Position numbers and translations under genes: made by a program. Of a DNA stretch of 64,000 nt, positions 1-64,000 are shown one piece after another (the first letter of the stretch is position 1; the number at the start of each line of letters is the position of its first letter). The DNA is from Rhodospirillum centenum SW (GTDB lineage Bacteria; Pseudomonadota; Alphaproteobacteria; Azospirillales; Azospirillaceae): positions 1,322,501-1,386,500 of the forward strand of contig NC_011420.2 in the NCBI RefSeq assembly GCF_000016185.1, written 5' to 3'. The notes below the pieces were generated by a model, which did not search any database, was not told the origin of the DNA, and saw nothing but the letters and a program-made list of their open reading frames with translations.

Positions 1-1
1 G

Positions 2-670
2 CTGGGCTGCGCCGGCGGCGTGCTGGGGCTGGCGCGGGCGGCCAACTGGGCCGCCAGCATGCCGGACCGCACCGTGCTGTTCCTGGTGGTGGAGCTGTGC
101 GGGCTGTCCTTCCGGCATGGCGACCTGAGCAAGGCGAACGTCGTGGCCACGGCCCTGTTCGGCGACGGCGCCGCTGCCGTACTGCTGCGTGCCGATCCGC
201 CGGAAGCGGGCGGGCGCCCGACACGGGGCCGGAGTTCCGGCGACCTGGGCCGGGTCGTCGGCTGGGCGGAACATACCTGGCCGGACACGCTGGACATCAT
301 GGGCTGGCGGGTCGAGGACGATGGCCTGGGCGTCATCTTCTCACAGAGCATCCCCCGGCTGGTGCGGGAAAGGTTCGGCCCGGTGGTCGATTCCTTCCTG
401 GACCGGCAGGGCCTGTCGCGCCGCCGGCTGGCCGGCAGCCTCTGCCATCCCGGCGGCGCCAAGGTGCTGGAGGCGCTGGAAGAGGTGCTGGCGCCGGCCA
501 CCGGCGGGCTGGACGATGCCCGCAGCGTGCTGCGCGATTACGGCAACATGTCGGCCGCCACCGTCCTGTTCGTGCTGGAGCGGCGGATCGCCGGCGGGGC
601 CCGCGGGCCGCACCTGATGACGGCCCTGGGGCCGGGATTCACAGCGGCGCTGGCCCTGCTGGAGCTTTAA
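2..670 (+). CDS. Type III polyketide synthase, 3' part only
   Basis: C-terminal part of a chalcone/stilbene-synthase-type enzyme, which extends an acyl-CoA starter with malonyl-CoA without a carrier protein. The frame enters from the left edge, so the N-terminal portion lies outside. The whole catalytic triad is visible: the nucleophile Cys of GCAGG at 8-10, His of CHPGGAK at 446-448, Asn of GNMSAA at 545-547. The stop at 668-670 lies 3 nt before the next ATG on the same strand, and the partner is an isoprenylcysteine-type methyltransferase. That pairing is known from bacterial alkylpyrone/alkylresorcinol loci, so a methylated alkylpyrone-like product is a reasonable inference. The actual starter and product cannot be read from sequence. 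Confidence 0.9.
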   Translation: MGCAGGVLGLARAANWAASMPDRTVLFLVVELCGLSFRHGDLSKANVVATALFGDGAAAVLLRADPPEAGGRPTRGRSSGDLGRVVGWAEHTWPDTLDIMGWRVEDDGLGVIFSQSIPRLVRERFGPVVDSFLDRQGLSRRRLAGSLCHPGGAKVLEALEEVLAPATGGLDDARSVLRDYGNMSAATVLFVLERRIAGGARGPHLMTALGPGFTAALALLEL

Positions 671-673
671 GGG

Positions 674-1204
674 ATGACGGTGGGGCTGCCGCATCTGGTG
701 TTCCTGCTGGTCGCCGTGCAGCGGCTGGCGGAACTGGCGCTGGCCCGGCGGAACACGCGCCGCCTCCTGGCGCGGGGCGCCGTCGAGACCGGAGCCGGGC
801 ACTATCCCCTGTTCGTGCTGCTGCACGGCGGCTGGCTGGCGGCCCTGTTCCTGACGGTACCGGCGGACGCGCCGGTGTCCTGGCCGCTGCTGGCGCTGTT
901 CGTGCTGCTCCAGGCGGGCCGTGTCTGGGTGGTGGCGAGCCTGGGGCCGTACTGGACGACGCGGATCATCACCCTGCCCGGCGCGCCGCTGATCCGGCGG
1001 GGGCCGTTCCGCCATGTACGGCACCCGAACTACCTGGTGGTGACGGGAGAGATCGCGGTGCTGCCCCTGGCCTTCGGCGCCTGGGAGATCGCGCTCGTCT
1101 TCTCCTTCCTGAACGCCGCGCTGCTGTTCCACCGCATCCGGCAGGAAGAGCGGGCGCTGGCGCCGCGGCGCACGGTCGGAACCGGAAGCGGCCGGGCGAC
1201 CTGA
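674..1204 (+). CDS. Isoprenylcysteine carboxyl methyltransferase family protein
   Basis: A 176-residue integral membrane methyltransferase of the ICMT/PEMT superfamily, with about four hydrophobic segments. The C-terminal half holds the family signature around residues 112-125 (GPFRHVRHPNYL), where the RHPNY element contributes to SAM binding, and ends in a short basic tail. It starts 3 nt after the polyketide synthase stop and is surely cotranscribed. By analogy with BpsA/BpsB-type pairs in other bacteria it probably O-methylates the polyketide product rather than a prenylated protein. That role is inference from context. Confidence 0.85.
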   Translation: MTVGLPHLVFLLVAVQRLAELALARRNTRRLLARGAVETGAGHYPLFVLLHGGWLAALFLTVPADAPVSWPLLALFVLLQAGRVWVVASLGPYWTTRIITLPGAPLIRRGPFRHVRHPNYLVVTGEIAVLPLAFGAWEIALVFSFLNAALLFHRIRQEERALAPRRTVGTGSGRAT

Positions 1205-1334
1205 GCCCGAAGGCCGCAGCCGCACGGAGTCAGGGCCGCAGGGAGGCAGGCCCGCAGGGGGCCGATCCGGGAAATTTGCCCGCCTGCGCGCGGCATTGTA
1301 CCTTGGCCGCCCCACCACCCGATGGCACCCACCC

Positions 1335-2033
1335 GTGACCGACTTCCAACCCGCCGGTCTGGACCGGATTGAGCTGCTGAAATCCCTGACGCCCGAGGAG
1401 CGGGTCGCCCTGTCGCGCCAGTGCAGCTGGCGGCACTTCCACGCCCAGGAGCAGATCGTCGACCGCTCGTCGGAGAGCCGCGATGTCTGCTTCATCGTGG
1501 AGGGCCGGGTGCGGGTGGTGAACTACTCCCTCTCCGGCCGCGAGATCACCTTCGACGACATCGAGGCCGGCGGCTATCTGGGGGAGCTGTCCGCCATCGA
1601 CGGAGAGCCGCGCTCGGCCAGCATCGTGGCGCTGACGGAGACGCAGGTCGCCTTCATGTCGCCGCGGCTGTTCCTGGAGACGGCAACGCAACACCCGGCG
1701 GTGGCGCTGCTGGTGATGCGACGGCTGGCCCGGATCGTCCGTTCGGCGACCGGCCGGATCATGGATCTGAGCACCCTGGGCGCCAACAACCGGGTGCATG
1801 CGGAACTGCTGCGGCTGGCGAAGCCGGATCTGCGGCCGGACAACACGGCGGAGATCACCCCCGTCCCGATCCACAACGACATCGCCAGCCGGGTCAGCAC
1901 GACGCGGGAAACGGTGGCGCGGGTGTTCAGCGACCTGGCCCGCGACGGAATCCTGGAACGTCGGGGCAACCATCTGGTCATCCTCGACTTCCGGAAGCTT
2001 GAGAACATGGTCGAAGGCGTGCGGGGGGATTAG
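1335..2033 (+). CDS. Crp/Fnr family transcriptional regulator
   Basis: A 232-residue protein with an N-terminal cyclic-nucleotide-binding-type beta-barrel (residues about 10-125), a dimerisation helix and a C-terminal winged helix. The recognition helix reads TTRETVARVF. The R-E-x-x-x-R spacing matches CRP, which reads TGTGA cores, rather than FNR. Only two cysteines are visible, so there is no FNR-type iron-sulfur cluster. It is therefore probably not the protein acting on the TTGAT boxes of the cco locus. The start is uncertain: GTG at 1335 gives the usual family N-terminus, and a TTG at 1296 is in frame but lacks a ribosome site. Effector unknown. Confidence 0.85.
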   Translation: MTDFQPAGLDRIELLKSLTPEERVALSRQCSWRHFHAQEQIVDRSSESRDVCFIVEGRVRVVNYSLSGREITFDDIEAGGYLGELSAIDGEPRSASIVALTETQVAFMSPRLFLETATQHPAVALLVMRRLARIVRSATGRIMDLSTLGANNRVHAELLRLAKPDLRPDNTAEITPVPIHNDIASRVSTTRETVARVFSDLARDGILERRGNHLVILDFRKLENMVEGVRGD

Positions 2034-2093
2034 GGCGCATACCTGCCGGTCTAACCCCGGCGGCGGTGTGATGCCCCGGACACATCTTTGACC

Positions 2094-2122
2094 TTTCAAA
2101 CCCGGGCCGGGAGGTTTATATA
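2094..2122 (+). promoter_or_regulatory. Candidate promoter of the 2129-2226 small RNA
   Basis: TATATA at 2117-2122 makes a good -10 element. A weak TTTCAA sits 17 nt upstream at 2094-2099. A better -35-like TTGACC at 2088-2093 is too far away (23 nt). Transcription would start near 2129, just before the first hairpin. Sequence-only call. Confidence 0.4.
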
Positions 2123-2128
2123 GAGGAC

Positions 2129-2226
2129 AGCTTGACCGTGACAGTTTCGCCACGGTCAAGCCTTCAACCTCCTTATGAGGCTCCCTTCATCTTCGCCGGC
2201 TGTCCGCAGCCGGCGATCTTTTTTTG
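2129..2226 (+). ncRNA. Candidate small regulatory RNA
   Basis: About 100 nt between two convergent genes with the layout of a trans-acting sRNA. A perfect 10-bp hairpin at 2131-2160 (CTTGACCGTG pairs with CACGGTCAAG, 10-nt loop) comes first. A weak second hairpin CCTC/GAGG follows at about 2169-2181, whose 5' side holds an anti-Shine-Dalgarno-like CCTCC. The end is an intrinsic terminator at 2194-2225. A -10 element lies upstream and no gene on this strand follows, so a 5'-UTR role is excluded. Alphaproteobacterial sRNAs such as AbcR share three hairpins and CCUCC-type seeds. I cannot assign a family. Confidence 0.5.
2194..2225 (+). terminator. Rho-independent terminator
   Basis: A 9-bp GC-rich stem (CGCCGGCTG / CAGCCGGCG) with a TCCG loop, followed by a seven-T run at 2219-2225. 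It works only for rightward transcription, because no T-run exists on the other strand. Confidence 0.85.
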
Positions 2227-2246
2227 ACAGGAGCTTTTTTGACAGG
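2220..2246 (+). repeat. Tandem 15-bp repeat containing T-runs
   Basis: TTTTTTGACAGG occurs at 2220-2231 and again at 2235-2246. The first copy starts with the terminator T-run, so the second may be a slippage duplication of the terminator tail. Confidence 0.7.
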
Positions 2247-2275
2247 GACCCTTTCCCGGGGAGCGTCCGCCTGTC

Positions 2276-2587
2276 CTATCCGCTTACACGCGCGAATTCG
2301 CGGAAAGTGACGGCGATCTTGTCTTCGACGATCGTCACCTCGCCACGGCCGACCATGCGGCCGGAGACGATGATGTCCGACAGGTCGTCGATCTTGCGGT
2401 CGAGTTCAACGATAGCGCCGCGCCCCAGCTTCAGCAGGTCGCGCACACGGATGGTCGAGGTGCCGAGGACGACGCTGACCTCCACCTCCGTGTCATAGAT
2501 GGCGGAAATCTCCGGCAGCTCGGAGTCCGCCTTCTTCGGCTCCGCCTGACCGCCGAACATGGCATCGATGTCGTCCTGGTCCGCCAT
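2276..2587 (-). CDS. fliN: FliN-family flagellar motor switch protein
   Basis: 103 residues, the size of short FliN proteins. The N-terminus is acidic and variable (ADQDDIDAMFGG) and carries a typical switch-protein DDIDAMF motif. Residues about 30-103 form a SpoA (surface presentation of antigens) domain with VEVSVVLG and LGRGAIVELD. FliN forms the lower C-ring with FliM and binds CheY. I chose ATG 2587 because the longer frame to 2638 adds a non-homologous stretch. No other flagellar gene is near, so this copy is an orphan and could be an accessory paralogue rather than the main FliN. Confidence 0.85.
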   Translation of the reverse strand: MADQDDIDAMFGGQAEPKKADSELPEISAIYDTEVEVSVVLGTSTIRVRDLLKLGRGAIVELDRKIDDLSDIIVSGRMVGRGEVTIVEDKIAVTFREFARVSG

Positions 2588-2792
2588 GATCCGTGGAGTC
2601 CCTCTGCTGTTCCGGACCGCTGCGCCAGGACCCGACATGGTCCCGGCCCGCCGGGGATAGGCTGCATCCTACCATGCAAGAGGGGCATTCAGAGGGGGAA
2701 ATGATGGGGCGGAACGGGCGGACCGGGAGCGCTGCGGCCGGCGCTCCCGGTCGGGTTCTGCCCCCATCGGCACAGACCGGGCTGGCGCCGGC

Positions 2793-2993
2793 TCACTCGG
2801 CCGGAGCGGCCTCCGTCTCCGGCTCGGAACCCGAGCGCTCGTAACGGAGGATCAGCCACAGGTTCAGCAGAACGCCGATCCCGAAGCAGACCACGCCGGC
2901 GAGGAAGAGTTCGTTGTCGGTGGCCCCGGCGGAGAGGAAGAGGCCGAAGAGAGCGACCAGGGCCCCCGTGAGGCCGAGCATGGGAGAACGCAT
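2793..2993 (-). CDS. Small two-helix membrane protein
   Basis: 66 residues with two predicted transmembrane helices (residues about 5-22 and 28-50), then an acidic tail (GSEPETEAAPAE). No known family is recognised. It lies 41 nt downstream of ccoS on the same strand, the last gene of the cbb3 assembly run, so it may be cotranscribed and connected with oxidase biogenesis. That is positional inference only. Confidence 0.65.
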   Translation of the reverse strand: MRSPMLGLTGALVALFGLFLSAGATDNELFLAGVVCFGIGVLLNLWLILRYERSGSEPETEAAPAE

Positions 2994-3034
2994 TTAAAAC
3001 TCCGAAAGCAGGAACAAGGTGTCAGGAGGGGACG

Positions 3035-3223
3035 TCAGGCCACGCGGGATCCGACGGAACTGTCGGATTTCCGCGGCAACGGCTTGTCATCGTCGAAAAG
3101 TATCCGCGTCGCCGCACCGTCGAGGTCGTCGAACTGGCCGGACCGCACCGACCAGAAGAACGCCGCAAGGCCCAGAAGCCCCAGGAACAGGGCCACTGGA
3201 ATCAGCAGCAACAGGCTGTTCAT
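3035..3223 (-). CDS. ccoS: cbb3-type cytochrome oxidase assembly protein CcoS
   Basis: 62 residues: one N-terminal transmembrane helix (about 5-26), the conserved FFWSVRSGQFDDLDG signature, then a short polar tail with RILFDDD. CcoS is required for cofactor insertion (heme and copper) into the catalytic subunit CcoN. The ATG overlaps the ccoI stop by 4 nt, which implies translational coupling. Confidence 0.93.
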   Translation of the reverse strand: MNSLLLLIPVALFLGLLGLAAFFWSVRSGQFDDLDGAATRILFDDDKPLPRKSDSSVGSRVA

Positions 3224-5679
3224 GATCCACCTCCTGCACGAGCCCCCGTCCGACGGCCGGACAGACGCATCGCATTACCGATGACGATCAGCGAGGACGA
3301 AGACATCGCCACCGCCGCCACCAGGGGCGTGGCATGTCCTAGCATCGCGATAGGGACGGCACACATGTTATATATCAGTGTGAAACCGAGATTTTGCCGC
3401 ACCAGCCGGTCAGCCATGCGGGCAACGGCCAGCAGATCGGCCACCGGCGCCAGCCGGTCGCCCTGGAAGACAGCATCCGCCGCGGTCTGCGCGATGTCCA
3501 CCGCCGAAGCCGGAGACGCGGAAACGTCGGCCGCAGCGAGCGCTGCCGCGTCGTTCAGCCCGTCCCCCACCATCAGCACGCGGCGGCCCGCAGCGCGCAG
3601 TTCGGCCAGCCGGGCGCACTTGCCCGCCGGGTCCACCCCGCCCCGCCAGTCGTCCAGCCCTGTCTCGGCCGCCAGCGCGGCCACCGCTTCCGGCCGGTCG
3701 CCGGAAAGCAGCTCGACCCGGTAGCCGGCGCGGCGCAGATCGCTCACCACCGTGGCCGCGTCGCTGCGGGCCCGGTCGGCGAAGGCGAAGCGGACGGGCG
3801 CCCGGCCCGGCTCCGCCAGCCACAGCTCGGCATCCGCAACCGCGCCTGACGGTCCCGGGGCTGCCGCAGCGGGCGCCCCCACGAAGGCGCGGCTGCCCAG
3901 GCGCACGGTGCCGTCCGCGGTGTCCAGCTCCAGGCCGCGGCCCGGCAGTTCCCGCACGCCGATGGCGACGGGTCCGGGCCCGGCGGCCCGGGCCAGGGCG
4001 CGGGACAGCGGGTGCCGGCTGTTCCGGGCCAGCGTGGCCGCCCGGTCCAGAACTGCCGCGTCGCGGCCGGCATCGGGCAGCAGCTCCGGCCGGCCCAGCG
4101 TCAGGGTGCCGGTCTTGTCGAACACCACGGTATCGACCGTCGCCAGCCGCTCCAGCGCCGTGGCGGACTTCAGCAGCGTCCCCTGGCGCAGCAGCCGGTC
4201 GCTCGCCACCACCTGCACGGCCGGAACCGCGAGCGCGAGCGCGCAGGGACAGGTGATGATGAGCACGGCCACCGCGATGAGCAGGGCCGGCTGCCAGTCC
4301 AGGCCCACCCCCAGGGTCCAGGCCAGGAAGGTGCCGAGAGCCAGGGTGTGGACGACGGGCGTGTAGTGGCGCGCCACCCGGTCGGCCAGGGCGACGAAGC
4401 GGGCACGGCCCTGCTCCGCCGCCTCCATCAGGCGCACGATCTCCGCCAGCAGCGTTCCCTCGCCGCTGGCCGTCACCGTCACCCGGAGGGGGGCGGAGAG
4501 GTTCAGCATGCCCGCGAACAGGCGTGTTCCCGGCTCGACCGGCAGCGGCCGGGTCTCCCCGGTGACGACGCTGGTGTCCACCTCGGAACGCCCCTCCGCC
4601 ACGGCACCGTCCACGCCCACCCGCTCCCCCGCCGCCACCAGGACAGTGGCACCGGCAGGCACGGCGGAGGGAGCCGACAGCGCGATGCTGCCGTCCGGTT
4701 GGAGCACGGTGACCGGCGCACGGGCCAGAGCCAGCAGATGTTCCGCCGCCGACCGGGCGCGGCCACGGGCCCGGCTGTCCAGATAGCGCCCGATCAGCAG
4801 GAAGAAGAGCAGCATCACGGCGCCGTCGAAATAGGCGTGCTGCCCCTGGTTCATCGTCTCCCACAGGCTGATGCCGCTGGCCAGCGTCACGCCCAGGGAG
4901 ATCGGCACGTCCATGTTGCTGCGCCCGGCCCGCAGCGCGGCGATCGCCGAGCGGAAGAAGGGCCGCCCGGCATAGAGCACCGTCGGCAGCGCGATCAGCG
5001 CCGACAGCCAGTGCATCAGGGTGCGCGTGGCATCGCCCATGCTACCGGCATGCCCCGACCAGACGGAGACGGACAGCAGCATGATGTTCATGGCGGCGAA
5101 GCCGGCCACGGCCATGCAGCGCAGCAGTTCGCGCTCGTGCCGGGCCTGAGGGTCGTTCTCCGCCGCGGTGTCGAACGGGGCGAGGCGGTAGCCGAGCCGG
5201 CGCACCGTCGCCACCAGCCCTTCCGCCCGCTCACGCGGGCCGGACCAGCGCAGGGTCAGACGGCGCGTGGTCAGATTGACCCGTACCTCCTCCACCTGCG
5301 GCTGCTTCGCCAGGGCCGTTTCGATCAGCCAGACACAGGCCCCGCAGGTCAGCCCGTCCACCCGCATCCGCAGGCAGTGCGACCCGTCCGGCCGGTCCTC
5401 CACCTGCGACAGCAAGTCGAGCTTCACCTCCTCGGTGGCCTGAAGCGGTTCCGCCGGTGCCGTCTCCCGCCGCCGGTAGTAGGCATCGAGCCCCAGTTCG
5501 TGGATCAGGGCATGGGCGCCCTCGCACCCGGCACAGCAGAAACGGTCGCCCGGACGCGGCACCGGCAGCCCGCAATGCAGGCAGCCCCCCGCGCCCGGGG
5601 CCTGTCCGGCCTCACCGGGCCGGCGGGCGGACAGCCCGTCGCCCGGAGCCGTGTCGAGGTCGAACAGGGCGAGGCTCAT
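3220..5679 (-). CDS. ccoI: Copper-exporting P1B-type ATPase CcoI/FixI
   Basis: 819 residues. An N-terminal four-Cys cluster (CLHCG, CCAGC at about 35-58) precedes a heavy-metal-associated domain with TCGAC. Then come transmembrane helices, the actuator TGE loop (VVTGETRP), the ion-binding CPC motif (ITCPCALA), the phosphorylation site DKTGTLT and the hinge GDGLNDAAAL. CcoI moves Cu(I) to the periplasm for the CuB site of the cbb3 oxidase. It overlaps ccoH by 4 nt upstream and ccoS by 4 nt downstream. The domain order and context separate it from CopA-type detoxification pumps. Confidence 0.95.
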   Translation of the reverse strand: MSLALFDLDTAPGDGLSARRPGEAGQAPGAGGCLHCGLPVPRPGDRFCCAGCEGAHALIHELGLDAYYRRRETAPAEPLQATEEVKLDLLSQVEDRPDGSHCLRMRVDGLTCGACVWLIETALAKQPQVEEVRVNLTTRRLTLRWSGPRERAEGLVATVRRLGYRLAPFDTAAENDPQARHERELLRCMAVAGFAAMNIMLLSVSVWSGHAGSMGDATRTLMHWLSALIALPTVLYAGRPFFRSAIAALRAGRSNMDVPISLGVTLASGISLWETMNQGQHAYFDGAVMLLFFLLIGRYLDSRARGRARSAAEHLLALARAPVTVLQPDGSIALSAPSAVPAGATVLVAAGERVGVDGAVAEGRSEVDTSVVTGETRPLPVEPGTRLFAGMLNLSAPLRVTVTASGEGTLLAEIVRLMEAAEQGRARFVALADRVARHYTPVVHTLALGTFLAWTLGVGLDWQPALLIAVAVLIITCPCALALAVPAVQVVASDRLLRQGTLLKSATALERLATVDTVVFDKTGTLTLGRPELLPDAGRDAAVLDRAATLARNSRHPLSRALARAAGPGPVAIGVRELPGRGLELDTADGTVRLGSRAFVGAPAAAAPGPSGAVADAELWLAEPGRAPVRFAFADRARSDAATVVSDLRRAGYRVELLSGDRPEAVAALAAETGLDDWRGGVDPAGKCARLAELRAAGRRVLMVGDGLNDAAALAAADVSASPASAVDIAQTAADAVFQGDRLAPVADLLAVARMADRLVRQNLGFTLIYNMCAVPIAMLGHATPLVAAVAMSSSSLIVIGNAMRLSGRRTGARAGGGS

Positions 5680-6176
5680 CGGGCGAACAACCGCTCGGAC
5701 AGGACGTAGGCGTCACCACCGTTGTGCAGCGTCGCCTTGAGATCCCACTGCCCCGGCCGGGGCAGCACGGCATGGGCGACGAAGCGGCCGTCGCCCACAT
5801 AGTCGAAGGCCAGGGGGACATCGGGGATCACTTCCACCGGGCGCACCAGCCGGGCTGCCGCGACGCGCAGAGCGGAGAGCGGGGCACCATCGCGCCCCGT
5901 CACCGTGAGCACGATGCGGCCGTCCAGCGGCCCGCCGATCGGCTCGAACCCGGCCTTCACCGTCCAGCCCAGCGCGTCCTGCCGCGACTGGGCCTCCAGC
6001 ACCTCGTTGTAATGAATGCCGCGCTCATAGGGCTTGGGCACGACAAGCCCGGTCCATGATTTCAACGCGACCACGATCAGGATCGCGTTGACCACGACCA
6101 CGATCAGCATGCCGCCGACGAACACCCAGGGAATCCAGGCGCTCTTGCGGGGAGACTCGGTCGGAACGGTCGTCAC
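5676..6176 (-). CDS. ccoH: cbb3 oxidase assembly protein CcoH/FixH
   Basis: About 166 residues: one N-terminal transmembrane helix (WVFVGGMLIVVVVNAILIV) and a periplasmic immunoglobulin-like domain ending in WDLKATLHNG. CcoH associates with the assembling cbb3 complex. I chose GTG 6176 (start VTTVPTES) because AGGGAAGGAT sits 9 nt upstream and because ATG 6245 would run 44 nt into ccoG. The stop overlaps the ccoI start by 4 nt. Confidence 0.92.
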   Translation of the reverse strand: MTTVPTESPRKSAWIPWVFVGGMLIVVVVNAILIVVALKSWTGLVVPKPYERGIHYNEVLEAQSRQDALGWTVKAGFEPIGGPLDGRIVLTVTGRDGAPLSALRVAAARLVRPVEVIPDVPLAFDYVGDGRFVAHAVLPRPGQWDLKATLHNGGDAYVLSERLFAR

Positions 6177-6201
6177 GGTCGATATCCTTCCCTGGCAGCG
6201 G

Positions 6202-7713
6202 TCAGTGCAGTGCGGCGGGCCGCGGCCCGACGAACACGGCATCATAACGGTCGCCGGTGCCGCCCACCGGGTCGCGCAGGATGAACTGGATGGAGGTGGA
6301 GTCGGAAGTCAGGGCACCGCGTGGCGCGGTAACGAAGACACGGAACGGCACCACCGTGTCCGGCTGTGCATGCAGCACCACCGGGCCGCCGCGATCACTT
6401 TCACCGACATCCTGCACCACCAGACGCGCGCCGTCGATACCCACGACGCTCAGTTCGTAATCCACGTCGGCCCGCCGCTTGTTCAGGATCTTCAGCGTGT
6501 AACCGTTGCGGATGTCGCCGTCCGACAGGGTGACGAACAGCGGCGCGCGGTCGCGCAGCACGTTCACCTCTACCGTCGTGCGGGTGGCGAGCGCTGCGGC
6601 CATCACGGCGCAGACCAGCAGCAGCAGCCCGGCATAGATCAGCGTGCGCGGCCGCACCGGGCGGAACTTCGTGGGCAGCCCCTTGGACCGGGCCTCCTGA
6701 TTGTTCTCCGTATCGAAGGTGACAAGGTTCAGCGGCCGTCCGACCTTCGTCATGATATCGTTGCAGGCGTCGATGCAGAGGCCGCAGCCGATGCATTCGA
6801 GCTGCAGACCGTCACGGATGTCGATGCCCGTCGGACAGGCGGCGATGCACTGGCCGCAGTCGATGCAGTCGCCCAGCCCCTCCGGCGCCGGTCCGGCCTT
6901 GGAGCCGCCGCGCGGTTCGCCCCGCCACTTCTCGTAGGTCACGACCATGCTGTCACGGTCGAGCATGGCCGCCTGGAAACGGGGCCAGGGGCACATGTAG
7001 GTGCAGACCTGCTCCCGCGCCCAGCCGGCCAGCAGATAGGTGGTCGCCGTGAACAGGCCGACGAAGAAATACTGCTTGGCGGTCGCCGCGCCGGTGAAGA
7101 AGTCAACCACGAAGGTCGGCGCATTGTTGAAGTAGAGAACCCAGGCGCCGCCGGTAGCCAGCGAGATCAGCAGCCAGGCGGTATGCGTCGCCGTCTTGAG
7201 GCCGACCTTCCTGACCGACAGGGGTGACTGGTCCAGCCGCATGCGGGCGCCGCGGTCCCCCTCGATCACGCGCTCCACCCACATGAACAGATCGGTCCAG
7301 ACCGTCTGCGGGCAGGTATAGCCGCACCAGACCCGGCCATAGAGGGAGGTGACGAGGAACAGACCGAAGGCACCGAGCACCAGCAGGCCTGTGATGTAGT
7401 AGACCTCCTGCGGCCAGATCTCGATCCAGAGGAAGTAGGCACGCCCCGCCGACATGTCGATCAGCACGGCCTGATCCGGCGCCCCCGGCCCACGGTCCCA
7501 GCGAATCCAGGGCACCAGATAGTAGAGGCTGAGGCAGAAGACAAGCACCGCGGTCTTGACGCGACGGTACGGTCCGGTCACGGCCTTGGGATAGACCTTG
7601 ACCCGGTCGGCATAGAGGGACTGGTCGGCGGACGCGGCTTCGGTCGTCGGCTTCTGCTTGCGAGACCGGACCGCAACGGCCGGCTTCTCCATCAGATCTG
7701 TTTCGCCATCCAT
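6202..7713 (-). CDS. ccoG: Cytochrome c oxidase accessory protein CcoG/FixG/RdxA
   Basis: 503 residues with five or so transmembrane helices and two [4Fe-4S] ferredoxin motifs in series near residues 265-310 (CGQCIAACP, then CIGCGLCIDAC). The membrane-side cysteine motifs WCGYTCPQ and CTYMCPWP of the family are also present. The C-terminal domain is Ig-like (FixG_C). CcoG acts as a cupric reductase supplying Cu(I) to the cbb3 assembly machinery. It is the first gene of the assembly operon and has its own 200-nt upstream region, separated from ccoP by a terminator. Confidence 0.95.
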   Translation of the reverse strand: MDGETDLMEKPAVAVRSRKQKPTTEAASADQSLYADRVKVYPKAVTGPYRRVKTAVLVFCLSLYYLVPWIRWDRGPGAPDQAVLIDMSAGRAYFLWIEIWPQEVYYITGLLVLGAFGLFLVTSLYGRVWCGYTCPQTVWTDLFMWVERVIEGDRGARMRLDQSPLSVRKVGLKTATHTAWLLISLATGGAWVLYFNNAPTFVVDFFTGAATAKQYFFVGLFTATTYLLAGWAREQVCTYMCPWPRFQAAMLDRDSMVVTYEKWRGEPRGGSKAGPAPEGLGDCIDCGQCIAACPTGIDIRDGLQLECIGCGLCIDACNDIMTKVGRPLNLVTFDTENNQEARSKGLPTKFRPVRPRTLIYAGLLLLVCAVMAAALATRTTVEVNVLRDRAPLFVTLSDGDIRNGYTLKILNKRRADVDYELSVVGIDGARLVVQDVGESDRGGPVVLHAQPDTVVPFRVFVTAPRGALTSDSTSIQFILRDPVGGTGDRYDAVFVGPRPAALH

Positions 7714-7802
7714 CGTGGCACCTTCGAATCGGGCGTCGCGGAGGGCCCGCAGGCTACCGGCTTGCCCAGAGGAAAAATTGGCCCGTGACGCTTTGTCCCG
7801 CC

Positions 7803-7816
7803 ATGCGCTAGATCAA
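7803..7816 (-). promoter_or_regulatory. Possible degenerate FNR/FixK site upstream of ccoG
   Basis: On the minus strand TTGATCTAGCGCAT: one perfect TTGAT half, the usual CTAG centre, and a poor second half. It lies 90 nt upstream of the ccoG start. The second half is weak enough to make this tentative. Confidence 0.35.
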
Positions 7817-7844
7817 GAATGTCGCAGGCCCGCGGGGAACGCTT

Positions 7845-7885
7845 GAAAAACCAAGCGCCCGTCCGGGTGGTCCCGGACAGGCGCT
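7845..7885 (-). terminator. Terminator between ccoP and ccoG
   Basis: A long stem, AGCGCC-C-GTCCGGG / CCCGGAC-A-GGCGCT, with a TGGT loop and one mismatch. On the minus strand it is followed by TTGGTTTTTC. It ends the ccoNOQP transcript 30 nt after the ccoP stop. Confidence 0.85.
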
Positions 7886-7915
7886 CGGCTCACCCTGACA
7901 CGATCGGGAGGAAGC

Positions 7916-8785
7916 CTACTGGCCGCCACCCAGGGCGTGGACATAGGCTGCGAGGATCTTGACCGTCGCCGGGTCAAGACGCTCGCTCCAGGCCGGCATG
8001 CTGCCGCGGCGGGCGTAGGTGATCGTCTCCACCACCGTGGCCTTGTCGCCGCCGTAGAGCCAGATGCCGTCGTTCAGACGGGGTGCCCCCATGTCGGGGA
8101 TCCCCTCGCCCTTCTCACCGTGGCAGACGGAGCAGTTGTCGGCATAGAGCTGCGTGCCGCGCTCCGCCGCCGCCGGGTCGGTCGCCGCACCGCTGAGCGA
8201 GAGAACGTGCTCGGCGACATCGTCGATCTGCTGCGCGTCAAGAATCTGGTCGACGCCGAAGCGCGGCATGTCGGAGACGCGGCTCTCCGGGTTGGTGTTG
8301 CGGATACCGAACATGACGGTCTGGAGGATCTGGTCCGGCTTGCCGCCCCAGATCCAGTCATCGTCGGCCAGGGTCGGGAAACCGACCGTGCCCGCCCCGC
8401 CCGCCCCGTGGCAGGCGGCGCAGTTGTCCGCGAAGGCGACGCGGCCCGCCGCCTGCACGTAGTTCATCAGGTCGGGGCTGTTCCGGATCTCGTCGATCGG
8501 GGTCGCCTCGATCTTCGCCACGACCGGCTGCAGGCGGGATTTCTCCTCCGCCAGCCGGGCGGCCAGTTCCTCACGCTGGGTCCAGCCCAGGACGCCGCCG
8601 GTGTGACCGGACAGGGACGGCCAGGAGGGATACAGGACCGAATAGACCACCGCGAAGAGGATGCAGACATAGAAGGTGTACAGCCACCACTTCGGCAGCG
8701 GGGTGTTCAGCTCCTTGATGCCGTCCCACTCGTGGCCGGTGGTCATCCGGCCGGTTGCACTGTCTTTCTCGATCTTTGTGGGCAT
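7916..8785 (-). CDS. ccoP: cbb3-type cytochrome c oxidase subunit III (diheme)
   Basis: 289 residues. The N-terminal domain contains the WDGIKELNTPLPKWW motif and a transmembrane helix. Two class I cytochrome c domains follow, with heme sites CAACH and CSVCH and distal Met ligands in the MPRFG and SMPAW regions. CcoP carries electrons from cytochrome c to CcoO. ATG 8785 gives the family N-terminus (MPTKIEKDS); the in-frame extension to 8902 overlaps ccoQ and is rejected. Confidence 0.96.
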   Translation of the reverse strand: MPTKIEKDSATGRMTTGHEWDGIKELNTPLPKWWLYTFYVCILFAVVYSVLYPSWPSLSGHTGGVLGWTQREELAARLAEEKSRLQPVVAKIEATPIDEIRNSPDLMNYVQAAGRVAFADNCAACHGAGGAGTVGFPTLADDDWIWGGKPDQILQTVMFGIRNTNPESRVSDMPRFGVDQILDAQQIDDVAEHVLSLSGAATDPAAAERGTQLYADNCSVCHGEKGEGIPDMGAPRLNDGIWLYGGDKATVVETITYARRGSMPAWSERLDPATVKILAAYVHALGGGQ

Positions 8786-8792
8786 GACACCT

Positions 8793-8966
8793 TCACCCCT
8801 TGCTACGGGCCGCTGGCGGCGGGTCGTCGTCGCGCAGCGGAATGGTGGCCTGTTGCTCCAGCCCTTCGCGGCGGGTCGGCCAGTAGACCCAGACGACGAC
8901 ACCGACGAAGAGGACGAAGAACCAGACGATCCAGAGCTGCTTCAGGAGAACGAGGAAATCTTCCAT
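8793..8966 (-). CDS. ccoQ: cbb3-type cytochrome c oxidase subunit IV
   Basis: A 57-residue protein. It begins MEDFLVLLKQLWIVWFF, has one transmembrane helix and ends in a polar tail (RDDDPPPAARSKG). CcoQ is a small, poorly conserved subunit that stabilises the ccoN-O-P complex. GGAGGCGGGG lies just upstream of the ATG. It sits 9 nt after ccoO and 7 nt before ccoP, exactly where ccoQ is expected. Confidence 0.92.
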   Translation of the reverse strand: MEDFLVLLKQLWIVWFFVLFVGVVVWVYWPTRREGLEQQATIPLRDDDPPPAARSKG

Positions 8967-8975
8967 CCCCGCCTC

Positions 8976-9707
8976 CTACTGCCGCAGGTCTTCAGGCGAG
9001 ACCGTCGAGAAATCTACCAGGGTACCGAGCATCTGGAGGTAGGCGACAAGCGCGTCCATCTCGCTGATGACTTCGGGATTCCCGTCGAAATCCCCGACGA
9101 CCGCCTTCGGATAGCGGTTCAGCAGCTCGGCCGTGTCCGCATCCGGATCGACACCCGCCTGCAGACGCACATCCTGCACCGCAGTCTGAATCTGCTCGTC
9201 CGTGTAGGGGACGCCGACAGCCCGGTTGGCCTTCAGGTGATCCGCCATGTCCTCGTACCGGAGCGGCTTGGTGTTGAGGAAGGCGTAGGGAGGCATGATC
9301 GATTCCGGCACGACCGAGCGGGGGTCGGTCAGGTGCGCCACATGCCAGGCGTTGGAGTACTTGCCGCCGACGCGGGCAAGGTCCGGGCCGGTGCGCTTGG
9401 AGCCCCACTGGAAGGGGTGGTCGTACATGCTCTCCGCGGCGAGGCTGTAGTGGCCGTAGCGCTCCACCTCGTCCCGGAAGGTGCGGATCTGCTGGCTGTG
9501 GCAGGTGTAGCACCCTTCACGGACATAGATGTTGCGGCCGGCCAGCTCCAGCGGGGTGTAGGGGCGCATGCCCTCCACCCGCTCGATGGTGGACTCCACG
9601 GTGAAAAGGGGAACGATCTGGACCAGACCGCCGATGGACACCGTGATCAGTGTCAGCACCGCGAGCAGGATGACGTTCGTTTCAATCGGTTCGTGGCTGA
9701 ATTTCAT
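8976..9707 (-). CDS. ccoO: cbb3-type cytochrome c oxidase subunit II (monoheme)
   Basis: 243 residues with an N-terminal signal-anchor helix ([16 protein letters not shown]) and one heme c site CYTCHSQQ near residue 68. The distal Met is likely in [10 protein letters not shown]. CcoO passes electrons from CcoP to the low-spin heme b of CcoN. It begins 13 nt after the ccoN stop. Confidence 0.96.
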
Positions 9708-9720
9708 GATGGCGCCCTCC

Positions 9721-11205
9721 TCACTCGGCCGGGGCGGCGTGCGGAGCGAGCCGCGTCTGGCCGACGGGTTCGCCGCTCTTCATGGTGCGGTACAGGTTGT
9801 AGACCATGATCAGCGCGCCGGTCAGGAAGCAGAGACCGCCGATGCCGCGGATCACGTAGTACGGATGCATGGCCTGCACCGTCTCCACGAAGGAGTACTG
9901 CAGGAAGCCGTACTCGTCGTAGGCGCGCCACATAAGGCCCTGCATGATGCCGGACACCCACATGGCGGTGATGTAGAGGACGATGCCGATGGTGGCGATC
10001 CAGTAGTGCCACTCGACCAGGCGCAGCGACCAGACGTCCTTCTTCTTCCACAGCGCCGGCACCAGATAGTAGAGCGCGCCGAAGACGATGAAGGCGACCC
10101 AGCCCAGCGCACCGGAATGCACATGGCCGACGGTCCAGTCGGTGTAGTGGCTGAGCGCGTTGACCGCCTTCACCGACATCACCGGCCCCTCGAAGGTGCT
10201 CATGCCGTAGAAGGCGACGGAGGTCACGGAGAAGCGCAGACCCGGATCGGTGCGCAGCTTGTCCCAGGCACCCGAGAGGGTCATGATGCCGTTGATCATG
10301 CCGCCCCAGGACGGCATCCACAGCATCACCGAGAACACCATGCCCAGCGTCTGCGTCCAGTCGGGCAGCGCCGTATAGTGCAGGTGGTGCGGACCGGCCC
10401 AGATGTAGAGGAAGATCAGGGCCCAGAAGTGCACGATCGACAGGCGGTAGGAATAGACCGGCCGCCCGGCGCGCTTGGGCACGAAGTAGTACATCATGCC
10501 CAGGAAGCCGGCGGTCAGGAAGAAGCCCACCGCGTTGTGGCCATACCACCACTGGATCATGGCGTCCTGCACGCCCGCATAGGCGGAGTAGCTCTTCACG
10601 CCCACGAGACTGACCGGCACCGCCATGTTGTTGACGATGTGCAGCATGGCGATCGTGATGATGAAGGCCAGCAGGAACCAGTTGGCAACATAGATGTGCG
10701 GTTCCCGACGCTTGGCGATGGTGCCGACGAAGATCACCAGATAGACGACCCAGACGACGGTCAGCCAGAGATCGGCGTACCACTCGGGCTCGGCGTATTC
10801 CTTGCTCTGGGTGATCCCCATCAGATAGCCGGTCGCGGCCATCACGATGAAGATCTGGTAGCCGATGAAGACGAACCAGGCGAGCTGGGAGCCACCGAAC
10901 AAGGGGGCGCGGCAGGTCCTCTGCACGATGTAGAGGGACGAGCCGATCAGCGCGTTACCGCCGAAGGCGAAGACCGCGGCCGAGGTGTGCAGCGGTCGCA
11001 CACGGCCGAACGTGGTCCATTCCAGGCCCAGATTGAGGCTCGGGAACGCGAGCTGGAAGGCGATGAAGACACCGGCCGCGAAGGCGGCGATGCCCCAGAA
11101 CATGGTTGCGATGACGAAGGCGCGGATGACGTCTTCGTTGTACGCCTCCTGCACGACGGGTCCAGCCGTCGCGCGGGACGCCTCGCCGGTGAGCGCAATG
11201 CCCAT
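9721..11205 (-). CDS. ccoN: cbb3-type cytochrome c oxidase catalytic subunit I
   Basis: 494 residues with about 12 transmembrane helices. The conserved histidines are visible: CuB region [11 protein letters not shown] and [15 protein letters not shown], heme b/b3 ligands in [14 protein letters not shown], and the N-terminal [10 protein letters not shown]. CcoN reduces oxygen with high affinity and pumps protons in microaerobic respiration. It is the first gene of ccoNOQP, and an ideal FNR/FixK box lies 104 nt upstream of its start. Confidence 0.97.
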
Positions 11206-11308
11206 AAGTACCCCCGGTCTTCTCAGGACAGTCGAAGCCAGTCGATCCTGGCCGTGTGGTCTGCCAAACGTAACTTAGTAAAATTCTACGTCGGGCAGTT
11301 CTGACGCA

Positions 11309-11322
11309 TTGATTTGAATCAA
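11309..11322. promoter_or_regulatory. FNR/FixK box upstream of ccoN
   Basis: TTGAT-TTGA-ATCAA, a perfect palindrome matching the TTGAT-N4-ATCAA consensus. With the usual -41.5 position for leftward transcription, the start would fall near 11274, leaving a leader of about 70 nt to ccoN. Confidence 0.85.
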
Positions 11323-11378
11323 CGGAGCACCTTTCGCTGTGCTACAGTGTCGCAGTTCAGGGATCGACGCGGCCGGTT

Positions 11379-11392
11379 TTGACGAATGTCAA
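11379..11392. promoter_or_regulatory. Second FNR/FixK-like box, upstream of the DUF2189 gene
   Basis: TTGAC-GAAT-GTCAA, a perfect inverted repeat differing from the consensus only by T to C in each half. For rightward transcription a -41.5 position would put the start near 11427, just before the GGGAG ribosome site at 11430-11434. Confidence 0.7.
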
Positions 11393-11441
11393 TGCGCCGG
11401 GAACAAGGCGGCCGGGTGCGTCGGAAACAGGGAGACGCTCG

Positions 11442-12224
11442 ATGACCGACCTCAACGCCACCCTTCTGTCCACCTTATCCTCCCCCGCCGTCAGGCGGAT
11501 CGCACCGGACCGACCCTGGCTCTGGCTGGAACTCGGATTCCGCGACATGTCCGCGGCCTGGAGCGTCAGCCTGGGCTATGGCGCCGTCGTCGCCGGCGTG
11601 AGCTGGCTGCTCGCGCTGGGCCTGACCGGCTCCGGCCTGTTCCACCTTCTCTTGCCGATGTGCGCCGGCTTCATGCTTGTCGCCCCCCTGGCCGCCGTCG
11701 GACTCTATGAGTCGAGTCGGCGCCTTGGCCGGGGCGAACCGGTCTCATTGGGAGCGATCGTGCACGCCATGCGTGCCAAAGCCATTCCCCTTGCCTATAT
11801 GGGGGTGGTGCTCCTGCTGTTCATGCTGTTCTGGATCCGGATCGCCACGCTTCTCTATGCTCTGTTCTTCAGCGACCTGAATCCGAACTTCGATAATCTT
11901 GTCGGCATCGTGTTCAACTCGTCGGTCAGCCTGCCCTTCCTGATCACCGGGACCGTTCTCGGCGGGGTGCTGGCGAGCATCGTGTTCGCCATCTCCGCCA
12001 TCTCGATCCCGATGCTGATGGACCGGGATGTCTCCGTGACCACCGCCATCGTGGCCAGCGTCACGGCCGTTCAGGCCAACCCGAAGCCGATGGCGCTGTG
12101 GGCGTTCCTGATCGCCTTCTCCGCCGCCGTCGGCATGATGACCCTGTTCCTGGGCCTTATCGTCGCCCTCCCCCTGATCGGGCACGCCACCTGGCACGCC
12201 TACCGGGATCTGGTCGCCGACTGA
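11442..12224 (+). CDS. DUF2189 family integral membrane protein
   Basis: 260 residues with about six hydrophobic segments and the family signatures PWLWLELGFRDM, LAAVGLYESSRRL and a C-terminal HATWHAYRDLV. ATG 11442 is used because GGGAG lies 7 nt upstream; longer in-frame extensions have no ribosome site. DUF2189 proteins are often found beside cbb3 or other respiratory loci, but their function is not established. It is divergent from ccoN, and the shared 236-nt gap carries one FNR-type box for each direction. Confidence 0.85.
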   Translation: MTDLNATLLSTLSSPAVRRIAPDRPWLWLELGFRDMSAAWSVSLGYGAVVAGVSWLLALGLTGSGLFHLLLPMCAGFMLVAPLAAVGLYESSRRLGRGEPVSLGAIVHAMRAKAIPLAYMGVVLLLFMLFWIRIATLLYALFFSDLNPNFDNLVGIVFNSSVSLPFLITGTVLGGVLASIVFAISAISIPMLMDRDVSVTTAIVASVTAVQANPKPMALWAFLIAFSAAVGMMTLFLGLIVALPLIGHATWHAYRDLVAD

Positions 12225-12254
12225 GCGGCCGACCGGCCGGCGTGGCGGCGCGGC

Positions 12255-13064
12255 TCATGCCGACACCGCGTGCCACGCCATCAGACCCAGAACCCCGGCG
12301 TTGAACAGCATCAGCGCCGGGGCCAAGGCCCGCATCACCCCTCCCCATCGGAAGCCGGCCGCCGAACCGAGCACGCCCACCGCCACCAGGGCGGGGACCG
12401 TGCCGGCCGCGAAGGCCGCCATGACCAGGAAACCACCGGCGGCACTGCCGACCCCGACAGCCGAGGCGAGCGCCGCATAGAGGAAGCCGCAGGGCAGGAA
12501 GCCCAGCACCAGTCCCAGGAGATAGCCGTTGAAACCGCCCGGGCGGGCGAACAGCGGACGCAGCGGGCGCGACAGCCAGAGGCCGATATCCTGCGCCCAG
12601 CCCCCGCCGCTGCGTCCCGTCAGGCGCAGGAGCGCCGGCATCCAGGCGGACAGGCCCTTCAGGCCCTGCCCGAGGAACAGCAACGCTGCCAGAAGCATGA
12701 AGGCAGCCAGCAGCCAACGGTACTCGGTCGCCCGCACCACCAGCCCGGACAGCCCGCCGACCAGCCCGCCCAATGCGGCGTAGGTGGTCAGACGGCCTGC
12801 ATGGTAGGGCAGCAGCAACCCGCCCCGCAGCCGGGCCAGCAGCGGCGACGCGGCCTCGACCGGCCCGCGCCCCGCGATCCCGCCGGCGACCTGGGCCATG
12901 ACGAAGGGTCCGCACATCGTCGTGCAGTGGCCGAACCCGCCGGCGAGGCCGGTCAGGAACATGGCCGCCATCACGGGGTACAGGGTATTGCCCGTGGTGA
13001 CGATGGTGTGGGCGTGGTCGTGCATGGTGATCCAGGCGGCGACTAAGGAAATTTCGGGCATCAT
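12255..13064 (-). CDS. DsbD_2/TauE-SafE-like membrane protein (cbb3-associated)
   Basis: 269 residues with about seven transmembrane helices and the motif GHCTTMCGPF near residue 46. That motif, with its two cysteines in the first helix, marks the COG2836 / DsbD_2 group commonly encoded beside cco genes. A role in heavy-metal (copper) or redox handling for cbb3 assembly is suggested by this recurring context but is not proven. GGGGGG lies upstream of ATG 13064; Met14 (13025) is an alternative start. It converges on the DUF2189 gene. Confidence 0.8.
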   Translation of the reverse strand: MMPEISLVAAWITMHDHAHTIVTTGNTLYPVMAAMFLTGLAGGFGHCTTMCGPFVMAQVAGGIAGRGPVEAASPLLARLRGGLLLPYHAGRLTTYAALGGLVGGLSGLVVRATEYRWLLAAFMLLAALLFLGQGLKGLSAWMPALLRLTGRSGGGWAQDIGLWLSRPLRPLFARPGGFNGYLLGLVLGFLPCGFLYAALASAVGVGSAAGGFLVMAAFAAGTVPALVAVGVLGSAAGFRWGGVMRALAPALMLFNAGVLGLMAWHAVSA

Positions 13065-13090
13065 ATCGGTGCCCCCCCGTCTGCCAAGCC

Positions 13091-13104
13091 ATGATCCGGA
13101 TCAA
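13091..13104. promoter_or_regulatory. FNR/FixK box upstream of the DsbD_2 gene
   Basis: ATGAT-CCGG-ATCAA matches TTGAT-N4-ATCAA at 9 of 10 positions. It lies only 27 nt from the ATG. Activation from -41.5 would start transcription at about 13056, inside the annotated gene, so either Met14 is the true start or the box represses. Confidence 0.65.
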
Positions 13105-13590
13105 GTGTAACGATCTATACCTCGGGATAGTCACCGGACACCCGCGACTCGGCCAGGACGGCGCCGGGTCGCTGGAATCACCGCAGGGTGGACGCCAACC
13201 CGCTGATCCGACAACGCTTCCAGGGGGACTCAGGGCGGACGGCAGAGACGCCGGAACAGCGTTCATGCGGGCGGGAGGACGGCCGCACCAGGCTCCGTCC
13301 GCCGCCCACCGGCCCGCCTGGACGGCGGCCGGGATCGTCCGGGCAGCCGTCCGCATGCCGCTCGGCACCGACGCGATGTAACGCGATTACCGACCGCGAT
13401 CAGGCCGCGCCGACATGCGGGCAACAGCCTTGGCCGGCACAGGGGAAAACCGCCCGCGCAGGCGACGGACAGGTAGCAGGGATGCTGGACCGGACAGCCG
13501 GTGCTGCACACCGCCAGGCACAGAAGCGGGCGGAGGCAGGATCAGGGCTGGAAGAACCTCGCGGGCCGATGGCCGGAACCCTGGGAAGGG
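13105..13590. other. Host intergenic region left of the island
   Basis: About 485 nt between the DsbD_2 gene and the island end. Open frames exist on both strands but are arginine/proline-rich, have no ribosome sites and no recognisable domains. I see no RNA gene or convincing terminator here. Confidence 0.5.
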
Positions 13591-13634
13591 TGGCGTCCCC
13601 AACGGGATTCGAACCCGTGTTACCAACGTGAAAG
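13591..13634. repeat. attL: left 44-bp direct repeat (tRNA-Glu 3' fragment)
   Basis: 44 nt identical to 28705-28748, corresponding to the 3' end of the minus-strand tRNA-Glu gene (T-arm, acceptor and encoded CCA). Identity stops at 13634, where the left copy continues TTTTGC and the right copy GCTGG. This is the displaced original 3' end left behind after integration. Confidence 0.93.
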
Positions 13635-13740
13635 TTTTGCATGTCCGGGTTTTCTAGACTATCATGGACGCCCATGGACAACAGCAACACATTGATTTCC
13701 TTAGATGTCGTCCGGAGCCGTCCATAGGTGTCCAAACGCG

Positions 13741-13773
13741 ATATTGGGGAAATATTGGGGAAGAGTTGGGGGA
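13741..13773 (+). repeat. Direct repeats near the left end (candidate integrase arm sites)
   Basis: Three 11-bp units in tandem: ATATTGGGGAA at 13741-13751 and 13752-13762, then GAGTTGGGGGA at 13763-13773. The same units recur near the right end at 28647-28668 in the same orientation. This placement on both sides of the core fits arm-type integrase binding sites. Confidence 0.55.
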
Positions 13774-13778
13774 GCCCG

Positions 13779-15107
13779 ATGGCCCGGACAGTCGCGGACA
13801 CGAACCTGAGCACCAAGGCGAAGCGCGCCAAGCTGGCGCCTCGGCCGAAACCCTACTGGCGGGAAATCGACCGCGGGCGGCATGTCGGGTACTACCGGGG
13901 TTCCGCCAGCGGTAGCTGGATCGCCCGCCGCTTCCTCGGAGGCGGGAAGTACCAGGAACGGCGGCTGGGGATGGCCGACGACATCCGGGACGCGGACGGG
14001 ATCGAGGTACTGTCCTTCGAGCAGGCGCAGGCGGCGGCACGCATATGGTTCGAGGACTGCGCCCGGGCCGATCTGGAGGCGGAGCGGCGGCGGGAGGCGG
14101 AAGCGGCGGGCGAACCCGTCCACCAGGGCGGTCCCTGGACGGTGCGCGACGCCGTGGCCTCCTATCTTGCCACGCTTCAGAACGCCCGGACCCGGAAGGA
14201 GTTCGACACGGAGGCGAAGGCACATATCCTCCCGGCGCTGGGGGGTATCGACCTGTCCAAGCTGACCAGCGGCCGGATCACGAAATGGCTTGAGGGGATC
14301 GCCAACAGCCCGCCCCGGCTGCGGACGAAGACGAAAGCGGCGGAGCGGCGGACGGCGGACGTGGACATGTCGGACCCGGACGTGATCCGCCGTCGCCGCC
14401 ACACTGCGAACCACCAACTGAAGATCCTGAAGGCGGCCCTGAACCACGCTTATCGGGGCAAGCGGGTGGAGACCGATTCTGCATGGGCAACCGTGCGGCC
14501 CTTCAAAGGGGTCTCGGAAGCACGGGTGCGATGGCTGGCGCAGGACGAAGCCGTGCGGCTGGTGAACGCCTCGGCGCCGGACCTTCGTGCCATGGTGCGC
14601 GGCGCGCTGCTGACTGGTTGTCGGTATGAAGAACTGGCGCGGCTGCGGGTGCAGGAGATCGACCTGTTGAACGGCTCCGTCTATGTCCGGCTGTCCAAGA
14701 GCGGGAAACCGCGGCATGTCGTGCTGACGGAGGAAGGGGTTGCGTTCTTCCGGGACCACACGGCCGGGCGGACGGCGGACGATCTGGTGTTCACCAGGGC
14801 GAACGGGGAGCCGTGGGGGAAGTCCCACCAGCACCGACCGATCAAGGACGCCTGCGCCGCGGCGAAGATCAAGCCGGCTATTTCATTCCACATCCTGCGG
14901 CACACTCACGCTTCCTGGCTGGCGCAGCGGGGCGTCTCCATGCAGGTGATCGCCGCGCAACTCGGGCACTCTGACACGCGAATCACTGAACGGCACTACG
15001 CCCACCTGTCGCCGTCTCACCATGCCGCCGCGGTGCGCGCAGCCCTGCCCAATCTCGGGCTGGCGCCGGCATCCAACGTCGCCGCGCTAAGAACGGGTCG
15101 CGGATGA
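13779..15107 (+). CDS. int: Tyrosine recombinase (site-specific integrase)
   Basis: 442 residues. The N-terminal part carries an AP2-like/arm-binding region, the middle a SAM-like core-binding domain (about 125-230), and the C-terminal half the catalytic domain. Active-site residues are visible: Arg in TGCRYEEL, Lys in SKSGKPR, His-x-x-Arg in HILRHTHASW, the LGHSD motif and the nucleophile Tyr in ERHYAHLS. It would recombine the 44-bp tRNA-Glu core. ATG 13779 has GGGGGAG 5 nt upstream and is preferred over GTG 13728, which lies across the repeated 11-bp units. Confidence 0.95.
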   Translation: MARTVADTNLSTKAKRAKLAPRPKPYWREIDRGRHVGYYRGSASGSWIARRFLGGGKYQERRLGMADDIRDADGIEVLSFEQAQAAARIWFEDCARADLEAERRREAEAAGEPVHQGGPWTVRDAVASYLATLQNARTRKEFDTEAKAHILPALGGIDLSKLTSGRITKWLEGIANSPPRLRTKTKAAERRTADVDMSDPDVIRRRRHTANHQLKILKAALNHAYRGKRVETDSAWATVRPFKGVSEARVRWLAQDEAVRLVNASAPDLRAMVRGALLTGCRYEELARLRVQEIDLLNGSVYVRLSKSGKPRHVVLTEEGVAFFRDHTAGRTADDLVFTRANGEPWGKSHQHRPIKDACAAAKIKPAISFHILRHTHASWLAQRGVSMQVIAAQLGHSDTRITERHYAHLSPSHHAAAVRAALPNLGLAPASNVAALRTGRG

Positions 15108-15163
15108 CAAGCGCCGCGGCTGGGGATCGGCTGTAATGTCGTGAAGGTGGAGCGGAGGACGGC

Positions 15164-15985
15164 ATGAACAGTACGCACGACAAAGAATATATTGGCGACA
15201 TTCTGAAAATGCTGGGCGATCCGCCAACCGATGACAGCCAGTTTCTGATTGAGTGTGCCATAGAGAGTCTGTCCGATACGTCGGATTTTCGCGTTGGATA
15301 TATCGCAGAGCAGATTTCCCGTCTGGAAAATGCGGCAGCCGAATTGGCAAAATTGTTCTACGAGTGCGCACAATTACTTTCATCGCTGCCAAGTAACCCG
15401 AAATTCGACCCCGAGATATCTGATCTTGAGCTTCTTACCTTCGATGCCGAGCCCCACATCGTTCGCCTTTTCGCCCTATCCGGGGCGGCCGGGCGGGTCC
15501 GCGGCGCGTTCGTGAACTCCTTCGGGAGCGGTGACCCGGACAGGCCCGACCCCGGCGGGCGACATGGGATCAAGGCGCGCGCGTGGGGCGCACCACGGCA
15601 GCGGTTCGTTGAAGATCTGGCGCGCGTCTGGACCGACAACGGAAAAGAGATTTCGGGCCATTCAGAGGGCGCATTCGCAGTATTCGTGCGAACGGTTTAT
15701 GGATTGGCGACGGGGGATTTTGATCCGGCAGGCATTGAGCACGACATAAAGCGAATCGCTCCCGTCGTTCGAGACGAAAGTCATGTCAGAAAACTTGTAA
15801 GCGAGCGGTATATACATCTCACGTTGCAGGCTTCCCAGCTTGAGTCTGAAGGTTGCCGCAGCGAAGCAGAATTTCTTCTCTCTCGCGTGGACCGCTTGCA
15901 GCGATGGTTCAACGATCCGAACTTCCCGGCCCGCCGGCCGTCGCCGGCCGCTCTTCCTGGAAGGGCAGATACTAGGCTCGATTGA
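15164..15985 (+). CDS. Hypothetical protein, possible island cargo
   Basis: 273 residues of mostly helical, charged character (for example EQISRLENAAAELAKLF). There is no signal peptide, membrane helix or motif I recognise. A central Gly/Pro/Asp-rich stretch (residues about 122-140) separates two helical halves, and the tail is basic. Base composition in the first 300 nt is visibly more AT-rich than its neighbours, which suggests separate acquisition. It sits between the integrase and the AlpA-like gene, a position where phage satellites often carry variable cargo such as anti-phage genes. Function unknown. Confidence 0.7.
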   Translation: MNSTHDKEYIGDILKMLGDPPTDDSQFLIECAIESLSDTSDFRVGYIAEQISRLENAAAELAKLFYECAQLLSSLPSNPKFDPEISDLELLTFDAEPHIVRLFALSGAAGRVRGAFVNSFGSGDPDRPDPGGRHGIKARAWGAPRQRFVEDLARVWTDNGKEISGHSEGAFAVFVRTVYGLATGDFDPAGIEHDIKRIAPVVRDESHVRKLVSERYIHLTLQASQLESEGCRSEAEFLLSRVDRLQRWFNDPNFPARRPSPAALPGRADTRLD

Positions 15986-16023
15986 GGCCGGGTAGTTGCC
16001 CTGACATTCAGGGCGGCCCCTTG

Positions 16024-16067
16024 CACCGTGGTCCCACGTCCACAGAGAGACATGGAGAACCACGGTG
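16024..16067. promoter_or_regulatory. Inverted repeat covering the AlpA-like gene start
   Basis: CACCGTGGT at 16024-16032 and ACCACGGTG at 16059-16067 form a perfect 9-bp inverted repeat with a 26-nt spacer. The right arm ends on the GTG start codon and the spacer holds the GGAG ribosome site. As RNA it could hide the start; as DNA it could be an operator. Confidence 0.55.
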
Positions 16068-16268
16068 ACAACCTCTCCGTCCGATGCTCGCGACCGTTTC
16101 GGCTGGCCTGTTAACGACTGGGCCGCCGCGGTCGGGATTTCTCGCGCTTCCGCATACAATCTGATGACCGAAGGGAAAATCCAGTCGGTCAAGTATCTCT
16201 CGAAGCGCCTCATCATCACCCATCCCCGCGAGTTCCTCGCCTCACTGGCGCGCGGCGAGGCCGCGTGA
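16065..16268 (+). CDS. AlpA-like helix-turn-helix regulator / excisionase
   Basis: 67 residues with a MerR/AlpA-type winged helix-turn-helix: WPVNDWAAAVGISRASAYNLMTEGKIQSVKYLSKRLI. The helix pair and the basic wing match small AlpA/Xis proteins, which in P4-like satellites and PICIs switch on the element or direct excision. GTG start with GGAG 9 nt upstream. Confidence 0.75.
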   Translation: MTTSPSDARDRFGWPVNDWAAAVGISRASAYNLMTEGKIQSVKYLSKRLIITHPREFLASLARGEAA

Positions 16269-16325
16269 TGGCCGGCCCGCGGCCTGTGCCGGGAGCGCCG
16301 GGCGGTGGACCGCCGGAGGCGCGCT

Positions 16326-16556
16326 ATGACCGGTGACGTGATCCCTCTCCACCCGCGGCCCGCCCCGGCCCGCCGGGTTCCCGCCCCGCCGCCCGACGCT
16401 GCGCGGCGGGCGCTGGCCGCGATCATCGCCGAGGCCGCAACGGCGGCGATGGAGGCCGGCGCCCGCGGGGAGAAGCTGGCCGCGGCGGACTTCGCCGCGC
16501 TGGCCGTGGTCGCCCGGAACGGCCTGCTGACCCTGAACGACGGGGGGGCGCTATGA
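16326..16556 (+). CDS. Hypothetical small protein
   Basis: 76 residues. A Pro/Arg-rich N-terminus (VIPLHPRPAPARRVPAP) leads into an alanine-rich helical C-terminal half (AAIIAEAATAAMEAG). No family recognised. Its stop overlaps the next ATG by 4 nt, and a 22-codon frame (16268-16336) overlaps both this gene and the AlpA-like gene, so the run is tightly packed. ATG 16326 is used; GTG 16305 would add seven mostly basic residues. Confidence 0.6.
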   Translation: MTGDVIPLHPRPAPARRVPAPPPDAARRALAAIIAEAATAAMEAGARGEKLAAADFAALAVVARNGLLTLNDGGAL

Positions 16557-17131
16557 CCGACGATCTGCGCCACCTGTTCCACGCCCTGGCCGTCAGTACG
16601 CCCTTCTCCACGGGCGAGCGGCTGGCCGCCGCCGGGGTTCGGCGCCCGAAAGCGTTCAGCTTTCCGGCGCTCTACGCCGCCGCCGACGGGCACGTTGGGC
16701 CTGAAGGACTCTTCACCCCGGCCGGCGGCCCCGGCCCCTGGATCTTGGTGCCGGCGGGCCTGCGCGGGCTGGGCGAGTACGCCGATTGGGAGCAGATCGA
16801 CGATCTGGTCGCCTTCAGGCTGGAGGCGCCGGGCCGGTGGCACCCCGTCCGCCGCGACGCCCATCTGCTGGGCGAAGACGCGCTGGAGGCGGCCCGGTTC
16901 GACGGCCGGCCGCTCCATCTGCATAGCTCCCCGTTGGGGTGGCTGGCGGCGGGCGGCACGGGCGTCTGCATCGTGGACTGGTCGCTGAACCCCACCGCCG
17001 TGTTCTGTGGCGTCCCGCGCCTGACCTGCGACGCGCCGGCGCTGGAGACGCGGCTACGGCAGCGGGTCCGCGAAACGTGGCCTGCCCCCCGGATCGAGAC
17101 GGCCGCGCCGTCGCGGCGCAAGGTGGCGTAA
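16553..17131 (+). CDS. Hypothetical protein preceding the RepA-like ATPase
   Basis: 192 residues, aromatic and Gly/Pro-rich in the middle, with GPWILVPAGLRGLGEYADWEQIDDLVAFRLEAPGRW-type segments and a basic tail (PSRRKVA). No catalytic motif I know is evident, and in particular no primase DxD or toprim signature. Its stop overlaps the ATPase start by 1 nt. Such coupling suggests a partner in island replication, for example a primase-like or loading factor, but this is inference only. Confidence 0.65.
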   Translation: MTDDLRHLFHALAVSTPFSTGERLAAAGVRRPKAFSFPALYAAADGHVGPEGLFTPAGGPGPWILVPAGLRGLGEYADWEQIDDLVAFRLEAPGRWHPVRRDAHLLGEDALEAARFDGRPLHLHSSPLGWLAAGGTGVCIVDWSLNPTAVFCGVPRLTCDAPALETRLRQRVRETWPAPRIETAAPSRRKVA

Positions 17132-18285
17132 TGCGGACCGCGTGGAACGAGGCGCCCGGCGGCACCACTGCCAACCCGCGCGGATACCTTGAACCCTTGC
17201 CCACCACCCCGGCATCCGCATGGGCGGGCAAGCCTATCCCGCCGCGCGAGTTCATCGCCGAGCCGTGGGTGCCCGTTGACGAAGTTACGATCCTGATGGG
17301 CAAGCCCGGCAAGGGTAAGACCACCATCGCGGAACAGCTCCTGGTCGCGGTCGCCGCCGGGCGCTCCTGGCTGGGCTCCCCGACGGTGCGGGCGCCCGTG
17401 CTGGCGGTGCTGTGCGAGGACCATCCCGAGGAAACTCAGCGCCGTCTGGCGGCGATTGCCGAGGCCGAGGGGCTGTCTCTGGCCGACCTGGATGACCTGC
17501 ACCTCCTGCATCCGTTCGACGATGGAGAGGACGACACGACCTTGATGACCTTCGACCGCAATGCGGACGCGGGAGCTTCGACCCTGTTCTATGCCCGCGT
17601 CCTTCAGCGCGCGCGGCAGGTCGGAGCCCGGTTGATCGTGCTGGATTCTCTGGCCGACGTGTTCGGCGGCGACGAGAATAAGAAGCGCGACGCTATCCAG
17701 TTCATGCTGCTGCTGCGCCGCATGGCGTGCGCAATCCACGGTGCCGTGATCGTGATCGGCCACCCCAGCCGGGGCGCCCTGTCCGTCGGCTCCTACGAAT
17801 CGGGTTCCGTCGCATGGTCGGGCAAGTCCCGCTCGTTCCTGGCGTTCCGCGACCCCGATCCCAGCGGCGACGGAGAACCGGACCTGGATGCCCGCGTGCT
17901 GGAGATCGTGAAAGGCAACCACGCGCCACCGGGAACGATGCTGTCGGTCCGCTGGCAGGCGGGCGTCTTCGTGCCGGATCGGCCCGGCGGAGGCGACTTC
18001 GTGGACCGGCTGGACCGGGACGCGGCGGCACGGGCGGCAGAAGAGGTTGTTCTCTCCGCGCTGGACAAGCTGACCATGCAGGGGCGGGTGGCCAGCGCCA
18101 ACAAGGGGACGGCGAACTACCTCCCCAAGCTGATCCGGGACGCTCGCCTTTCCGGTGGGTTCAGTGATCGGGCGCTCTCCACCGCCATGAACGACCTGTT
18201 CAACGCCGGAAAGATCAAGATCGGCGTCGCGGGCCGCTACGCGAACCGGACGCCGCGGCAGGGGATCGTGCGGGCCGACAGGTAG
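17131..18285 (+). CDS. RepA-like AAA/RecA-fold replicative ATPase
   Basis: 384 residues. A Walker A motif GKPGKGKTT (near residue 60), the CEDHPEETQRRL segment and Walker B LIVLDSLADVFGG, followed by a Ser/Gln sensor region (VIVIGHPSRG), place it in the AAA_25/RepA group of RecA-fold hexameric helicases. These proteins unwind DNA at plasmid and phage origins. The C-terminal about 90 residues look like a winged helix. The iteron array begins 22 nt after its stop, consistent with a Rep-origin module. Phages of this type use the same protein before their packaging genes. Confidence 0.85.
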   Translation: MRTAWNEAPGGTTANPRGYLEPLPTTPASAWAGKPIPPREFIAEPWVPVDEVTILMGKPGKGKTTIAEQLLVAVAAGRSWLGSPTVRAPVLAVLCEDHPEETQRRLAAIAEAEGLSLADLDDLHLLHPFDDGEDDTTLMTFDRNADAGASTLFYARVLQRARQVGARLIVLDSLADVFGGDENKKRDAIQFMLLLRRMACAIHGAVIVIGHPSRGALSVGSYESGSVAWSGKSRSFLAFRDPDPSGDGEPDLDARVLEIVKGNHAPPGTMLSVRWQAGVFVPDRPGGGDFVDRLDRDAAARAAEEVVLSALDKLTMQGRVASANKGTANYLPKLIRDARLSGGFSDRALSTAMNDLFNAGKIKIGVAGRYANRTPRQGIVRADR

Positions 18286-18306
18286 CCCGCACCACCCCGG
18301 CCGGGC

Positions 18307-18481
18307 TGCACAACGCCCTGCATAAGCCCCTGCACAACGGGCGCACAATCGCACAATCGCTGCACAATCCTGCACAATCGACCACCGCTAAGTCATTGAT
18401 TCTGCTGCACGCACAACTGCTGCACAATTGCACAATGCGCAGATGTTAAGTCATTGATTTCCCTGCACAATGGCTGCACGC
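18307..18481 (+). repeat. Iteron-like array, candidate replication origin
   Basis: Seven exact TGCACAA copies begin at 18307, 18331, 18361, 18371, 18421, 18429 and 18464. There are three CGCACAA copies (18342, 18350, 18410) and one TGCATAA (18319), all in the same orientation within 175 nt. No gene covers this stretch. An oriented iteron cluster straight after a RepA-like ATPase gene is the usual look of a Rep-dependent origin. Confidence 0.65.
18389..18459 (+). repeat. 13-bp direct repeat inside the iteron array
   Basis: TAAGTCATTGATT occurs at 18389-18401 and 18447-18459, 58 nt apart (start to start). Each is AT-rich and lies between iteron groups, so this could be the unwinding element or a duplication of the array. 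Confidence 0.7.
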
Positions 18482-18491
18482 TCTCGCCCCC

Positions 18492-18510
18492 TATATTACT
18501 ACGTAATATA
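18492..18510. repeat. AT-rich palindrome beside the iterons
   Basis: TATATTAC-TAC-GTAATATA, a perfect 8-bp inverted repeat in an otherwise GC-rich background. It lies 11 nt past the last iteron. It could be part of the origin or an operator for the downstream genes. Confidence 0.65.
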
Positions 18511-18636
18511 ATCCGCCCCCGCTTGGGCGGCGGGGCCGGATACTGAATCTGTTCCTTTGCCGTTCGTGATCCTCCCCTTTCGCGTTCCCTATCCGCCTGA
18601 TAGCCTCCCCCTGACGCTGAAGCCGGAGTCCGCCCC

Positions 18637-18930
18637 ATGACCCCCGACGAGATCGCCGCCGCGCTGGCCGCCCGCACCGCCCCCGCCAACGCCACGCCGG
18701 AGCAACGGGCAGCGCTCCACCGTGAAGCCCTGCGCGCCGTCCGCGCTGCCGGCAGCCGCGCCGTGCCGGCCTGGGCGCTGGTCAGGGACCTGCCCGACGC
18801 GGAGCTGGTGGCTGCCTTCGCCGCGCAGGCCGAGGCGCTGAAGCCGCCGCCGCCCACCGAGGCGCAGAAGGAGGCGCTGCGCAATTGGGCGCGCCGGCGG
18901 AAGAGCTATTCCCCCTACCTCAAGAGGTGA
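18637..18930 (+). CDS. Hypothetical small protein
   Basis: 97 residues, alanine-rich and helical (EIAAALAARTAP, ELVAAFAAQAEAL), with a basic C-terminus (RNWARRRKSYSPYLKR) that could bind nucleic acid. No family recognised. It lies between the candidate origin and the packaging genes. Confidence 0.6.
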   Translation: MTPDEIAAALAARTAPANATPEQRAALHREALRAVRAAGSRAVPAWALVRDLPDAELVAAFAAQAEALKPPPPTEAQKEALRNWARRRKSYSPYLKR

Positions 18931-19259
18931 TGCCCCCGCCCGCGCTTCGCCCGGCGGCCCGTGGATGCATTCTCGGGTGTGGGGCCGCTACCACCCCGGC
19001 CGCCGGCGCTTCACCCCCACCACGGGCCGCCGCAGCGCCCGCAATCGGGCATGGCGTCGCACGGGTCGCGCGGTGATGGTGACGCCGCCGCCCCGGCGGG
19101 CATCAACCCCCGCCGCCGGGCGCAGGGGCCGCCGGCTGCCCCGCCCCGCGGCCTCGGGCCTACCACTTCGGGCGGGTCCTTCCGGGGAGGGTGGCGTGGG
19201 GGTGGTTCGGACCCCATGACCGCCCTAGACATGATCCCGCACAGGGGGTTCCGCTTCCT
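18931..19259. other. Gene-poor region upstream of terminase, possible cos
   Basis: About 330 nt with only arginine-rich frames that lack ribosome sites. In lambda-type phages the cos site lies directly upstream of the small terminase gene. This is therefore the logical place for the packaging site, but I see no decisive cos signature. A 6-bp inverted pair GGGTCC/GGACCC spans 19174-19214. Confidence 0.35.
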
Positions 19260-19290
19260 ATCCGATTGCGATATAAATCCTAGATCGGAT
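19260..19290 (+). promoter_or_regulatory. Candidate packaging-operon promoter with operator
   Basis: ATCCGAT (19260-19266) and ATCGGAT (19284-19290) form a perfect 7-bp inverted repeat. It brackets an AT-rich block with TATAAA at 19272-19277, a possible -10. It ends 11 nt before the small terminase ATG. A regulator bound here would cover the promoter. Confidence 0.5.
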
Positions 19291-19301
19291 GGGATCGCGC
19301 C

Positions 19302-19790
19302 ATGGCCACGCAACAGGAAGTCGGCAAGCATCTGGATTTAACGGACAGGTCCATCCGGGAGCTGCTGGACAAGGGCGTGCTCCCGAACGCCCGCCGCGGG
19401 GCGCTGGACCTGGACGCCTGCCGGCTCGCCTACATTCGGCACCTGCGCGAAGTCGCCGCCGGCCGCGCCCTGGGACCGGGCGGTGACGATCTGACCGCCG
19501 AAAGGGCGCGGCTGGCCCGCGAACAGGCAGACCATTATGCCTTGCGGAACGCGGCCCTGCGACTGGATTTGCTCCCCCGCGCCGACATCACCCGCGCCGT
19601 GACCGCGGCCTTTCAGATCGTGCGCGACCGCTTCACCGCCCTGCCGGCGCGGCTGTCCGGCCCGCTGGCCCGACTGACCGATCCGGCCGAGGTGCGCCGC
19701 CGGCTGGACGACGCCGTGCAGGCCGTGCTGGTGGAGCTGGCCGAGGAACGGGTGATCGCCACCGCCGAGGACAGGGCCGATGCCGCTTGA
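19302..19790 (+). CDS. Terminase small subunit, Nu1-like
   Basis: 162 residues. The N-terminal winged helix-turn-helix (QQEVGKHLDLTDRSIRELLDKGVLP) matches gpNu1-type DNA-recognition domains, and the rest is helical with a coiled-coil-like middle (ERARLAREQADHYALRN). Nu1 proteins bind cos and assemble with the large subunit. Its stop overlaps the large terminase start by 11 nt, as in lambda-type phages. Confidence 0.85.
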   Translation: MATQQEVGKHLDLTDRSIRELLDKGVLPNARRGALDLDACRLAYIRHLREVAAGRALGPGGDDLTAERARLAREQADHYALRNAALRLDLLPRADITRAVTAAFQIVRDRFTALPARLSGPLARLTDPAEVRRRLDDAVQAVLVELAEERVIATAEDRADAA

Positions 19791-21699
19791 TCTGCCCGTG
19801 TCCCCGCTGGTGGCCGAGGCCGCGTCCGGGTGGTTCGCGGCCCTGCGCCCGCCGCCGCGGCTGTCACTGGCCGAGTGGGCGGAGCAGCACGCCCGGCTCT
19901 ACGATGGATCGGTGTTCCGGCCCTACCCGTACCAGCGGGACATTCTGGACGCGATGACCGATCCGGCGGTTCACCAGGTCACGGTGATGAAATCGGCCCG
20001 CGTCGGGTACACGCAGATGCTGTCCGCAGCGCTGGGCTACTTCATCGCGCAGCGCCCGTCCAAGATCATGGTTGTGCAGCCCACAACCGAGGATGGCGAG
20101 GACTATTCCAAGGACACAGTCGACCCGCTGCGGGACTGGCCGGTGCTGGCCGGGCTGCTGTCGGAGGCGGGGGCAAAGCAGAAGGGCGACACGATCAAGC
20201 GCAAGGCGTTCCCCGGCGGCTCGTTGAGGATCGCGGGCGCGAACAGCCCCCGCGCCTTCCGCAGGATCGATCTGGACGTGCTGCTGTTCGACGAAGTAGA
20301 CGGCTATCCGCCCGCCGCCGGGCGGGAAGGCGACCAGATCGCGCTGGGCCTGAAGAGGCTGACACAATCCCTCCGCCCGCTGGCCGTGCTGGGCTCCACG
20401 CCGCTGCTGGACGGGGAGTCGAAGATCGCCGCCGCCTTCGCCGCCGGCACGATGGAGCGCTACCATGTGCCGTGCCCCCATTGCGGGGAGTTTCAGGCGC
20501 TCCGCTGGGGGGACGGGACCGGCGCCGGGATGCGCTGGTCGGACGGCGATCCCGAAACAGCGCACTATGTCTGTGCCAACGGCTGCCCCATCGACGAGAG
20601 TCACAAGCTGGACATGTTGGAGCGCGGCCGGTGGGTGGCCGAGGCGCCGTTCCGGGGGCACCGCTCCTTTCACATCTGGAGCGCCTACTGCCCGTTGCCG
20701 GGGGCGGCGTGGCCCAAGCTGGTGGCCGAGTTCCTGGCCGCCCGCAAGGATCGGGAGCGCCTTCAGGTCTTCACGAACACGGTGCTGGGCGAAACCTGGG
20801 TTGACCGGGGCGAAGCGCCGGACTGGCAGCGGCTCTATGACCGCCGGGAGGTGTGGGAGCCGGGCACGGTCCCGGCCGGCGGGCTGTTCCTGACGGCGGG
20901 TGCCGACGTGCAGCGGGATCGCATCGAGGTGTCGGTGTGGGCCTGGGGCCGCGGCCGGGAAAGTTGGCTCGTGGACCATCGCGTGCTGATGGGGGACCCG
21001 TTCGACGCCGCCGTGTGGCGCAACCTGTCCGCCCTGCTGGCGGAGACCTTCCCGCACGCGGCCGGTCCATCCCTGCCGATCACCATGGTGGCAATCGACG
21101 CGGGCGACGGCGTGACGATGGAGGCGGTCAAGGTGTGGGTCCGCACCGCCGGCCCCCGCGTCATGGCCGTGAAGGGTTCCTCGCAGGCGCTGGCGCCGAT
21201 CCTCGGCCAGCCGTCCGCCAGCGACGTGAACCACCGCGGCAAGAAGATCGCCAACGGCGTCAAGCTGTGGCCCGTGGGGAGCGCCGCCGCGAAGTCGGAG
21301 TTCTACGGGTGCCTGCGCCTGCCCCGGCCGGGTGACGGGGAGCCGTGTCCTGCGGGTTATGTCCACATTCCCATGCACATAGGCGAGGAAACCTGCAAGC
21401 AGTTGGTGGCGGAACACCGCGTCACCCGCGGCGGCAAGGGCCGCGCCCGCGTCACGGCCTGGGAAAAGCTGCGCGACAGGAACGAAGCGCTGGACTGCCG
21501 AGTCTATGCCCGCGCCGCCGCCGCCCGCCAAGGGCTGGACCGGCTGGACGATGACGCTTGGTCGGAGCTGGAGAGGACCCTGGGTGTCTGCACCGCGCCG
21601 GCCCCGTCTCCCGCACCGTCCCCGCCGGGAGGCCCACCGCCACCGCCCGCCGCCCCGTTTGGCCCGATCCGCTCGCGGTACATTCACGGGCGGAACTGA
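19780..21699 (+). CDS. Terminase large subunit, GpA family
   Basis: 639 residues, the size of lambda gpA. The packaging ATPase has a Walker A-like segment VTVMKSARVGYTQ (about residue 70) and Walker B LLFDEVDGYP. A zinc-finger-like CPHCGEF...CANGC segment follows. The nuclease domain has acidic residues in ADVQRDRIEVS and AIDAGDGVTME. It cuts at cos and drives DNA into the procapsid. The Pro-rich C-terminal tail probably contacts the portal. It appears intact. Confidence 0.93.
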   Translation: MPLDLPVSPLVAEAASGWFAALRPPPRLSLAEWAEQHARLYDGSVFRPYPYQRDILDAMTDPAVHQVTVMKSARVGYTQMLSAALGYFIAQRPSKIMVVQPTTEDGEDYSKDTVDPLRDWPVLAGLLSEAGAKQKGDTIKRKAFPGGSLRIAGANSPRAFRRIDLDVLLFDEVDGYPPAAGREGDQIALGLKRLTQSLRPLAVLGSTPLLDGESKIAAAFAAGTMERYHVPCPHCGEFQALRWGDGTGAGMRWSDGDPETAHYVCANGCPIDESHKLDMLERGRWVAEAPFRGHRSFHIWSAYCPLPGAAWPKLVAEFLAARKDRERLQVFTNTVLGETWVDRGEAPDWQRLYDRREVWEPGTVPAGGLFLTAGADVQRDRIEVSVWAWGRGRESWLVDHRVLMGDPFDAAVWRNLSALLAETFPHAAGPSLPITMVAIDAGDGVTMEAVKVWVRTAGPRVMAVKGSSQALAPILGQPSASDVNHRGKKIANGVKLWPVGSAAAKSEFYGCLRLPRPGDGEPCPAGYVHIPMHIGEETCKQLVAEHRVTRGGKGRARVTAWEKLRDRNEALDCRVYARAAAARQGLDRLDDDAWSELERTLGVCTAPAPSPAPSPPGGPPPPPAAPFGPIRSRYIHGRN

Positions 21700-21760
21700 T
21701 CCGTTGACGGAAGGATGATAGTCGTAGAACATAGGCGCACTGACCTATGGCCGGGCGCCC

Positions 21761-23245
21761 ATGCTCACCCTGTTTCGACGATACTTCGGTGGAACACAGC
21801 GCCGCGCGCTTGAGGCGGGCGGTGCGGGCCTGCGCTGGCCGGCGGGGGCGCGGGTCTCCAACCTGAATACCGACATCCTCGGTGCCGGACGGACGATCCG
21901 GGAGAGGGCCGCCTACGCCGCGCGGAACAACGCGACCGCCGCGGCGGCCGTGTCGGCCCTGGTCGCGAACATCGTCGGGCCGGGCATCGTGCCGTCGCCG
22001 CAGCACCCGGACCCGGCGGAGCGCGCGCGGCTGGCCGAGATGTTCGCGCGCTGGACGGATCGGGCCGACTTCGACGCCGGCACCGACTTCTACGGGTTGC
22101 AGGCGCTGGCCGTGCGGCAGTGGATCGAGACGGGCGAGAGCTTCGCCCACCTCCTGCTGGACGACGATGCCGGGGCGGACGTGCCCCTGCGCCTGCGCCT
22201 GCTGCATCCATCCCAGGTCCCGACCGACTGGCCCATGGCGCTGGTCAACAACAGGGTGCGGGGCGGGATCGAGCATGACGAGATGGGCCGCCGGCTGGCC
22301 TATCTGGCGTTGCCCTTCCGGCCCGAAGATCCCTTCACGGCCATGGCGAAGGCCGGGTGGTCGCCGGTGCGGCTCCCGGCCGAGGACGTGGTTCACCTGT
22401 TCGAGGCCTTGGAGCCGGGACAGGTTCGCGGGCTGTCCTGGTTCGCCCCGGTCCTGTTGGCGCTGTCGGAGTTGGACCAGCTTCAGGATGCGGCGCTGGT
22501 CCGGGCGAAGCTCGCCAACCTGATCTGTGCGGCCCTTGTGGACCCCAACGGCGACGCGGGCGGACTGCCCGGCACGGTGTCGAACGGCGTGCTGACCGCT
22601 GGGCTTGAGCCCGGGACCATCGTCCCGCTGCGCCCCGGAACCTCGTTGGAGTTCTTCGACCCGCGCGAGTCGCAGCACTACGGCCCGTTCGTGAAGGAGC
22701 ACCTCCGCGCCATCGCCGCCGGCCTCGGCCTGCCCTACGAGGTGCTCACCGGCGACCTGTCGAGTGTGAACTATTCCAGCATCCGCGCCGGGCTGGTCGA
22801 GTTCAGGAAGCGCCTGGAACACTGGCAGCACAACGTCGTGGTCTTCAAGTTCTGCCGCCCCGTGTGGGACCGCTTCATCCGCGCCGCCGTCCTGTCCGGG
22901 CGGATCGACGCCCGCGCCTATGCCGGCGACCCGGCCGCCTACCATGATGTCGAGTGGCTGCCGCCGCGGCAGGAATGGGTTGATCCCGCCAAGGACCTTG
23001 CGGCCGAGGTCGGCGCCATCGGGGCCGGCCTGATGAGCAAGACGCAGGCGCTGGCCCGGCGCGGCGTGGACATCGCGCGAGTCCGGGCCGAGATCGCCGC
23101 CGAGCGTGCGGCCGATGCCGCCGCCGGCCTGATCTTCACAACGTCCACGCCCACCACGGCGCCCGCCGCCCCCAACGCGCCCACCGCCGCGCCCGCTGCC
23201 ACCGCCGCGCCGGCGCAGGACCCGGAGTCTGAAGATGAGCCTTGA
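21761..23245 (+). CDS. Lambda-type phage portal protein
   Basis: 494 residues of the lambda gpB portal family: RIRERAAYAARNN-like N-terminus, the core QWIETGESFAHLLLDDD, and the conserved segment GLPYEVLTGDLSSVNYSSIRAGLVEF typical of this family. It forms the dodecameric ring through which DNA enters the head. The Ala/Pro-rich C-terminal tail overlaps the protease-capsid gene by 11 nt. Intact. Confidence 0.93.
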   Translation: MLTLFRRYFGGTQRRALEAGGAGLRWPAGARVSNLNTDILGAGRTIRERAAYAARNNATAAAAVSALVANIVGPGIVPSPQHPDPAERARLAEMFARWTDRADFDAGTDFYGLQALAVRQWIETGESFAHLLLDDDAGADVPLRLRLLHPSQVPTDWPMALVNNRVRGGIEHDEMGRRLAYLALPFRPEDPFTAMAKAGWSPVRLPAEDVVHLFEALEPGQVRGLSWFAPVLLALSELDQLQDAALVRAKLANLICAALVDPNGDAGGLPGTVSNGVLTAGLEPGTIVPLRPGTSLEFFDPRESQHYGPFVKEHLRAIAAGLGLPYEVLTGDLSSVNYSSIRAGLVEFRKRLEHWQHNVVVFKFCRPVWDRFIRAAVLSGRIDARAYAGDPAAYHDVEWLPPRQEWVDPAKDLAAEVGAIGAGLMSKTQALARRGVDIARVRAEIAAERAADAAAGLIFTTSTPTTAPAAPNAPTAAPAATAAPAQDPESEDEP

Positions 23246-25037
23246 TATTCTCACCCGCGCCGCCGGGCGCCCGTCCACCCTCGACCGTGCCGCCCGCACC
23301 GTGGAAGCCGTGGCGCTCTCCGGCCCGGCCCCGGCTGTCCGCCCCGGCCCCGCCCCGGACGGCAGCGCCGGACCCTGGGTGGAAGAGTTGGACGCGGCCG
23401 GCGCGGACCTGTCGGCCCTGATCGGCGGCCCGGTCCTGAAGGATCATCACAACGTCACCGATGCCGCCGTAGGCACGGTGGCCGGGGCGCGGCGGGAGGG
23501 AAGCACGATCATCGCCGGCCTGCGCTTCGACCCGTCGGAGGAAGCGGAGGCGGTGCTCGCCAAGATCGAGGCCGGTTCGATCCGGGGCGTGTCCCTCGGC
23601 TACGTGGTGACCACATGGCGCCCGGCCGGCACGCGGAACGGACGGCCGGTCTTCGTCGCCGCCGCCTGGAAACCCGTCGAGATTTCGTTGACCCCGCTCC
23701 CGGTGGATTCGGGAGCCCTGATCAGGAGTACATCCGCCATGACCGCCACCACCGAGAGCACCACCGATCCGGTGGTGAGCACCCGGACCGAGACGAACCG
23801 GACCATCCGCAGCATCGCCACCGCCGCCGGCCTGCCCGCCGGCTGGGCCGACGAGCTGATCGACCGCGACGCCGACGCCGACGAGGCCCGCCGGCTGGCC
23901 TTCGAGGCGATGGCGAAGCGCGCCCGGCCGGTGGACAATCGCGCGCCGGCCGGCAGCGTGACCGTGGGCACGTCCTACGAAGATCCCACGGTGATCCGCC
24001 GCGCCATGGCCGATGCCCTGGCCCACCGGCTCGCGCCCGCCCACGTCAAGCTGGAGGGTCAGGCCGTCCAGTATCGCGGCCACGGCCCGATGGCGCTGCT
24101 GGGCCAGCTTCTGGCGGCCCGCGGCGAGCGGGTGAACCCCTGGGACCGGGATGCGCTCCTGACCCGCGCCATCGGTGCCCATGGCACCTCCGACTTCCCC
24201 GCCCTGCTGGCCGACGCCGCGAACAAGGCGCTGGAGGCGCAGTACGAGGCCGCGGCCCCGACCTATCGCATGATTGCCGCGCCGCGGTCGTTCAACGACT
24301 TCAAGCCGCACAAGTTTCTCCGGGTGGGCGACTTCCCGACGTTCAGGAACTTGGCGGAAGGCGCCGAGGTCCAGTACGGCTCCATCTCCGAGAACCGCGA
24401 GACGGTGACGCCCGGCGAGTTCGCGACGGGCATCGCCATCGGGCGCCGGGCGCTGGTCAACGACGACCTGGGTGCGCTGGCCGACTTCTCGTCGCTGATC
24501 GCGATCCGCGCCGCGCAGTTCGAGAACGCCACCGTCTACGGGCTGCTGGCCGGCGACGGGCCGGTCCTGAGCGACGGCAAGGCGCTGTTCCACGCGGACC
24601 ATGGCAACAAGGCCGCCAGCGGCTCCGCCATCGCGGACGGGATCGACGCCGCCGTGCAGGCCCTGCGCGCCATGACCGGGCTGGACGGCGCCAAGCTGAA
24701 TCTGCGGCCGCGCTACCTGGTTGTCGGTCCCGCGCGGGAGGCCGCGGCCCGGCGCATCCTGGCGCAGATCAATCCGACCAAGGCGGGCGACGTGAACCCC
24801 TGGGCCGCGCAGTTCGAGCTTGTGGTGGATGCCGAGATCACGGGGAACCGCTGGTTCCTGGTGGCGGAACCGGCGCAGGCCCCGACGCTGGTCTACGGCT
24901 ACGTCAACGGCGCCGCCGGGCCGCAGATTCTCACCGAAACCGACTTCGACACGCAGGCCGTGAAGGTCCGTGCCGGGCTGGACTTCGCCGCCGGGGTGAT
25001 CGACTTCCGCGGCGTCTACAGCAACGCCGGAGCCTGA
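23235..25037 (+). CDS. Prohead protease fused to major capsid protein
   Basis: 600 residues in two parts. Residues about 1-165 are an HK97-type prohead serine protease (VLKDHHN with the catalytic His, GSIRGVSLGY with the Ser). Residues about 235-600 are an HK97-fold major capsid domain of the Mu gpT-like group (RMIAAPRSFNDFKPHK, NDDLGALADFS, LFHADHGN). Joining them in one chain ties protease and shell stoichiometry, with self-cleavage expected near the linker around residues 165-235. The frame is uninterrupted. The fusion occurs in some tailed phages. Confidence 0.9.
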   Translation: MSLDILTRAAGRPSTLDRAARTVEAVALSGPAPAVRPGPAPDGSAGPWVEELDAAGADLSALIGGPVLKDHHNVTDAAVGTVAGARREGSTIIAGLRFDPSEEAEAVLAKIEAGSIRGVSLGYVVTTWRPAGTRNGRPVFVAAAWKPVEISLTPLPVDSGALIRSTSAMTATTESTTDPVVSTRTETNRTIRSIATAAGLPAGWADELIDRDADADEARRLAFEAMAKRARPVDNRAPAGSVTVGTSYEDPTVIRRAMADALAHRLAPAHVKLEGQAVQYRGHGPMALLGQLLAARGERVNPWDRDALLTRAIGAHGTSDFPALLADAANKALEAQYEAAAPTYRMIAAPRSFNDFKPHKFLRVGDFPTFRNLAEGAEVQYGSISENRETVTPGEFATGIAIGRRALVNDDLGALADFSSLIAIRAAQFENATVYGLLAGDGPVLSDGKALFHADHGNKAASGSAIADGIDAAVQALRAMTGLDGAKLNLRPRYLVVGPAREAAARRILAQINPTKAGDVNPWAAQFELVVDAEITGNRWFLVAEPAQAPTLVYGYVNGAAGPQILTETDFDTQAVKVRAGLDFAAGVIDFRGVYSNAGA

Positions 25038-25039
25038 CC

Positions 25040-25270
25040 GTGGCGACGCTGGACGAGCTGATGGGGTGGCGGGACGCGCTTCAGCGCGCCCGCTACTCCG
25101 GCGTCCGCTCCGTCGAGTTCAATACCGGGGGCGGTGGCGGCCGGAGCGTCACCTACCGGAGCGACGCCGAGCTGCGCGCGGCGCTGGCCGAAGTGGAACG
25201 CCAGATCGCCGCGGCGACCGGTGCCGGCCCCGTCACCATGATCCGAACCACATCCTGCAAGGGAACCTGA
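25040..25270 (+). CDS. gpW-like head-tail connector protein
   Basis: 76 residues, starting at GTG 25040, 2 nt after the capsid stop. The sequence MATLDELMGWRDALQRARYSG, then RSVTYRSDAELRAALAEVERQIAA, matches the compact two-helix gpW fold (lambda gpW is 68 residues), which plugs the portal and accepts the tail. In lambda this gene sits between terminase and portal; here it follows the capsid. Confidence 0.8.
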   Translation: MATLDELMGWRDALQRARYSGVRSVEFNTGGGGGRSVTYRSDAELRAALAEVERQIAAATGAGPVTMIRTTSCKGT

Positions 25271-25273
25271 CCC

Positions 25274-25618
25274 ATGAAGACGTTCGTTCAATCCGGCGAT
25301 CTGGTCGAGGTGACTGCTCCGGCCGGCGGTGTCGCCAGCGGTGCCGGCGTGCTGGTGGGCGCCCTGTTCGGTGTCGCTGCCGAGACCGCCCCCGCCGGTG
25401 CAGCCGTCGTGCTCGCGACGCGGGGCGTGTTCGATCTGCCCAAGGCCACCGCTGCCGTCTTCACGGCCGGCGGCCCCGTCTCCTGGGATGCGGTCAACGC
25501 CCGCTGCGCCGCGCCGGGCACGGGCCTCTATCCCGTCGGCGTCGCGGTCACCCCCGCCGGCAACGGCGCCGGCACGGTGCGGGTGCGGCTCGACGGCGTG
25601 GCGACGGCGGCGGCGTAG
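25274..25618 (+). CDS. DUF2190 protein, probable head decoration
   Basis: 114 residues of Gly/Ala/Val-rich beta structure (SGDLVEVTAPAGGVASGAGVLVGALFGVA). DUF2190 proteins lie beside capsid genes in many phages and are thought to be capsid cement or stabilising proteins like gpD. It starts 3 nt after the gpW-like gene. It is the last identifiable virion gene of the element. Confidence 0.82.
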   Translation: MKTFVQSGDLVEVTAPAGGVASGAGVLVGALFGVAAETAPAGAAVVLATRGVFDLPKATAAVFTAGGPVSWDAVNARCAAPGTGLYPVGVAVTPAGNGAGTVRVRLDGVATAAA

Positions 25619-25716
25619 AGAGAGATTGCCCCCGGCTGCGGCCGGATGCTGGACCAGGACCAGGGGGCCGGGTGCCCCCGACGAAGCGGCGGGGCCGTCG
25701 CAGGAGGGGGAGGCGG

Positions 25717-25968
25717 GTGCGTGTCCACGGCTTCGGTCGCGGCCGGGTCCGCTTCCCCCGACGGCCGTTCAGGCACCGCCCGCCGCGCATGTGGCCCTGG
25801 GATCGCGGCTCCCACGACTACCTGTCCGCGGCGCTGATGCTGGCCCGCTGTGCCGCGGATGGCGACCCCGACCGTTTCGGGCGGTCGCTGGCGGTGGCGG
25901 ACTACCCGCCCACCCTGGTGCCCCGGCCCGACGGCTTCGGGCGCGTCCCGGTTTCCCTCACCGGATGA
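25717..25968 (+). CDS. Hypothetical small protein with strong ribosome site
   Basis: 83 residues from GTG 25717, preceded by AGGAGGGGGAGG at 25703-25714. The N-terminal half is very basic (RVRFPRRPFRHRPPR), then WPWDRGSHDYLSAALMLARCAADGDPDRF. No family recognised. It directly follows the DUF2190 gene and could be a head-completion or DNA-binding protein. The start codon choice rests on the ribosome site. Confidence 0.5.
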   Translation: MRVHGFGRGRVRFPRRPFRHRPPRMWPWDRGSHDYLSAALMLARCAADGDPDRFGRSLAVADYPPTLVPRPDGFGRVPVSLTG

Positions 25969-26668
25969 GGCGGACGGCGCGGCGCTGACCCCGGAAATCT
26001 GGAGGCCGGGCCGCGACCCGTGGCTGGGCCGCACCGTCGTGGTGAACCCGCTCCTGGTCGCACGCCCGCGCTGGATCGCCGCGGCCATGCCGATGACCGC
26101 CGGGTTGCCCGACGACATCGCTGGGCGGATCGGGATCTTCAGGGCTGTCGTGGCGGTGGTCAGATGGGGTGGTGGGTAACCGTGATCGAGATGGTCACGG
26201 ATGGTGGGGGTTGCTCGGGGCGTAGCTCCGCCTTCCGAGGGCGAAGCTACGTTCGTCACGGACGGAGCCGGGCAGACGAGACGTAGCCGTGAGATGCGAC
26301 CTTGCTACAGGCGGCCGGGGTCACGCTGTCGGCCTTTATCGCTGCTCTCTGTGACGCTGGATCACCGCACCCTCTCACGGCAAGGCGGGGTCCATCCGGG
26401 GCGGGTTGTTCCGGAGCCCGGTCCTGATCCGCCGCAAGCCAACCACCAGGATGACCGACCGACGGACCTTGAGCGTCTGCCCGGCTCCGACAGAGGAAAC
26501 CCTGCTCCTGCTGCGGATGTTTGCCGACCCGTTCTGCCGGGCCTATTGGGCTATGTCGCATATCGATATACTGCACCACGGCCGATGGTCAAGATGGTGT
26601 GAGAACGAGACAAGAACCCTACAAGATGCCGGGGGTGAAGACCTGAAAGCAGCAACCCCGCCGGGCGT
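25969..26668. other. Degenerate region, probable deletion scar
   Basis: About 700 nt with no convincing gene. It holds a hairpin at 26221-26251 (CGTAGCT/AGCTACG ends). The 26406-26672 frame has atypical composition. The next gene is a ParB fragment lacking its N-terminus. If tail and lysis genes were lost by deletion, the junction would be here. Confidence 0.45.
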
Positions 26669-26950
26669 GTGATCGCCACGGCCCGCCTGTGGGAGATCGC
26701 GGAGAACCTGCACCGCGCCGAACTGACGGTGCAGGAGCGGGCAGAGCATATCGCGGAGTGGGTCAGGCTGACGGCTGATAAGGGGGCGCAAGTTGCGCCC
26801 CCTGGCGGCAGGCAACCTCACGACAAGGGCATCAAGGCGGCCGTCCGCGAACTCGGCATTGATCGCACCGAAGCACAGCGCGCCGTCAAGATCGCCGCCA
26901 TCTCCGACGAAGCGAAGCAGGCCGCACGGGACGCGGCCGTCACTTCCTGA
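26669..26950 (+). pseudogene. ParB-like protein, 5'-truncated
   Basis: 93 residues resembling the region just after the ParB/Srx nuclease-type domain of phage ParB proteins: LWEIAENLHRAELTVQERAEHIAEWV, followed by KGIKAAVRELGIDRTEAQRAVKIA, which looks like the KorB-type helix-turn-helix. The N-terminal ParB domain is missing. The frame upstream of GTG 26669 reads a few more compatible residues but no domain. Either a broken remnant or a short protein using an internal start. Its end overlaps the convergent 26940-27173 gene by 11 nt. Confidence 0.55.
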
Positions 26951-27173
26951 ACATCTCGGGCCGATCCAGGCCGAACCGCTGCTTCCCGTCCTTCGGAGCA
27001 CGCCACGGATCGCCGTATTCCCGCCGGCCGGGCGCCGCGTCTCCATCCTGGGTGACCCGCAGCACGATCCGCGCCCGGCGCCGGGCGGCCCGGTTCTCCG
27101 CCGCCTTGAACGGCTTGTCGCTGGGGGCGGTCGTGCTCCCGCAGAACGGATTGCGGCGCCGTGATCTGGACAT
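26940..27173 (-). CDS. Conserved small basic phage protein
   Basis: 77 residues, very basic in the middle (ENRAARRRARIVLR) with RRRNPFCGSTTAPSDKPFKAAENR at the start and GDPWRAPKDGKQR near the end. I recognise the general type from prophage regions but know no function. It is convergent with the ParB fragment and 27 nt upstream of the Xre repressor gene on the same strand. Confidence 0.65.
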   Translation of the reverse strand: MSRSRRRNPFCGSTTAPSDKPFKAAENRAARRRARIVLRVTQDGDAAPGRREYGDPWRAPKDGKQRFGLDRPEMFRK

Positions 27174-27199
27174 CGGGTTCCCCGTCTCCTGCGCGGCGC

Positions 27200-27430
27200 C
27201 TATGGCTTCTTCAGCCGCACGCCCGGCCCGCCGCCGTTCTCGGGGATGAGCTCGACGCCGGCCGATTCCAGGGCGGTGCGGATCGCGGCGATGGTGGACG
27301 GCTTCAACTCGTCCCCGCGTTCGAACCTCGAAATCGTCTGAGTGGACACCTTAGCCGCGACCGCCAAGTCTCGGACGCCGAGGTTCAGGGCAACGCGCGC
27401 CATGCGGCACTGGACAGGAAGCACGGTCAC
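27200..27430 (-). CDS. Xre-family repressor
   Basis: 76 residues. A Cro/CI-type helix-turn-helix fills most of the chain (LGVRDLAVAAKVSTQTISRFERGDELKPSTIAAIRTALESAGVELI). GTG 27430 gives the common PxQCRxAR N-terminus; Met10 is an alternative. The start codon lies inside a 17-bp palindrome, so it probably represses itself and the divergent rightward genes. A likely master switch of the element. Confidence 0.85.
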   Translation of the reverse strand: MTVLPVQCRMARVALNLGVRDLAVAAKVSTQTISRFERGDELKPSTIAAIRTALESAGVELIPENGGGPGVRLKKP

Positions 27431-27478
27431 AACCCTGTTGTGATTTCTCTTGACGGGGAAATGTTAACAGTGTTGTGA
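27427..27478. promoter_or_regulatory. Paired Xre operators in the divergent control region
   Basis: Operator 1 at 27427-27443 is TCACAAC-CCT-GTTGTGA, a perfect palindrome over the xre start. Operator 2 at 27462-27478 matches it at 12 of 17 positions with a full right half GTTGTGA. Centre-to-centre spacing is 35 nt. TTGACG at 27450-27455, between them, is a possible rightward -35. Confidence 0.65.
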
Positions 27479-27564
27479 TTGCCGGGCAAGAGAAACGACC
27501 GGACAGGGTGCTGCAACACCCGGCCCGGCCTCACCACAACCCGAGCTGATAGGAGCTGCGGACC

Positions 27565-27780
27565 ATGGCTGGTTCTCAGAATGCCACGACTTTGCCCGGC
27601 GCCACGACGAATCACGTTTCCGACAGCCACGAGGGGATCCTTGTGCTCCATGGGATCGCGTGCACGCTGACGGCGCTCGCCATCGCCACGGAGACAGGAT
27701 ACTCGGTGAATTACCACTCCCTGTACAACCTCGGCACTCAGATCGACGCGGTTATTGCATCTCTGACGGCGGAGGGCTGA
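27565..27780 (+). CDS. Hypothetical small protein
   Basis: 71 residues with a mildly hydrophobic middle (EGILVLHGIACTLTALAIATETG). No family recognised. AGGAG lies 9 nt upstream of the ATG. First gene of a rightward three-gene run divergent from xre and behind its operators, so likely early and repressor-controlled. Confidence 0.65.
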   Translation: MAGSQNATTLPGATTNHVSDSHEGILVLHGIACTLTALAIATETGYSVNYHSLYNLGTQIDAVIASLTAEG

Positions 27781-27782
27781 CC

Positions 27783-27974
27783 ATGGCGAGCAGACCGAAG
27801 TTCCCCTTGGATGAAGAGCTGAACGAACTGGCCAACCGCGCCGTCAAGGAGCTTCCCAAGAGCATGCTGCGGGCGTTGCTCCTTTACATCGAAATCCTTG
27901 CCGCTCCTGACGGAGCGGCCGCGGCCGTCATCGCGGAGAAGGCTGTCGCGAAGGTGAGGGGCCGCCATGGCTGA
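27783..27974 (+). CDS. Hypothetical small helical protein
   Basis: 63 residues, predicted helical (LDEELNELANRAVKELPKSMLRALLLYIEILAA), acidic at the start and basic at the end (KVRGRHG). No family recognised. It starts 2 nt after the previous stop and overlaps the next ATG by 8 nt. Confidence 0.6.
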   Translation: MASRPKFPLDEELNELANRAVKELPKSMLRALLLYIEILAAPDGAAAAVIAEKAVAKVRGRHG

Positions 27975-28134
27975 CGAGACGCCCCCGAACCCGCCCCGCC
28001 GGCCGATGTCGCCCGAAGAGGCAGAAGCAGTCGTCCAATCCGTCGCCACTGAACTGGTCAGGATCATCGCCCGGCAGGTCGCCCGCGAGCACCATGAAGC
28101 CGCGGTCAAGGCAAGGATGCGGGGCGGGGAATGA
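27967..28134 (+). CDS. Hypothetical small protein
   Basis: 55 residues starting MADETPPNPPRRPMS, then a helix (EEAEAVVQSVATELVRIIARQVAREHHEAAV). The start lies within the end of the previous gene. It continues the same small-gene run and ends 51 nt before the terminator hairpin. A 12-codon frame (28131-28169) overlaps its stop but is too short to judge. Confidence 0.55.
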   Translation: MADETPPNPPRRPMSPEEAEAVVQSVATELVRIIARQVAREHHEAAVKARMRGGE

Positions 28135-28184
28135 CGACACGCCGGGCGATCCGCACCCCCGCGGACTGACCCGCCCATCCCTTA

Positions 28185-28215
28185 AGCCCCGCCCGGTCCG
28201 CCGCGGCGGGGCTTT
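28185..28215 (+). terminator. Terminator of the rightward small-gene run
   Basis: AGCCCCGCC / GGCGGGGCT, a perfect 9-bp stem with an 11-nt loop, followed by TTCT. The T-run is short, but the hairpin is strong and placed right after the last gene. Confidence 0.7.
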
Positions 28216-28646
28216 CTACGTCTGCATGACCGCCGGGCGGAGCGGGGGGCGGGCTCGCTGCCGGATCAAACATGGGCCGCCAGTCCTGCCAGTCCTGCCC
28301 AAGATAGCGCCCGGTGGTCTCCATGCCGTTCCGGCCCGTCCAGTGGCCTCGGGATATGGTGAAGCGCGCTCCCTGCGCCTCCCCCTGATTCGCGCATCCT
28401 GGGCCGCACAGCGCGGGTGTCAGGCCATCGCCCTACGCCCGACGGATCGCCCCGCCCCTTCCTGATTGCTCCGATGCCTGCCCGTCTCGCGGCTGCCCGG
28501 CACGGGCGCTTCCTGCGCCCGCCGCCTCCACCGCCACCCGTTCGGCAGGGCATCGAGTGTGGAAGGGAACATGCGGGGTGCGGACATCTGAACGCACATG
28601 CGGAACGACCCTCCGTCCACATGCGTCTACCGCAATCCAGCCATGT
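28216..28646. other. Gene-free right end of the island
   Basis: About 430 nt before the right direct repeats. Frames on both strands are low-complexity (poly-Gly/Pro/Arg) and lack ribosome sites. Nothing I can name. Confidence 0.5.
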
Positions 28647-28668
28647 ATATTGGGGAAAAGTTGGGGAA
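28647..28668 (+). repeat. Direct repeats near the right end (candidate integrase arm sites)
   Basis: ATATTGGGGAA at 28647-28657 and AAGTTGGGGAA at 28658-28668, the same 11-bp units as at 13741-13773. They end 36 nt before attR. In the excised circle both groups would flank the core. Confidence 0.55.
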
Positions 28669-28704
28669 GCCGGAGCTTGGAAACCGCTAACCCCTTGAAA
28701 ACCT

Positions 28705-28748
28705 TGGCGTCCCCAACGGGATTCGAACCCGTGTTACCAACGTGAAAG
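28705..28748. repeat. attR: right 44-bp direct repeat
   Basis: Identical to 13591-13634. Here it forms the 3' part of the functional tRNA-Glu gene, so the island supplied a replacement 3' end when it integrated. Confidence 0.93.
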
Positions 28749-28780
28749 GCTGGTGTCCTAGGCCTCTAGACGATGGGGAC
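28705..28780 (-). tRNA. tRNA-Glu (anticodon TTC)
   Basis: 76 nt on the minus strand with encoded CCA. Acceptor GTCCCCA pairs with TGGGGAC. The anticodon stem CCAGC/GTTGG holds the loop CTTTCAC with anticodon TTC. T-loop GGTTCGAATCC. The 3' 44 nt come from the integrated island, and the gene remains complete. Confidence 0.96.
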
Positions 28781-28798
28781 GCTGTGAGGCGGGGCAGA

Positions 28799-28827
28799 CT
28801 GTTAGCGGCCGGCCGGGGAGAAATCAA
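28799..28827 (-). promoter_or_regulatory. tRNA-Glu promoter
   Basis: Minus strand TTGATT (28827-28822), a 17-nt spacer and TAACAG (28804-28799). The predicted start is about 10-12 nt before the tRNA 5' end. Confidence 0.55.
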
Positions 28828-28876
28828 GCCTATTCGTCGTACCCCGGCGCAGGGCCGGAATTCGCCCGCGCGCGGG

Positions 28877-30682
28877 TCAGGCGGAAGCGCCCGCGGGGGC
28901 CGCGTCGTCAATGAAGAGCTGCACGCCCTCCTGCCCGTTCCAGCGGTCCGCCCGCAGGGTTCCGGCCAGATGCAGGGGCATCCCGCCCGAGCGCAGCAGC
29001 GCCTCCCCCAACGCCCCGTCGAGCGCGCGGAAGGCGATTCCCTTCAGCCTCGCCCCGTCCGGCCCGGTGAGGATGCAGCGCACATGATTCGCCCCGACCA
29101 CATCGGCGCGGACGATGCGGGCGTCGGTAACGGCGAAGCGCGGCTCCGGATTGCCGGTGCCGTAGGGGGCCAGCCGCTCCAGATGCTGCAACAGGTCGGT
29201 GCCGGCGCCGCGCACGGCGATGGCACCGTCCAGGCTGAGCGTCGGCACCAGCGGCCCGGCCTCCGCAAGCTGGGCGCCGATACGCTCGCGCAGGAAGGCC
29301 CGCAGATCGTCCAACCGCGCCGCCTCCACCGTGAAGCCGGCCGCCATGGCGTGGCCGCCGCCGGCCAGCAGCAGCCCCGCCTGCCGCGCCGCGATCACCG
29401 CGGCGCCGAGGTCCACGCCGCGCACCGACCGGCCCGACGCCTTGCCGAGTCCCCCTTCCAGCGCCACCACGCAGGCCGGACGGTTGAACCGTTCCTTGAG
29501 ACGGGAGGCGACGATGCCGATGACGCCGGGATGCCAGCCCTCCCCCGCCGCCAGCACCAGCTCGGGCGAGTCGCCAGCGACCCCCTCGACCAGCGCCAGC
29601 GCCTCCTCCAGCACGACCGCCTCCAGCTCACGCCGCTCGGCATTCAGGTCGTGGAGCTGGCGGGCCAGCTCAAGCGCCTCCGCCGGATCGTCGGTGGAGA
29701 GGATGCGGCTGCCCAGGTCCGACCGCCCCACCCGGCCGCCGGCATTCACCCGCGGCCCGACGATGAAGCCGGCGTGATAGGTGTCAAAGCGGTCGGTGAC
29801 GCCGGCCACGTCGGCCAGGGCGCGGATGCCGGGATTAGCGCGGCGGCCGGCGACCTTCAGCCCCTGGGCCACGAACACGCGGTTCAGCCCGGTCAGGGGC
29901 ACCACGTCGCAGACGGTGCCCAGCGCCACCAGGTCCAGCCAGTCGAGCAGCGCCGGCTCCGCCCGGCCGCTGTAGAAGCCGTCGCGGCGCAGGGCGCGGT
30001 TCACCGCCACGACCAGCAGGAAGGTGACGCCGACGGCGGCCAGCGTGCCCAGCGGGCCTCCCGGCGGCTCGTCCAGCCGGTTCGGGTTGACCAGCGCCAC
30101 CGTCCGCGGCAGCCGCGGTTCGGCCTTGTGATGGTCCACCACGACGACATCGAGCCCGGCCTCGGCCGCGCCGTCCAGCACGTCGAAGGCGGTGGTGCCG
30201 CAGTCCACGGTGACGACCAGCCGCACGCCCTGGTCGCGCAGGCGCAGCAGGGCCGGCAGGTTGGGGCCGTAGCCCTCGGCGATGCGGTCGGGGATGTGGA
30301 TGCGCGGCTCCACCCCCAGGGCGCGGAGGAAGCGCGCCAGCAGGGCCGAGGAGGTAGCGCCGTCCACGTCGTAGTCACCGAACACGGCGATGCCCTCGCC
30401 CGTGCGGACGGCATGGGCGATGCGGCCGGCGGCGGCGTCCATGTCGCGCAGGACGCTGGGATCGGGAAGCTGCGTGCGCAGCGAGGGGGCGAGGAAATCG
30501 TCCACGGCGTCCAGGGTGACGCCACGGGCAGCGAGCAGGCGGCCGACGATCTCCGGCAGGCCGCGGCTCTGGGCGAAGGTCAGGGCCAGCCGCTCATCCA
30601 CCGGCCGGGCGCGCCAGCGCCGACCCGTGACGGAGCTGTGGACACCCAGGAAGGCGGACTCGGGAACGCTGGCTGTCGGCAT
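28877..30682 (-). CDS. recJ: Single-stranded-DNA-specific exonuclease RecJ
   Basis: 601 residues. DHH-family phosphoesterase motifs are clear: FGDYDVDGATSSAL, VTVDCGTT, VVVDHHKAEP, and DHHA1 with GGGHAMAAGFTV; the C-terminal OB domain follows. RecJ degrades single-stranded DNA 5' to 3' in recombination and mismatch repair. Length and motifs are normal. Its stop lies 96 nt from the tRNA-Glu gene on the same strand. Confidence 0.96.
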   Translation of the reverse strand: MPTASVPESAFLGVHSSVTGRRWRARPVDERLALTFAQSRGLPEIVGRLLAARGVTLDAVDDFLAPSLRTQLPDPSVLRDMDAAAGRIAHAVRTGEGIAVFGDYDVDGATSSALLARFLRALGVEPRIHIPDRIAEGYGPNLPALLRLRDQGVRLVVTVDCGTTAFDVLDGAAEAGLDVVVVDHHKAEPRLPRTVALVNPNRLDEPPGGPLGTLAAVGVTFLLVVAVNRALRRDGFYSGRAEPALLDWLDLVALGTVCDVVPLTGLNRVFVAQGLKVAGRRANPGIRALADVAGVTDRFDTYHAGFIVGPRVNAGGRVGRSDLGSRILSTDDPAEALELARQLHDLNAERRELEAVVLEEALALVEGVAGDSPELVLAAGEGWHPGVIGIVASRLKERFNRPACVVALEGGLGKASGRSVRGVDLGAAVIAARQAGLLLAGGGHAMAAGFTVEAARLDDLRAFLRERIGAQLAEAGPLVPTLSLDGAIAVRGAGTDLLQHLERLAPYGTGNPEPRFAVTDARIVRADVVGANHVRCILTGPDGARLKGIAFRALDGALGEALLRSGGMPLHLAGTLRADRWNGQEGVQLFIDDAAPAGASA

Positions 30683-30752
30683 GGACCGGCCCCCGCCGCC
30701 CCGGACAGGCCGGGACGGCGGCTTTCTTCAGACGCGGACGGGAACAGAAGGC

Positions 30753-31793
30753 TCAGGACTTCGGTTCGGGGATCATGCTCGTCTTGGTGCGGAAATTATG
30801 GTGCGCCTCGACATAGCGCACGGTCCCGCTCTTCGACCGCATGACCACGGAATGCGTGACCGCCCCGCCCGGGAACCGGCGCACGCCGCGCAGCATGGCG
30901 CCGGTGGTGACGCCGGTGGCGGCGAACATCACGTCGCCCGAAGCGAGGTCGTGCAGGGCGTACTTGCGGCTGAGGTCGGTGATGCCCCAGCGGCGGGCGC
31001 GCTCGCGCTCGTCTTCATTGCGGAACAGCAGCCGGCCCTGGAACTGACCGCCGATGCAGCGCAGGGCCGCGGCCGCCAGCACGCCCTCCGGCGCGCCACC
31101 GGAACCCATGTAGATGTCAATGCCGGACTGCGGCTGGCTGGTGGCGATGACGCCGGAGACGTCGCCGTCGCCGATCAGCATGATGCGCGCCCCGGCCTCG
31201 CGCGCCCGCGCGATCAGCTCGGCATGACGCGGCCGGTCCAGGATGCAGACGACCAGCTCGGACACGTCCGCGCCCTTGGCCTTGGCCAGATTGCGCAGGT
31301 TGGTCTCGACCTTCTCGTCCAGGTCCACCACGCCCTCGGGCAGGCCACCGCCGACGGCGATCTTGTCCATGTAGACGTCGGGGGCGTTCAGGAAGCCGCC
31401 GGCCTCCGCCATGGCGATGACGGCCAGCGCGTTCGGGCCGCCCTTGGCGCAGATGGTCGTGCCTTCCAGCGGGTCCAGGGCGATGTCGATCTTCGGCCCC
31501 GTGCCGGTGCCGACCTTCTCGCCGATGTAGAGCATCGGCGCCTCGTCGCGCTCACCCTCGCCGATCACGACGCAGCCGTCGATGGACAGGCTGTTCAGGG
31601 CCTGGCGCATGGCATCGACGGCGGCCTGGTCGGCCGCCTTCTCGTCACCGCGCCCCATCAGCAGCGAGGCGGACAGCGCCGCCGCCTCGGTCACGCGCAC
31701 GACCTCGAGCGCGAGGTTGCGGTCCATGACCAGCGAGATGTCGCCGCGAACGCTCACCGGGACGGCGTCAACGCCGCTCTTTCTCGTGTCCAT
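30753..31793 (-). CDS. glpX: Class II fructose-1,6-bisphosphatase
   Basis: 346 residues with the GlpX signatures: GRGDEKAADQAAVDAMR, VIGEGERDEAPML, DIALDPLEGTT and YMGSGGAPEGVLAAAALR. It removes the 1-phosphate in gluconeogenesis (and in the Calvin cycle where present). ATG 31793 has GGGGGA 4 nt upstream and is preferred over the in-frame start at 31829. It lies between hom and recJ, all on the minus strand. Confidence 0.96.
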   Translation of the reverse strand: MDTRKSGVDAVPVSVRGDISLVMDRNLALEVVRVTEAAALSASLLMGRGDEKAADQAAVDAMRQALNSLSIDGCVVIGEGERDEAPMLYIGEKVGTGTGPKIDIALDPLEGTTICAKGGPNALAVIAMAEAGGFLNAPDVYMDKIAVGGGLPEGVVDLDEKVETNLRNLAKAKGADVSELVVCILDRPRHAELIARAREAGARIMLIGDGDVSGVIATSQPQSGIDIYMGSGGAPEGVLAAAALRCIGGQFQGRLLFRNEDERERARRWGITDLSRKYALHDLASGDVMFAATGVTTGAMLRGVRRFPGGAVTHSVVMRSKSGTVRYVEAHHNFRTKTSMIPEPKS

Positions 31794-31845
31794 AATGTCC
31801 CCCTTGGGAGTCAGGTATTCATCGGTCACGCCAGGGTCGGCGTGG

Positions 31846-33138
31846 TCAGAAATCCTCGATACGGATCAGCCGCGGCGGCTCCAGCACCGTGTCCAGCGCG
31901 CCGATCTGGGCCAGCGCCCGCTGCATGGCGGCCTCGTCCGTCTCATGCGTCGTCAGCACCACGGGCACCGCCTCGCCGGGCGCGCGGCCGCGTTGCAGGA
32001 ACGCCTCCATGGAGACGTTGTGATCGCGCAGCAGCGCCGCCACGTCGGCGATGACGCCGGGCCGGTCCACCACCATCAGCCGCAGATAGTAGCGGCCGCG
32101 CCGGCTGTCGATCGGAGACGCCGGCAGCGGTACCAGCCGTTCCGCCGGAACGCCGAAGGTCGGGGTGCGGCGCCCCTGGGCGATGTCCAGCAGGTCCGCC
32201 ACCACGGCCGAAGCGGTGGGGCCGGCGCCGGCACCGCGGCCGACCAGCACGACCTTGTCCACGAAGTCGCCGTCCGCCACCACCGCGTTGAAGACGCCGT
32301 CCGTGGCACCGATGGGCGAGCCGACGGGCACCATGCAGGGATGCACCCGCTGTTCGATCCCCCGCTCCGTCCGCCGGCCGATGGCGAGCAGGCGGATGCG
32401 GTAGCCCAGCTCGTCCGCGTACTGGATGTCGAGCGAGGAGATGTGCCGGATGCCCTCGACATGCACGGCATCGAAATCGACCTGGCAGCCGAAGGCGACG
32501 GCGGTGAGGATGGCGAGCTTGTGTGCCGCATCCACGCCGTCGATGTCGAAGCCCGGATCGGCCTCGGCGTAGCCAAGCCGCTGCGCATCCGCCAGCACGT
32601 CCGCGAAGTCGCGGCCGGTGGTGCGCATCTCCGTCAGGATGTAGTTGCAGGTGCCGTTCAGGATGCCGTGGACCTCACGCACCCGGTTGGCCGCCAGCCC
32701 CTCGCGCAGGCCCTTGATGACCGGAATGCCGCCGGCCACCGCCGCCTCGTAGGCGAGCGTCAGGCCGCGGGATTCGGCGGCGAGCGCCAGGGCCGTGCCA
32801 TGCCGGGCCAGCAGCGCCTTGTTCGCCGTGACGACATGCCGCCCGTTGGCCAGCGCCGTCTCCACCAGGGCCTTGGCGACCCCGTCGGAACCGCCGATCA
32901 GTTCGCAGACGACATCGACCTCGGGATCGTGGGCCAGCGCCGCGGCATCGTCGTACCAGCGCAGCCCCGACAGATCGGCACCGCGGTCCTTGCCGCGGGA
33001 GCGGGCGCTGACGGCGGTGACGACCACCGGCCGGCCGCAGCGCGTCTCCAGCAGGTCGGCATTGCGCCGGAGGATCTGAAGGACGCCGCCGCCGACCGTG
33101 CCCAGGCCCGCAATACCGATCTTCAAGGGTTTCGCCAT
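31846..33138 (-). CDS. hom: Homoserine dehydrogenase
   Basis: 430 residues: NAD(P)-binding GLGTVGGGV at the N-terminus, catalytic domain with ANKALLARHG and GILNGTCNYIL, and a C-terminal ACT domain (LMVVDRPGVIADVAALL) for feedback control, usually by threonine. It converts aspartate semialdehyde to homoserine for Met/Thr. ATG 33138 has AGGA upstream; an alternative GTG 33153 would overlap the aminotransferase stop by 4 nt (GTGA) and suggest coupling. Confidence 0.96.
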   Translation of the reverse strand: MAKPLKIGIAGLGTVGGGVLQILRRNADLLETRCGRPVVVTAVSARSRGKDRGADLSGLRWYDDAAALAHDPEVDVVCELIGGSDGVAKALVETALANGRHVVTANKALLARHGTALALAAESRGLTLAYEAAVAGGIPVIKGLREGLAANRVREVHGILNGTCNYILTEMRTTGRDFADVLADAQRLGYAEADPGFDIDGVDAAHKLAILTAVAFGCQVDFDAVHVEGIRHISSLDIQYADELGYRIRLLAIGRRTERGIEQRVHPCMVPVGSPIGATDGVFNAVVADGDFVDKVVLVGRGAGAGPTASAVVADLLDIAQGRRTPTFGVPAERLVPLPASPIDSRRGRYYLRLMVVDRPGVIADVAALLRDHNVSMEAFLQRGRAPGEAVPVVLTTHETDEAAMQRALAQIGALDTVLEPPRLIRIEDF

Positions 33139-33149
33139 GCCATCCGTCC

Positions 33150-34373
33150 TCACGAGGTCCTGTCCGCTTTCACCGGGCCGTTCTGCCGGCGCGCCCGCTC
33201 AAGGAACAGGCGGATGTTGCGGCAGGCCTGCCGGATGCGCTGGGTGTTCTCGACCAGCCCGAAGCGCACATGCCCGTCGCCGTATTCACCGAAGCCGATG
33301 CCCGGGGACACGGCCACCTGCGCTTCCTGGAGCAGCAGCTTGGCGAATTCCAGCGAGCCCAGCTCACGGAACGGCTCGGGGATCTCGGCCCAGACGAACA
33401 TGCTGGCGTTCGGCGACGGGACCTTCCAGCCCGCCTGGGCCAGCCCCTCGATCAGCACGTCGCGGCGCTGGCGGTACATCTCGCGGATTTCGGCCACACA
33501 GTCCTGCGGCCCGTTCAGCGCCGCGGTGGCCGCGACCTGGATCGGGGTGAAGGCGCCGTAATCCACGTATGATTTGAACTTGGCCAGGGCGCCGATCAGC
33601 TTCTTCGAGCCCACGCCGAAACCGACACGCCAGCCCGGCATGTTGTAGGTCTTGGACAGGCTGTTGAATTCGACCGTGATCGGCCGCGCCTCCGGGATCT
33701 GGAGAACCGACGGCGGCGGATTGCCGTTGAAATAGATCTCCGCATAGGCGATGTCGGACAGGATGTAGATGCCGTGCTTGAGGCACAGGTCCACGATCGG
33801 GCGGTAGAAGTCCAGCGTGACGGTCTGGCCCGTGGGGTTGGCCGGGAAGCTGACGATCAGGGCCGTCGGCTTCGGCACGCTGTGCCGGATCGCCCGTTCC
33901 AGGGCGGGAACGAAACCGTCCAGCCCGTCGCCCACCGGGATGTGGCGCAGGGCGGCGCCGGCCAGCATGAAGCCGAAGGGATGGATCGGGTAGCTGGGGT
34001 TCGGCACCAGGATGACGTCGCCCGGGCTGGTGATGGCCTGGGCGAGATTGGCCAAGCCCTCCTTCGACCCGATGGTGACGATCGCCTCCGTCTCCGGGTC
34101 GATGTCCACGTCGAAGCGGCGCTTGTAGTAGGCGCTGATCGCCTTGCGCAGGCCGGGGATGCCGCGGCTCTGGCTGTAGCGATGGGTCTTGGGGTTCTGC
34201 ACCGCCTCCACCAGCTTCGCCACGATGTGCGGCGGCGTCGGCTGGTCGGGGTTGCCCATCCCCAGATCGATGATGTCCTCACCGGCGGCCCGGGCCCGTG
34301 CCTTCATGGCGTTCACTTCGGCGAACACGTAGGGCGGCAATCGCTTGATGCGGTGGAACTCGGCGTCGCTCAT
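33150..34373 (-). CDS. Class I/II aminotransferase (AlaC / LL-DAP aminotransferase-like)
   Basis: 407 residues of fold-type I PLP aminotransferase: substrate-side IIDLGMGNPDQPTPPHIV, PLP contacts SFPANPTGQ, and the PLP lysine in EFNSLSKTYNMPGWR. The group includes glutamate-pyruvate aminotransferase AlaC and enzymes annotated as LL-diaminopimelate or aspartate aminotransferases. The position directly before hom favours an aspartate-family amino acid role, but substrate cannot be fixed from sequence. Confidence 0.9.
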   Translation of the reverse strand: MSDAEFHRIKRLPPYVFAEVNAMKARARAAGEDIIDLGMGNPDQPTPPHIVAKLVEAVQNPKTHRYSQSRGIPGLRKAISAYYKRRFDVDIDPETEAIVTIGSKEGLANLAQAITSPGDVILVPNPSYPIHPFGFMLAGAALRHIPVGDGLDGFVPALERAIRHSVPKPTALIVSFPANPTGQTVTLDFYRPIVDLCLKHGIYILSDIAYAEIYFNGNPPPSVLQIPEARPITVEFNSLSKTYNMPGWRVGFGVGSKKLIGALAKFKSYVDYGAFTPIQVAATAALNGPQDCVAEIREMYRQRRDVLIEGLAQAGWKVPSPNASMFVWAEIPEPFRELGSLEFAKLLLQEAQVAVSPGIGFGEYGDGHVRFGLVENTQRIRQACRNIRLFLERARRQNGPVKADRTS

Positions 34374-34462
34374 GGGATCGAGGCTGTCGCGGGTGGGAAG
34401 GACGCATATGTACCCCTGCGCCCCCGCCGAAGCGACAGGATTCTGGGCGCGGTCGGGCGGGG

Positions 34463-34888
34463 CTAGCGGTCGATGGGCTGCGGCACGGGCGGCGGCCCCT
34501 CGGGAACGGGCGGCGTCGCGGCAGTCCCCGCGCTGGACGCAGCCCCGCCCCCCACCGGACGCGCCCGGAGATCCGCCGCGGTGGCATCCCCGGAGTCGCG
34601 GTCAGCCTGCAGCCGGTCGAGCAGCGCCTGACGGTCGCCGGGGGTGGAGAACTCGGTCGGACGCGCCGGCACGCTGGCAAGGTTGGGGTAGCCCGTCACG
34701 GTCGGATCGGCACGCCGGACCGGGCGCTGGCCCGTGAGCACGGCCTGCGGATCGCTGCCCGCGGCAGCGGCATCCCGCGCGGGCGCTGGCCCGTCGGCGA
34801 AGACGATGCGGGGCAGGCGCACGTCGGCACAGCCGCCGAGCAACGCCAGCAGGGGAAGGGCCGCGAGAGCCCGGAAGCGGTTGAGCAT
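34463..34888 (-). CDS. Hypothetical lipoprotein
   Basis: 141 residues from ATG 34888. A type II signal peptide with lipobox LLGGC is followed by a low-complexity, Pro/Ala-rich mature part (GTAATPPVPEGPPPVPQPIDR), probably disordered. No conserved domain seen. Divergent from phaC, with a 211-nt gap. Confidence 0.75.
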   Translation of the reverse strand: MLNRFRALAALPLLALLGGCADVRLPRIVFADGPAPARDAAAAGSDPQAVLTGQRPVRRADPTVTGYPNLASVPARPTEFSTPGDRQALLDRLQADRDSGDATAADLRARPVGGGAASSAGTAATPPVPEGPPPVPQPIDR

Positions 34889-35099
34889 GAAGGGGCCGGT
34901 GTAACGCATGGCCGGATCGTGTATTAAATCCCCCGGGGCCGCAAGGCACCCGGTTCAGCCCGTCCGCCGCCGGGCAGGTATTCCGGAACCGAGGCCGGAG
35001 CACCGGAATGCCTGGATACCGGCGCGGAAATGCCGAAGCGGGACCATTGGGGCGTGCGTTCGTTTTCCGAGGGGCAACCGTCAGCCGAGGGATCGAGAC

Positions 35100-36893
35100 A
35101 TGGCCGAAAGCCAAGGCCCGGAGTTGAAAATTCCCGACCCGGTCGAGATGTCCCGCGCCATGGCGCGGATCGCCGAGCACAGCCAGCGCATCGTCACCGA
35201 GTTTCTTTCCCGTCACGCCGAGATCTCCGGCTCTGCCGACCCGCTCAACCTGGGCGGCGCCTTCCTGGAGATGACCAGCCGCATGATGGCCGACCCGGCC
35301 AAGCTGATGCAGGCGCAGGTCTCGCTCTGGCAGGACTACATGACGCTCTGGCAGCGCACGACCCAGCGTTTCCTGGGCGGCGAGGCGGAGCCGGTGATCC
35401 AGCCGGCCAAGGAGGATCGCCGCTTCAAGGACAGCGCCTGGAACGAGAACACGCTGTTCGACTTCATCAAGCAGTCCTATCTGCTGACCGCCCGCTTCAT
35501 GCAGGCGACCGTCCACGGCGTGGAGGGACTGGACGACAGGACCGCCCGGAAGCTGGACTTCTACACGCGCCAGTACGTGGACGCGATGGCGCCCAGCAAC
35601 TTCGTCATGACGAACCCCGAAGTGCTGCGCACCACCCTGGAGACCGGCGGCGAGAATCTGGTCAAGGGGCTGGAGAACCTGCTCGCCGACCTGGAGCGCG
35701 GCAAGGGTCAGCTCGCCATCTCCATGACCGACTATTCGAAGTTCGAGGTCGGCCGGAACATCGCCGTGACGCCGGGCAAGGTCGTCTTCCAGAACGACCT
35801 GATGCAGCTCATCCAGTACGCGCCGACGACGGAACAGGTCCACCGGCGGCCGCTGCTGATCATCCCGCCCTGGATCAACAAGTTCTACATCCTGGACCTG
35901 CGGCCGCAGAACAGCTTCGTGAAGTGGCTGACCGACCAGGGGCACACGGTCTTCATCGTCTCCTGGGTCAATCCGGGCGAGCATCTCTCCGACAAGACCT
36001 TCGAGGACTACATGGTCGAGGGGCCGCTGGCGGCGCTCGACGCCATGGAGGCCGCGACCGGGGAGCGTGAGGCCAATGTCATCGGCTACTGCCTGGGCGG
36101 GACGCTGCTGGCGAGCACGCTGTCCTACATGACCGCGCAGGGCGACGACCGGATCAAGAGCGCCATGTACCTCGTCACCCTGACGGACTTCTCCGAGCCG
36201 GGGGAACTGTCCGTCTTCATCGACGAGGAACAGCTCGCCGCCCTGGAGGAGCGGATGCGCAGCCAGGGCTTCCTGGACGGCTCCGCCATGGCGACGACCT
36301 TCAACATGCTGCGGGCGAACGACCTGATCTGGTCGTTCGTGGTGAACAACTACCTGCTGGGCAAGGACCCCTTCCCCTTCGACCTGCTGTACTGGAACAG
36401 CGACAGCACGCGGATGCCCGCCGCGATGCACAGCTTCTACCTGCGCAACATGTACCAGCGGAACCTGCTGGTGCAGCCGGGCGGGATCACGCTGAAGGGC
36501 GTGCCCATCGACCTGCGGCGGATCACGGTGCCGACCTTCATGCTCTCCACCCGCGAGGACCACATCGCCCCCTGGAAGAGCACCTATGCCGCAACGCAGC
36601 TCTATGGCGGGCCGGTGAAGTTCGTGCTGGCCGCCTCGGGCCACATCGCCGGCGTCGTCAACCCGCCCTCGGCGGAGAAGTACAGCCATTACCTGAACAC
36701 GAAGCTCCCCGCCTCCCCCGACAGCTGGTTCGAGGGGGCGAAGCAGGTGCCGGGGAGCTGGTGGCCGGAATACGGCAAGTGGGTCGCCCGGTACGGGGGC
36801 GGCAAGGTGCCGGCGCGGGTGCCCGGCGACGGCAGGCTGCCGGCACTGGAGGACGCGCCGGGCAGCTATGTGCGGGTCAAGAGCCTGGAGTAG
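35100..36893 (+). CDS. phaC: Class I poly(3-hydroxyalkanoate) synthase
   Basis: 597 residues, the class I size. It has the N-terminal PhaC domain (LMQAQVSLWQDYMTLWQ) and an alpha/beta hydrolase core. The catalytic Cys is in the lipase-like box GYCLGG at 36090-36092 (residue 331), the Asp in STREDHIAPW and the His in SGHIAGVVNP. It polymerises (R)-3-hydroxyacyl-CoA into storage polyester. ATG 35100 has an upstream purine-rich GAGGGATCGAGAC segment; the 34908 extension is not family-like. No phaA/B/R next to it. Confidence 0.96.
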   Translation: MAESQGPELKIPDPVEMSRAMARIAEHSQRIVTEFLSRHAEISGSADPLNLGGAFLEMTSRMMADPAKLMQAQVSLWQDYMTLWQRTTQRFLGGEAEPVIQPAKEDRRFKDSAWNENTLFDFIKQSYLLTARFMQATVHGVEGLDDRTARKLDFYTRQYVDAMAPSNFVMTNPEVLRTTLETGGENLVKGLENLLADLERGKGQLAISMTDYSKFEVGRNIAVTPGKVVFQNDLMQLIQYAPTTEQVHRRPLLIIPPWINKFYILDLRPQNSFVKWLTDQGHTVFIVSWVNPGEHLSDKTFEDYMVEGPLAALDAMEAATGEREANVIGYCLGGTLLASTLSYMTAQGDDRIKSAMYLVTLTDFSEPGELSVFIDEEQLAALEERMRSQGFLDGSAMATTFNMLRANDLIWSFVVNNYLLGKDPFPFDLLYWNSDSTRMPAAMHSFYLRNMYQRNLLVQPGGITLKGVPIDLRRITVPTFMLSTREDHIAPWKSTYAATQLYGGPVKFVLAASGHIAGVVNPPSAEKYSHYLNTKLPASPDSWFEGAKQVPGSWWPEYGKWVARYGGGKVPARVPGDGRLPALEDAPGSYVRVKSLE

Positions 36894-36902
36894 CAGCGAC
36901 CG

Positions 36903-36926
36903 GGCCGGCCGGGAAACCGGCCGGTC
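36903..36926. terminator. Hairpin between convergent genes
   Basis: CCGGCCGG-GAAA-CCGGCCGG, an 8-bp stem extended by two pairs, with a GNRA-like loop and no T-run. It lies just after phaC and before the end of the convergent carbonic anhydrase gene. Possible bidirectional terminator without a U-tract. Confidence 0.45.
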
Positions 36927-36942
36927 GTGACATGGGCGGCGG

Positions 36943-37506
36943 TCAGTCGGCCGCCGCCTGCCCCGGTGGGATGCCGTCCAGGGCCCCGCCGACCTCTCCC
37001 CTGTACTGCCGGGCGAGCGCGAGATAGTGCGGGATGGTGTGGCGGTGGACCATCAGGTCCTTCTCCGCGATCGGGCGCAGGAACTTCGCCGGGCTGCCGC
37101 CCCAGACCTCGCCCGTCTTCACTGTTTTGCCGGGGGTGACCAGGGCGCCGGCGGCCACCATGGCGCCGCCTGCCACCGTCACCTGATCCATGACGCAGGC
37201 CTTCATGCCGATGAAGGCCCCGCTCTCGATGGTGCAGCCGTGCAGCAGCGCGAGATGCCCCACCGTCACGTCGTCGCCGATGATGGTGCTGGTCAGCCCG
37301 CCGGTGCAGTGGATCACCGTGCCGTCCTGGATGTTCGTGCGCCGACCGATGCGGATCGGGTTGACGTCGCCGCGGATGGTGACACCGAACCAGATGTTGG
37401 CGTCCTCCGCGATCTCCACGTCGCCGATGATCGTCGCGTTCGCCAGGAAGGCGGACGGATGGATGCGGGGCAGGATGCCCTTGAAGGGCAGGATCGTCGG
37501 GGTCAT
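36943..37506 (-). CDS. Gamma-class carbonic anhydrase family protein
   Basis: 187 residues of left-handed beta-helix hexapeptide repeats (IIGDVEIAEDANIWFGV, IRIGRRTNIQDGTVIH). Metal-binding histidines are visible in DGTVIHCTGG and VGHLALLHGC, as in the YrdA/CaiE group of gamma carbonic anhydrase-like proteins. Many of these have weak or unknown activity. ATG 37506 begins the family N-terminus (TPTILPFKG) and overlaps the DUF29 gene by 4 nt. Confidence 0.92.
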   Translation of the reverse strand: MTPTILPFKGILPRIHPSAFLANATIIGDVEIAEDANIWFGVTIRGDVNPIRIGRRTNIQDGTVIHCTGGLTSTIIGDDVTVGHLALLHGCTIESGAFIGMKACVMDQVTVAGGAMVAAGALVTPGKTVKTGEVWGGSPAKFLRPIAEKDLMVHRHTIPHYLALARQYRGEVGGALDGIPPGQAAAD

Positions 37507-37985
37507 GCGTCGGTCTGTCCCTGTCGGTACACGGGAAGGAAGCCGTCGTCGAGGATCTCGTCGAGCGTATAGGGGCAGTCGGCCGGCAGCGCGACCGTCG
37601 CCTCGCCCTGGGCGGCCAGCCCCTCCTCCGCCAGCAGGACCGCCTGCCGCCACGCCCGGTCGAGGCGGACACGGTGGATCAGGCTCGGGCTGTCCTCAAG
37701 CTCGTCGCGGGCGTGGCCGCGATGCACCCGCACGCTGGCCCGCCAGAGGCGGCGGGGGGCGCTGGCGGGCGAATAGTCCAGCTTCAGAAGATGCTCGATG
37801 ATCCGGGCCAGAGCGCTCTCCAGCGCGCGGAGGCGGCCCCGTCCCATGTCCTCGATCTCCTCGGCAAGGTGCTCGAAGTCGATGCCGGGGGCGGGCCGCC
37901 CCGCGCCCGCGGCGCGCAGACGGGCGGCCTGATCCTGGGTCCAGGCGTAGAAGTCCGTCCCGTAGAGCGACAGATATCTGTCCAT
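37503..37985 (-). CDS. DUF29 family protein
   Basis: 160 residues with the DUF29 pattern: LYGTDFYAWTQDQAARLR at the start, then FEHLAEEIEDMGRGRLRALESALARIIEHLLKL and a Trp-containing RLWRASVR. These small helical proteins are common in cyanobacteria and alphaproteobacteria; function unknown. Coupled to the downstream carbonic anhydrase by a 4-nt overlap. Confidence 0.9.
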   Translation of the reverse strand: MDRYLSLYGTDFYAWTQDQAARLRAAGAGRPAPGIDFEHLAEEIEDMGRGRLRALESALARIIEHLLKLDYSPASAPRRLWRASVRVHRGHARDELEDSPSLIHRVRLDRAWRQAVLLAEEGLAAQGEATVALPADCPYTLDEILDDGFLPVYRQGQTDA

Positions 37986-38026
37986 GGCAGCCTCCTGGCC
38001 GGGAGAAGCCTACCAGACCTCCCCCG

Positions 38027-39079
38027 TCACGGGAACAGGGGCACCACCTCCAGGCCCGTCCGCTCGTCCAGACCGTAGAGCAGGTTCATGTTCTGGATCG
38101 CCTGACCCGAGGCGCCCTTCACCAGATTGTCGATGGCCGAGAGCACGATGGCGCGGCCCGGCAGCCGGTCGGCGAAGGCGTTCATCAGGCACAGATTGCT
38201 GCCGCGGACATGGCGGGTCTGTGGCGCCACACCCTCCGGCAGCACCTTGGCGAAGGGCTCTCCCGCATACTGCTCCGCCAGGGCGGCGCGCAGGTCGGCC
38301 GCGGTGACGCCGGGCTTCATCCGCACATAGATGCTGGTGAGGATGCCGCGGGTCATCGGCATCAGGTGCGGAGTGAAATTGACCATCACCGTGCGGCCGG
38401 CGGCGAGGCTCAGCCCCTGCTCGATCTCCGGCGCGTGGCGGTGGGAGGCGATGCCGTAGGCGTGGATGCCCTCCGCCACCTCACCGAACAGGTTCGCCTG
38501 CTTGGCGTCGCGCCCGGCGCCGGAGACACCGGACTTGGCGTCGATGATGATGTCGTCGGTCTCCACCAGATCACGCAGCAGCAGCGGGATGAGGGGAAGC
38601 TGCGCCGCCGTCGGGTAGCAGCCGGGATTGGCCACCAGCCGGGCACCCCGGACGCCCTGGCGGTTGATCTCGCACAGGCCGTAGACGGCCTCCCGCTGAA
38701 GCTCCGGCGCCCGATGGGCATGGCCGTACCACTGCGCATAGGTCTCCACGTCCGCGAGCCGGAAGTCGGCGGACAGGTCCACCACCTTCAGCGTCGCGGG
38801 CAGGCCGGCGATCACCTCCTGCGTCGTGCCGTGCGGCAGGGCGCAGAAGACGAGGTCGATGCCGGACCAGTCCACCTCGTCGATCCGGCAGAGGCGCGGC
38901 AGATCCTCGTGCATCAGGTGCGGGAACACCTCCGCCACCGGCTTGCCGGCCTGCCGCTCGCCCGTCAGCACGCGGATCGACGTGCGCGGATGGCGGACCA
39001 GCAGGCGCATCAGCTCGGCGCCGGTATAGCCGGACGCGCCCAGGACGGCGACACGGATCGGGGTGATGTCGGGTGTCAT
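38027..39079 (-). CDS. argC: N-acetyl-gamma-glutamyl-phosphate reductase
   Basis: 350 residues, long-type ArgC. NADP-binding GASGYTGAEL is at the N-terminus, the catalytic Cys in NPGCYPTAAQLPL, and the active-site His in the HRHAPEIEQ region. Third step of arginine synthesis: N-acetylglutamyl phosphate to the semialdehyde. It lies downstream of the acetyltransferase and rpsI, all on the minus strand, as in several alphaproteobacteria. Confidence 0.96.
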   Translation of the reverse strand: MTPDITPIRVAVLGASGYTGAELMRLLVRHPRTSIRVLTGERQAGKPVAEVFPHLMHEDLPRLCRIDEVDWSGIDLVFCALPHGTTQEVIAGLPATLKVVDLSADFRLADVETYAQWYGHAHRAPELQREAVYGLCEINRQGVRGARLVANPGCYPTAAQLPLIPLLLRDLVETDDIIIDAKSGVSGAGRDAKQANLFGEVAEGIHAYGIASHRHAPEIEQGLSLAAGRTVMVNFTPHLMPMTRGILTSIYVRMKPGVTAADLRAALAEQYAGEPFAKVLPEGVAPQTRHVRGSNLCLMNAFADRLPGRAIVLSAIDNLVKGASGQAIQNMNLLYGLDERTGLEVVPLFP

Positions 39080-39130
39080 GCGGCAACCTCTGGAAACGGA
39101 CGCGCGGGCGGCCCTTCCGCCAACGGCGCG

Positions 39131-39622
39131 TCAGAGAATGAGTTTCATGCCCTCGTGCGACGCCTCGAAACCGAGGCGGCGGTAGAAGCGGTGCGCGTCG
39201 GTGCGGCTCTTGTGGCTGGTGAGCTGGACCAGGCCGCAGCCATGGGCGCGGGCGAGGTCGATGGCGGCACCGATCAGCAGCGCCCCCAGCCCCCGGCCGC
39301 GCAGCCGGGCCGCGACCTGGACAGACTCAACGGTGCAGCGCCGCTGCCCCTTGCGGACGAGCGACCGGCCGTAGACGAGATGGGCGGTGCCCACCACCTC
39401 CCCGTCCAGGTCGAGGACGAGCAGCTCGCTGTTCGGGTCCAGCGCCATCTCATCGAACGCCTCGACATAGGGATCGAGGTCAGAGGAATCCTCCCGGGTC
39501 CGGCCCAGCACATCGTCGGCAAGCAGCGCCACGATGGCCGGGACATCCGCCCGGCGGGCGATCCGCACCAGCACCTTCTCACACACCGACGCGCCAGCGC
39601 CAGGGCTCTCCGTCTCCGACAT
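39131..39622 (-). CDS. GNAT family N-acetyltransferase
   Basis: 163 residues. The acetyl-CoA pyrophosphate-binding loop of motif A is RLRGRGLGALLIGAAI, with the beta-4 strand CTVESVQV before it and motif B DAHRFYRRLGFEASHEGM near the C-terminus. Substrate unknown. Lies between argC and the rpsI terminator, so it may have its own promoter or share readthrough. Confidence 0.88.
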   Translation of the reverse strand: MSETESPGAGASVCEKVLVRIARRADVPAIVALLADDVLGRTREDSSDLDPYVEAFDEMALDPNSELLVLDLDGEVVGTAHLVYGRSLVRKGQRRCTVESVQVAARLRGRGLGALLIGAAIDLARAHGCGLVQLTSHKSRTDAHRFYRRLGFEASHEGMKLIL

Positions 39623-39654
39623 GACTGCCTCCCGCCTGGGCCGCCCGGGGGCGG

Positions 39655-39690
39655 CAAAGAAAAAGGGGCGGCCCGCACGGGGCCGCCCCT
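39655..39690 (-). terminator. Terminator of rplM-rpsI
   Basis: AGGGGCGGCCC / GGGCCGCCCCT, a perfect 11-bp stem with a 5-nt loop. On the minus strand it is followed by TTTTCTTT. It lies 37 nt after the rpsI stop. Confidence 0.9.
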
Positions 39691-39726
39691 GGTCGCATAC
39701 CGGAAAAGCTCCGGAGCGTCCCGTGC

Positions 39727-40212
39727 TCAGCGCTTGGAGAACTGGAAGCTGCGGCGCGCCTTGGCGCGGCCGTACTTCTTGCGCTCCACGACGCGCGGGT
39801 CGCGGGTCAGCAGGCCGGCGGCCTTCAGCGCAGGGCGCAGGGCCGGCTCGTAGTAGGTCAGCGCCTTCGAGATGCCATGACGCAGCGCGCCGGCCTGGCC
39901 GGACAGGCCGCCACCGGACACGGTGCACATCACGTCGTACTGATCGACGCGGGCAACGATCGAGAAGGGCTGGTTGATCATCATGCGCAGCACGGGCCGG
40001 GCGAAGTAGACCCCCAGATCGCGGCCGTTGACGATGATCTTCCCGCTGCCGGGCTTGATCCACACGCGGGCGACGGCGTCCTTGCGCTTGCCGGTGGCGT
40101 AGGCGCGGCCTTCCTTGTCCAGCTTGGGCTCCTGCGGCTCGGCCGACAGGCCTGCCGGCTCGGCACCGGGACCCTGCTTCAGATCGGCGAGGCTGGTGAT
40201 GGTCTGGGCCAT
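39727..40212 (-). CDS. rpsI: 30S ribosomal protein S9
   Basis: 161 residues. The first about 35 are an alphaproteobacterial N-terminal extension rich in Gly/Pro/Glu. The S9 core runs from [21 protein letters not shown] to the basic tail RRSFQFSKR, whose last Arg contacts P-site tRNA. It follows rplM by 4 nt in the usual two-gene operon. Confidence 0.98.
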
Positions 40213-40216
40213 GGGA

Positions 40217-40681
40217 TTACGCGCTCCGCTTATTCTTCGGGTTCATGGCGGCGACGTCCAGCACCTCGGGCTGCTGGGCCTCGTGGGGATGGGCGGTGCC
40301 GGCATAGACGCGCAGATTACCCATCTGGCGGCGGCCCAGCGGACCGCGCGGGACCATCCGCTCGACGGCCTTGATGATCACCCGCTCCGGGAACCGGCCG
40401 TCCAGGATCTGGCCCTTGGACCGACCCTTGATGCCGCCGGGATAGCCGGTGTGCCAGTAGAAGATGTCATCCTGCCGCTTGTTGCCGGTCAGCTTGACCT
40501 TCTCGGCATTGATGACGATCACGTTGTCGCCGCAGTCCATGTGCGGCGTGTAGGTCGGCTTGTGCTTGCCGCGCAGACGCATGGCGATCTGGCTGGCGAG
40601 CCGCCCGAGCACGAGGCCGTCGGCATCGATCAGAATCCACTTCTTCTCGATCTCGGACGGCTTGAGGGAGAGAGTCTTCAT
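40217..40681 (-). CDS. rplM: 50S ribosomal protein L13
   Basis: 154 residues with L13 signatures [31 protein letters not shown] and [29 protein letters not shown] 40681 matches the family start ([15 protein letters not shown]); a GTG 48 nt upstream is rejected. An early 23S rRNA-binding assembly protein. First gene of rplM-rpsI. Confidence 0.98.
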
Positions 40682-40926
40682 CGGAGCACTCACAAGACAA
40701 AGGTCCAGGCCCGGCACCTGGACCGGCACCGGAACGGAGGGCTGTGTATGATGATACCGTTACGTCGTCAAGCCGCAAAAACGGCTGCCTGACAGATATC
40801 TACAAAACGGTATTCTGATACCATTTCCGCAAACCCATTGATATGAAAGACTTTTCTGAGACTGGAACCAACGCGCGGACGCACCGTTGCCGCTCCATCG
40901 TGGAATGACAACGATGGAGCGATCGG

Positions 40927-41181
40927 ATGTGGGGTAAAGGCGCGATGGCAATGGCCGCGGTGCTGCTGCTGGCAGGCTGCGGCAGCACGACGGAAGAGTC
41001 CGCCGCCAGCGGTGCCCTGGGCGGGGCTGCCGCGGGCGCGGTGGTGGGCGGGCCTGTGGGGGCCGTCGTCGGAGCGGCGGCCGGAGGCGGGGCCGGGACG
41101 GCCGTGGAAAAGGAACAGGACAAGGAAGCCACGCGCCGCGCGGACAGGGAAACGGCTCCGGCAACACCCCCGGCCCGGTAG
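40927..41181 (+). CDS. Glycine-zipper lipoprotein (copy 1)
   Basis: 84 residues: signal peptide, lipobox LLAGC, then a glycine-zipper stretch (GALGGAAAGAVVGGPVGAVVGAAAGGGAG) that could insert in the membrane, and a charged tail (KEQDKEATRRADRET). GGAG lies 7 nt before the ATG. It is paralogous to 41293-41511: both share GCGST.EE.AA.GALGGAA after the cleavage site. Function unknown, probably envelope. Confidence 0.78.
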   Translation: MWGKGAMAMAAVLLLAGCGSTTEESAASGALGGAAAGAVVGGPVGAVVGAAAGGGAGTAVEKEQDKEATRRADRETAPATPPAR

Positions 41182-41240
41182 CAGCCGCGACCGGCCCGAC
41201 ACCATCGGAACGGGAACAGCCGACCGTCTGCACCGTTGAC

Positions 41241-41284
41241 ACCCCGTCCGCAACCCCGTCCGCAACCCCGTCGAACCCCGTCGG
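41241..41284 (+). repeat. Short tandem repeat between the lipoprotein genes
   Basis: ACCCCGTCCGCA at 41241-41252 and 41253-41264, then shortened units ACCCCGTCGA and ACCCCGTCGG to 41284. It sits just before the ribosome site of the second lipoprotein gene. Confidence 0.8.
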
Positions 41285-41292
41285 AGGTTCCC

Positions 41293-41511
41293 ATGGAAAA
41301 GGTTCTCGGAATCGGCCTGTGCGCAGCGACCCTGGCGCTGACAGGCTGCGGGAGCACGATGGAAGAGCGCGCAGCCACCGGCGCGCTGGGAGGTGCCGCC
41401 GTCGGCGCCGCAACGACCGGCAGTCTGGGCGGTACGGCTGCGGGGGCCGTTCTCGGCGGTGGCGCCGGTGCTGTCTACCATGAGACGCGCAAGGGCGAGC
41501 GGGGCCGCTGA
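41293..41511 (+). CDS. Glycine-zipper lipoprotein (copy 2)
   Basis: 72 residues: signal peptide with lipobox ALTGC, a glycine zipper (GALGGAAVGAATTGSLGGTAAGAVLGGGAGAV) and a short basic tail. GGAGG lies 7 nt upstream. Tandem paralogue of the gene at 40927; it is shorter at the C-terminus. Confidence 0.78.
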   Translation: MEKVLGIGLCAATLALTGCGSTMEERAATGALGGAAVGAATTGSLGGTAAGAVLGGGAGAVYHETRKGERGR

Positions 41512-41530
41512 CGCCCCGCCTTCCCCTCTC

Positions 41531-41992
41531 CTATTCCTCCCCGTCCAGCACCGGCCGGCGGCCGGGGATGGCGTAGGCGCCTGTGGCATGCGCGACGGGA
41601 TCGGCCTCCCCGTCCGAGTGCAGAAGAATCTCGCCATAGGCCAGCTTCTTGCCCAGGCGCAGGACCCGCGCTTCAGCGATCAGGTCCTTCAGCGCCGGCT
41701 TGCGCAGGAAGTTGATGGTCATGTGGCTGGTCACCGCCAGCGGCACCGGGCCGATCATGCTGAGCACGGCGCCGTAGAGCGCCAGATCGGCCATGGCGAA
41801 CATGGTCGGCCCCGACAGCGTGCCGCCCGGCCGCACCATGTGCAGGTCCGGCGAGACCCGGACCCGGCAGCTTCCATGGTCCATGGCGTCGATCCGCATG
41901 CCCGATTTCGCCACCTGCGGCATGCTCTCGGCCAGCATGGCCTCGAACCCTTCCTTCGTCAGGGCGGGCAGCGTCCTCACCTCGTCCGGCAT
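41531..41992 (-). CDS. Hotdog-fold acyl-CoA thioesterase (PaaI-like)
   Basis: 153 residues with the hotdog segment HMVRPGGTLSGPTMFAMADLALYGAVLSMIG and the following TSHMTINFLRKPA strand, typical of PaaI/YdiI-type thioesterases. Likely hydrolyses acyl-CoA. Converges on the lipoprotein genes and diverges from the enoyl-CoA hydratase, which also points to acyl-CoA metabolism. Confidence 0.88.
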   Translation of the reverse strand: MPDEVRTLPALTKEGFEAMLAESMPQVAKSGMRIDAMDHGSCRVRVSPDLHMVRPGGTLSGPTMFAMADLALYGAVLSMIGPVPLAVTSHMTINFLRKPALKDLIAEARVLRLGKKLAYGEILLHSDGEADPVAHATGAYAIPGRRPVLDGEE

Positions 41993-42224
41993 GTATCCTC
42001 CCGTTCTTCGTTGCGGCGCGGCCGGCGCCGGTCTGTTCCTTATAGACGAGGGAGCCGGGCAGGCTGAACCGGGGGCTTTTCACTTGTCCATTTTGTGATT
42101 TTCGTGATTACACATTCGCTATCCGCAAATTCCGCTTGCCAGCGGCCCCTCCCTGGTCTTTGCTGCCATGGCTGATAGGATGCGGGCTCCGGCCGACCGC
42201 GGCCGCGCATTCCAGGAGCCTGTC

Positions 42225-43034
42225 ATGTCCGCCCCCGGCACCGCCGTCTCTCCCTCCCCCGACACGCTGGTCCTGCTCGACATCGACGCGGGCATCGCCA
42301 CGCTGACGCTGAACCGGCCGCAGGCGCGCAACGCCCTGTCGCGGGAGATGATGCTGACGCTCCAGGCCCGGCTGGACGCCGTCGCCGCCGACCCGGAAGT
42401 GAAGGTCGTCGTGCTGGCCGCGGCCGGCCCCGTCTTCTGCGCCGGACACGACCTGAAGGAACTGCGTGCCGCCAGGGGGCACGACCACCACCTCGCCACC
42501 TTCCGGCAGTGCGCCCGGCTGATGACGACGATCGTCAAGCTGCGCCAGCCGGTGATCGCCAAGGTCCATGCCATGGCGACGGCGGCCGGCTGCCAGCTCG
42601 TGGCGAGCTGCGATCTGGCCGTGGCGGCGGAAACGGCCAGCTTCGCCACCCCGGGCGTGAACATCGGCCTGTTCTGCTCCACCCCCGGCGTGGCCGTGAG
42701 CCGGGCCGTACCGGCGAAACTGGCGATGGAGATGCTGCTGACCGGCGATGCCATCGACGCCGCGACCGCGGCAGCGGCGGGCCTGGTGAACCGCGTCGTC
42801 CCGGCGGCGGAACTGGACGCGGCCGTGGCCGGACTCGCCGCCCGGATCGCTGCCAGGTCGCCGCGTGTCCTGACCCTGGGCAAGGAGACCTTCTACCGCC
42901 AGCGGGAGATGGACCTGGAGGACGCCTACGCCTACACGGCGGAGGTGATGGCGCTGAACATGGGCCTGCACGATGCCGGAGAGGGCATCGACGCCTTCCT
43001 GGGCAAGCGCCCGCCGAGCTGGCAGGGACGCTAG
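42225..43034 (+). CDS. Enoyl-CoA hydratase/isomerase family protein
   Basis: 269 residues of crotonase fold: substrate-binding NRPQARNALSREM, oxyanion hole segments FCAGHDLKEL and AAGCQLVASCDLAVA. The usual catalytic Glu positions are replaced by NIGLFCSTPGVAVSR, a form seen in the ECHDC3-like group, so classical hydratase activity is uncertain. ATG 42225 has AGGAG 7 nt upstream. Confidence 0.87.
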   Translation: MSAPGTAVSPSPDTLVLLDIDAGIATLTLNRPQARNALSREMMLTLQARLDAVAADPEVKVVVLAAAGPVFCAGHDLKELRAARGHDHHLATFRQCARLMTTIVKLRQPVIAKVHAMATAAGCQLVASCDLAVAAETASFATPGVNIGLFCSTPGVAVSRAVPAKLAMEMLLTGDAIDAATAAAAGLVNRVVPAAELDAAVAGLAARIAARSPRVLTLGKETFYRQREMDLEDAYAYTAEVMALNMGLHDAGEGIDAFLGKRPPSWQGR

Positions 43035-43062
43035 GCAGGGGCGCCAGGAGGAAGGAGACGCC

Positions 43063-43560
43063 ATGGACCACGACCGCTATCCGGACAGCCATCTCCGCGC
43101 CATCCTGGAGCGGGTCCGAACCATCGCCCTGGTCGGCGCCAGCGCCGACCCGTCCCGCCCCAGCCATGGGGTGATGGCCTATCTGGCAGGCAAGGGCTAC
43201 CGGGTCATTCCGGTCAATCCCGGTCTCGCCGGCCAGCAGCTTCTGGGCGAGACGGTCCGGGCCGGCCTCGGCGACATCGAGGGGCCCGTGGACATGGTGG
43301 ACATCTTCCGCAATTCCGAGGCCGCCGGCCCCATCGCGGTGGAGGCGGCGGAGCGCGGCATCCCCGTGGTCTGGATGCAGCTCGGCGTCCGCAACGACGC
43401 CGCGGCGGCGCGGGCCGAGGCGCTGGGGACCACGGTGATCATGAACCGCTGCCCGAAGATCGACCACGAGCGGCTGTTCGGGGCCGCCGGACACGGGCAC
43501 GCAGGCCAGCCGCACGAAGGCCGGCCGCAGGCAGGACAGAGCAAGGGAGAGCAGCCATGA
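43063..43560 (+). CDS. CoA-binding domain protein (YccU-like)
   Basis: 165 residues forming one Rossmann CoA-binding domain: IALVGASADPSRPSHGVMAYLAGKGYRVIPVNPG, then DMVDIFRNSEAA and IPVVWMQLGVRN. Function in this family is poorly known. AGGAAGGAG precedes the ATG. Its stop overlaps the metY start by 4 nt, so the two are coupled. Confidence 0.9.
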   Translation: MDHDRYPDSHLRAILERVRTIALVGASADPSRPSHGVMAYLAGKGYRVIPVNPGLAGQQLLGETVRAGLGDIEGPVDMVDIFRNSEAAGPIAVEAAERGIPVVWMQLGVRNDAAAARAEALGTTVIMNRCPKIDHERLFGAAGHGHAGQPHEGRPQAGQSKGEQP

Positions 43561-44870
43561 GCGACAGCCGCAGTTCCGGTTTCGAGACGAGAGCCATTCA
43601 CGCCGGGGCCGCGCCGGACCCGACGACGGGTGCGCGCGCCACGCCGATCTACCAGACCACCAGCTACGTCTTCGATGACGTGGAGGATGCCGCCGCCCTG
43701 TTCAATCTGGAGAAGGTCGGCTTCATCTATTCCCGCCTGACGAACCCCACCGTGTCGGTGCTGGAGGCGCGGTTGGCGGACCTGGAGGGCGGCGCGGGCG
43801 CCACCTGCACCAGTTCCGGCCATGCGGCCCAGCTTCTGGCGCTGTTCCCGCTGCTCACCCCCGGCGACGAGATCGTCGCCTCCCGCCAGCTCTACGGCGG
43901 CACGCTGAACCAGTTCGCCAACAGCTTCCCGCGCGCCTTCGGCTGGAAGACCGTCTTCGTGGACAGCGACGATCCGGAGAACTTCCGCCGCGCCCTGACC
44001 CCGAAGACCAAGGCCATCTTCATCGAGAGCCTGGCCAATCCCGGCGGCGTGGTGCTGGACATAGAGGCGATCGCCAGGATCGCCGACGGGGCGGGCATCC
44101 CGCTGATCGTCGACAACACCCTGGCCACCCCCTATCTGTGCCGGCCGCTGGACCATGGCGCCACCCTGGTCGTGCATTCCACGACGAAGTTCCTGGGCGG
44201 GCACGGCAACTCCGTCGGCGGCGTGGTGATCGACAGCGGCCGCTTCGACTGGTCGAAGGACGGCCGGTTTCCCGCCCTGTCGGAGCCGGAGCCGGGCTAT
44301 CACGGGATGCGCTTCCACGCGACCTTCGGTGCCCTGGCCTTCACCATCCACGGCCATGCCATCGGGCTGCGCGACCTGGGCCCGTCGCAGGCGCCGCTGA
44401 ACGCCTTCCTGACCCTGACCGGCATCGAGACGCTGGCCCTGCGCATGGAACGCCACAGCGCCAATGCGCTGGCGGTCGCGCAGCACCTGAAGCAGCACCC
44501 GGCCGTGGCCTGGGTGAACTATGCCGGACTGCCGGACAGCCGCTACCACGCGCTGGCGCGGAAGTACCTGCCCCGCGGCGCCGGCTCGGTCTTCACCTTC
44601 GGGCTCAAGGGCGGCTACGAGGCCGGCGTGAAACTGGTGGAGAGCGTGAAACTGTTCAGCCATCTGGCGAACATCGGCGACACCCGCTCGCTCATCATCC
44701 ACCCGGCTTCGACCACGCACAGCCAGCTCTCGCCGGAGGGGCTGGCCGCGGCCGGTGCCGGGCCGGACGTGGTGCGCCTGTCGGTCGGCATCGAGAGCGT
44801 CGAGGACATCATCGCCGACCTGGACCAGGCCCTGGCGACGGCCACCGGCACGGCGCGGGCGGCGGAATAG
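43557..44870 (+). CDS. metY: O-acetylhomoserine sulfhydrylase
   Basis: 437 residues of the Cys/Met metabolism PLP family. FETRAIHAGAAPDPTTGARATPIYQTTSYVF-type start, PLP lysine in VVHSTTKFLGGHG, and the insert before GYHGMRFHATFGALAF typical of MetY/Met17 rather than MetB. It makes homocysteine from O-acetylhomoserine and sulfide. The CoA-binding partner gene upstream is a recurrent neighbour. Confidence 0.92.
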   Translation: MSDSRSSGFETRAIHAGAAPDPTTGARATPIYQTTSYVFDDVEDAAALFNLEKVGFIYSRLTNPTVSVLEARLADLEGGAGATCTSSGHAAQLLALFPLLTPGDEIVASRQLYGGTLNQFANSFPRAFGWKTVFVDSDDPENFRRALTPKTKAIFIESLANPGGVVLDIEAIARIADGAGIPLIVDNTLATPYLCRPLDHGATLVVHSTTKFLGGHGNSVGGVVIDSGRFDWSKDGRFPALSEPEPGYHGMRFHATFGALAFTIHGHAIGLRDLGPSQAPLNAFLTLTGIETLALRMERHSANALAVAQHLKQHPAVAWVNYAGLPDSRYHALARKYLPRGAGSVFTFGLKGGYEAGVKLVESVKLFSHLANIGDTRSLIIHPASTTHSQLSPEGLAAAGAGPDVVRLSVGIESVEDIIADLDQALATATGTARAAE

Positions 44871-44921
44871 CGGCAAGCCGGGCCGCGGGCGGGGGGACTG
44901 TGCCGCCCGCGGCGTCCGGCG

Positions 44922-46166
44922 TCAGTCCGCCCCGCCCGCAGCAGGAGCGGCGGCGGCAACCGCCGGCCCCTCCTCCTCCTCTCCTGCCCGCGGCAGCAGC
45001 AGGGCGGCCAGCCATGCGGCCAGCGCGAGGACGGCCAGCGTAGCGTACAGCAGCGAAAAGTCCTGTGTCCGGCCGTAGGTGTAGGCCACCATCTGCACCG
45101 CCAGAGGCGCGGCCCCCAGGCTGAGCACGAACTTCGCCCCGTAGGCGAGGCCGCGGTGCCGCTCCGGTGTGTAGCGGGCCAGCAGCAGATTCTCCGCCGG
45201 GATCTGCAGACCGCTGGTGAAGACCATCGCGGTGGCCAGAAGCAGCACGAGGGGACCGCCCACGCCCCCGGCCAGCGCCAGGAACGGCACCTGCACCAGC
45301 AGGCAGAGGACATAGACCCGCTTCACCGGGAAACGGTCGGCCAGCCAGCCGCCGATGAACTGGGCGCTGCTGGTCAGCAGATAGACCAGGGTCACCAGCC
45401 CGCCGATGCCGAGCGTGGAGCCGCCGACCAGATCGCCCATCCCCGCCTCGAACCATTTCGGCAGGGCCGTCTGCGTGCCGTTGAAGATCAGTCCGGCGCA
45501 CAGCATCGTCACCGACAGCACGAAGAAGGCCCGCACCACGTCCCCGCGCGACGCCCGCGGCTGCGGACGGACATCGCCGCGGCGGTCGAAGACCAGGCCC
45601 GCCGCGATCATCCCGGCCAGCACGAGCCCCAGCAGGATGGAGACCGCCCCCGGCACCAGGAAGGCCGCGTGCCAGTCCCGGACCTGCGCCAGCCCGCCGG
45701 CGATCAGGGCCGCACTGGCGATTCCCAGGCTGCCGAAGATGCCCATGACGCCCATGGCACGGCCGCGGTTGGTGGCGTTCTTCACCACCCAGGACATGCC
45801 GACCGGATGATAGATGGAGGCGCCGGTGCCGAGCACGGCCAAGGCCGCCATGAGCTGCACCGGGGTCTGCGCCAGCCCCGCCAGGACCGAGCCGGCCCCG
45901 GTCAGGATGAACATCACCACCATCATCCGCGCATCGGACCAGCGGTCGCCCAGCCAGCCGGCGAGCGGTGCTCCCAGACCGATCATCAGCGATCCCAGGG
46001 TCCAGAGCCGGATCAGCTCGTCGTAGCCCGTGCCCCAGGCATGCTCCAGCTCCAGCACGACGGTCAGGTAGAGAGCGGCCAGGATGTGCATCGCCATGTG
46101 GCCGATGCAGGAGAAGGCAATGGAGAGACGGGCGGAGCGCGCCTCCGCGACGGACAGGGCGGTCAC
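44922..46166 (-). CDS. Major facilitator superfamily transporter
   Basis: 414 residues with about 12 transmembrane helices and MFS loop motifs (GAPLAGWLGDRWSDARM between helices 2 and 3, GGWLADRFPVKR in the second half). Substrate unknown. GTG 46166 is used because GGGGAGG lies 7 nt upstream and the start overlaps the cutA stop by 4 nt; the longer frame to 46256 is shadow sequence. Confidence 0.85.
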   Translation of the reverse strand: MTALSVAEARSARLSIAFSCIGHMAMHILAALYLTVVLELEHAWGTGYDELIRLWTLGSLMIGLGAPLAGWLGDRWSDARMMVVMFILTGAGSVLAGLAQTPVQLMAALAVLGTGASIYHPVGMSWVVKNATNRGRAMGVMGIFGSLGIASAALIAGGLAQVRDWHAAFLVPGAVSILLGLVLAGMIAAGLVFDRRGDVRPQPRASRGDVVRAFFVLSVTMLCAGLIFNGTQTALPKWFEAGMGDLVGGSTLGIGGLVTLVYLLTSSAQFIGGWLADRFPVKRVYVLCLLVQVPFLALAGGVGGPLVLLLATAMVFTSGLQIPAENLLLARYTPERHRGLAYGAKFVLSLGAAPLAVQMVAYTYGRTQDFSLLYATLAVLALAAWLAALLLPRAGEEEEGPAVAAAAPAAGGAD

Positions 46167-46513
46167 GGCGTCGCCTCCCCTTCGGGCGCGCTCTCGCGCA
46201 CCAGCCAGTCGAGATAGGGGGCGTCGCCCCGGCCGAGCGGGAGCTCCACGATGCACGGTGTGGCGTAGCTGTGCAGGGTGCGGACACGGGCGGCGAGCGC
46301 CTCGAAGCGATCGGCGCGGGTCTTGGCGATCAGCACCACCTCCGCCGCCGTCTCGACAGCACCCTGCCAGCGATAGACCGCGCGCATCCCGGACAGGATG
46401 TTGACGCAGGCGGCAAGCCGCTCCTCCACCAGGGTGCGGCCGAGTCGGTCCGCCTCCTCCGGCGAGCCGGCGGTCATGTAGACGAAGACCACGGCGCCGT
46501 CGTGCGACTCCAT
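46163..46513 (-). CDS. cutA: Divalent-cation tolerance protein CutA
   Basis: 116 residues, normal for the family. VFVYMTAGSPEEADRLGRTLVEERLAACVNIL and the core VLIAKTRADRFEALAARVRTLHSYATPCIVELP give the ferredoxin-like trimer fold. CutA was first linked to copper tolerance; its precise role is unclear. Coupled to the downstream MFS gene by a 4-nt overlap. Confidence 0.95.
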   Translation of the reverse strand: MESHDGAVVFVYMTAGSPEEADRLGRTLVEERLAACVNILSGMRAVYRWQGAVETAAEVVLIAKTRADRFEALAARVRTLHSYATPCIVELPLGRGDAPYLDWLVRESAPEGEATP

Positions 46514-46643
46514 GCGCTTACGCTCCGATTCCGGTGATTTTCAGGCCCGGGAGACTAGCGTAGCATCGTTTCCACGTCATTCGGGCTTGCGGCAGGGCGG
46601 ACCCGCGCCGAGGACCGGGGAGCGGCGAAGGGACGGCCGGGAG

Positions 46644-46922
46644 ATGGACGGGCAACGGGCAGCCGGACAGAAGGTGGACAGGCCGACCCCGCAGCAGCTC
46701 CGCTGGCTCCGCGGCGGACTTTCCCAGCCCGGCGGCAAGCTCTCCCTCTTCGATGCGGACGGCCGCCGGATCGGTGCCGCCACCGTGCGGGCCTGTATCG
46801 AGGCGGGCTGGGCAATCCCCTGGTTCGCCAACCCGATCAAGCCCGACTGGCTGGTCTGCAGACTGACGGATGCCGGCCGAGCGCTTGCCCTGGCGTCTCC
46901 GGAAAGCGACCGGACGCTTTGA
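46644..46922 (+). CDS. Hypothetical conserved protein
   Basis: 92 residues: QQLRWLRGGLSQPGGKLSLFDADGRRIGAATVRACIEAGWAIPWF looks like a small winged-helix-type domain, and WLVCRLTDAGRALA completes it. No name known. ATG 46644 is preferred; upstream codons to 46512 are not protein-like. Confidence 0.7.
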   Translation: MDGQRAAGQKVDRPTPQQLRWLRGGLSQPGGKLSLFDADGRRIGAATVRACIEAGWAIPWFANPIKPDWLVCRLTDAGRALALASPESDRTL

Positions 46923-46979
46923 ATTCCCAGGGATTTCCACGCTGATGACGGTTGCGTGCAGAAAATGCCGTCGCAGGCG

Positions 46980-47008
46980 TTGCATCGCCCGGACGAGGTG
47001 GCTATAGT
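46980..47008 (+). promoter_or_regulatory. tRNA-Pro promoter
   Basis: TTGCAT (46980-46985), a 17-nt spacer, TATAGT (47003-47008). The predicted start is about 40 nt before the tRNA. Good sigma-70-type match. Confidence 0.7.
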
Positions 47009-47054
47009 CCGCGCCCGGGCTTGAGGGGAACCCCTCGCAGCCCGCTGGAGAGGT

Positions 47055-47131
47055 CGGAGCGTAGCGCAGCCTGGTAGCGCATCAGACTGGGGGTCTGGGG
47101 GTCGCTGGTTCGAATCCAGTCGCTCCGACCA
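47055..47131 (+). tRNA. tRNA-Pro (anticodon GGG)
   Basis: 77 nt with encoded CCA. Acceptor CGGAGCG pairs with CGCTCCG. Anticodon stem TCAGA/TCTGG, loop CTGGGGG with anticodon GGG. T-loop GGTTCGAATCC. Confidence 0.96.
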
Positions 47132-47432
47132 TTCTCTCCAAAGCAGCGGTAACGACGGCGATCCGAAGACTGACGGTAATATCAGTTTTCGTTGACAGCC
47201 GCATACTCCCCCTTCGCTCTCCTCAGGATCATTCCTGGTGAAGAAGCAGCCTCCGAGCGGGGGGCTGTGACAGCCCGGCTCGTAGCCTTCTGTGTCTTGC
47301 CACGGAAAGCGGCACGCCTTATATCAGGAAGGTCCGCTGAGGTGGGAACGGCCGCCCCACGCCCCCGTAGCGGGGAGAGTAGCCGCAAGGTGAAAGAGAT
47401 TCCGGAGTGGCACCCGGACTCGGACATAGAAG
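47132..47432. other. Gene-free region after tRNA-Pro
   Basis: About 300 nt with slightly lower GC than its neighbours. The open frame from 47192 has no ribosome site and runs antisense into the nuclease-like gene. No integrase or repeat of the tRNA end is seen. Confidence 0.5.
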
Positions 47433-47449
47433 GCGCCCCGTTGGGGCGC
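47433..47449 (-). terminator. Hairpin after the nuclease-like gene
   Basis: GCGCCCC-GTT-GGGGCGC, a perfect 7-bp stem 3 nt past the stop of the minus-strand gene. Downstream minus-strand sequence CTTCTATGT is only modestly T-rich. Confidence 0.5.
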
Positions 47450-47452
47450 TTC

Positions 47453-47941
47453 CTATTTGAGCGCCAGGCGGACATGCCCCTTGGCACGTTTCCGGTCGAT
47501 CTCTTCCTGCGAGACGACATAGAAAGACCTAACCCGGTAACGCCCCGCGGCATCGGTCTCCACACTGACCGCCACCAGGACACCGGAACCTCCGCCGCCC
47601 GGAATACGTCGGATCAGTTCGATGTTATCACGGTGCTTCGGGGCCTGGCCGATGAAAGTCGGATCCCTGACAGCATCGCGGAGATGGGGGAGACAAAGCG
47701 GATAATCGCCGGGGTGTTTTTCAGCGGCATGGCGATGCGCCAGTCCTGACATATGGACGGGCGCGGAGTCCAGGTCGGTCCCCAGGGTACGGTTCACGAT
47801 CCCGGACGGCAGTTTTCCCAGATCAAGCGGGTCAAAGCCCATTTGCGCGTCGCTGCCCCGAACCGACGTTTCAGCCTTCCCGACACGCACCGCTGCCACA
47901 AGCAATCGTGCGCCTGAATGCGGAAGAACTAATGACCGCAC
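47453..47941 (-). CDS. BECR-fold (PBECR-like) nuclease domain protein, tentative
   Basis: Up to 162 residues. The core resembles phage Barnase-EndoU-ColicinE5/D-RelE-like (PBECR) domains: a His-rich helix LAHRHAAEKHPGDY, then LPHLRDAVRDPTFIGQAPKHRDNIELIRRI, strands VLVAVSVETDAAGRYRVRSFYVVS and a closing basic helix EEIDRKRAKGHVR. The family assignment is from memory of the pattern. Such domains are RNase-like effectors, usually joined to phage structural or toxin proteins; here it stands alone. GTG 47941 with nearby AGG is a weak start, ATG 47842 an alternative. Confidence 0.5.
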   Translation of the reverse strand: MRSLVLPHSGARLLVAAVRVGKAETSVRGSDAQMGFDPLDLGKLPSGIVNRTLGTDLDSAPVHMSGLAHRHAAEKHPGDYPLCLPHLRDAVRDPTFIGQAPKHRDNIELIRRIPGGGGSGVLVAVSVETDAAGRYRVRSFYVVSQEEIDRKRAKGHVRLALK

Positions 47942-47962
47942 CGAGCCTGCCGCGCATCGGCG

Positions 47963-48559
47963 CTAGGCCCGGTCCAGCATCCGGCGCAGGTCGATCAGCT
48001 CGGCAAGAATGGCTTCGAGCGCGCGGCGCTTCTCCGCGGAGAGGCCGGGAGCGGCAGGCGACGGCGGGTCGTCAGGATCGGCAGAGGCGGGTCCGGCAGT
48101 GGCGGGACCGGCAGTGGCGGGACCGGCAGTGGCGGGATCGGCGGAGATGTCGAGGACCGCGTCGGGTCCCTCCTCCTCGGCAGGATCGGGCTCAGCTACC
48201 TCCATCGCCTCATCGAACAGGCAGGTAGAGCCGGCGGCGTCCGCCGCATCGGGCGTCTTGCCGGGGGGTGGAACGACGCCGCGGCTTTCCTTGAGCAGCC
48301 GCTGCACGCCCTTGATCGTGTAGCCTTCCTTGTAGAGAAGCGACTGGATGCGGCGCAGCAGCTCCACATCGTCGGGCCGGTAGTAACGCCGGCCGCCGCC
48401 GCGTTTCAGCGGCCTGATCTGGGGAAACTTCGTCTCCCAGAAGCGCAGTACATGCTGCGGAACGTCAAGGTCCGCAGAAACTTCACTGATGGTACGGAAC
48501 GCGCTGGCGGACTTGGCCGGCGCCCGGGAACGGGTCTCGGCTGCTGCCCCGTCCGCCAT
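47963..48559 (-). CDS. MerR family transcriptional regulator
   Basis: 198 residues. The MerR winged helix is [48 protein letters not shown], followed by [16 protein letters not shown]. The C-terminal part is acidic with an ATAGP repeat and a final helix ([16 protein letters not shown]). This MerR gene follows ihfA in many alphaproteobacteria. ATG 48559 avoids a 26-nt overlap with ihfA that the 48592 start would give. Confidence 0.93.
48095..48139. repeat. Tandem 15-bp repeat within the merR gene
   Basis: Three copies of GGCAGTGGCGGGACC (48095-48109, 48110-48124, 48125-48139, the last with one change). They encode the repeated GPATA block in the linker and keep the reading frame. Confidence 0.9.
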
Positions 48560-48566
48560 GGGACGC

Positions 48567-48887
48567 TCAGGCTCCAGCACCGTCCGAGCCATTCACGAGG
48601 CCCTCATTGATCCTGTTCTTCAGCACATGGCTGGCGCGGAAGACCAGAACACGGCGGGGCAGGATCGGCACTTCCTCCCCGGTCTTGGGATTGCGGCCGA
48701 TGCGCTGGCCCTTGGCCCGCACCGAGAAACTGCCGAAGGAGGAGATCTTCACCATGTCGCCCCGGGCCAGGGCGTCGGATATCTCGTCCAGGACGCTTTC
48801 GACCAGATCGGCGGATTCATTCCGCGACAGGCCCACCTCCTGATAGACCGCTTCGCTCAACTGCGCGCGCGTTACGGTATTCGCCAT
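48567..48887 (-). CDS. ihfA: Integration host factor alpha subunit
   Basis: 106 residues. HU/IHF fold with [31 protein letters not shown] and the DNA-intercalating arm [11 protein letters not shown] before the Arg-rich VLVFRAS. The heterodimer with IhfB bends DNA. ATG 48887 is the family start. Position after fabH is conserved. IHF is a possible host helper for the integrase of the nearby island. Confidence 0.96.
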
Positions 48888-49032
48888 GGCGCATATCCCC
48901 CCCAGACGCCCCTGTGGCAAAAACCGTACTTTGACGGCATAAATCCGTCAATTCCAAAGAGTTGGCGCGTAATGTTGAGATGTTCGCGTGACCGCGCAGC
49001 AGTCAGGGCGCGTCAGGACAGGCTGCCCGCCG

Positions 49033-50004
49033 TCACCAGCGGACCAGCGCGGCCCCCCAGGTGAAGCCGCCGCCCATGGCCTCCAGCAGCACGATGTCGC
49101 CGCGCTGGACGCGGCCGTCATGCACCGCCTCGCACAGCGCGAGCGGGATCGAGGCGGCCGAGGTGTTGCCGTGATGGTCCACGGTCAGCACCACCCGCGA
49201 CCCGTCGAGCTTCAGCTTGCGCGCCGTGCTCTCGATGATGCGCCGGTTGGCCTGGTGCGGCACCAGCCAGGAGATGTCGGCCGGCGACAGGCCGTTGGCG
49301 GCCAGCGCTTCTTCCACCACATGGGCGAGGTTGACGACGGCGTGCTTGAAGACCTCCTGCCCCTTCATGCGCAGGTGGCCCACCGTCTGCGTCGTGGACG
49401 GACCGCCATCGACATAGAGCAGGTCGTGGTGGCGCCCGTCGGAATGCAGGTGGGTGGAGAGGATGCCGCGGTCGGCCGTACCCTCGCCCTCTTCCGCGCG
49501 CAGCACGACGGCGCCGGCGCCGTCGCCGAACAGCACGCAGGTCGTGCGGTCGGTCCAGTCCAGGATGCGGGAGAAGGTCTCCGCCCCGATCACCAGCGCC
49601 GTGCGCGCCTGACCGGCCTTGATGAAATTGTCCGCGATGGCGAGGGCGTAGACGAAGCCCGAGCACACCGCCTGCACGTCGAACGCGGCGCCGCGGGTAA
49701 TGCCCAGCCGGGCCTGCACCTTCGTCGCCGTGGCCGGAAAGGTCTGATCGGGCGTAGCGGTCGCCAGCACGATCAGATCCACCTCTTCCGCCGCCACGCC
49801 GGCATGGGCCAGGGCGGCCCGCGCCGCGGCCTCGGCCAGATCGGAGGTGTTCTCCCCGTCCGCCGCGATGTGGCGCGATTTGATGCCGGTGCGTTCGACG
49901 ATCCACTCGTCGGACGTCTCGACGATCCGCGTCAGATCCTCATTGGTGAGAACGCGCGCCGGCAGGTAGGCGCCACATCCCAGGATAACGGATCGCAAGG
50001 GCAT
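49033..50004 (-). CDS. fabH: 3-oxoacyl-ACP synthase III
   Basis: 323 residues. Catalytic Cys in [11 protein letters not shown], His in [10 protein letters not shown] and Asn in [10 protein letters not shown] form the KAS III triad. It starts fatty-acid synthesis by condensing acetyl-CoA with malonyl-ACP. The start overlaps the plsX stop by 1 nt. Confidence 0.97.
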
Positions 50005-51071
50005 CAGACGGCAGCCGCCTCGGTGGATTCGGGGGAAAGTGCAGCGGCTTCCAGCGCAGCCTGCAGGCGGGCCAGCTCGTCCCGGATCTTCTCGTTGAAG
50101 CCGTGGACGACCAGATCGCTGGCGACGCCGATGGCATTGGCGAAGCCGACGGCATCGGTGCCGCCATGGCTCTTCACGCAGACGCCGCGCAATCCAAGGA
50201 ACATGGCGCCGTTATAGCGCCGCGGGTCGGTCCGCAGCCGCAGTTTCTGGAAGGCGCCATGGGCCAGCAGGTAGCCGAGCTTCGCCAGCAGCGACGACTT
50301 GAAGGTCCGCTTCAGGAACTCGGCATACAGCTTGGCCGTGCCTTCCGCCGTCTTCAGGGCGATGTTGCCGCTGAATCCGTCGGTCACGATCACGTCCACG
50401 GTGCCGGCGGCGATGTCGTTGCCTTCGACGAACCCCCGGAAGTTCTTCGCCAGAGCCGAGGCGCGCAGGGCGCTCGCGGCCTGCCGGATCGACCCGTGCC
50501 CCTTCTGCTCCTCCGACCCGACGTTCAGCAGACCGACCGTCGGCTCCAGCAGGCCCAGGACGGTGCGCGAGAACACCGTGCCCATGACCGCGAACTGGAC
50601 GAGGTTGTCCGCATCGCATTCGAGGTTGGCGCCGAGGTCGAGCATCACGCTCTCCCCCCGCAGCGTGGGGAAGAACGAGGCGATCGCCGGCCGGTCGATG
50701 CCCGGCAGCGTCTTCAGCACGAACTTCGCCATCGCCATCAGGGCGCCGGTGTTCCCGGCGGAGACGACGCAGGCAGCATCCCCCGCCGCCACGGCATCGA
50801 TGGCGAGCCGCATGGACGAGTTGCGGCCGGTGCGCAGCGCCACGGAGGGCTTGGCGTCACCGGCGACCGCATCGGGGGTGTGCCGGACAGTGGAGACCGC
50901 CGCCAGCGCGGGGTACTTGTCGAGCAGCGGACGGATCCGCTCCTCGTCCCCCACGAACAGGTAGTCGACGTTCGGGCACCGCTCCCGGGCGATGTCCGCT
51001 CCGGCAACGACCATGTCCGGGGCATGATCCCCGCCCATGGCGTCGAGGGCGATACAGAAGCGCTCGCTCAC
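50004..51071 (-). CDS. plsX: Phosphate acyltransferase PlsX
   Basis: 355 residues with the PlsX signatures [41 protein letters not shown] and [16 protein letters not shown]. It makes acyl-phosphate from acyl-ACP for phospholipid synthesis. Conserved order yceD-rpmF-plsX-fabH. Confidence 0.97.
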
Positions 51072-51132
51072 GGATCAGGCGGGTCCTTTGCCGCTGGCTG
51101 ACAAACCGGTCAAGGGGTCTCCCCCGTCGAGG

Positions 51133-51315
51133 TCAGGCCGAAGCGTTCTGCACGACCTCACGGCCGTCGTAGTGGCCGCAGGAACCGCAGACATGGTGGG
51201 GGCGCTTCAGCTCACCGCAGTTCGGGCACTCGCCGTAGGCCGAGCCCTTCAGCGCGTGGTGCGACCGCCGCATGTCACGCCGCGACTTGGAGGTCTTCTT
51301 CTTAGGAACAGCCAT
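51133..51315 (-). CDS. rpmF: 50S ribosomal protein L32
   Basis: 60 residues, [20 protein letters not shown] at the start. A CPNCGE...CGSCG zinc-ribbon-like four-Cys arrangement follows. ATG 51315 gives the exact family start; MTIM upstream is rejected. Confidence 0.97.
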
Positions 51316-51416
51316 GATCGTCAACTCGCAATTTATAAGGCGGCCACGGTGGGCCGCCTGGGTCGGAGCGCTTGGATACTGGAATTGCTCCCAGGGGGCA
51401 AGCGAGAATCCTGACT

Positions 51417-51992
51417 TTAGGTGGGCCGCTTCAGCCTTGCAAGCTCAGCGAAGGGATTGGGCCGGGCCGCCTCGGCCTCGGCCTCGGCCTCTTCCTCCGG
51501 CTCCACGATGTCCTCGAAGCTGGCGCCTTCCTTGCGGGGATAGGGATCGAGCGCCAGCGACAGGTGCTGCGCGGCCAGTTCCCCGATATCGATGATGCCG
51601 CGGGGCATCGCCTCGGGCACGTCGGCGTCCTCCGTCGCGGCGAAGGAGACCTCGAACGCCTCCTCCTCCGTCTCCTTGGGCAGAAGATGGTCCGGCGCGA
51701 AGAGCGCGGAGAAGCTGTCCGCGACATGGGCGGCCACCGGCTCCAGCGTAACGACGCAGGTCTGCGTCACGTCCGCTTCCAGCTCTCCCGTGACACGGAT
51801 CATCTCCCCCCGCACCCGGCGCAGGCGCACCGTCGCCTTCAGGAAGGCGATGTCCTGGAGGTCGAAGCGGCGGGCCAGGGCCGCGCGTTCCCCGGGCCTC
51901 GCCTCGATCTTCTCGACCATGCCGCCGGGCGACACGGTATCGGCGATCACGGGCCGGGAGAATTCCGGCGCCGTCCTTGCAGTCTCTGTCAT
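51417..51992 (-). CDS. YceD/DUF177 family protein
   Basis: 191 residues. The central DUF177 motif is [24 protein letters not shown], and the acidic stretch [23 protein letters not shown]-like and [11 protein letters not shown] follow. YceD proteins are linked to rRNA/ribosome maturation and regularly precede rpmF. ATG 51992 has GGAG 8 nt upstream; GTG 52001 overlaps the upstream stop. Confidence 0.9.
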
Positions 51993-51997
51993 TTCGA

Positions 51998-52639
51998 TCA
52001 CTCCGCTCGCGGCGCCGGCCCGAACGCGACCTCGCCCGCCAGCAGACGGTCCGCCGGGAAGGTGTCCAGGAAGGCGGCCTCGCGCCTCACATAGTCGGCG
52101 ACCCGGTGGACGGCCGCCCGCTCCGGCAGGGTGGAACCGAACAGGTTCCGGTCCAGCGCATCCTCCAGCGCCCCGGGTGCTGCATCCGGCGCCAGCCCCG
52201 AGTCGTAGGCGGCGACGCGCCCGTAATAGTGGGACGCCAGTTCCTTCACCTTGCGCCCGACGCTGAGATCGTAGACTCCGATTTCCCGCAGCCCGGAATC
52301 CAGCTCCGCGAACATGAAGTCGAACAGTGCCTGGTTGAAGGCGGCCGCCCTCTCCCCCTCCTTCGCCAGCCGGCGCATGACCAGCCAGGCGTGCAGCGCC
52401 ACCATCTCGAAGCGCCCCTCGAAGGTGTCGGGCACGCCGCAGTCCCGGAAAAAGCCGGGCTGGCGCGCCTGGGTCACGATGCGGCCATAAAGCAGCGCCA
52501 CGGTGCGCTTGGGGTTCGGACGGAACAGGCGTGTCAGCACGGGAAGCGTGTCCAGAAGAGGCACGGGGCCTGCCGACGACGGGGGCGTCGTTGACAGGCC
52601 GCGGCGGCGGATGCGAATGTCACCCGCCAAATGGGGCAA
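51998..52639 (-). CDS. Ubiquinol-cytochrome c chaperone family protein (CBP3-like)
   Basis: Up to 213 residues. The conserved core is ARQPGFFRDCGVPDTFEGRFEMVALHAWLVMRRL with FNQALFDFMFAELDSGLREIGVYDLSVGRKVKELASHYYGRVAAY, the CBP3/UPF0174 pattern. In mitochondria CBP3 helps cytochrome b maturation; in bacteria a similar bc1 role is assumed. The first about 30 residues are not family-like, so the real start may lie inside. Confidence 0.88.
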   Translation of the reverse strand: MPHLAGDIRIRRRGLSTTPPSSAGPVPLLDTLPVLTRLFRPNPKRTVALLYGRIVTQARQPGFFRDCGVPDTFEGRFEMVALHAWLVMRRLAKEGERAAAFNQALFDFMFAELDSGLREIGVYDLSVGRKVKELASHYYGRVAAYDSGLAPDAAPGALEDALDRNLFGSTLPERAAVHRVADYVRREAAFLDTFPADRLLAGEVAFGPAPRAE

Positions 52640-52727
52640 GGAGCCGGGGCAGTCAAGCAGACCTTGGAGTCCCCGCCCCCGATGCGACGCCGCGTGCGGC
52701 CCTCCGGAAACAGCGACGCCTCAGACG

Positions 52728-53195
52728 ATGCACAAGCGATCCACCCTCCTGCTTCTGACCGCCGGCCTTGCGCTGGCCGGCTGCTCGCCGATCGTCGCCA
52801 CCCGCGGGAATCTGACCGACACCCAGCGCCTGTCGGAGATCCAGCCCGGTTCGACCTCGCGCGACCAAGTGCAGTACCTGCTCGGCTATCCGACGGCGAC
52901 CGGCACGGTCGATCCGAACGTCTGGTACTATATCGGCCGCCGCACGGAGCAGACCGCCTTCTTCCAGCCTGACGTGGTGGAGCAGCGGATCGTCCGCATC
53001 CGCTTCGACGGCAACGGCACCGTCGCCGCCCTGGACGAGATCGACGGCAACGCCGCCCGCGCCATCGATCCGTCCGAGGCAACGACGCCCACGGTCGGGC
53101 ATGACATGAGCTTCCTCGAACAGCTCGTCGGCAACCTGAACCGGCCGACGCGGAAGAAGAAGGACGACGACAAGAAGAAGGGCGGCCGGCGATAG
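52728..53195 (+). CDS. bamE: Outer membrane assembly lipoprotein BamE
   Basis: 155 residues. Signal peptide with lipobox ALAGC, then the SmpA/OmlA domain (IQPGSTSRDQVQYLLGYPTATGTVDPNVWYYIGRR). The C-terminal tail is very Lys-rich (RKKKDDDKKKGG). BamE is part of the BAM complex that folds outer-membrane proteins. Divergent from the CBP3-like gene. Confidence 0.93.
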   Translation: MHKRSTLLLLTAGLALAGCSPIVATRGNLTDTQRLSEIQPGSTSRDQVQYLLGYPTATGTVDPNVWYYIGRRTEQTAFFQPDVVEQRIVRIRFDGNGTVAALDEIDGNAARAIDPSEATTPTVGHDMSFLEQLVGNLNRPTRKKKDDDKKKGGRR

Positions 53196-53241
53196 AGTCC
53201 GGCCGAGGCCGGATCCCGACGGACCGGCCGATACGAAAAGA

Positions 53242-53271
53242 AAGCCCCGGAACCTTGCGGTTCCGGGGCTT
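53242..53271. terminator. Bidirectional terminator between bamE and hppA
   Basis: AAGCCCCGGAACC-TTGC-GGTTCCGGGGCTT, a perfect 13-bp stem. Rightward it is followed by CTTCATT, leftward by TCTTTTCGTA. Serves both convergent genes. Confidence 0.92.
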
Positions 53272-53294
53272 CTTCATTCCGAACGTCGGAAGCG

Positions 53295-55424
<2,130 letters not shown>

Positions 55425-55516
55425 GACGTTCCCTTAGCCCGTTGGCGGCACCGGCGGGTCGGCCTCGTTCGAGGACCCGGTCGGGCTTGGCTCGGCCGGC
55501 GCCAGAAGAGTGCCGG

Positions 55517-55539
55517 GAAAATGCCACGGTGGCATTTTC
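55517..55539. promoter_or_regulatory. 23-bp perfect palindrome upstream of hppA
   Basis: GAAAATGCCAC-G-GTGGCATTTTC: two 11-bp arms around a single base. It lies 93 nt upstream of the hppA ATG. The one-base centre makes a DNA operator more likely than an RNA hairpin. GG-N10-GC spacings occur on both strands, but the sigma-54 match is imperfect. Confidence 0.6.
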
Positions 55540-55691
55540 TTGGCAATCACATGGCAGGGCGTCAGATCGGCCGAAAGGCCGCAGGATTGCTGGGGTTTTG
55601 GCGTGTCCGGAGCCTATCCGGAAGGCGTGCGTCATTCCGCCGTCGCAGCACCGGCCGGACGGTTTCCGGGGGGCGGAACCGGGTCACTCCG

Positions 55692-56144
55692 TCAATAGGC
55701 GGGGCGCTGGCTGACCGTCTGGATCAGCACATCCTTGACCACGTCCGCCCCCAGCTCCTTGACGGCGGCCTCCATCAGTTTGGAGCGGACGCCGGCCACG
55801 TCGATGATCTGGCCGTCAAGGACCTGCGCCTTGCCGATGTTGCCGTAGAGGGCCGTGAGGAAGGCGGCGTTCAGGCGCGGGGAGATCTGCTTGACCTGCT
55901 CCTTCGTCGCCTCGTCCGGCACCTCGATGGCGACCGTCAGCATGACCGTCTGCTCCACCCTCTTGTCCCCGATCACGGGCAGGATCAGCGGCCCGATGGT
56001 GACGAAGGCCGGCGGCCCCACCGGCTTCGGCTTCTCCTCGGCGGCGTGGGCGCCGTCCTTGTGCTGACCGAACATGATGTAACCGCCGACACCGCCGCCG
56101 ATCAGCATCAGGAGCGCGAGCGCGAACAAGACGATCTTTTTCAT
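55692..56144 (-). CDS. fliL: FliL-like flagellar basal-body-associated protein
   Basis: 150 residues. A short N-terminal transmembrane helix (KKIVLFALALLMLIGGGVGGYIMF) is followed by a periplasmic SPFH-like FliL domain (FVTIGPLILPVIGDKRVEQTVMLTVAIEVPDE) and the C-terminal helix VKDVLIQTVSQRPAY. ATG 56144 is the family start. It is separate from any flagellar operon here and may be a second FliL. Confidence 0.8.
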   Translation of the reverse strand: MKKIVLFALALLMLIGGGVGGYIMFGQHKDGAHAAEEKPKPVGPPAFVTIGPLILPVIGDKRVEQTVMLTVAIEVPDEATKEQVKQISPRLNAAFLTALYGNIGKAQVLDGQIIDVAGVRSKLMEAAVKELGADVVKDVLIQTVSQRPAY

Positions 56145-56320
56145 GGGCGGTCCCGGCGCCGGGATGGCGCGTCCGGAAGGAGTATAGCCCCGGCAGGCGG
56201 GCAAGGCGATGGGGGCCCGCCGCGGACGCTGCGGCAATCACCCGGATAAGGCCACAGCAGTCCTTTCGATTTCCTCAAGCACCATCCCCGCCGGAGGCCC
56301 CGCCGCGGCGGGAGCGGTCG

Positions 56321-57355
56321 TCAGAAATGCTGCCAGCCGGCGCGGTCGAGCGGCAGGGGCGCGCCTGAGGCGTCCAGCACCGTGACGGCCGGCGCCCCGG
56401 CGAGAACACGGCCGATCCCGGTCACAGGCACGCCACAGGCCCGGCCGGCGGCGAGCACCGCCGCCTCCCGCGCCGCCGGGGCGGTGAAGGCCAGTTCATA
56501 GTCGTCGCCGCCGGTCAGCACCGTCGCCAGCAGGTCCGGCGCCGCCGCAAGGAGAGTCCGCGCCGCCGCGGACAGGGGCAGCCTGTCCGCCCGGATCTCG
56601 ATCGCCACGCCGGAGACGGCCGCGATATGGCCGAGGTCCGCGACCAGCCCGTCGGACACGTCCAGCCCGGCGCTGGCAAGATCGCGCAGAGCCGGGGCGA
56701 AGGCCAGACGCGGCTCAGGCCGCCGCAGCCGGGCGACCAGCGGCGCCCAGTCCGCCGCCTGCGGCAGTGCCGCCGGCTCCCGTCCGAGCACGCGCAGCAG
56801 GGCCAGGGCTGCATCGCCCACCGTTCCGGTCACGAAGACCAGATCGCCGGGACGCGCCCCCGCCCGCCGCACCATCCGCCCGGCCGGGACCAGCCCCAGG
56901 GCGCTGACCGTCAGCGTCACCGGACCGGAGGTCGAGACGGAGTCACCGCCCAGCAGGTGGATGCCGTAGCGCTGCTGATCCCCGCCCAGCCCGGCGCAGA
57001 AGCGGGCCAGCCAGTCTTCCGCGCAGTCCCGCGGCAGTGCCGTGACCAGGCTGTAGGCCAGCGGTACAGCACCCTTGGCGGCAAGATCGGAGAGGTTGAC
57101 CCGCAGCAGCTTGGCGGCGATGTCCTCCGGCGGGTCATCGGGGAGGAAATGCACGCCGGCGACCATGGCATCTGTGGTGACGACCAGTTCCATGCCCGCC
57201 GGCACGGCAACGGTGCCGGCATCGTCGGTCAGTCCGAAGGCCCCGGGGTAGCCCTGGGCGAGCGGCTTCAGATAGCGGTCGATGCGGCCGAACTCACCCG
57301 CAGCCGCGGGGGCGGCGGAACCGGGCGCGGCCGGGGTCGCGCCCTGCCCGGTCAC
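56321..57355 (-). CDS. thiL: Thiamine-monophosphate kinase
   Basis: 344 residues. FGRIDRYLKPL, LTDDAGTV (normally DDAA), VTTDAMVAGVHFLPDD, VNLSDLAAKGAVPLAY and SGLDVSDGLVADLGHIA are the ThiL motifs. It phosphorylates thiamine monophosphate to the diphosphate. Follows nusB by 30 nt in the conserved rib-nusB-thiL order. Confidence 0.95.
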   Translation of the reverse strand: MTGQGATPAAPGSAAPAAAGEFGRIDRYLKPLAQGYPGAFGLTDDAGTVAVPAGMELVVTTDAMVAGVHFLPDDPPEDIAAKLLRVNLSDLAAKGAVPLAYSLVTALPRDCAEDWLARFCAGLGGDQQRYGIHLLGGDSVSTSGPVTLTVSALGLVPAGRMVRRAGARPGDLVFVTGTVGDAALALLRVLGREPAALPQAADWAPLVARLRRPEPRLAFAPALRDLASAGLDVSDGLVADLGHIAAVSGVAIEIRADRLPLSAAARTLLAAAPDLLATVLTGGDDYELAFTAPAAREAAVLAAGRACGVPVTGIGRVLAGAPAVTVLDASGAPLPLDRAGWQHF

Positions 57356-57385
57356 GGGACGGCCCCGGTCACGGGCGATCCCCCC

Positions 57386-57925
57386 TCACCGGCGCGTCTC
57401 GCGCGTCGCCATCTCCTCGGGACGGAGCTGGCGGGCGATACGGTCGAGCACGCCGTTGACCATTCCCGGCTCGCGGCCGGCGAAGAAGGCGTGACCGACG
57501 TCGATGTAGTCGTTGATGACGATGTGCGGCGCCACGCCGGTGTTGCCCAGCAGCTCCCAGGCGCCGGCGCGCAGGATGGCGCGCAGGATCGGCTCCATCC
57601 GGTCCAGCCCCCACTGCCGGTCCAGCACCCCGGTGACGAGTTGGTCCACATCGGCCTGCCGGGCCATGACCCCGCGCACGATGTCCGCGAAGAGCTGCGG
57701 GTCGGCGGAGACGTAGCGGTCGCCGTCGATCTCCTGGCCGAGACGGTGGCGCACGAACTCGCCGATCGCCGTCTCGCTGGGCGTGCCGCCCAGTTCGATC
57801 TGATAGAGCGCCTGCACGGCGGCGAGCCGGGCGGCGCTGCGCCGTGCCTTGGCCGACCCGGTCGGCTTGGGCGGAACCGGCTCGGCGGCCGGGGACGGCG
57901 GGGAAACTGTCTTCTTAGGGGGCAT
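57386..57925 (-). CDS. nusB: Transcription antitermination factor NusB
   Basis: 179 residues. About 28 residues of Pro/Lys-rich N-terminal extension, then the helical NusB domain (SAARLAAVQALYQIELGG, LDRMEPILRAILRAGAWELL, IVINDYIDVGHAFF, GMVNGVLDRIARQ). It acts with NusE at boxA of rRNA operons. Lies between ribH and thiL. Confidence 0.96.
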   Translation of the reverse strand: MPPKKTVSPPSPAAEPVPPKPTGSAKARRSAARLAAVQALYQIELGGTPSETAIGEFVRHRLGQEIDGDRYVSADPQLFADIVRGVMARQADVDQLVTGVLDRQWGLDRMEPILRAILRAGAWELLGNTGVAPHIVINDYIDVGHAFFAGREPGMVNGVLDRIARQLRPEEMATRETRR

Positions 57926-57947
57926 CTCGGTCCGGCCTTGCGGCGGG

Positions 57948-58412
57948 TCAGCGGGCGTAGAGCCGGAACTGGCGCTTCAGCTCGATCATATCAAGGCAGG
58001 CGCGCGCAGCACCCCCGCCCTTGTTCTTGTGGGCGACGGAGGCGCGGGCCCAGGCCTGCTCCTCATTCTCCACGGTCAGGATGCCGTACCCGATCGCAAG
58101 GGTGTGACGCAAGGCCAGGTCCTGCAGACCCCGCGCGCTCTCCACGCAGACGTAGTCGTAATGCGTGGTCTCGCCGCGGATGACGCAGCCCAGGGCGACA
58201 TAGCCGTCAAAGCGGCGGCGGCCGGAATAGAAGTCCATCGAGCGGACGGCGAACTGGATCGCCGCGGGGATCTCGAAGGCGCCGGGCACGCTGAACCGCT
58301 CATAGGTGGCGCCGGCCTTGTCCAGCTCGGCGATGGCGCCCCGGACCATTTCGTCGGCGAGGTCCTCGTAGAACCGGGCCTCGACGATCATGATGTGCGG
58401 CGCGTCGGCCAT
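57948..58412 (-). CDS. ribH: 6,7-Dimethyl-8-ribityllumazine synthase
   Basis: 154 residues. FSVPGAFEIPAAIQFA, VALGCVIRGETTHYDYVC (with the catalytic His region) and IGYGILTVENEEQAWARA are the RibH signatures. Penultimate step of riboflavin synthesis. 22 nt upstream of nusB. Confidence 0.97.
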   Translation of the reverse strand: MADAPHIMIVEARFYEDLADEMVRGAIAELDKAGATYERFSVPGAFEIPAAIQFAVRSMDFYSGRRRFDGYVALGCVIRGETTHYDYVCVESARGLQDLALRHTLAIGYGILTVENEEQAWARASVAHKNKGGGAARACLDMIELKRQFRLYAR

Positions 58413-58441
58413 GGCGGTCGTCTCCTCGGATGGGCCGGCCG

Positions 58442-59590
58442 TCAGGCCGGGCGGGTGGGTATGCCGCGCTGGCCGACGATGGTCAAGCCGTAGCCCTCCA
58501 GCCCCACCACCGTCTTCTTGGTGTTGGTGAGCAGTTCCATCTCGCGCACGCCGAGATCGTTCAGTATCTGGGCGCCGACACCATAGTCGCGCAGTTCCCC
58601 GGCGGGGTGCTGGGCATCGGCGTCCATGGCGCGCAACCGCTCGGGCAGGCTGAAGGGCTGTGCTTCGCGCAGGACGACGATGACGCCGCGCCCCTCCGCG
58701 GCGACCGCCTCCATCGCCGCCGGCAGCTCTCCGCCGGGCCCGCGGCGGGCGTCACCCAGCAGGTCGTGGATCACGTCCAGCGCATGCATGCGGACCAGCA
58801 CGGGGCCGCCGCCGGCGATGCTGCCCTTGACCAGAGCGATATGCTCCGCCCCGCTGATGCGGTTGCGGTACACGATCATCTCGAAATGGCCGCCGTGATG
58901 GCTGGTGATCGAGGTGCGGTAGACACGCTCGATCAACGTCTCGGTGCGGCGGCGGTAGGCGATCAGGTCGGCGATGGTGCCGATCTTCAGCCCGTGGCGC
59001 TGGGCGAAACCGACCAGATCGGGCAGCCGCGCCATGGTGCCGTCGTCGTTCATGATCTCGCAGATCACGCCAGACGGCAGCAGCCCGGCCATGCGGGCGA
59101 AGTCCACCGACGCCTCGGTATGGCCGGCGCGGACGAGAACGCCGCCCTCGCGCGCCAGCAACGGGAAGACATGCCCCGGCGTCACGATGTCCGACGGCGT
59201 GCTGGCCGGGTCGATGGCGACCTGGATGGTGCGCGCCCGGTCGGCCGCGGAGATACCCGTGGTGACGCCCGTGCGCGCCTCGATGGAGACGGTGAAGGCG
59301 GTCTGGTGCCGGGTGCCGTTCTGCTGCGCCATCAGGGGCAGGTTCAGCCGCCCGATCTGCTCACCGTCCATGGCGAGGCAGACCAGCCCGCGTCCGTGCT
59401 TGGCCATGAAGTTGATGACATCCGGCGTCGCCATCTGGGCCGGGATCACCAGATCGCCCTCGTTCTCCCGGTCCTCGTCATCGACCAGGATGAACATGCG
59501 GCCGGCGCGGGCCTCCTCGATCAGCTCTTCCGTGCTGGAGAGCACCGTCCGGTCCTCGGGCGGCAGGCGGACATCGTCCATCGCGGTCAT
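58442..59590 (-). CDS. ribBA: DHBP synthase with degenerate GTP cyclohydrolase II domain
   Basis: 382 residues. The N-terminal RibB domain is complete: DDEDRENEGDLVIPAQ, GLVCLAMDGE, TPGHVFPLLAREGGVLVRAGHTEA and GLLPSGVICEIMNDDGTMARL. The C-terminal domain aligns with RibA but lacks the zinc-binding Cys cluster (C-x10-C-x-C): the region reads MHALDVIHDLLGDARRG. It is therefore likely inactive as GTP cyclohydrolase II, and a separate ribA should exist elsewhere. Start overlaps the ribE stop by 4 nt. Confidence 0.95.
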   Translation of the reverse strand: MTAMDDVRLPPEDRTVLSSTEELIEEARAGRMFILVDDEDRENEGDLVIPAQMATPDVINFMAKHGRGLVCLAMDGEQIGRLNLPLMAQQNGTRHQTAFTVSIEARTGVTTGISAADRARTIQVAIDPASTPSDIVTPGHVFPLLAREGGVLVRAGHTEASVDFARMAGLLPSGVICEIMNDDGTMARLPDLVGFAQRHGLKIGTIADLIAYRRRTETLIERVYRTSITSHHGGHFEMIVYRNRISGAEHIALVKGSIAGGGPVLVRMHALDVIHDLLGDARRGPGGELPAAMEAVAAEGRGVIVVLREAQPFSLPERLRAMDADAQHPAGELRDYGVGAQILNDLGVREMELLTNTKKTVVGLEGYGLTIVGQRGIPTRPA

Positions 59591-60177
59591 CCCAGGCTCT
59601 CCGCCAGCCGCGCCACGTACCGGGCCAGCATGTCAACCTCCATGTTCACGCGGCCGCCGGGCCGGAGCGTCCCGAAGGTCGTGTGGGCACGGGTGTGCGG
59701 AATGATGTTCACCCCGAACACGGGGCCGTCCACTTCATTGACCGTGAGCGAGACGCCGTCAAGCGCCACCGATCCCTTCGGCGCGATGAAACGGGCCAGC
59801 GCGTCCGGCACCCGGAAGCGCCAGCGCGTGCTGTCGCCTTCCGGCACGACCGAGAGCACCTCCGCCACGCCGTCGACATGGCCGGAGACGATATGGCCGC
59901 CCAGCTCGTCGCCCAGGCGCAGGGCCCGTTCCAGGTTGACCGGCGTGCCCACCTGCCAGTCCCCCAGGGTTGTCTTCGACAGGGTCTCCCCCGAGGCGTC
60001 CACGCGGAAGGCGCCGGGCAGCAGTTCGACCACGGTCAGGCAGCAGCCGTTGCAGGCGATGCTGGCGCCCAGATCAATGGCCGCCGTGTCATAGCGGGTT
60101 CCGATGGTGAAACGGGTGTCGCCCCGCCGCTCGATGGCGGCGACATGGCCGACGTCTGTGATGATGCCTGTGAACAT
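59587..60177 (-). CDS. ribE: Riboflavin synthase alpha subunit
   Basis: 196 residues. MFTGIITDVGHVAAIERRGDTRF and the second copy (HIVSGHVDGVAEVLSVV) show the two lumazine-binding domains; SIACNGCCLTVV and SVALDGVSLTVN are the repeat signatures. Converts two lumazine molecules to riboflavin. Coupled to ribBA by a 4-nt overlap. Confidence 0.96.
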   Translation of the reverse strand: MFTGIITDVGHVAAIERRGDTRFTIGTRYDTAAIDLGASIACNGCCLTVVELLPGAFRVDASGETLSKTTLGDWQVGTPVNLERALRLGDELGGHIVSGHVDGVAEVLSVVPEGDSTRWRFRVPDALARFIAPKGSVALDGVSLTVNEVDGPVFGVNIIPHTRAHTTFGTLRPGGRVNMEVDMLARYVARLAESLG

Positions 60178-60258
60178 GCAGCTAACCTAGGATGTCCCCC
60201 GCCCCCTGGCGAGCGTTTTGGATGCGCGGTCACCGCCGCGCGGTCGGAGCCGGCCTTC

Positions 60259-61398
60259 TCAGCCGCGGCGGCGATAGCTCTCCAGCAGGTCCTCACCGGC
60301 GGGCCGGACGGCGATGCGCTCGTAGCGGGGCGCGTCGGCCAGCCGGTCCGCGCCGAAGCCGACGGCGGCCGGCAGCGCGTCGCCGCCCAGCAGCAGGCCG
60401 GCACGGAACCATTCCAGCCGGTCGGCCAGACCGTCGCGCAGCAGCGACGCCGCCAGGCGCGCCCCGCCTTCCGCCAGCACACGGGTGATACCGCGGGCGG
60501 CCAGGGTGCGCAGGGCCTGCGGCAGGGGAATCTCCCCCCCCGGACCGGGTTCGACCGGGATCAGGTCCACGCCGCAGTCGGCGAAGGCCGCCATCCGCGC
60601 GGGCTCCGCCGCGTCCGGCCGCGTGATGAGCCAGACCGGCGTGCGGTCGGCCGTCCGCACCAGCCTGCTGGTGAGCGGCAGCCGCAGCCGGCTGTCCAGC
60701 ACGATGCGGACGGGCGAGCGATCCGCCATCCCCGGCAGCCGGCAGGTCAGCTCCGGATCGTCCGCCAGCGCCGTGCCGATGCCGACCAGGATGGCGTCGT
60801 GGCTGGCGCGCAGCCCGTGCCCCCAGGCCCGCGCCACCGGGCCGGTGATCCAGCGGCTCTCCCCCGTGCGGGTGGCGATGCGGCCGTCCAGCGAAGTGGC
60901 GAGCTTCAGCGTCACCAGCGGCCGGCCCTCGCGGATGCGCAGGAAGAAACCGGCGTTAAGCTCCTGCGCCTCGGCCTCCAGCAGCCCGGACGCGACCTCC
61001 AGACCGGCCGCCCGCAGCCGCGCCAGCCCGCCGCCGGACACGCGGGGGTCCGGATCCTCGCAGGCGACGACGACGCGGGCGACGCCCGCCGCCATCAGCG
61101 CCTCGGTGCAGGGCGGTGTCCTGCCGTGATGGTTGCAGGGTTCCAGACTGACATAGGCGGTGGCGCCGCGGGCCTGCTCCCCGGCCTGGCGCAGGGCTTC
61201 CGTCTCACCGTGCGGTCGGCCGCCGGCCCCGGTGACGCCACGGCCGACGACGCGGCCCTCGCGGACCAGCACGCAGCCGACGGAGGGGTTCGGCCAGACA
61301 CGGCCCAGGCCCCGGGCCGCAAGGGTAAGGGCGGCCCGCATGTGGGCGCGGTCCTGGTCGGAGAACCGGCCCGCAGCCACGGAGGGCGAAGCGGTCAT
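60259..61398 (-). CDS. ribD: Bifunctional deaminase/reductase RibD
   Basis: 379 residues. N-terminal deaminase with zinc motifs HGETEAL and PCNHHGRTPPCTEAL, and C-terminal reductase (VTLKLATSLDGRIATRTGESRWITG, VLAEGGARLAASLL). ATG 61398 begins the family-like MTASPSVAAG; the extension to 61503 is shadow of nrdR. Two early riboflavin steps. Confidence 0.96.
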   Translation of the reverse strand: MTASPSVAAGRFSDQDRAHMRAALTLAARGLGRVWPNPSVGCVLVREGRVVGRGVTGAGGRPHGETEALRQAGEQARGATAYVSLEPCNHHGRTPPCTEALMAAGVARVVVACEDPDPRVSGGGLARLRAAGLEVASGLLEAEAQELNAGFFLRIREGRPLVTLKLATSLDGRIATRTGESRWITGPVARAWGHGLRASHDAILVGIGTALADDPELTCRLPGMADRSPVRIVLDSRLRLPLTSRLVRTADRTPVWLITRPDAAEPARMAAFADCGVDLIPVEPGPGGEIPLPQALRTLAARGITRVLAEGGARLAASLLRDGLADRLEWFRAGLLLGGDALPAAVGFGADRLADAPRYERIAVRPAGEDLLESYRRRG

Positions 61399-61408
61399 GG
61401 ACTGTCGC

Positions 61409-61873
61409 TCACCCCGCCGGCGCGTCGGTGCGCAGCGTCTCCACGAACTGGTTGAAGTCGGTGACTTCCCTGAAGTCCTTGTAGACCGAGGCGTACCGGA
61501 CATAGGCGACCTTGTCCAAGGTGCCCAGGTGGACCATCACCATCTCGCCGATCTGGCTGGACGGAATCTCCGTCTCCCCGGAGGATTCGAGCTGACGCAC
61601 GATGGAGTTGACGACCCGGTCGATGCGGTCGGCATCGACCGGGCGTTTGCGCAGGGCGATCCGCATGGAGCGCAGCAGCTTCTCGCGGTCGAAGGGCTCC
61701 CGCGACCCGCCGCTCTTGACCACGGTCAGTTCGCGGAGCTGCACCCGTTCGAAAGTGGTGAAGCGGGCCCCGCAGGCCGGGCAGAAGCGCCGCCGCCGGA
61801 TGGCGGAATTGTCCTCTGTCGGCCGCGAGTCCTTCACCTGGGTATCGTCGTTCCCACAGAACGGGCAGCGCAT
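61409..61873 (-). CDS. nrdR: Transcriptional repressor NrdR
   Basis: 154 residues. Zinc ribbon [17 protein letters not shown]...[12 protein letters not shown] and an ATP-cone ([20 protein letters not shown]). It represses ribonucleotide reductase genes according to ATP/dATP. Sits between glyA and ribD, a conserved arrangement. Confidence 0.97.
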
Positions 61874-61901
61874 GCAGTCCCCCTCCCCCGCAGTTCTCTT
61901 C

Positions 61902-63191
61902 TTACAGCGCCGGGTAGATCGGGAAGCGGTGGCACAGCGCGCGCACCTGCTCCCGCACCCGCGTCTCCGTCGCGGTGTTGTCGCCGTTGGAGCGGGCGAG
62001 CCCGTCCAGCACCTCCACGATCAGGTCGCCGACCTGCGCGAACTCGGCCGTGCCGAAGCCGCGGGTCGTGGCCGCCGGGCTGCCCAGGCGGACGCCGGAG
62101 GTGACCAGAGGCTTCTCCGGGTCGAACGGCACGCCGTTCTTGTTGCAGGTCATGCCGGCATGCTCCAGCGTCGCCTCGGCCGCCTTGCCGGTCAGCCGCT
62201 TCGGGCGCAGGTCCACCAGCACGATGTGGCTGTCGGTGCCGCCGGAGACGATGTCCAGGCCGCCGGCGACCAGCCGGTCCGCCAGCACCCGGGCATTGTC
62301 CACGACCGCCTGGGCATAGGCCTTGAACTCCGGCCGCAGCGCCTCGCCGAAGGCGACCGCCTTGGCGGCGATGACATGCATCAGCGGGCCGCCCTGGAGG
62401 CCGGGGAAGACGGCGGAGTTGAACTTCTTGCCCAGTTCCGGATCGTTCGAGAGGATCATGCCGCCGCGCGGGCCGCGCAGCGTCTTGTGCGTGGTGGTGG
62501 TCACCACATGCGCGTGCGGCAGCGGGCTGGGATAGACGCCCGCGGCGACAAGGCCGGCATAGTGCGCCATGTCCACCATGAGATAGGCGCCGATCTCGTC
62601 CGCGATGCGGCGGAAGCGGGCGAAGTCGATCTGGCGGGGATAGGCAGAGCCGCCGGCGATGATCAGCTTCGGCCTGTGCTCGCGGGCCTTGGCCTCGACC
62701 TCCTCATAGTCGATCAGATGGTCGTCGCGGCGCACGCCGTAGCTGACGACCTTGAACCACTTGCCCGACTGGTTGGCCGGGGCGCCGTGCGTGAGATGGC
62801 CGCCGGCCGCGAGATCCATGCCCATGAAGGTGTCGCCGGGCTGGAGCAGCGCCATGAACACGGCCTGGTTCGCCTGCGCGCCGGAATGCGGCTGCACGTT
62901 CGCGTAGGCGCAGCCGAACAGCGCCTTGGCGCGCTCGATCGCCAGCGTCTCGGCGATGTCCACGTACTCGCAGCCGCCGTAGTAGCGCCGGCCGGCATAG
63001 CCCTCGGCATACTTGTTGGTCAGCACCGAGCCCTGCGCTTCCAGCACCGCCTGCGAGACGATGTTCTCGGAGGCGATCAGCTCGATCTGATCCTGCTGCC
63101 GGGTCAGCTCGCTGCGGATGGCCTGGAACAGGTCCGGATCGCTGTCCGCGAGCCGGTCGGTGAAGAAGCGGGAACCCGTCTGCATGTCCAT
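61902..63191 (-). CDS. glyA: Serine hydroxymethyltransferase
   Basis: 429 residues. [39 protein letters not shown] and the PLP lysine in [15 protein letters not shown] are the GlyA signatures. It interconverts serine and glycine and feeds one-carbon units. 28 nt upstream of nrdR, downstream of rpiB. Confidence 0.98.
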
Positions 63192-63225
63192 GTGTGGCTA
63201 TCCTCAGTGCTCTCGATCCGGACCG

Positions 63226-63660
63226 TCAGCCGAGCTTGGCGACGCGGCGGGCATGGCGACCCCCCTCGTAGGGCGTCGCCAGGAAGGTGGCGGCGCAGTC
63301 GCGCGCGACCTCGATCCCGGTCGTCCGGGCCCCCAGGACCAGGACATTGGCGTCGTTGTGCTGTCTCGACAGACGGGCCGTCGTGATATCGTGGCAGAGT
63401 GCGGCGCGCACATGCCGGTGACGATTGGCAGCGATGCTGATGCCGATGCCCGTACCGCAGATCAGGATGCCCCGCTGCGCCCGCCCGTCCTTCAGGGCGG
63501 CGGCGATGACGTCGGCGAAATCCGGATAATCCACGGACTCACGACCGTCGGTGCCGAGATCGAGCACCGCACGCCCCTCCCCCTCCAGCATCTCCTTCAG
63601 CGAGGCCTTCAGGTCGTAGCCGGCGTGATCGGAAGCGATGGCGATGGTTTCGGCGGTCAT
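63226..63660 (-). CDS. rpiB: Ribose-5-phosphate isomerase B
   Basis: 144 residues. IAIASDHAGYDLKASL at the start, then the catalytic Cys loop GILICGTGIGISIAANRHRHVRAAL. LacA/RpiB family, acting in the pentose phosphate pathway. First gene of the minus-strand rpiB-glyA-nrdR-rib run. Confidence 0.96.
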   Translation of the reverse strand: MTAETIAIASDHAGYDLKASLKEMLEGEGRAVLDLGTDGRESVDYPDFADVIAAALKDGRAQRGILICGTGIGISIAANRHRHVRAALCHDITTARLSRQHNDANVLVLGARTTGIEVARDCAATFLATPYEGGRHARRVAKLG

Positions 63661-64000
63661 CGGCGTCAGAATCCCAAACCTAGGGGGTCATAACCGATGC
63701 GGACCCTATCAGATGACGGACGGCCGCACCAGTTCCAGCCGGGGATGCCTCCGCAGGTCCGGATTGCCGGACGCGCGGGCCTTGGCAAAGCGAATCGCGC
63801 CCAAGGTCTGCTGAAATCCGTTCCATCTTGTCGCACTTCGCGGGTGGTATGGGGCTAAGTCGCGGAGCTTCGCCGCGCTATATCGAACCGAAAGACACTA
63901 CTACAGAGGTCTAGTCCATTCAGTTTCCGGCCGCATGTCACCAGCGTTCATATGGCCAGATCACGGCGGTAACTTGTGGTTCAAAACCGCTCAAAATAAC
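63661..64000. other. Right-edge intergenic region
   Basis: 340 nt upstream of rpiB. Composition is less GC-rich than the coding blocks (especially 63800-64000) and no frame is convincing. Promoter(s) of the rpiB run should be here, but I cannot pick one reliably. Confidence 0.5.

Follow-up and report, generated by a model that had tools for sequence, protein, structure and literature searches.

A tail-less, capsid-encoding island in a tRNA-Glu gene of Rhodospirillum centenum SW: a probable phage satellite

Introduction

An island of approximately 15.1 kb, which carries phage head and packaging genes and in which no tail gene was found, occupies positions 13591-28748 of the window (the whole 64-kb stretch of Rhodospirillum centenum DNA analysed here). 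Such a gene content raises the question of whether the island is a phage satellite with a self-made capsid and a tail taken from a phage, or the remainder of an ordinary prophage.

Boundaries and integration site

The element is flanked by perfect direct repeats, one of which forms the 3' end of a tRNA gene:

13591..13634, no strand: att repeat, left copy, 44 bp, 44 nt 100% identical to 28705-28748
28705..28748, no strand: att repeat, right copy, 44 bp, overlapping the tRNA-Glu 3' end
28705..28780, minus strand: tRNA-Glu(ttc), integration site (ARAGORN)

The 4.36-Mb genome contains a 34-nt core of the repeat at exactly two places (backwards control, 0), and the remaining direct-repeat families in 12500-30000 are shorter than the att repeat and imperfect. 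Both the perfect 44-bp repeats and the insertion in tRNA-Glu, as proposed in an earlier sequence-only reading, are therefore confirmed.

Integration, regulation and replication genes

Outside the head region, the island encodes an integrase, putative regulators, a putative replication protein and several ORFs without family:

13728..15107, plus strand: tyrosine integrase, start 13728 or 13779 (PF00589, E 9e-31; phrog_1, 3e-60)
15164..15985, plus strand: 273-aa ORF without match in Pfam, PHROGs or PADLOC
16065..16268, plus strand: small HTH protein, weakly AlpA-like (HTH_17, E 0.004, sub-threshold)
16326..16556, plus strand: 76-aa ORF from the gene call, without PADLOC family; a longer frame, 16305-16553, matched no family in Pfam or PHROGs
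16553..17131, plus strand: 192-aa ORF without family in Pfam, PHROGs or PADLOC
17131..18285, plus strand: RepA-like AAA ATPase (AAA_25, E 4e-31, on a longer frame from 16939)
18637..18930, plus strand: 97-aa ORF with a counterpart in one related island, without family in Pfam, PHROGs or PADLOC
26669..26950, plus strand: 93-aa ORF, weakly ParB-like (phrog_3264, 3e-6 over 49 aa)
27200..27430, minus strand: HTH repressor-like gene, common to other islands (HTH_3, 1e-5)
27565..28134, plus strand: three small ORFs from the gene call, without family in PHROGs or PADLOC

The integrase frame is open and contains the contexts of R (CRYEE), K (SGKPRH), HxxR (HILRH), H (LGHSD) and Y (RHYAH), which we take to be the catalytic residues, so that the enzyme appears intact, as had been claimed. 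The RepA-like ATPase was likewise correctly recognised; it is 44% identical over 359 aa to a protein of a capsid-bearing island in genome G009, and it may act in replication. No iteron array was found near its gene, where the recurring words are GC-rich 9-mers only. The predicted AlpA-like regulator is a weak assignment, since the HTH_17 match lies below the cut-off; the protein is 39% identical over 49 aa to a protein of islands L099/L210. The 97-aa ORF is 51% identical over 69 aa to one in the G009/L187 island, while a search of the fetched loci gave no relative for the 273-aa ORF. Short family-less ORFs, the weak ParB-like ORF and the HTH repressor make up the gene content of the right-hand 3 kb (25618-28705). 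The latter is 81% identical to its counterparts in islands L188-L190, 58% to those in L099/L210 and 56% to that in L182, and a search of 50,697 phage records at E 1e-5 gave no match to it.

Head and packaging genes

The packaging and head genes form a set in which every frame is open and matched to a family, and the uninterrupted module described from the sequence is thereby upheld:

19302..19790, plus strand: terminase small subunit TerS, Nu1-like (phrog_57, 4e-26; 80% identical to L182)
19780..21699, plus strand: terminase large subunit TerL, lambda GpA type (PF20454, 1e-93; PF05876, 1e-64; phrog_15, 4e-232)
21761..23245, plus strand: portal, lambda family (PF05136, 6e-91; 60% identical to L209)
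23235..25037, plus strand: prohead protease/major capsid fusion (phrog_4523, 4e-150; PF25209, 1e-43)
25040..25270, plus strand: gpW-like head-tail adaptor (phrog_2545, 6e-19; without match in Pfam)
25274..25618, plus strand: head decoration (cement) protein (PF09956, 2e-26; phrog_122)
19173..19183, plus strand: candidate cos element CGGGTCCTTCC, ahead of terS, unchanged across five aligned elements

TerL matches both the ATPase and the nuclease domains of GpA, which, together with the Nu1-like TerS, agrees with the lambda-type packaging proposed earlier. The capsid protein matches PF25209 and PF10124, and PF05065 is absent from its matches at E 0.01. No HNH endonuclease was matched among the window proteins scanned with Pfam and PHROGs.

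The position and conservation of the 11-mer CGGGTCCTTCC suggest that it may be a cos site. It occurs once without mismatch in the 64 kb; with one mismatch, four copies were found against 2.73 expected in the window, which is no rarer than chance. A GGGTCCTTCC-type motif is present in the 1.3 kb preceding TerL in 15 of 82 loci (duplicates counted) and is absent from the resident prophage of this genome and from the tested loci of a second group of islands, the R group described below.

Absence of tail and lysis genes

The claimed absence of tail, baseplate and lysis genes was borne out: PHROGs assigned no tail or lysis family to the 29 island ORFs scanned, and none of 43 proteins used as tblastn queries, chiefly tail and neck proteins with just two lysis proteins, matched the island. 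The tail and lysis modules of a complete prophage were thus not detected in the element. Among representative downstream ORFs (95 of 195) scanned with PHROGs, none of the 25 commonest of the 70 families matched is named tail or lysis; the 43-protein tblastn covers the remaining families only in part, and two other family tallies cover the 25 commonest out of 417 and 25 out of 64.

One explanation of this gene content is a cryptic prophage: the remaining head genes of a normal siphophage whose tail and lysis block was deleted in this strain. The stretch 25618-26669, in which no convincing gene was found and which looks empty over a kilobase, would suit such a deletion. Against it, the head genes and integrase are open and the gaps of the island contain no tail remnant detectable by tblastn. 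Its probability depends further on the relatives of the element.

Relatives of the element

A family survey detected a capsid match in 26 of 82 genomes; 20 stretches were fetched and nine of those scanned for tRNAs, with genes in the relatives' loci called by a model whose training set combined head genes and leftover long ORFs. The closest complete relative is L209, on plasmid AZO_p2 of Azospirillum lipoferum 4B (portal 60%, capsid 56% identical), a 15.2-kb element bounded by 49-bp repeats in tRNA-Met, in which 990 bp separate the cement gene from the tRNA, leaving no room for a tail. The same head genes occur in L210, on AZO_p1 of the same strain, and in the truncated L040. Both have one extra, closure-like gene, partly matching a distal tail family, whose product also occurs in L099; L210 ends at tRNA-Ser after this gene. 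The 43-protein tblastn found no tube, tape measure or lysis protein in L209, L210 or L040. Related islands with the predicted gene order and without tails therefore do exist. In trees whose supports were computed from unrooted splits, these three loci and the element form one group (support 100), from whose side eight tailed-phage entries are separated (support 100). Since these relatives share the tail-less design, the element is probably a phage parasite with its own shell and a borrowed tail.

Tail genes are nevertheless present in the lineage, and their loss from the present copy is therefore possible. Among the nearest TerS/TerL relatives, L182, L183 and L185 have a tape measure and L187 has none; a tape measure is also encoded by L100, which branches with the clade of the element (support 90), whereas L181, another member of this larger group, encodes both tube and tape measure. 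Against a deletion-derived prophage, however, the closest head-gene relatives, from another genus, also lack tube and tape measure, and in L182, the only tRNA-Glu locus among the nine stretches scanned for tRNAs, neither tube nor lysis genes were matched. In these nine stretches no same-locus relative was found whose cement gene is followed by complete tail and lysis modules, the L182 block being partial; simple loss from a complete prophage is accordingly improbable.

A different kind of loss is suggested by L182 itself, which lies in tRNA-Glu in the same orientation (integrase 38%, TerS 80%, TerL 82% identical) and carries a tape measure and neck genes (closure, terminator) in an extra block located exactly between cement gene and att. 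The present copy could be a reduced satellite of this type that lost the block, but its portal and capsid are nearer those of L209 and L210 (60/55-56% identical) than those of L182 (38/50%), and such an origin is considered rather unlikely. The modules of the element have relatives in separate islands (HTH repressor 81%, RepA 44%, TerS/TerL 80/82%), and this mosaicism leaves the direction of gain or loss relative to L182 uncertain.

Candidate helper and proposed life cycle

A resident prophage at 35-75 kb of the same genome, with tail, fibre-J-like and amidase genes, is a candidate helper. A phrog_24 tape-measure search of the host gave a single match, at 66-68.6 kb within this prophage; a phrog_93 search of the host gave none, which has no bearing on tails. 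Tail compatibility is unproven because the gpW proteins of prophage and island are only 31% identical.

Taken as a whole, the gene content indicates that the element is very probably an integrated capsid-forming, tail-borrowing phage satellite, presumably mobilised by a helper. Growth of a helper siphophage would lead to excision of the island, which would replicate via its RepA-like ATPase; the DNA, cut by the island's terminase at the proposed cos site ahead of terS, would then be packaged into small heads that the island itself encodes. These heads, ending in the gpW-like adaptor, would take up the closure protein and tail of the helper, and the chimeric particles would be freed by helper lysis.

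The head genes could instead serve another use, such as tail-less particles, packaging competition with the resident phage or a domesticated transfer agent. Some relatives would fit such a use, namely islands in which the capsid gene has no terminase next to it and a small replicon whose capsid gene stands alone. The retained head-tail adaptor gene speaks against it, however, and the presence of integrase, att sites and repressor points to mobility, not to a domesticated locus, making this alternative highly improbable.

Comparison with known systems

The tail-borrowing satellite proposed here is best read as analogous to the cf-PICIs, from whose descriptions it is set apart by its gene families. 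The available portions of PMC10690885 and PMC13230959 define cf-PICIs as integrated islands that encode terminases, portal, protease, capsid and adaptor themselves and need helper tails. All these components are present in the element according to Pfam and PHROGs, as are a site-specific integrase and att sites; tail and lysis genes are missing, and helper-tail dependence would follow by analogy. Its 15.1 kb compares with a cf-PICI average of 14 kb given in the accessible part of PMC10803314. For the AlpA/Stl-type regulator of cf-PICIs, the sub-threshold HTH_17 protein is a weak candidate; an HTH repressor is present. In contrast to the PF05065 capsids of cf-PICIs in the consulted part of PMC13230959, the element has a PF25209 protease-capsid fusion, with a lambda GpA-type terminase and a lambda-family portal, and the HNH gene that accompanies cf-PICI terminases was not found. 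Its host is an alphaproteobacterium, a class absent from the primary cf-PICI host list in PMC10803314. The sequence-only suggestion of a cf-PICI thus holds for the capsid-forming satellite design, which the relatives support; because the head and packaging families differ and no HNH gene was found, the element is termed cf-PICI-like.

Other systems resemble it in part. The Streptomyces satellites MulchRoom and MiniFlayer also have their own packaging and capsid genes but differ in direct terminal repeats, virulent helpers and an actinomycetotal host, and the available text of PMC10690885 claims no homology to other satellites. The Vibrio cf-PISP satellite-plasmids are likewise tail-less and capsid-encoding, but, as far as PMC13230959 describes them in its accessible part, are episomal, with a PF05065 capsid and HNH and without integrase, whereas the element of this study is chromosomal. 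The Rhodobacter phage RcKai group and the resident prophage share a homologous head set, including the protease-capsid fusion, but possess tails and lysis genes; their capsids are approximately 34-35% identical to that of the element and fall on the other side of the tree (support 100).

A second group of islands and implications

The R group comprises 91 loci with the same gene order and without tails, the named ones mostly from Alphaproteobacteria. Its cargo, 2.2-7.6 kb between terminase and portal, is rich in restriction-modification genes. The islands usually end at tRNA-Met: an att core lies downstream of the head genes in 55 of 91 loci, within 3 kb in 54 of these 55, and was not seen downstream in 36, many because the contig ends. 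Two complete examples have 47/48-bp repeats. In a separate check, four contigs reading end-to-start had no terminal repeat of at least 15 nt.

According to the available portions of PMC10803314, PMC13230959 and PMC10690885, capsid-making satellites have been reported from Enterobacteriaceae and relatives, Vibrio, several Gram-positives and Streptomyces; no report of them in Alphaproteobacteria was found in the open-licence PMC literature. It seems somewhat more probable than otherwise that Alphaproteobacteria harbour at least one large unnamed satellite group with its own lambda-type heads, built from gene families independent of cf-PICIs. Under this interpretation the group would come in grades running from a capsid gene that lacks a neighbouring terminase, through portal with capsid and the full head, to a head with its own tape measure and a head with tube and tape measure. 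The element would represent the head-only grade, and one widespread branch would carry a restriction-modification hotspot between terminase and portal in the packaging operon. If so, a group with a different packaging and capsid set across several alphaproteobacterial orders, bearing restriction-modification cargo, would suggest that the strategy of own head and stolen tail has more than one origin. Such a group would moreover constitute a little-recorded vehicle for defence genes, and the grades that encode a tape measure would allow a test of which tail components a satellite has to steal.

Island structure and gene content

The island is bounded by two identical att repeats at tRNA-Glu, as the sequence-only reading had held:

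13591-13634, left att repeat, 44 nt
28705-28748, right att repeat, 44 nt, the 3' end of tRNA-Glu(ttc)

The 34-nt att core occurs exactly twice genome-wide; the window spans bases 1322501-1386500 of a complete chromosome of 4,355,543 bases. The left half encodes, in order, an integrase, an unknown 273-aa protein, an AlpA-like helix-turn-helix (HTH) protein, two unknowns, a RepA-like AAA_25 ATPase and a 97-aa ORF. The HTH protein corresponds to the AlpA-like regulator proposed earlier; its family match falls below threshold, so the AlpA label is a weak one. The head part comprises the small terminase subunit (TerS), a GpA terminase, a lambda-family portal, a protease-capsid fusion, a gpW-like adaptor and a cement protein, followed by 3 kb of short ORFs, one of them weakly ParB-like and another an HTH repressor. 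The proposed absence of tail and lysis genes is borne out by PHROGs scans, which detected no such families in 29 island ORFs, and by tblastn with 43 tail, neck and lysis proteins (two of them lysis), which revealed no tail or lysis gene.

Among the fetched loci, the best relatives of the non-head genes sit in other islands. For the HTH repressor at the right end, identity is 81% to its counterparts on the G037 islands that bear a capsid gene (L188-L190), 58% to those in L099/L210 and 56% to that in L182, and it has no match at E 1e-5 among 50,697 phage records. A capsid-bearing island in genome G009 has a gene with 44% identity to the RepA-like one, and the window capsid matches 120 phage records, every one below 60% identity. 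The capsid-bearing islands at G009:C2 ~1.09-1.12 Mb (L186, L187) and on G037:C2 carry an integrase and appear to be placed within a prophage's portal gene, present as pieces of 210 and 320 aa, and beside its cement gene; on G037, several copies apparently follow one another.

Closest relatives and the deletion alternative

Two elements of Azospirillum lipoferum 4B bear most strongly on the alternative that the island is a prophage remnant produced by deletion. L209, a 15.2-kb element of plasmid AZO_p2 that lies in tRNA-Met between 49-bp repeats (positions 4285 and 19436), has 990 bp between its cement gene and the tRNA; its identity to the window is 60% for portal, 56% for capsid, 57% for both gpW and cement, and only 30% for the large terminase subunit (TerL). 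L210, on plasmid AZO_p1, ends with one closure-like gene and then tRNA-Ser, and a search for its left att found none. Together with L040, a truncated locus that breaks off inside TerL, these elements and the window form one group (support 100) in a tree built from the portal and capsid of 37 elements, in which eight tailed-phage entries, including the resident prophage and Rhodobacter phage RcKai, separate with support 100. L209, L210 and L040 gave no match to any tube or tape measure in the tail set, so that related islands of the tail-less kind sought were found, which argues against deletion. In its favour is a partial distal-tail match of ~80 residues (phrog_1302, 1e-8) in the closure-like gene that L210 and L040 carry, closure families scoring 2e-7 and weaker (both on the L099 copy, identical to that of L210). 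The simple story is further spoiled by tape measures in L182, L183 and L100, the last of which falls with the window clade at support 90, and by a tube and tape measure in L181. Taken together, derivation by deletion is considered improbable. L181 (G039:C18:1651-20339) spans 18.7 kb between the copies of a 20-nt repeat at tRNA-Gln; it also encodes head and neck proteins, and none of the tip and lysis queries matched it.

L182, from the same bacterial family, is a 19-kb element (L182:319-19397) in tRNA-Glu(ctc), oriented as the window island, with 71-nt att repeats that are 99% identical; identity to the window is 38% for integrase, 80% for TerS and 82% for TerL. Its cement gene is followed by a 200-aa protein without a family and then by a tape measure (phrog_24, 5e-24). 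Next come a match to a family that bears the label terminase (6e-10), an unknown, one protein with both distal tail (4e-7) and closure (9e-4) matches, and a tail terminator (phrog_179, 7e-12). A relative with a complete set of tail and lysis genes at this tRNA site had been named as the mark of a deletion product; no full block was found among the nine related loci scanned for tRNAs, and L182 carries a partial tail block in which neither a tube nor a lysis family was detected. The copy in the window may have been reduced, or it may keep the older, head-only state. Elements of the L182/L183 type, with their own tape measure and tail terminator and no tube or lysis family detected, may be satellites that set their own tail length.

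The wider group of related elements

Loci were gathered by capsid similarity from named genomes and IMG/VR, and 74 of 106 capsids form a clade, R (support 1.0). By record titles (the IMG/VR contigs bear no host name), R is mainly from Rhodobacterales, plus Magnetospirillum, Zavarzinia and Pararhizobium; two members are titled otherwise (L077, Oceanobacillus; L088, a Halothiobacillus MAG). The usual order is regulator, small DNA-binding protein, primase, TerS, TerL, cargo, portal, capsid, gpW, cement, cargo and tRNA. Within a set of 91 R loci (17 added by gene order, duplicates retained), a tRNA-Met att core, with up to 4 mismatches allowed, lies 3' of the head genes in 55, at <=3 kb in 54 of these; it was not found downstream in the other 36, in many because of the contig end. 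Two members are complete, with tRNA-Met repeats of 47 and 48 nt and lengths of ~18.2 and ~17.4 kb. In a third, from a Paracoccus plasmid, the repeats measure 47 nt and the cargo is annotated as methyltransferases and an HNH endonuclease. The tail set had no match in 103 of 132 sequences, a total including duplicates and source phages, and its sole match within R is chaperone-like, on the opposite strand upstream of the portal (L152). An R capsid was matched (E 1e-50 or better) in 20 of 387 genomes, an even sample of the class that includes the window's own; tailed relatives are among the 20.

TerL and portal are spaced 2,172-7,584 nt apart (median 3,507) in all 61 R loci having both genes. This interval, as in L058, L091 and L211, is a cargo hotspot inside the packaging operon, rich in restriction-modification genes and different between elements. 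Among the PADLOC matches listed for 80 cargo ORFs (the 25 commonest of 417 families), mad2 is commonest (12 members), with up to 7 type II methyltransferases and 5 each of type I methyltransferase and specificity subunits. The Pfam matches listed (the 25 commonest of 64 families) include N6_Mtase (8), Eco57I (7), ResIII (6) and one each of EcoRI, EcoRII, XamI and BsuBI/PstI-type endonucleases.

Other arrangements were also observed. Islands of ~7 kb in Xanthobacteraceae (L042, L044, L045) contain portal, capsid, gpW and integrase adjoining a tRNA, with no adjacent large terminase; a TerL match lies 6-8 kb upstream in L042 and L045, and none in L044. Plasmid RHOAph of Rhodovastum atsumiense (L212; 10,690 bp), a small replicon with ParA, toxin-antitoxin and a DUF3987 protein, has a protease-capsid fusion as its sole annotated head gene and is a possible satellite-plasmid. 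In four viral contigs (L123, L157, L166, L140), cement runs straight into the regulator/primase end, mostly without an intervening integrase, which would fit circular, tandem or episomal forms.

Proposed packaging, candidate helper and relation to cf-PICIs

A block, CGGGTCCTTCC, at 19173, 129 nt upstream of terS, is invariant across five aligned elements and may be part of cos. It is absent upstream of the resident prophage's own terminase, and for this reason the island probably packages its own DNA. Since the island, like R elements as a rule, goes no further than the gpW-like adaptor, the closure protein and tail would have to be supplied from outside. A candidate helper is the resident siphoprophage of the same chromosome (G000:C1:35001-75600; L008-L010), which encodes a tail terminator, a tape measure (the sole phrog_24 match in the genome), a fibre-J-like protein and an amidase. 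Its head genes are homologous to those of the island; the 31% identity of the two gpW proteins is no proof that tails are shared, nor does it rule this out. All steps from excision through replication and packaging to transfer are inferred.

Capsid-forming phage-inducible chromosomal islands (cf-PICIs) are described as encoding capsid, protease, portal, adaptors, terminases and HNH and as averaging 14 kb, with Alphaproteobacteria absent from the list given of their primary hosts (PMC10690885, PMC10803314, PMC13230959). The window island has the same layout; however, its capsid belongs to PF25209 rather than PF05065, and HNH, part of the cf-PICI set, was not found in it. With matching layout and differing gene families, it would not be classed as a cf-PICI. 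No report of this group was found in the open-licence papers searched. The best explanation, which we hold to be likely, is that the island is a capsid-forming satellite that borrows its tail, and it seems to operate in the manner of a cf-PICI.
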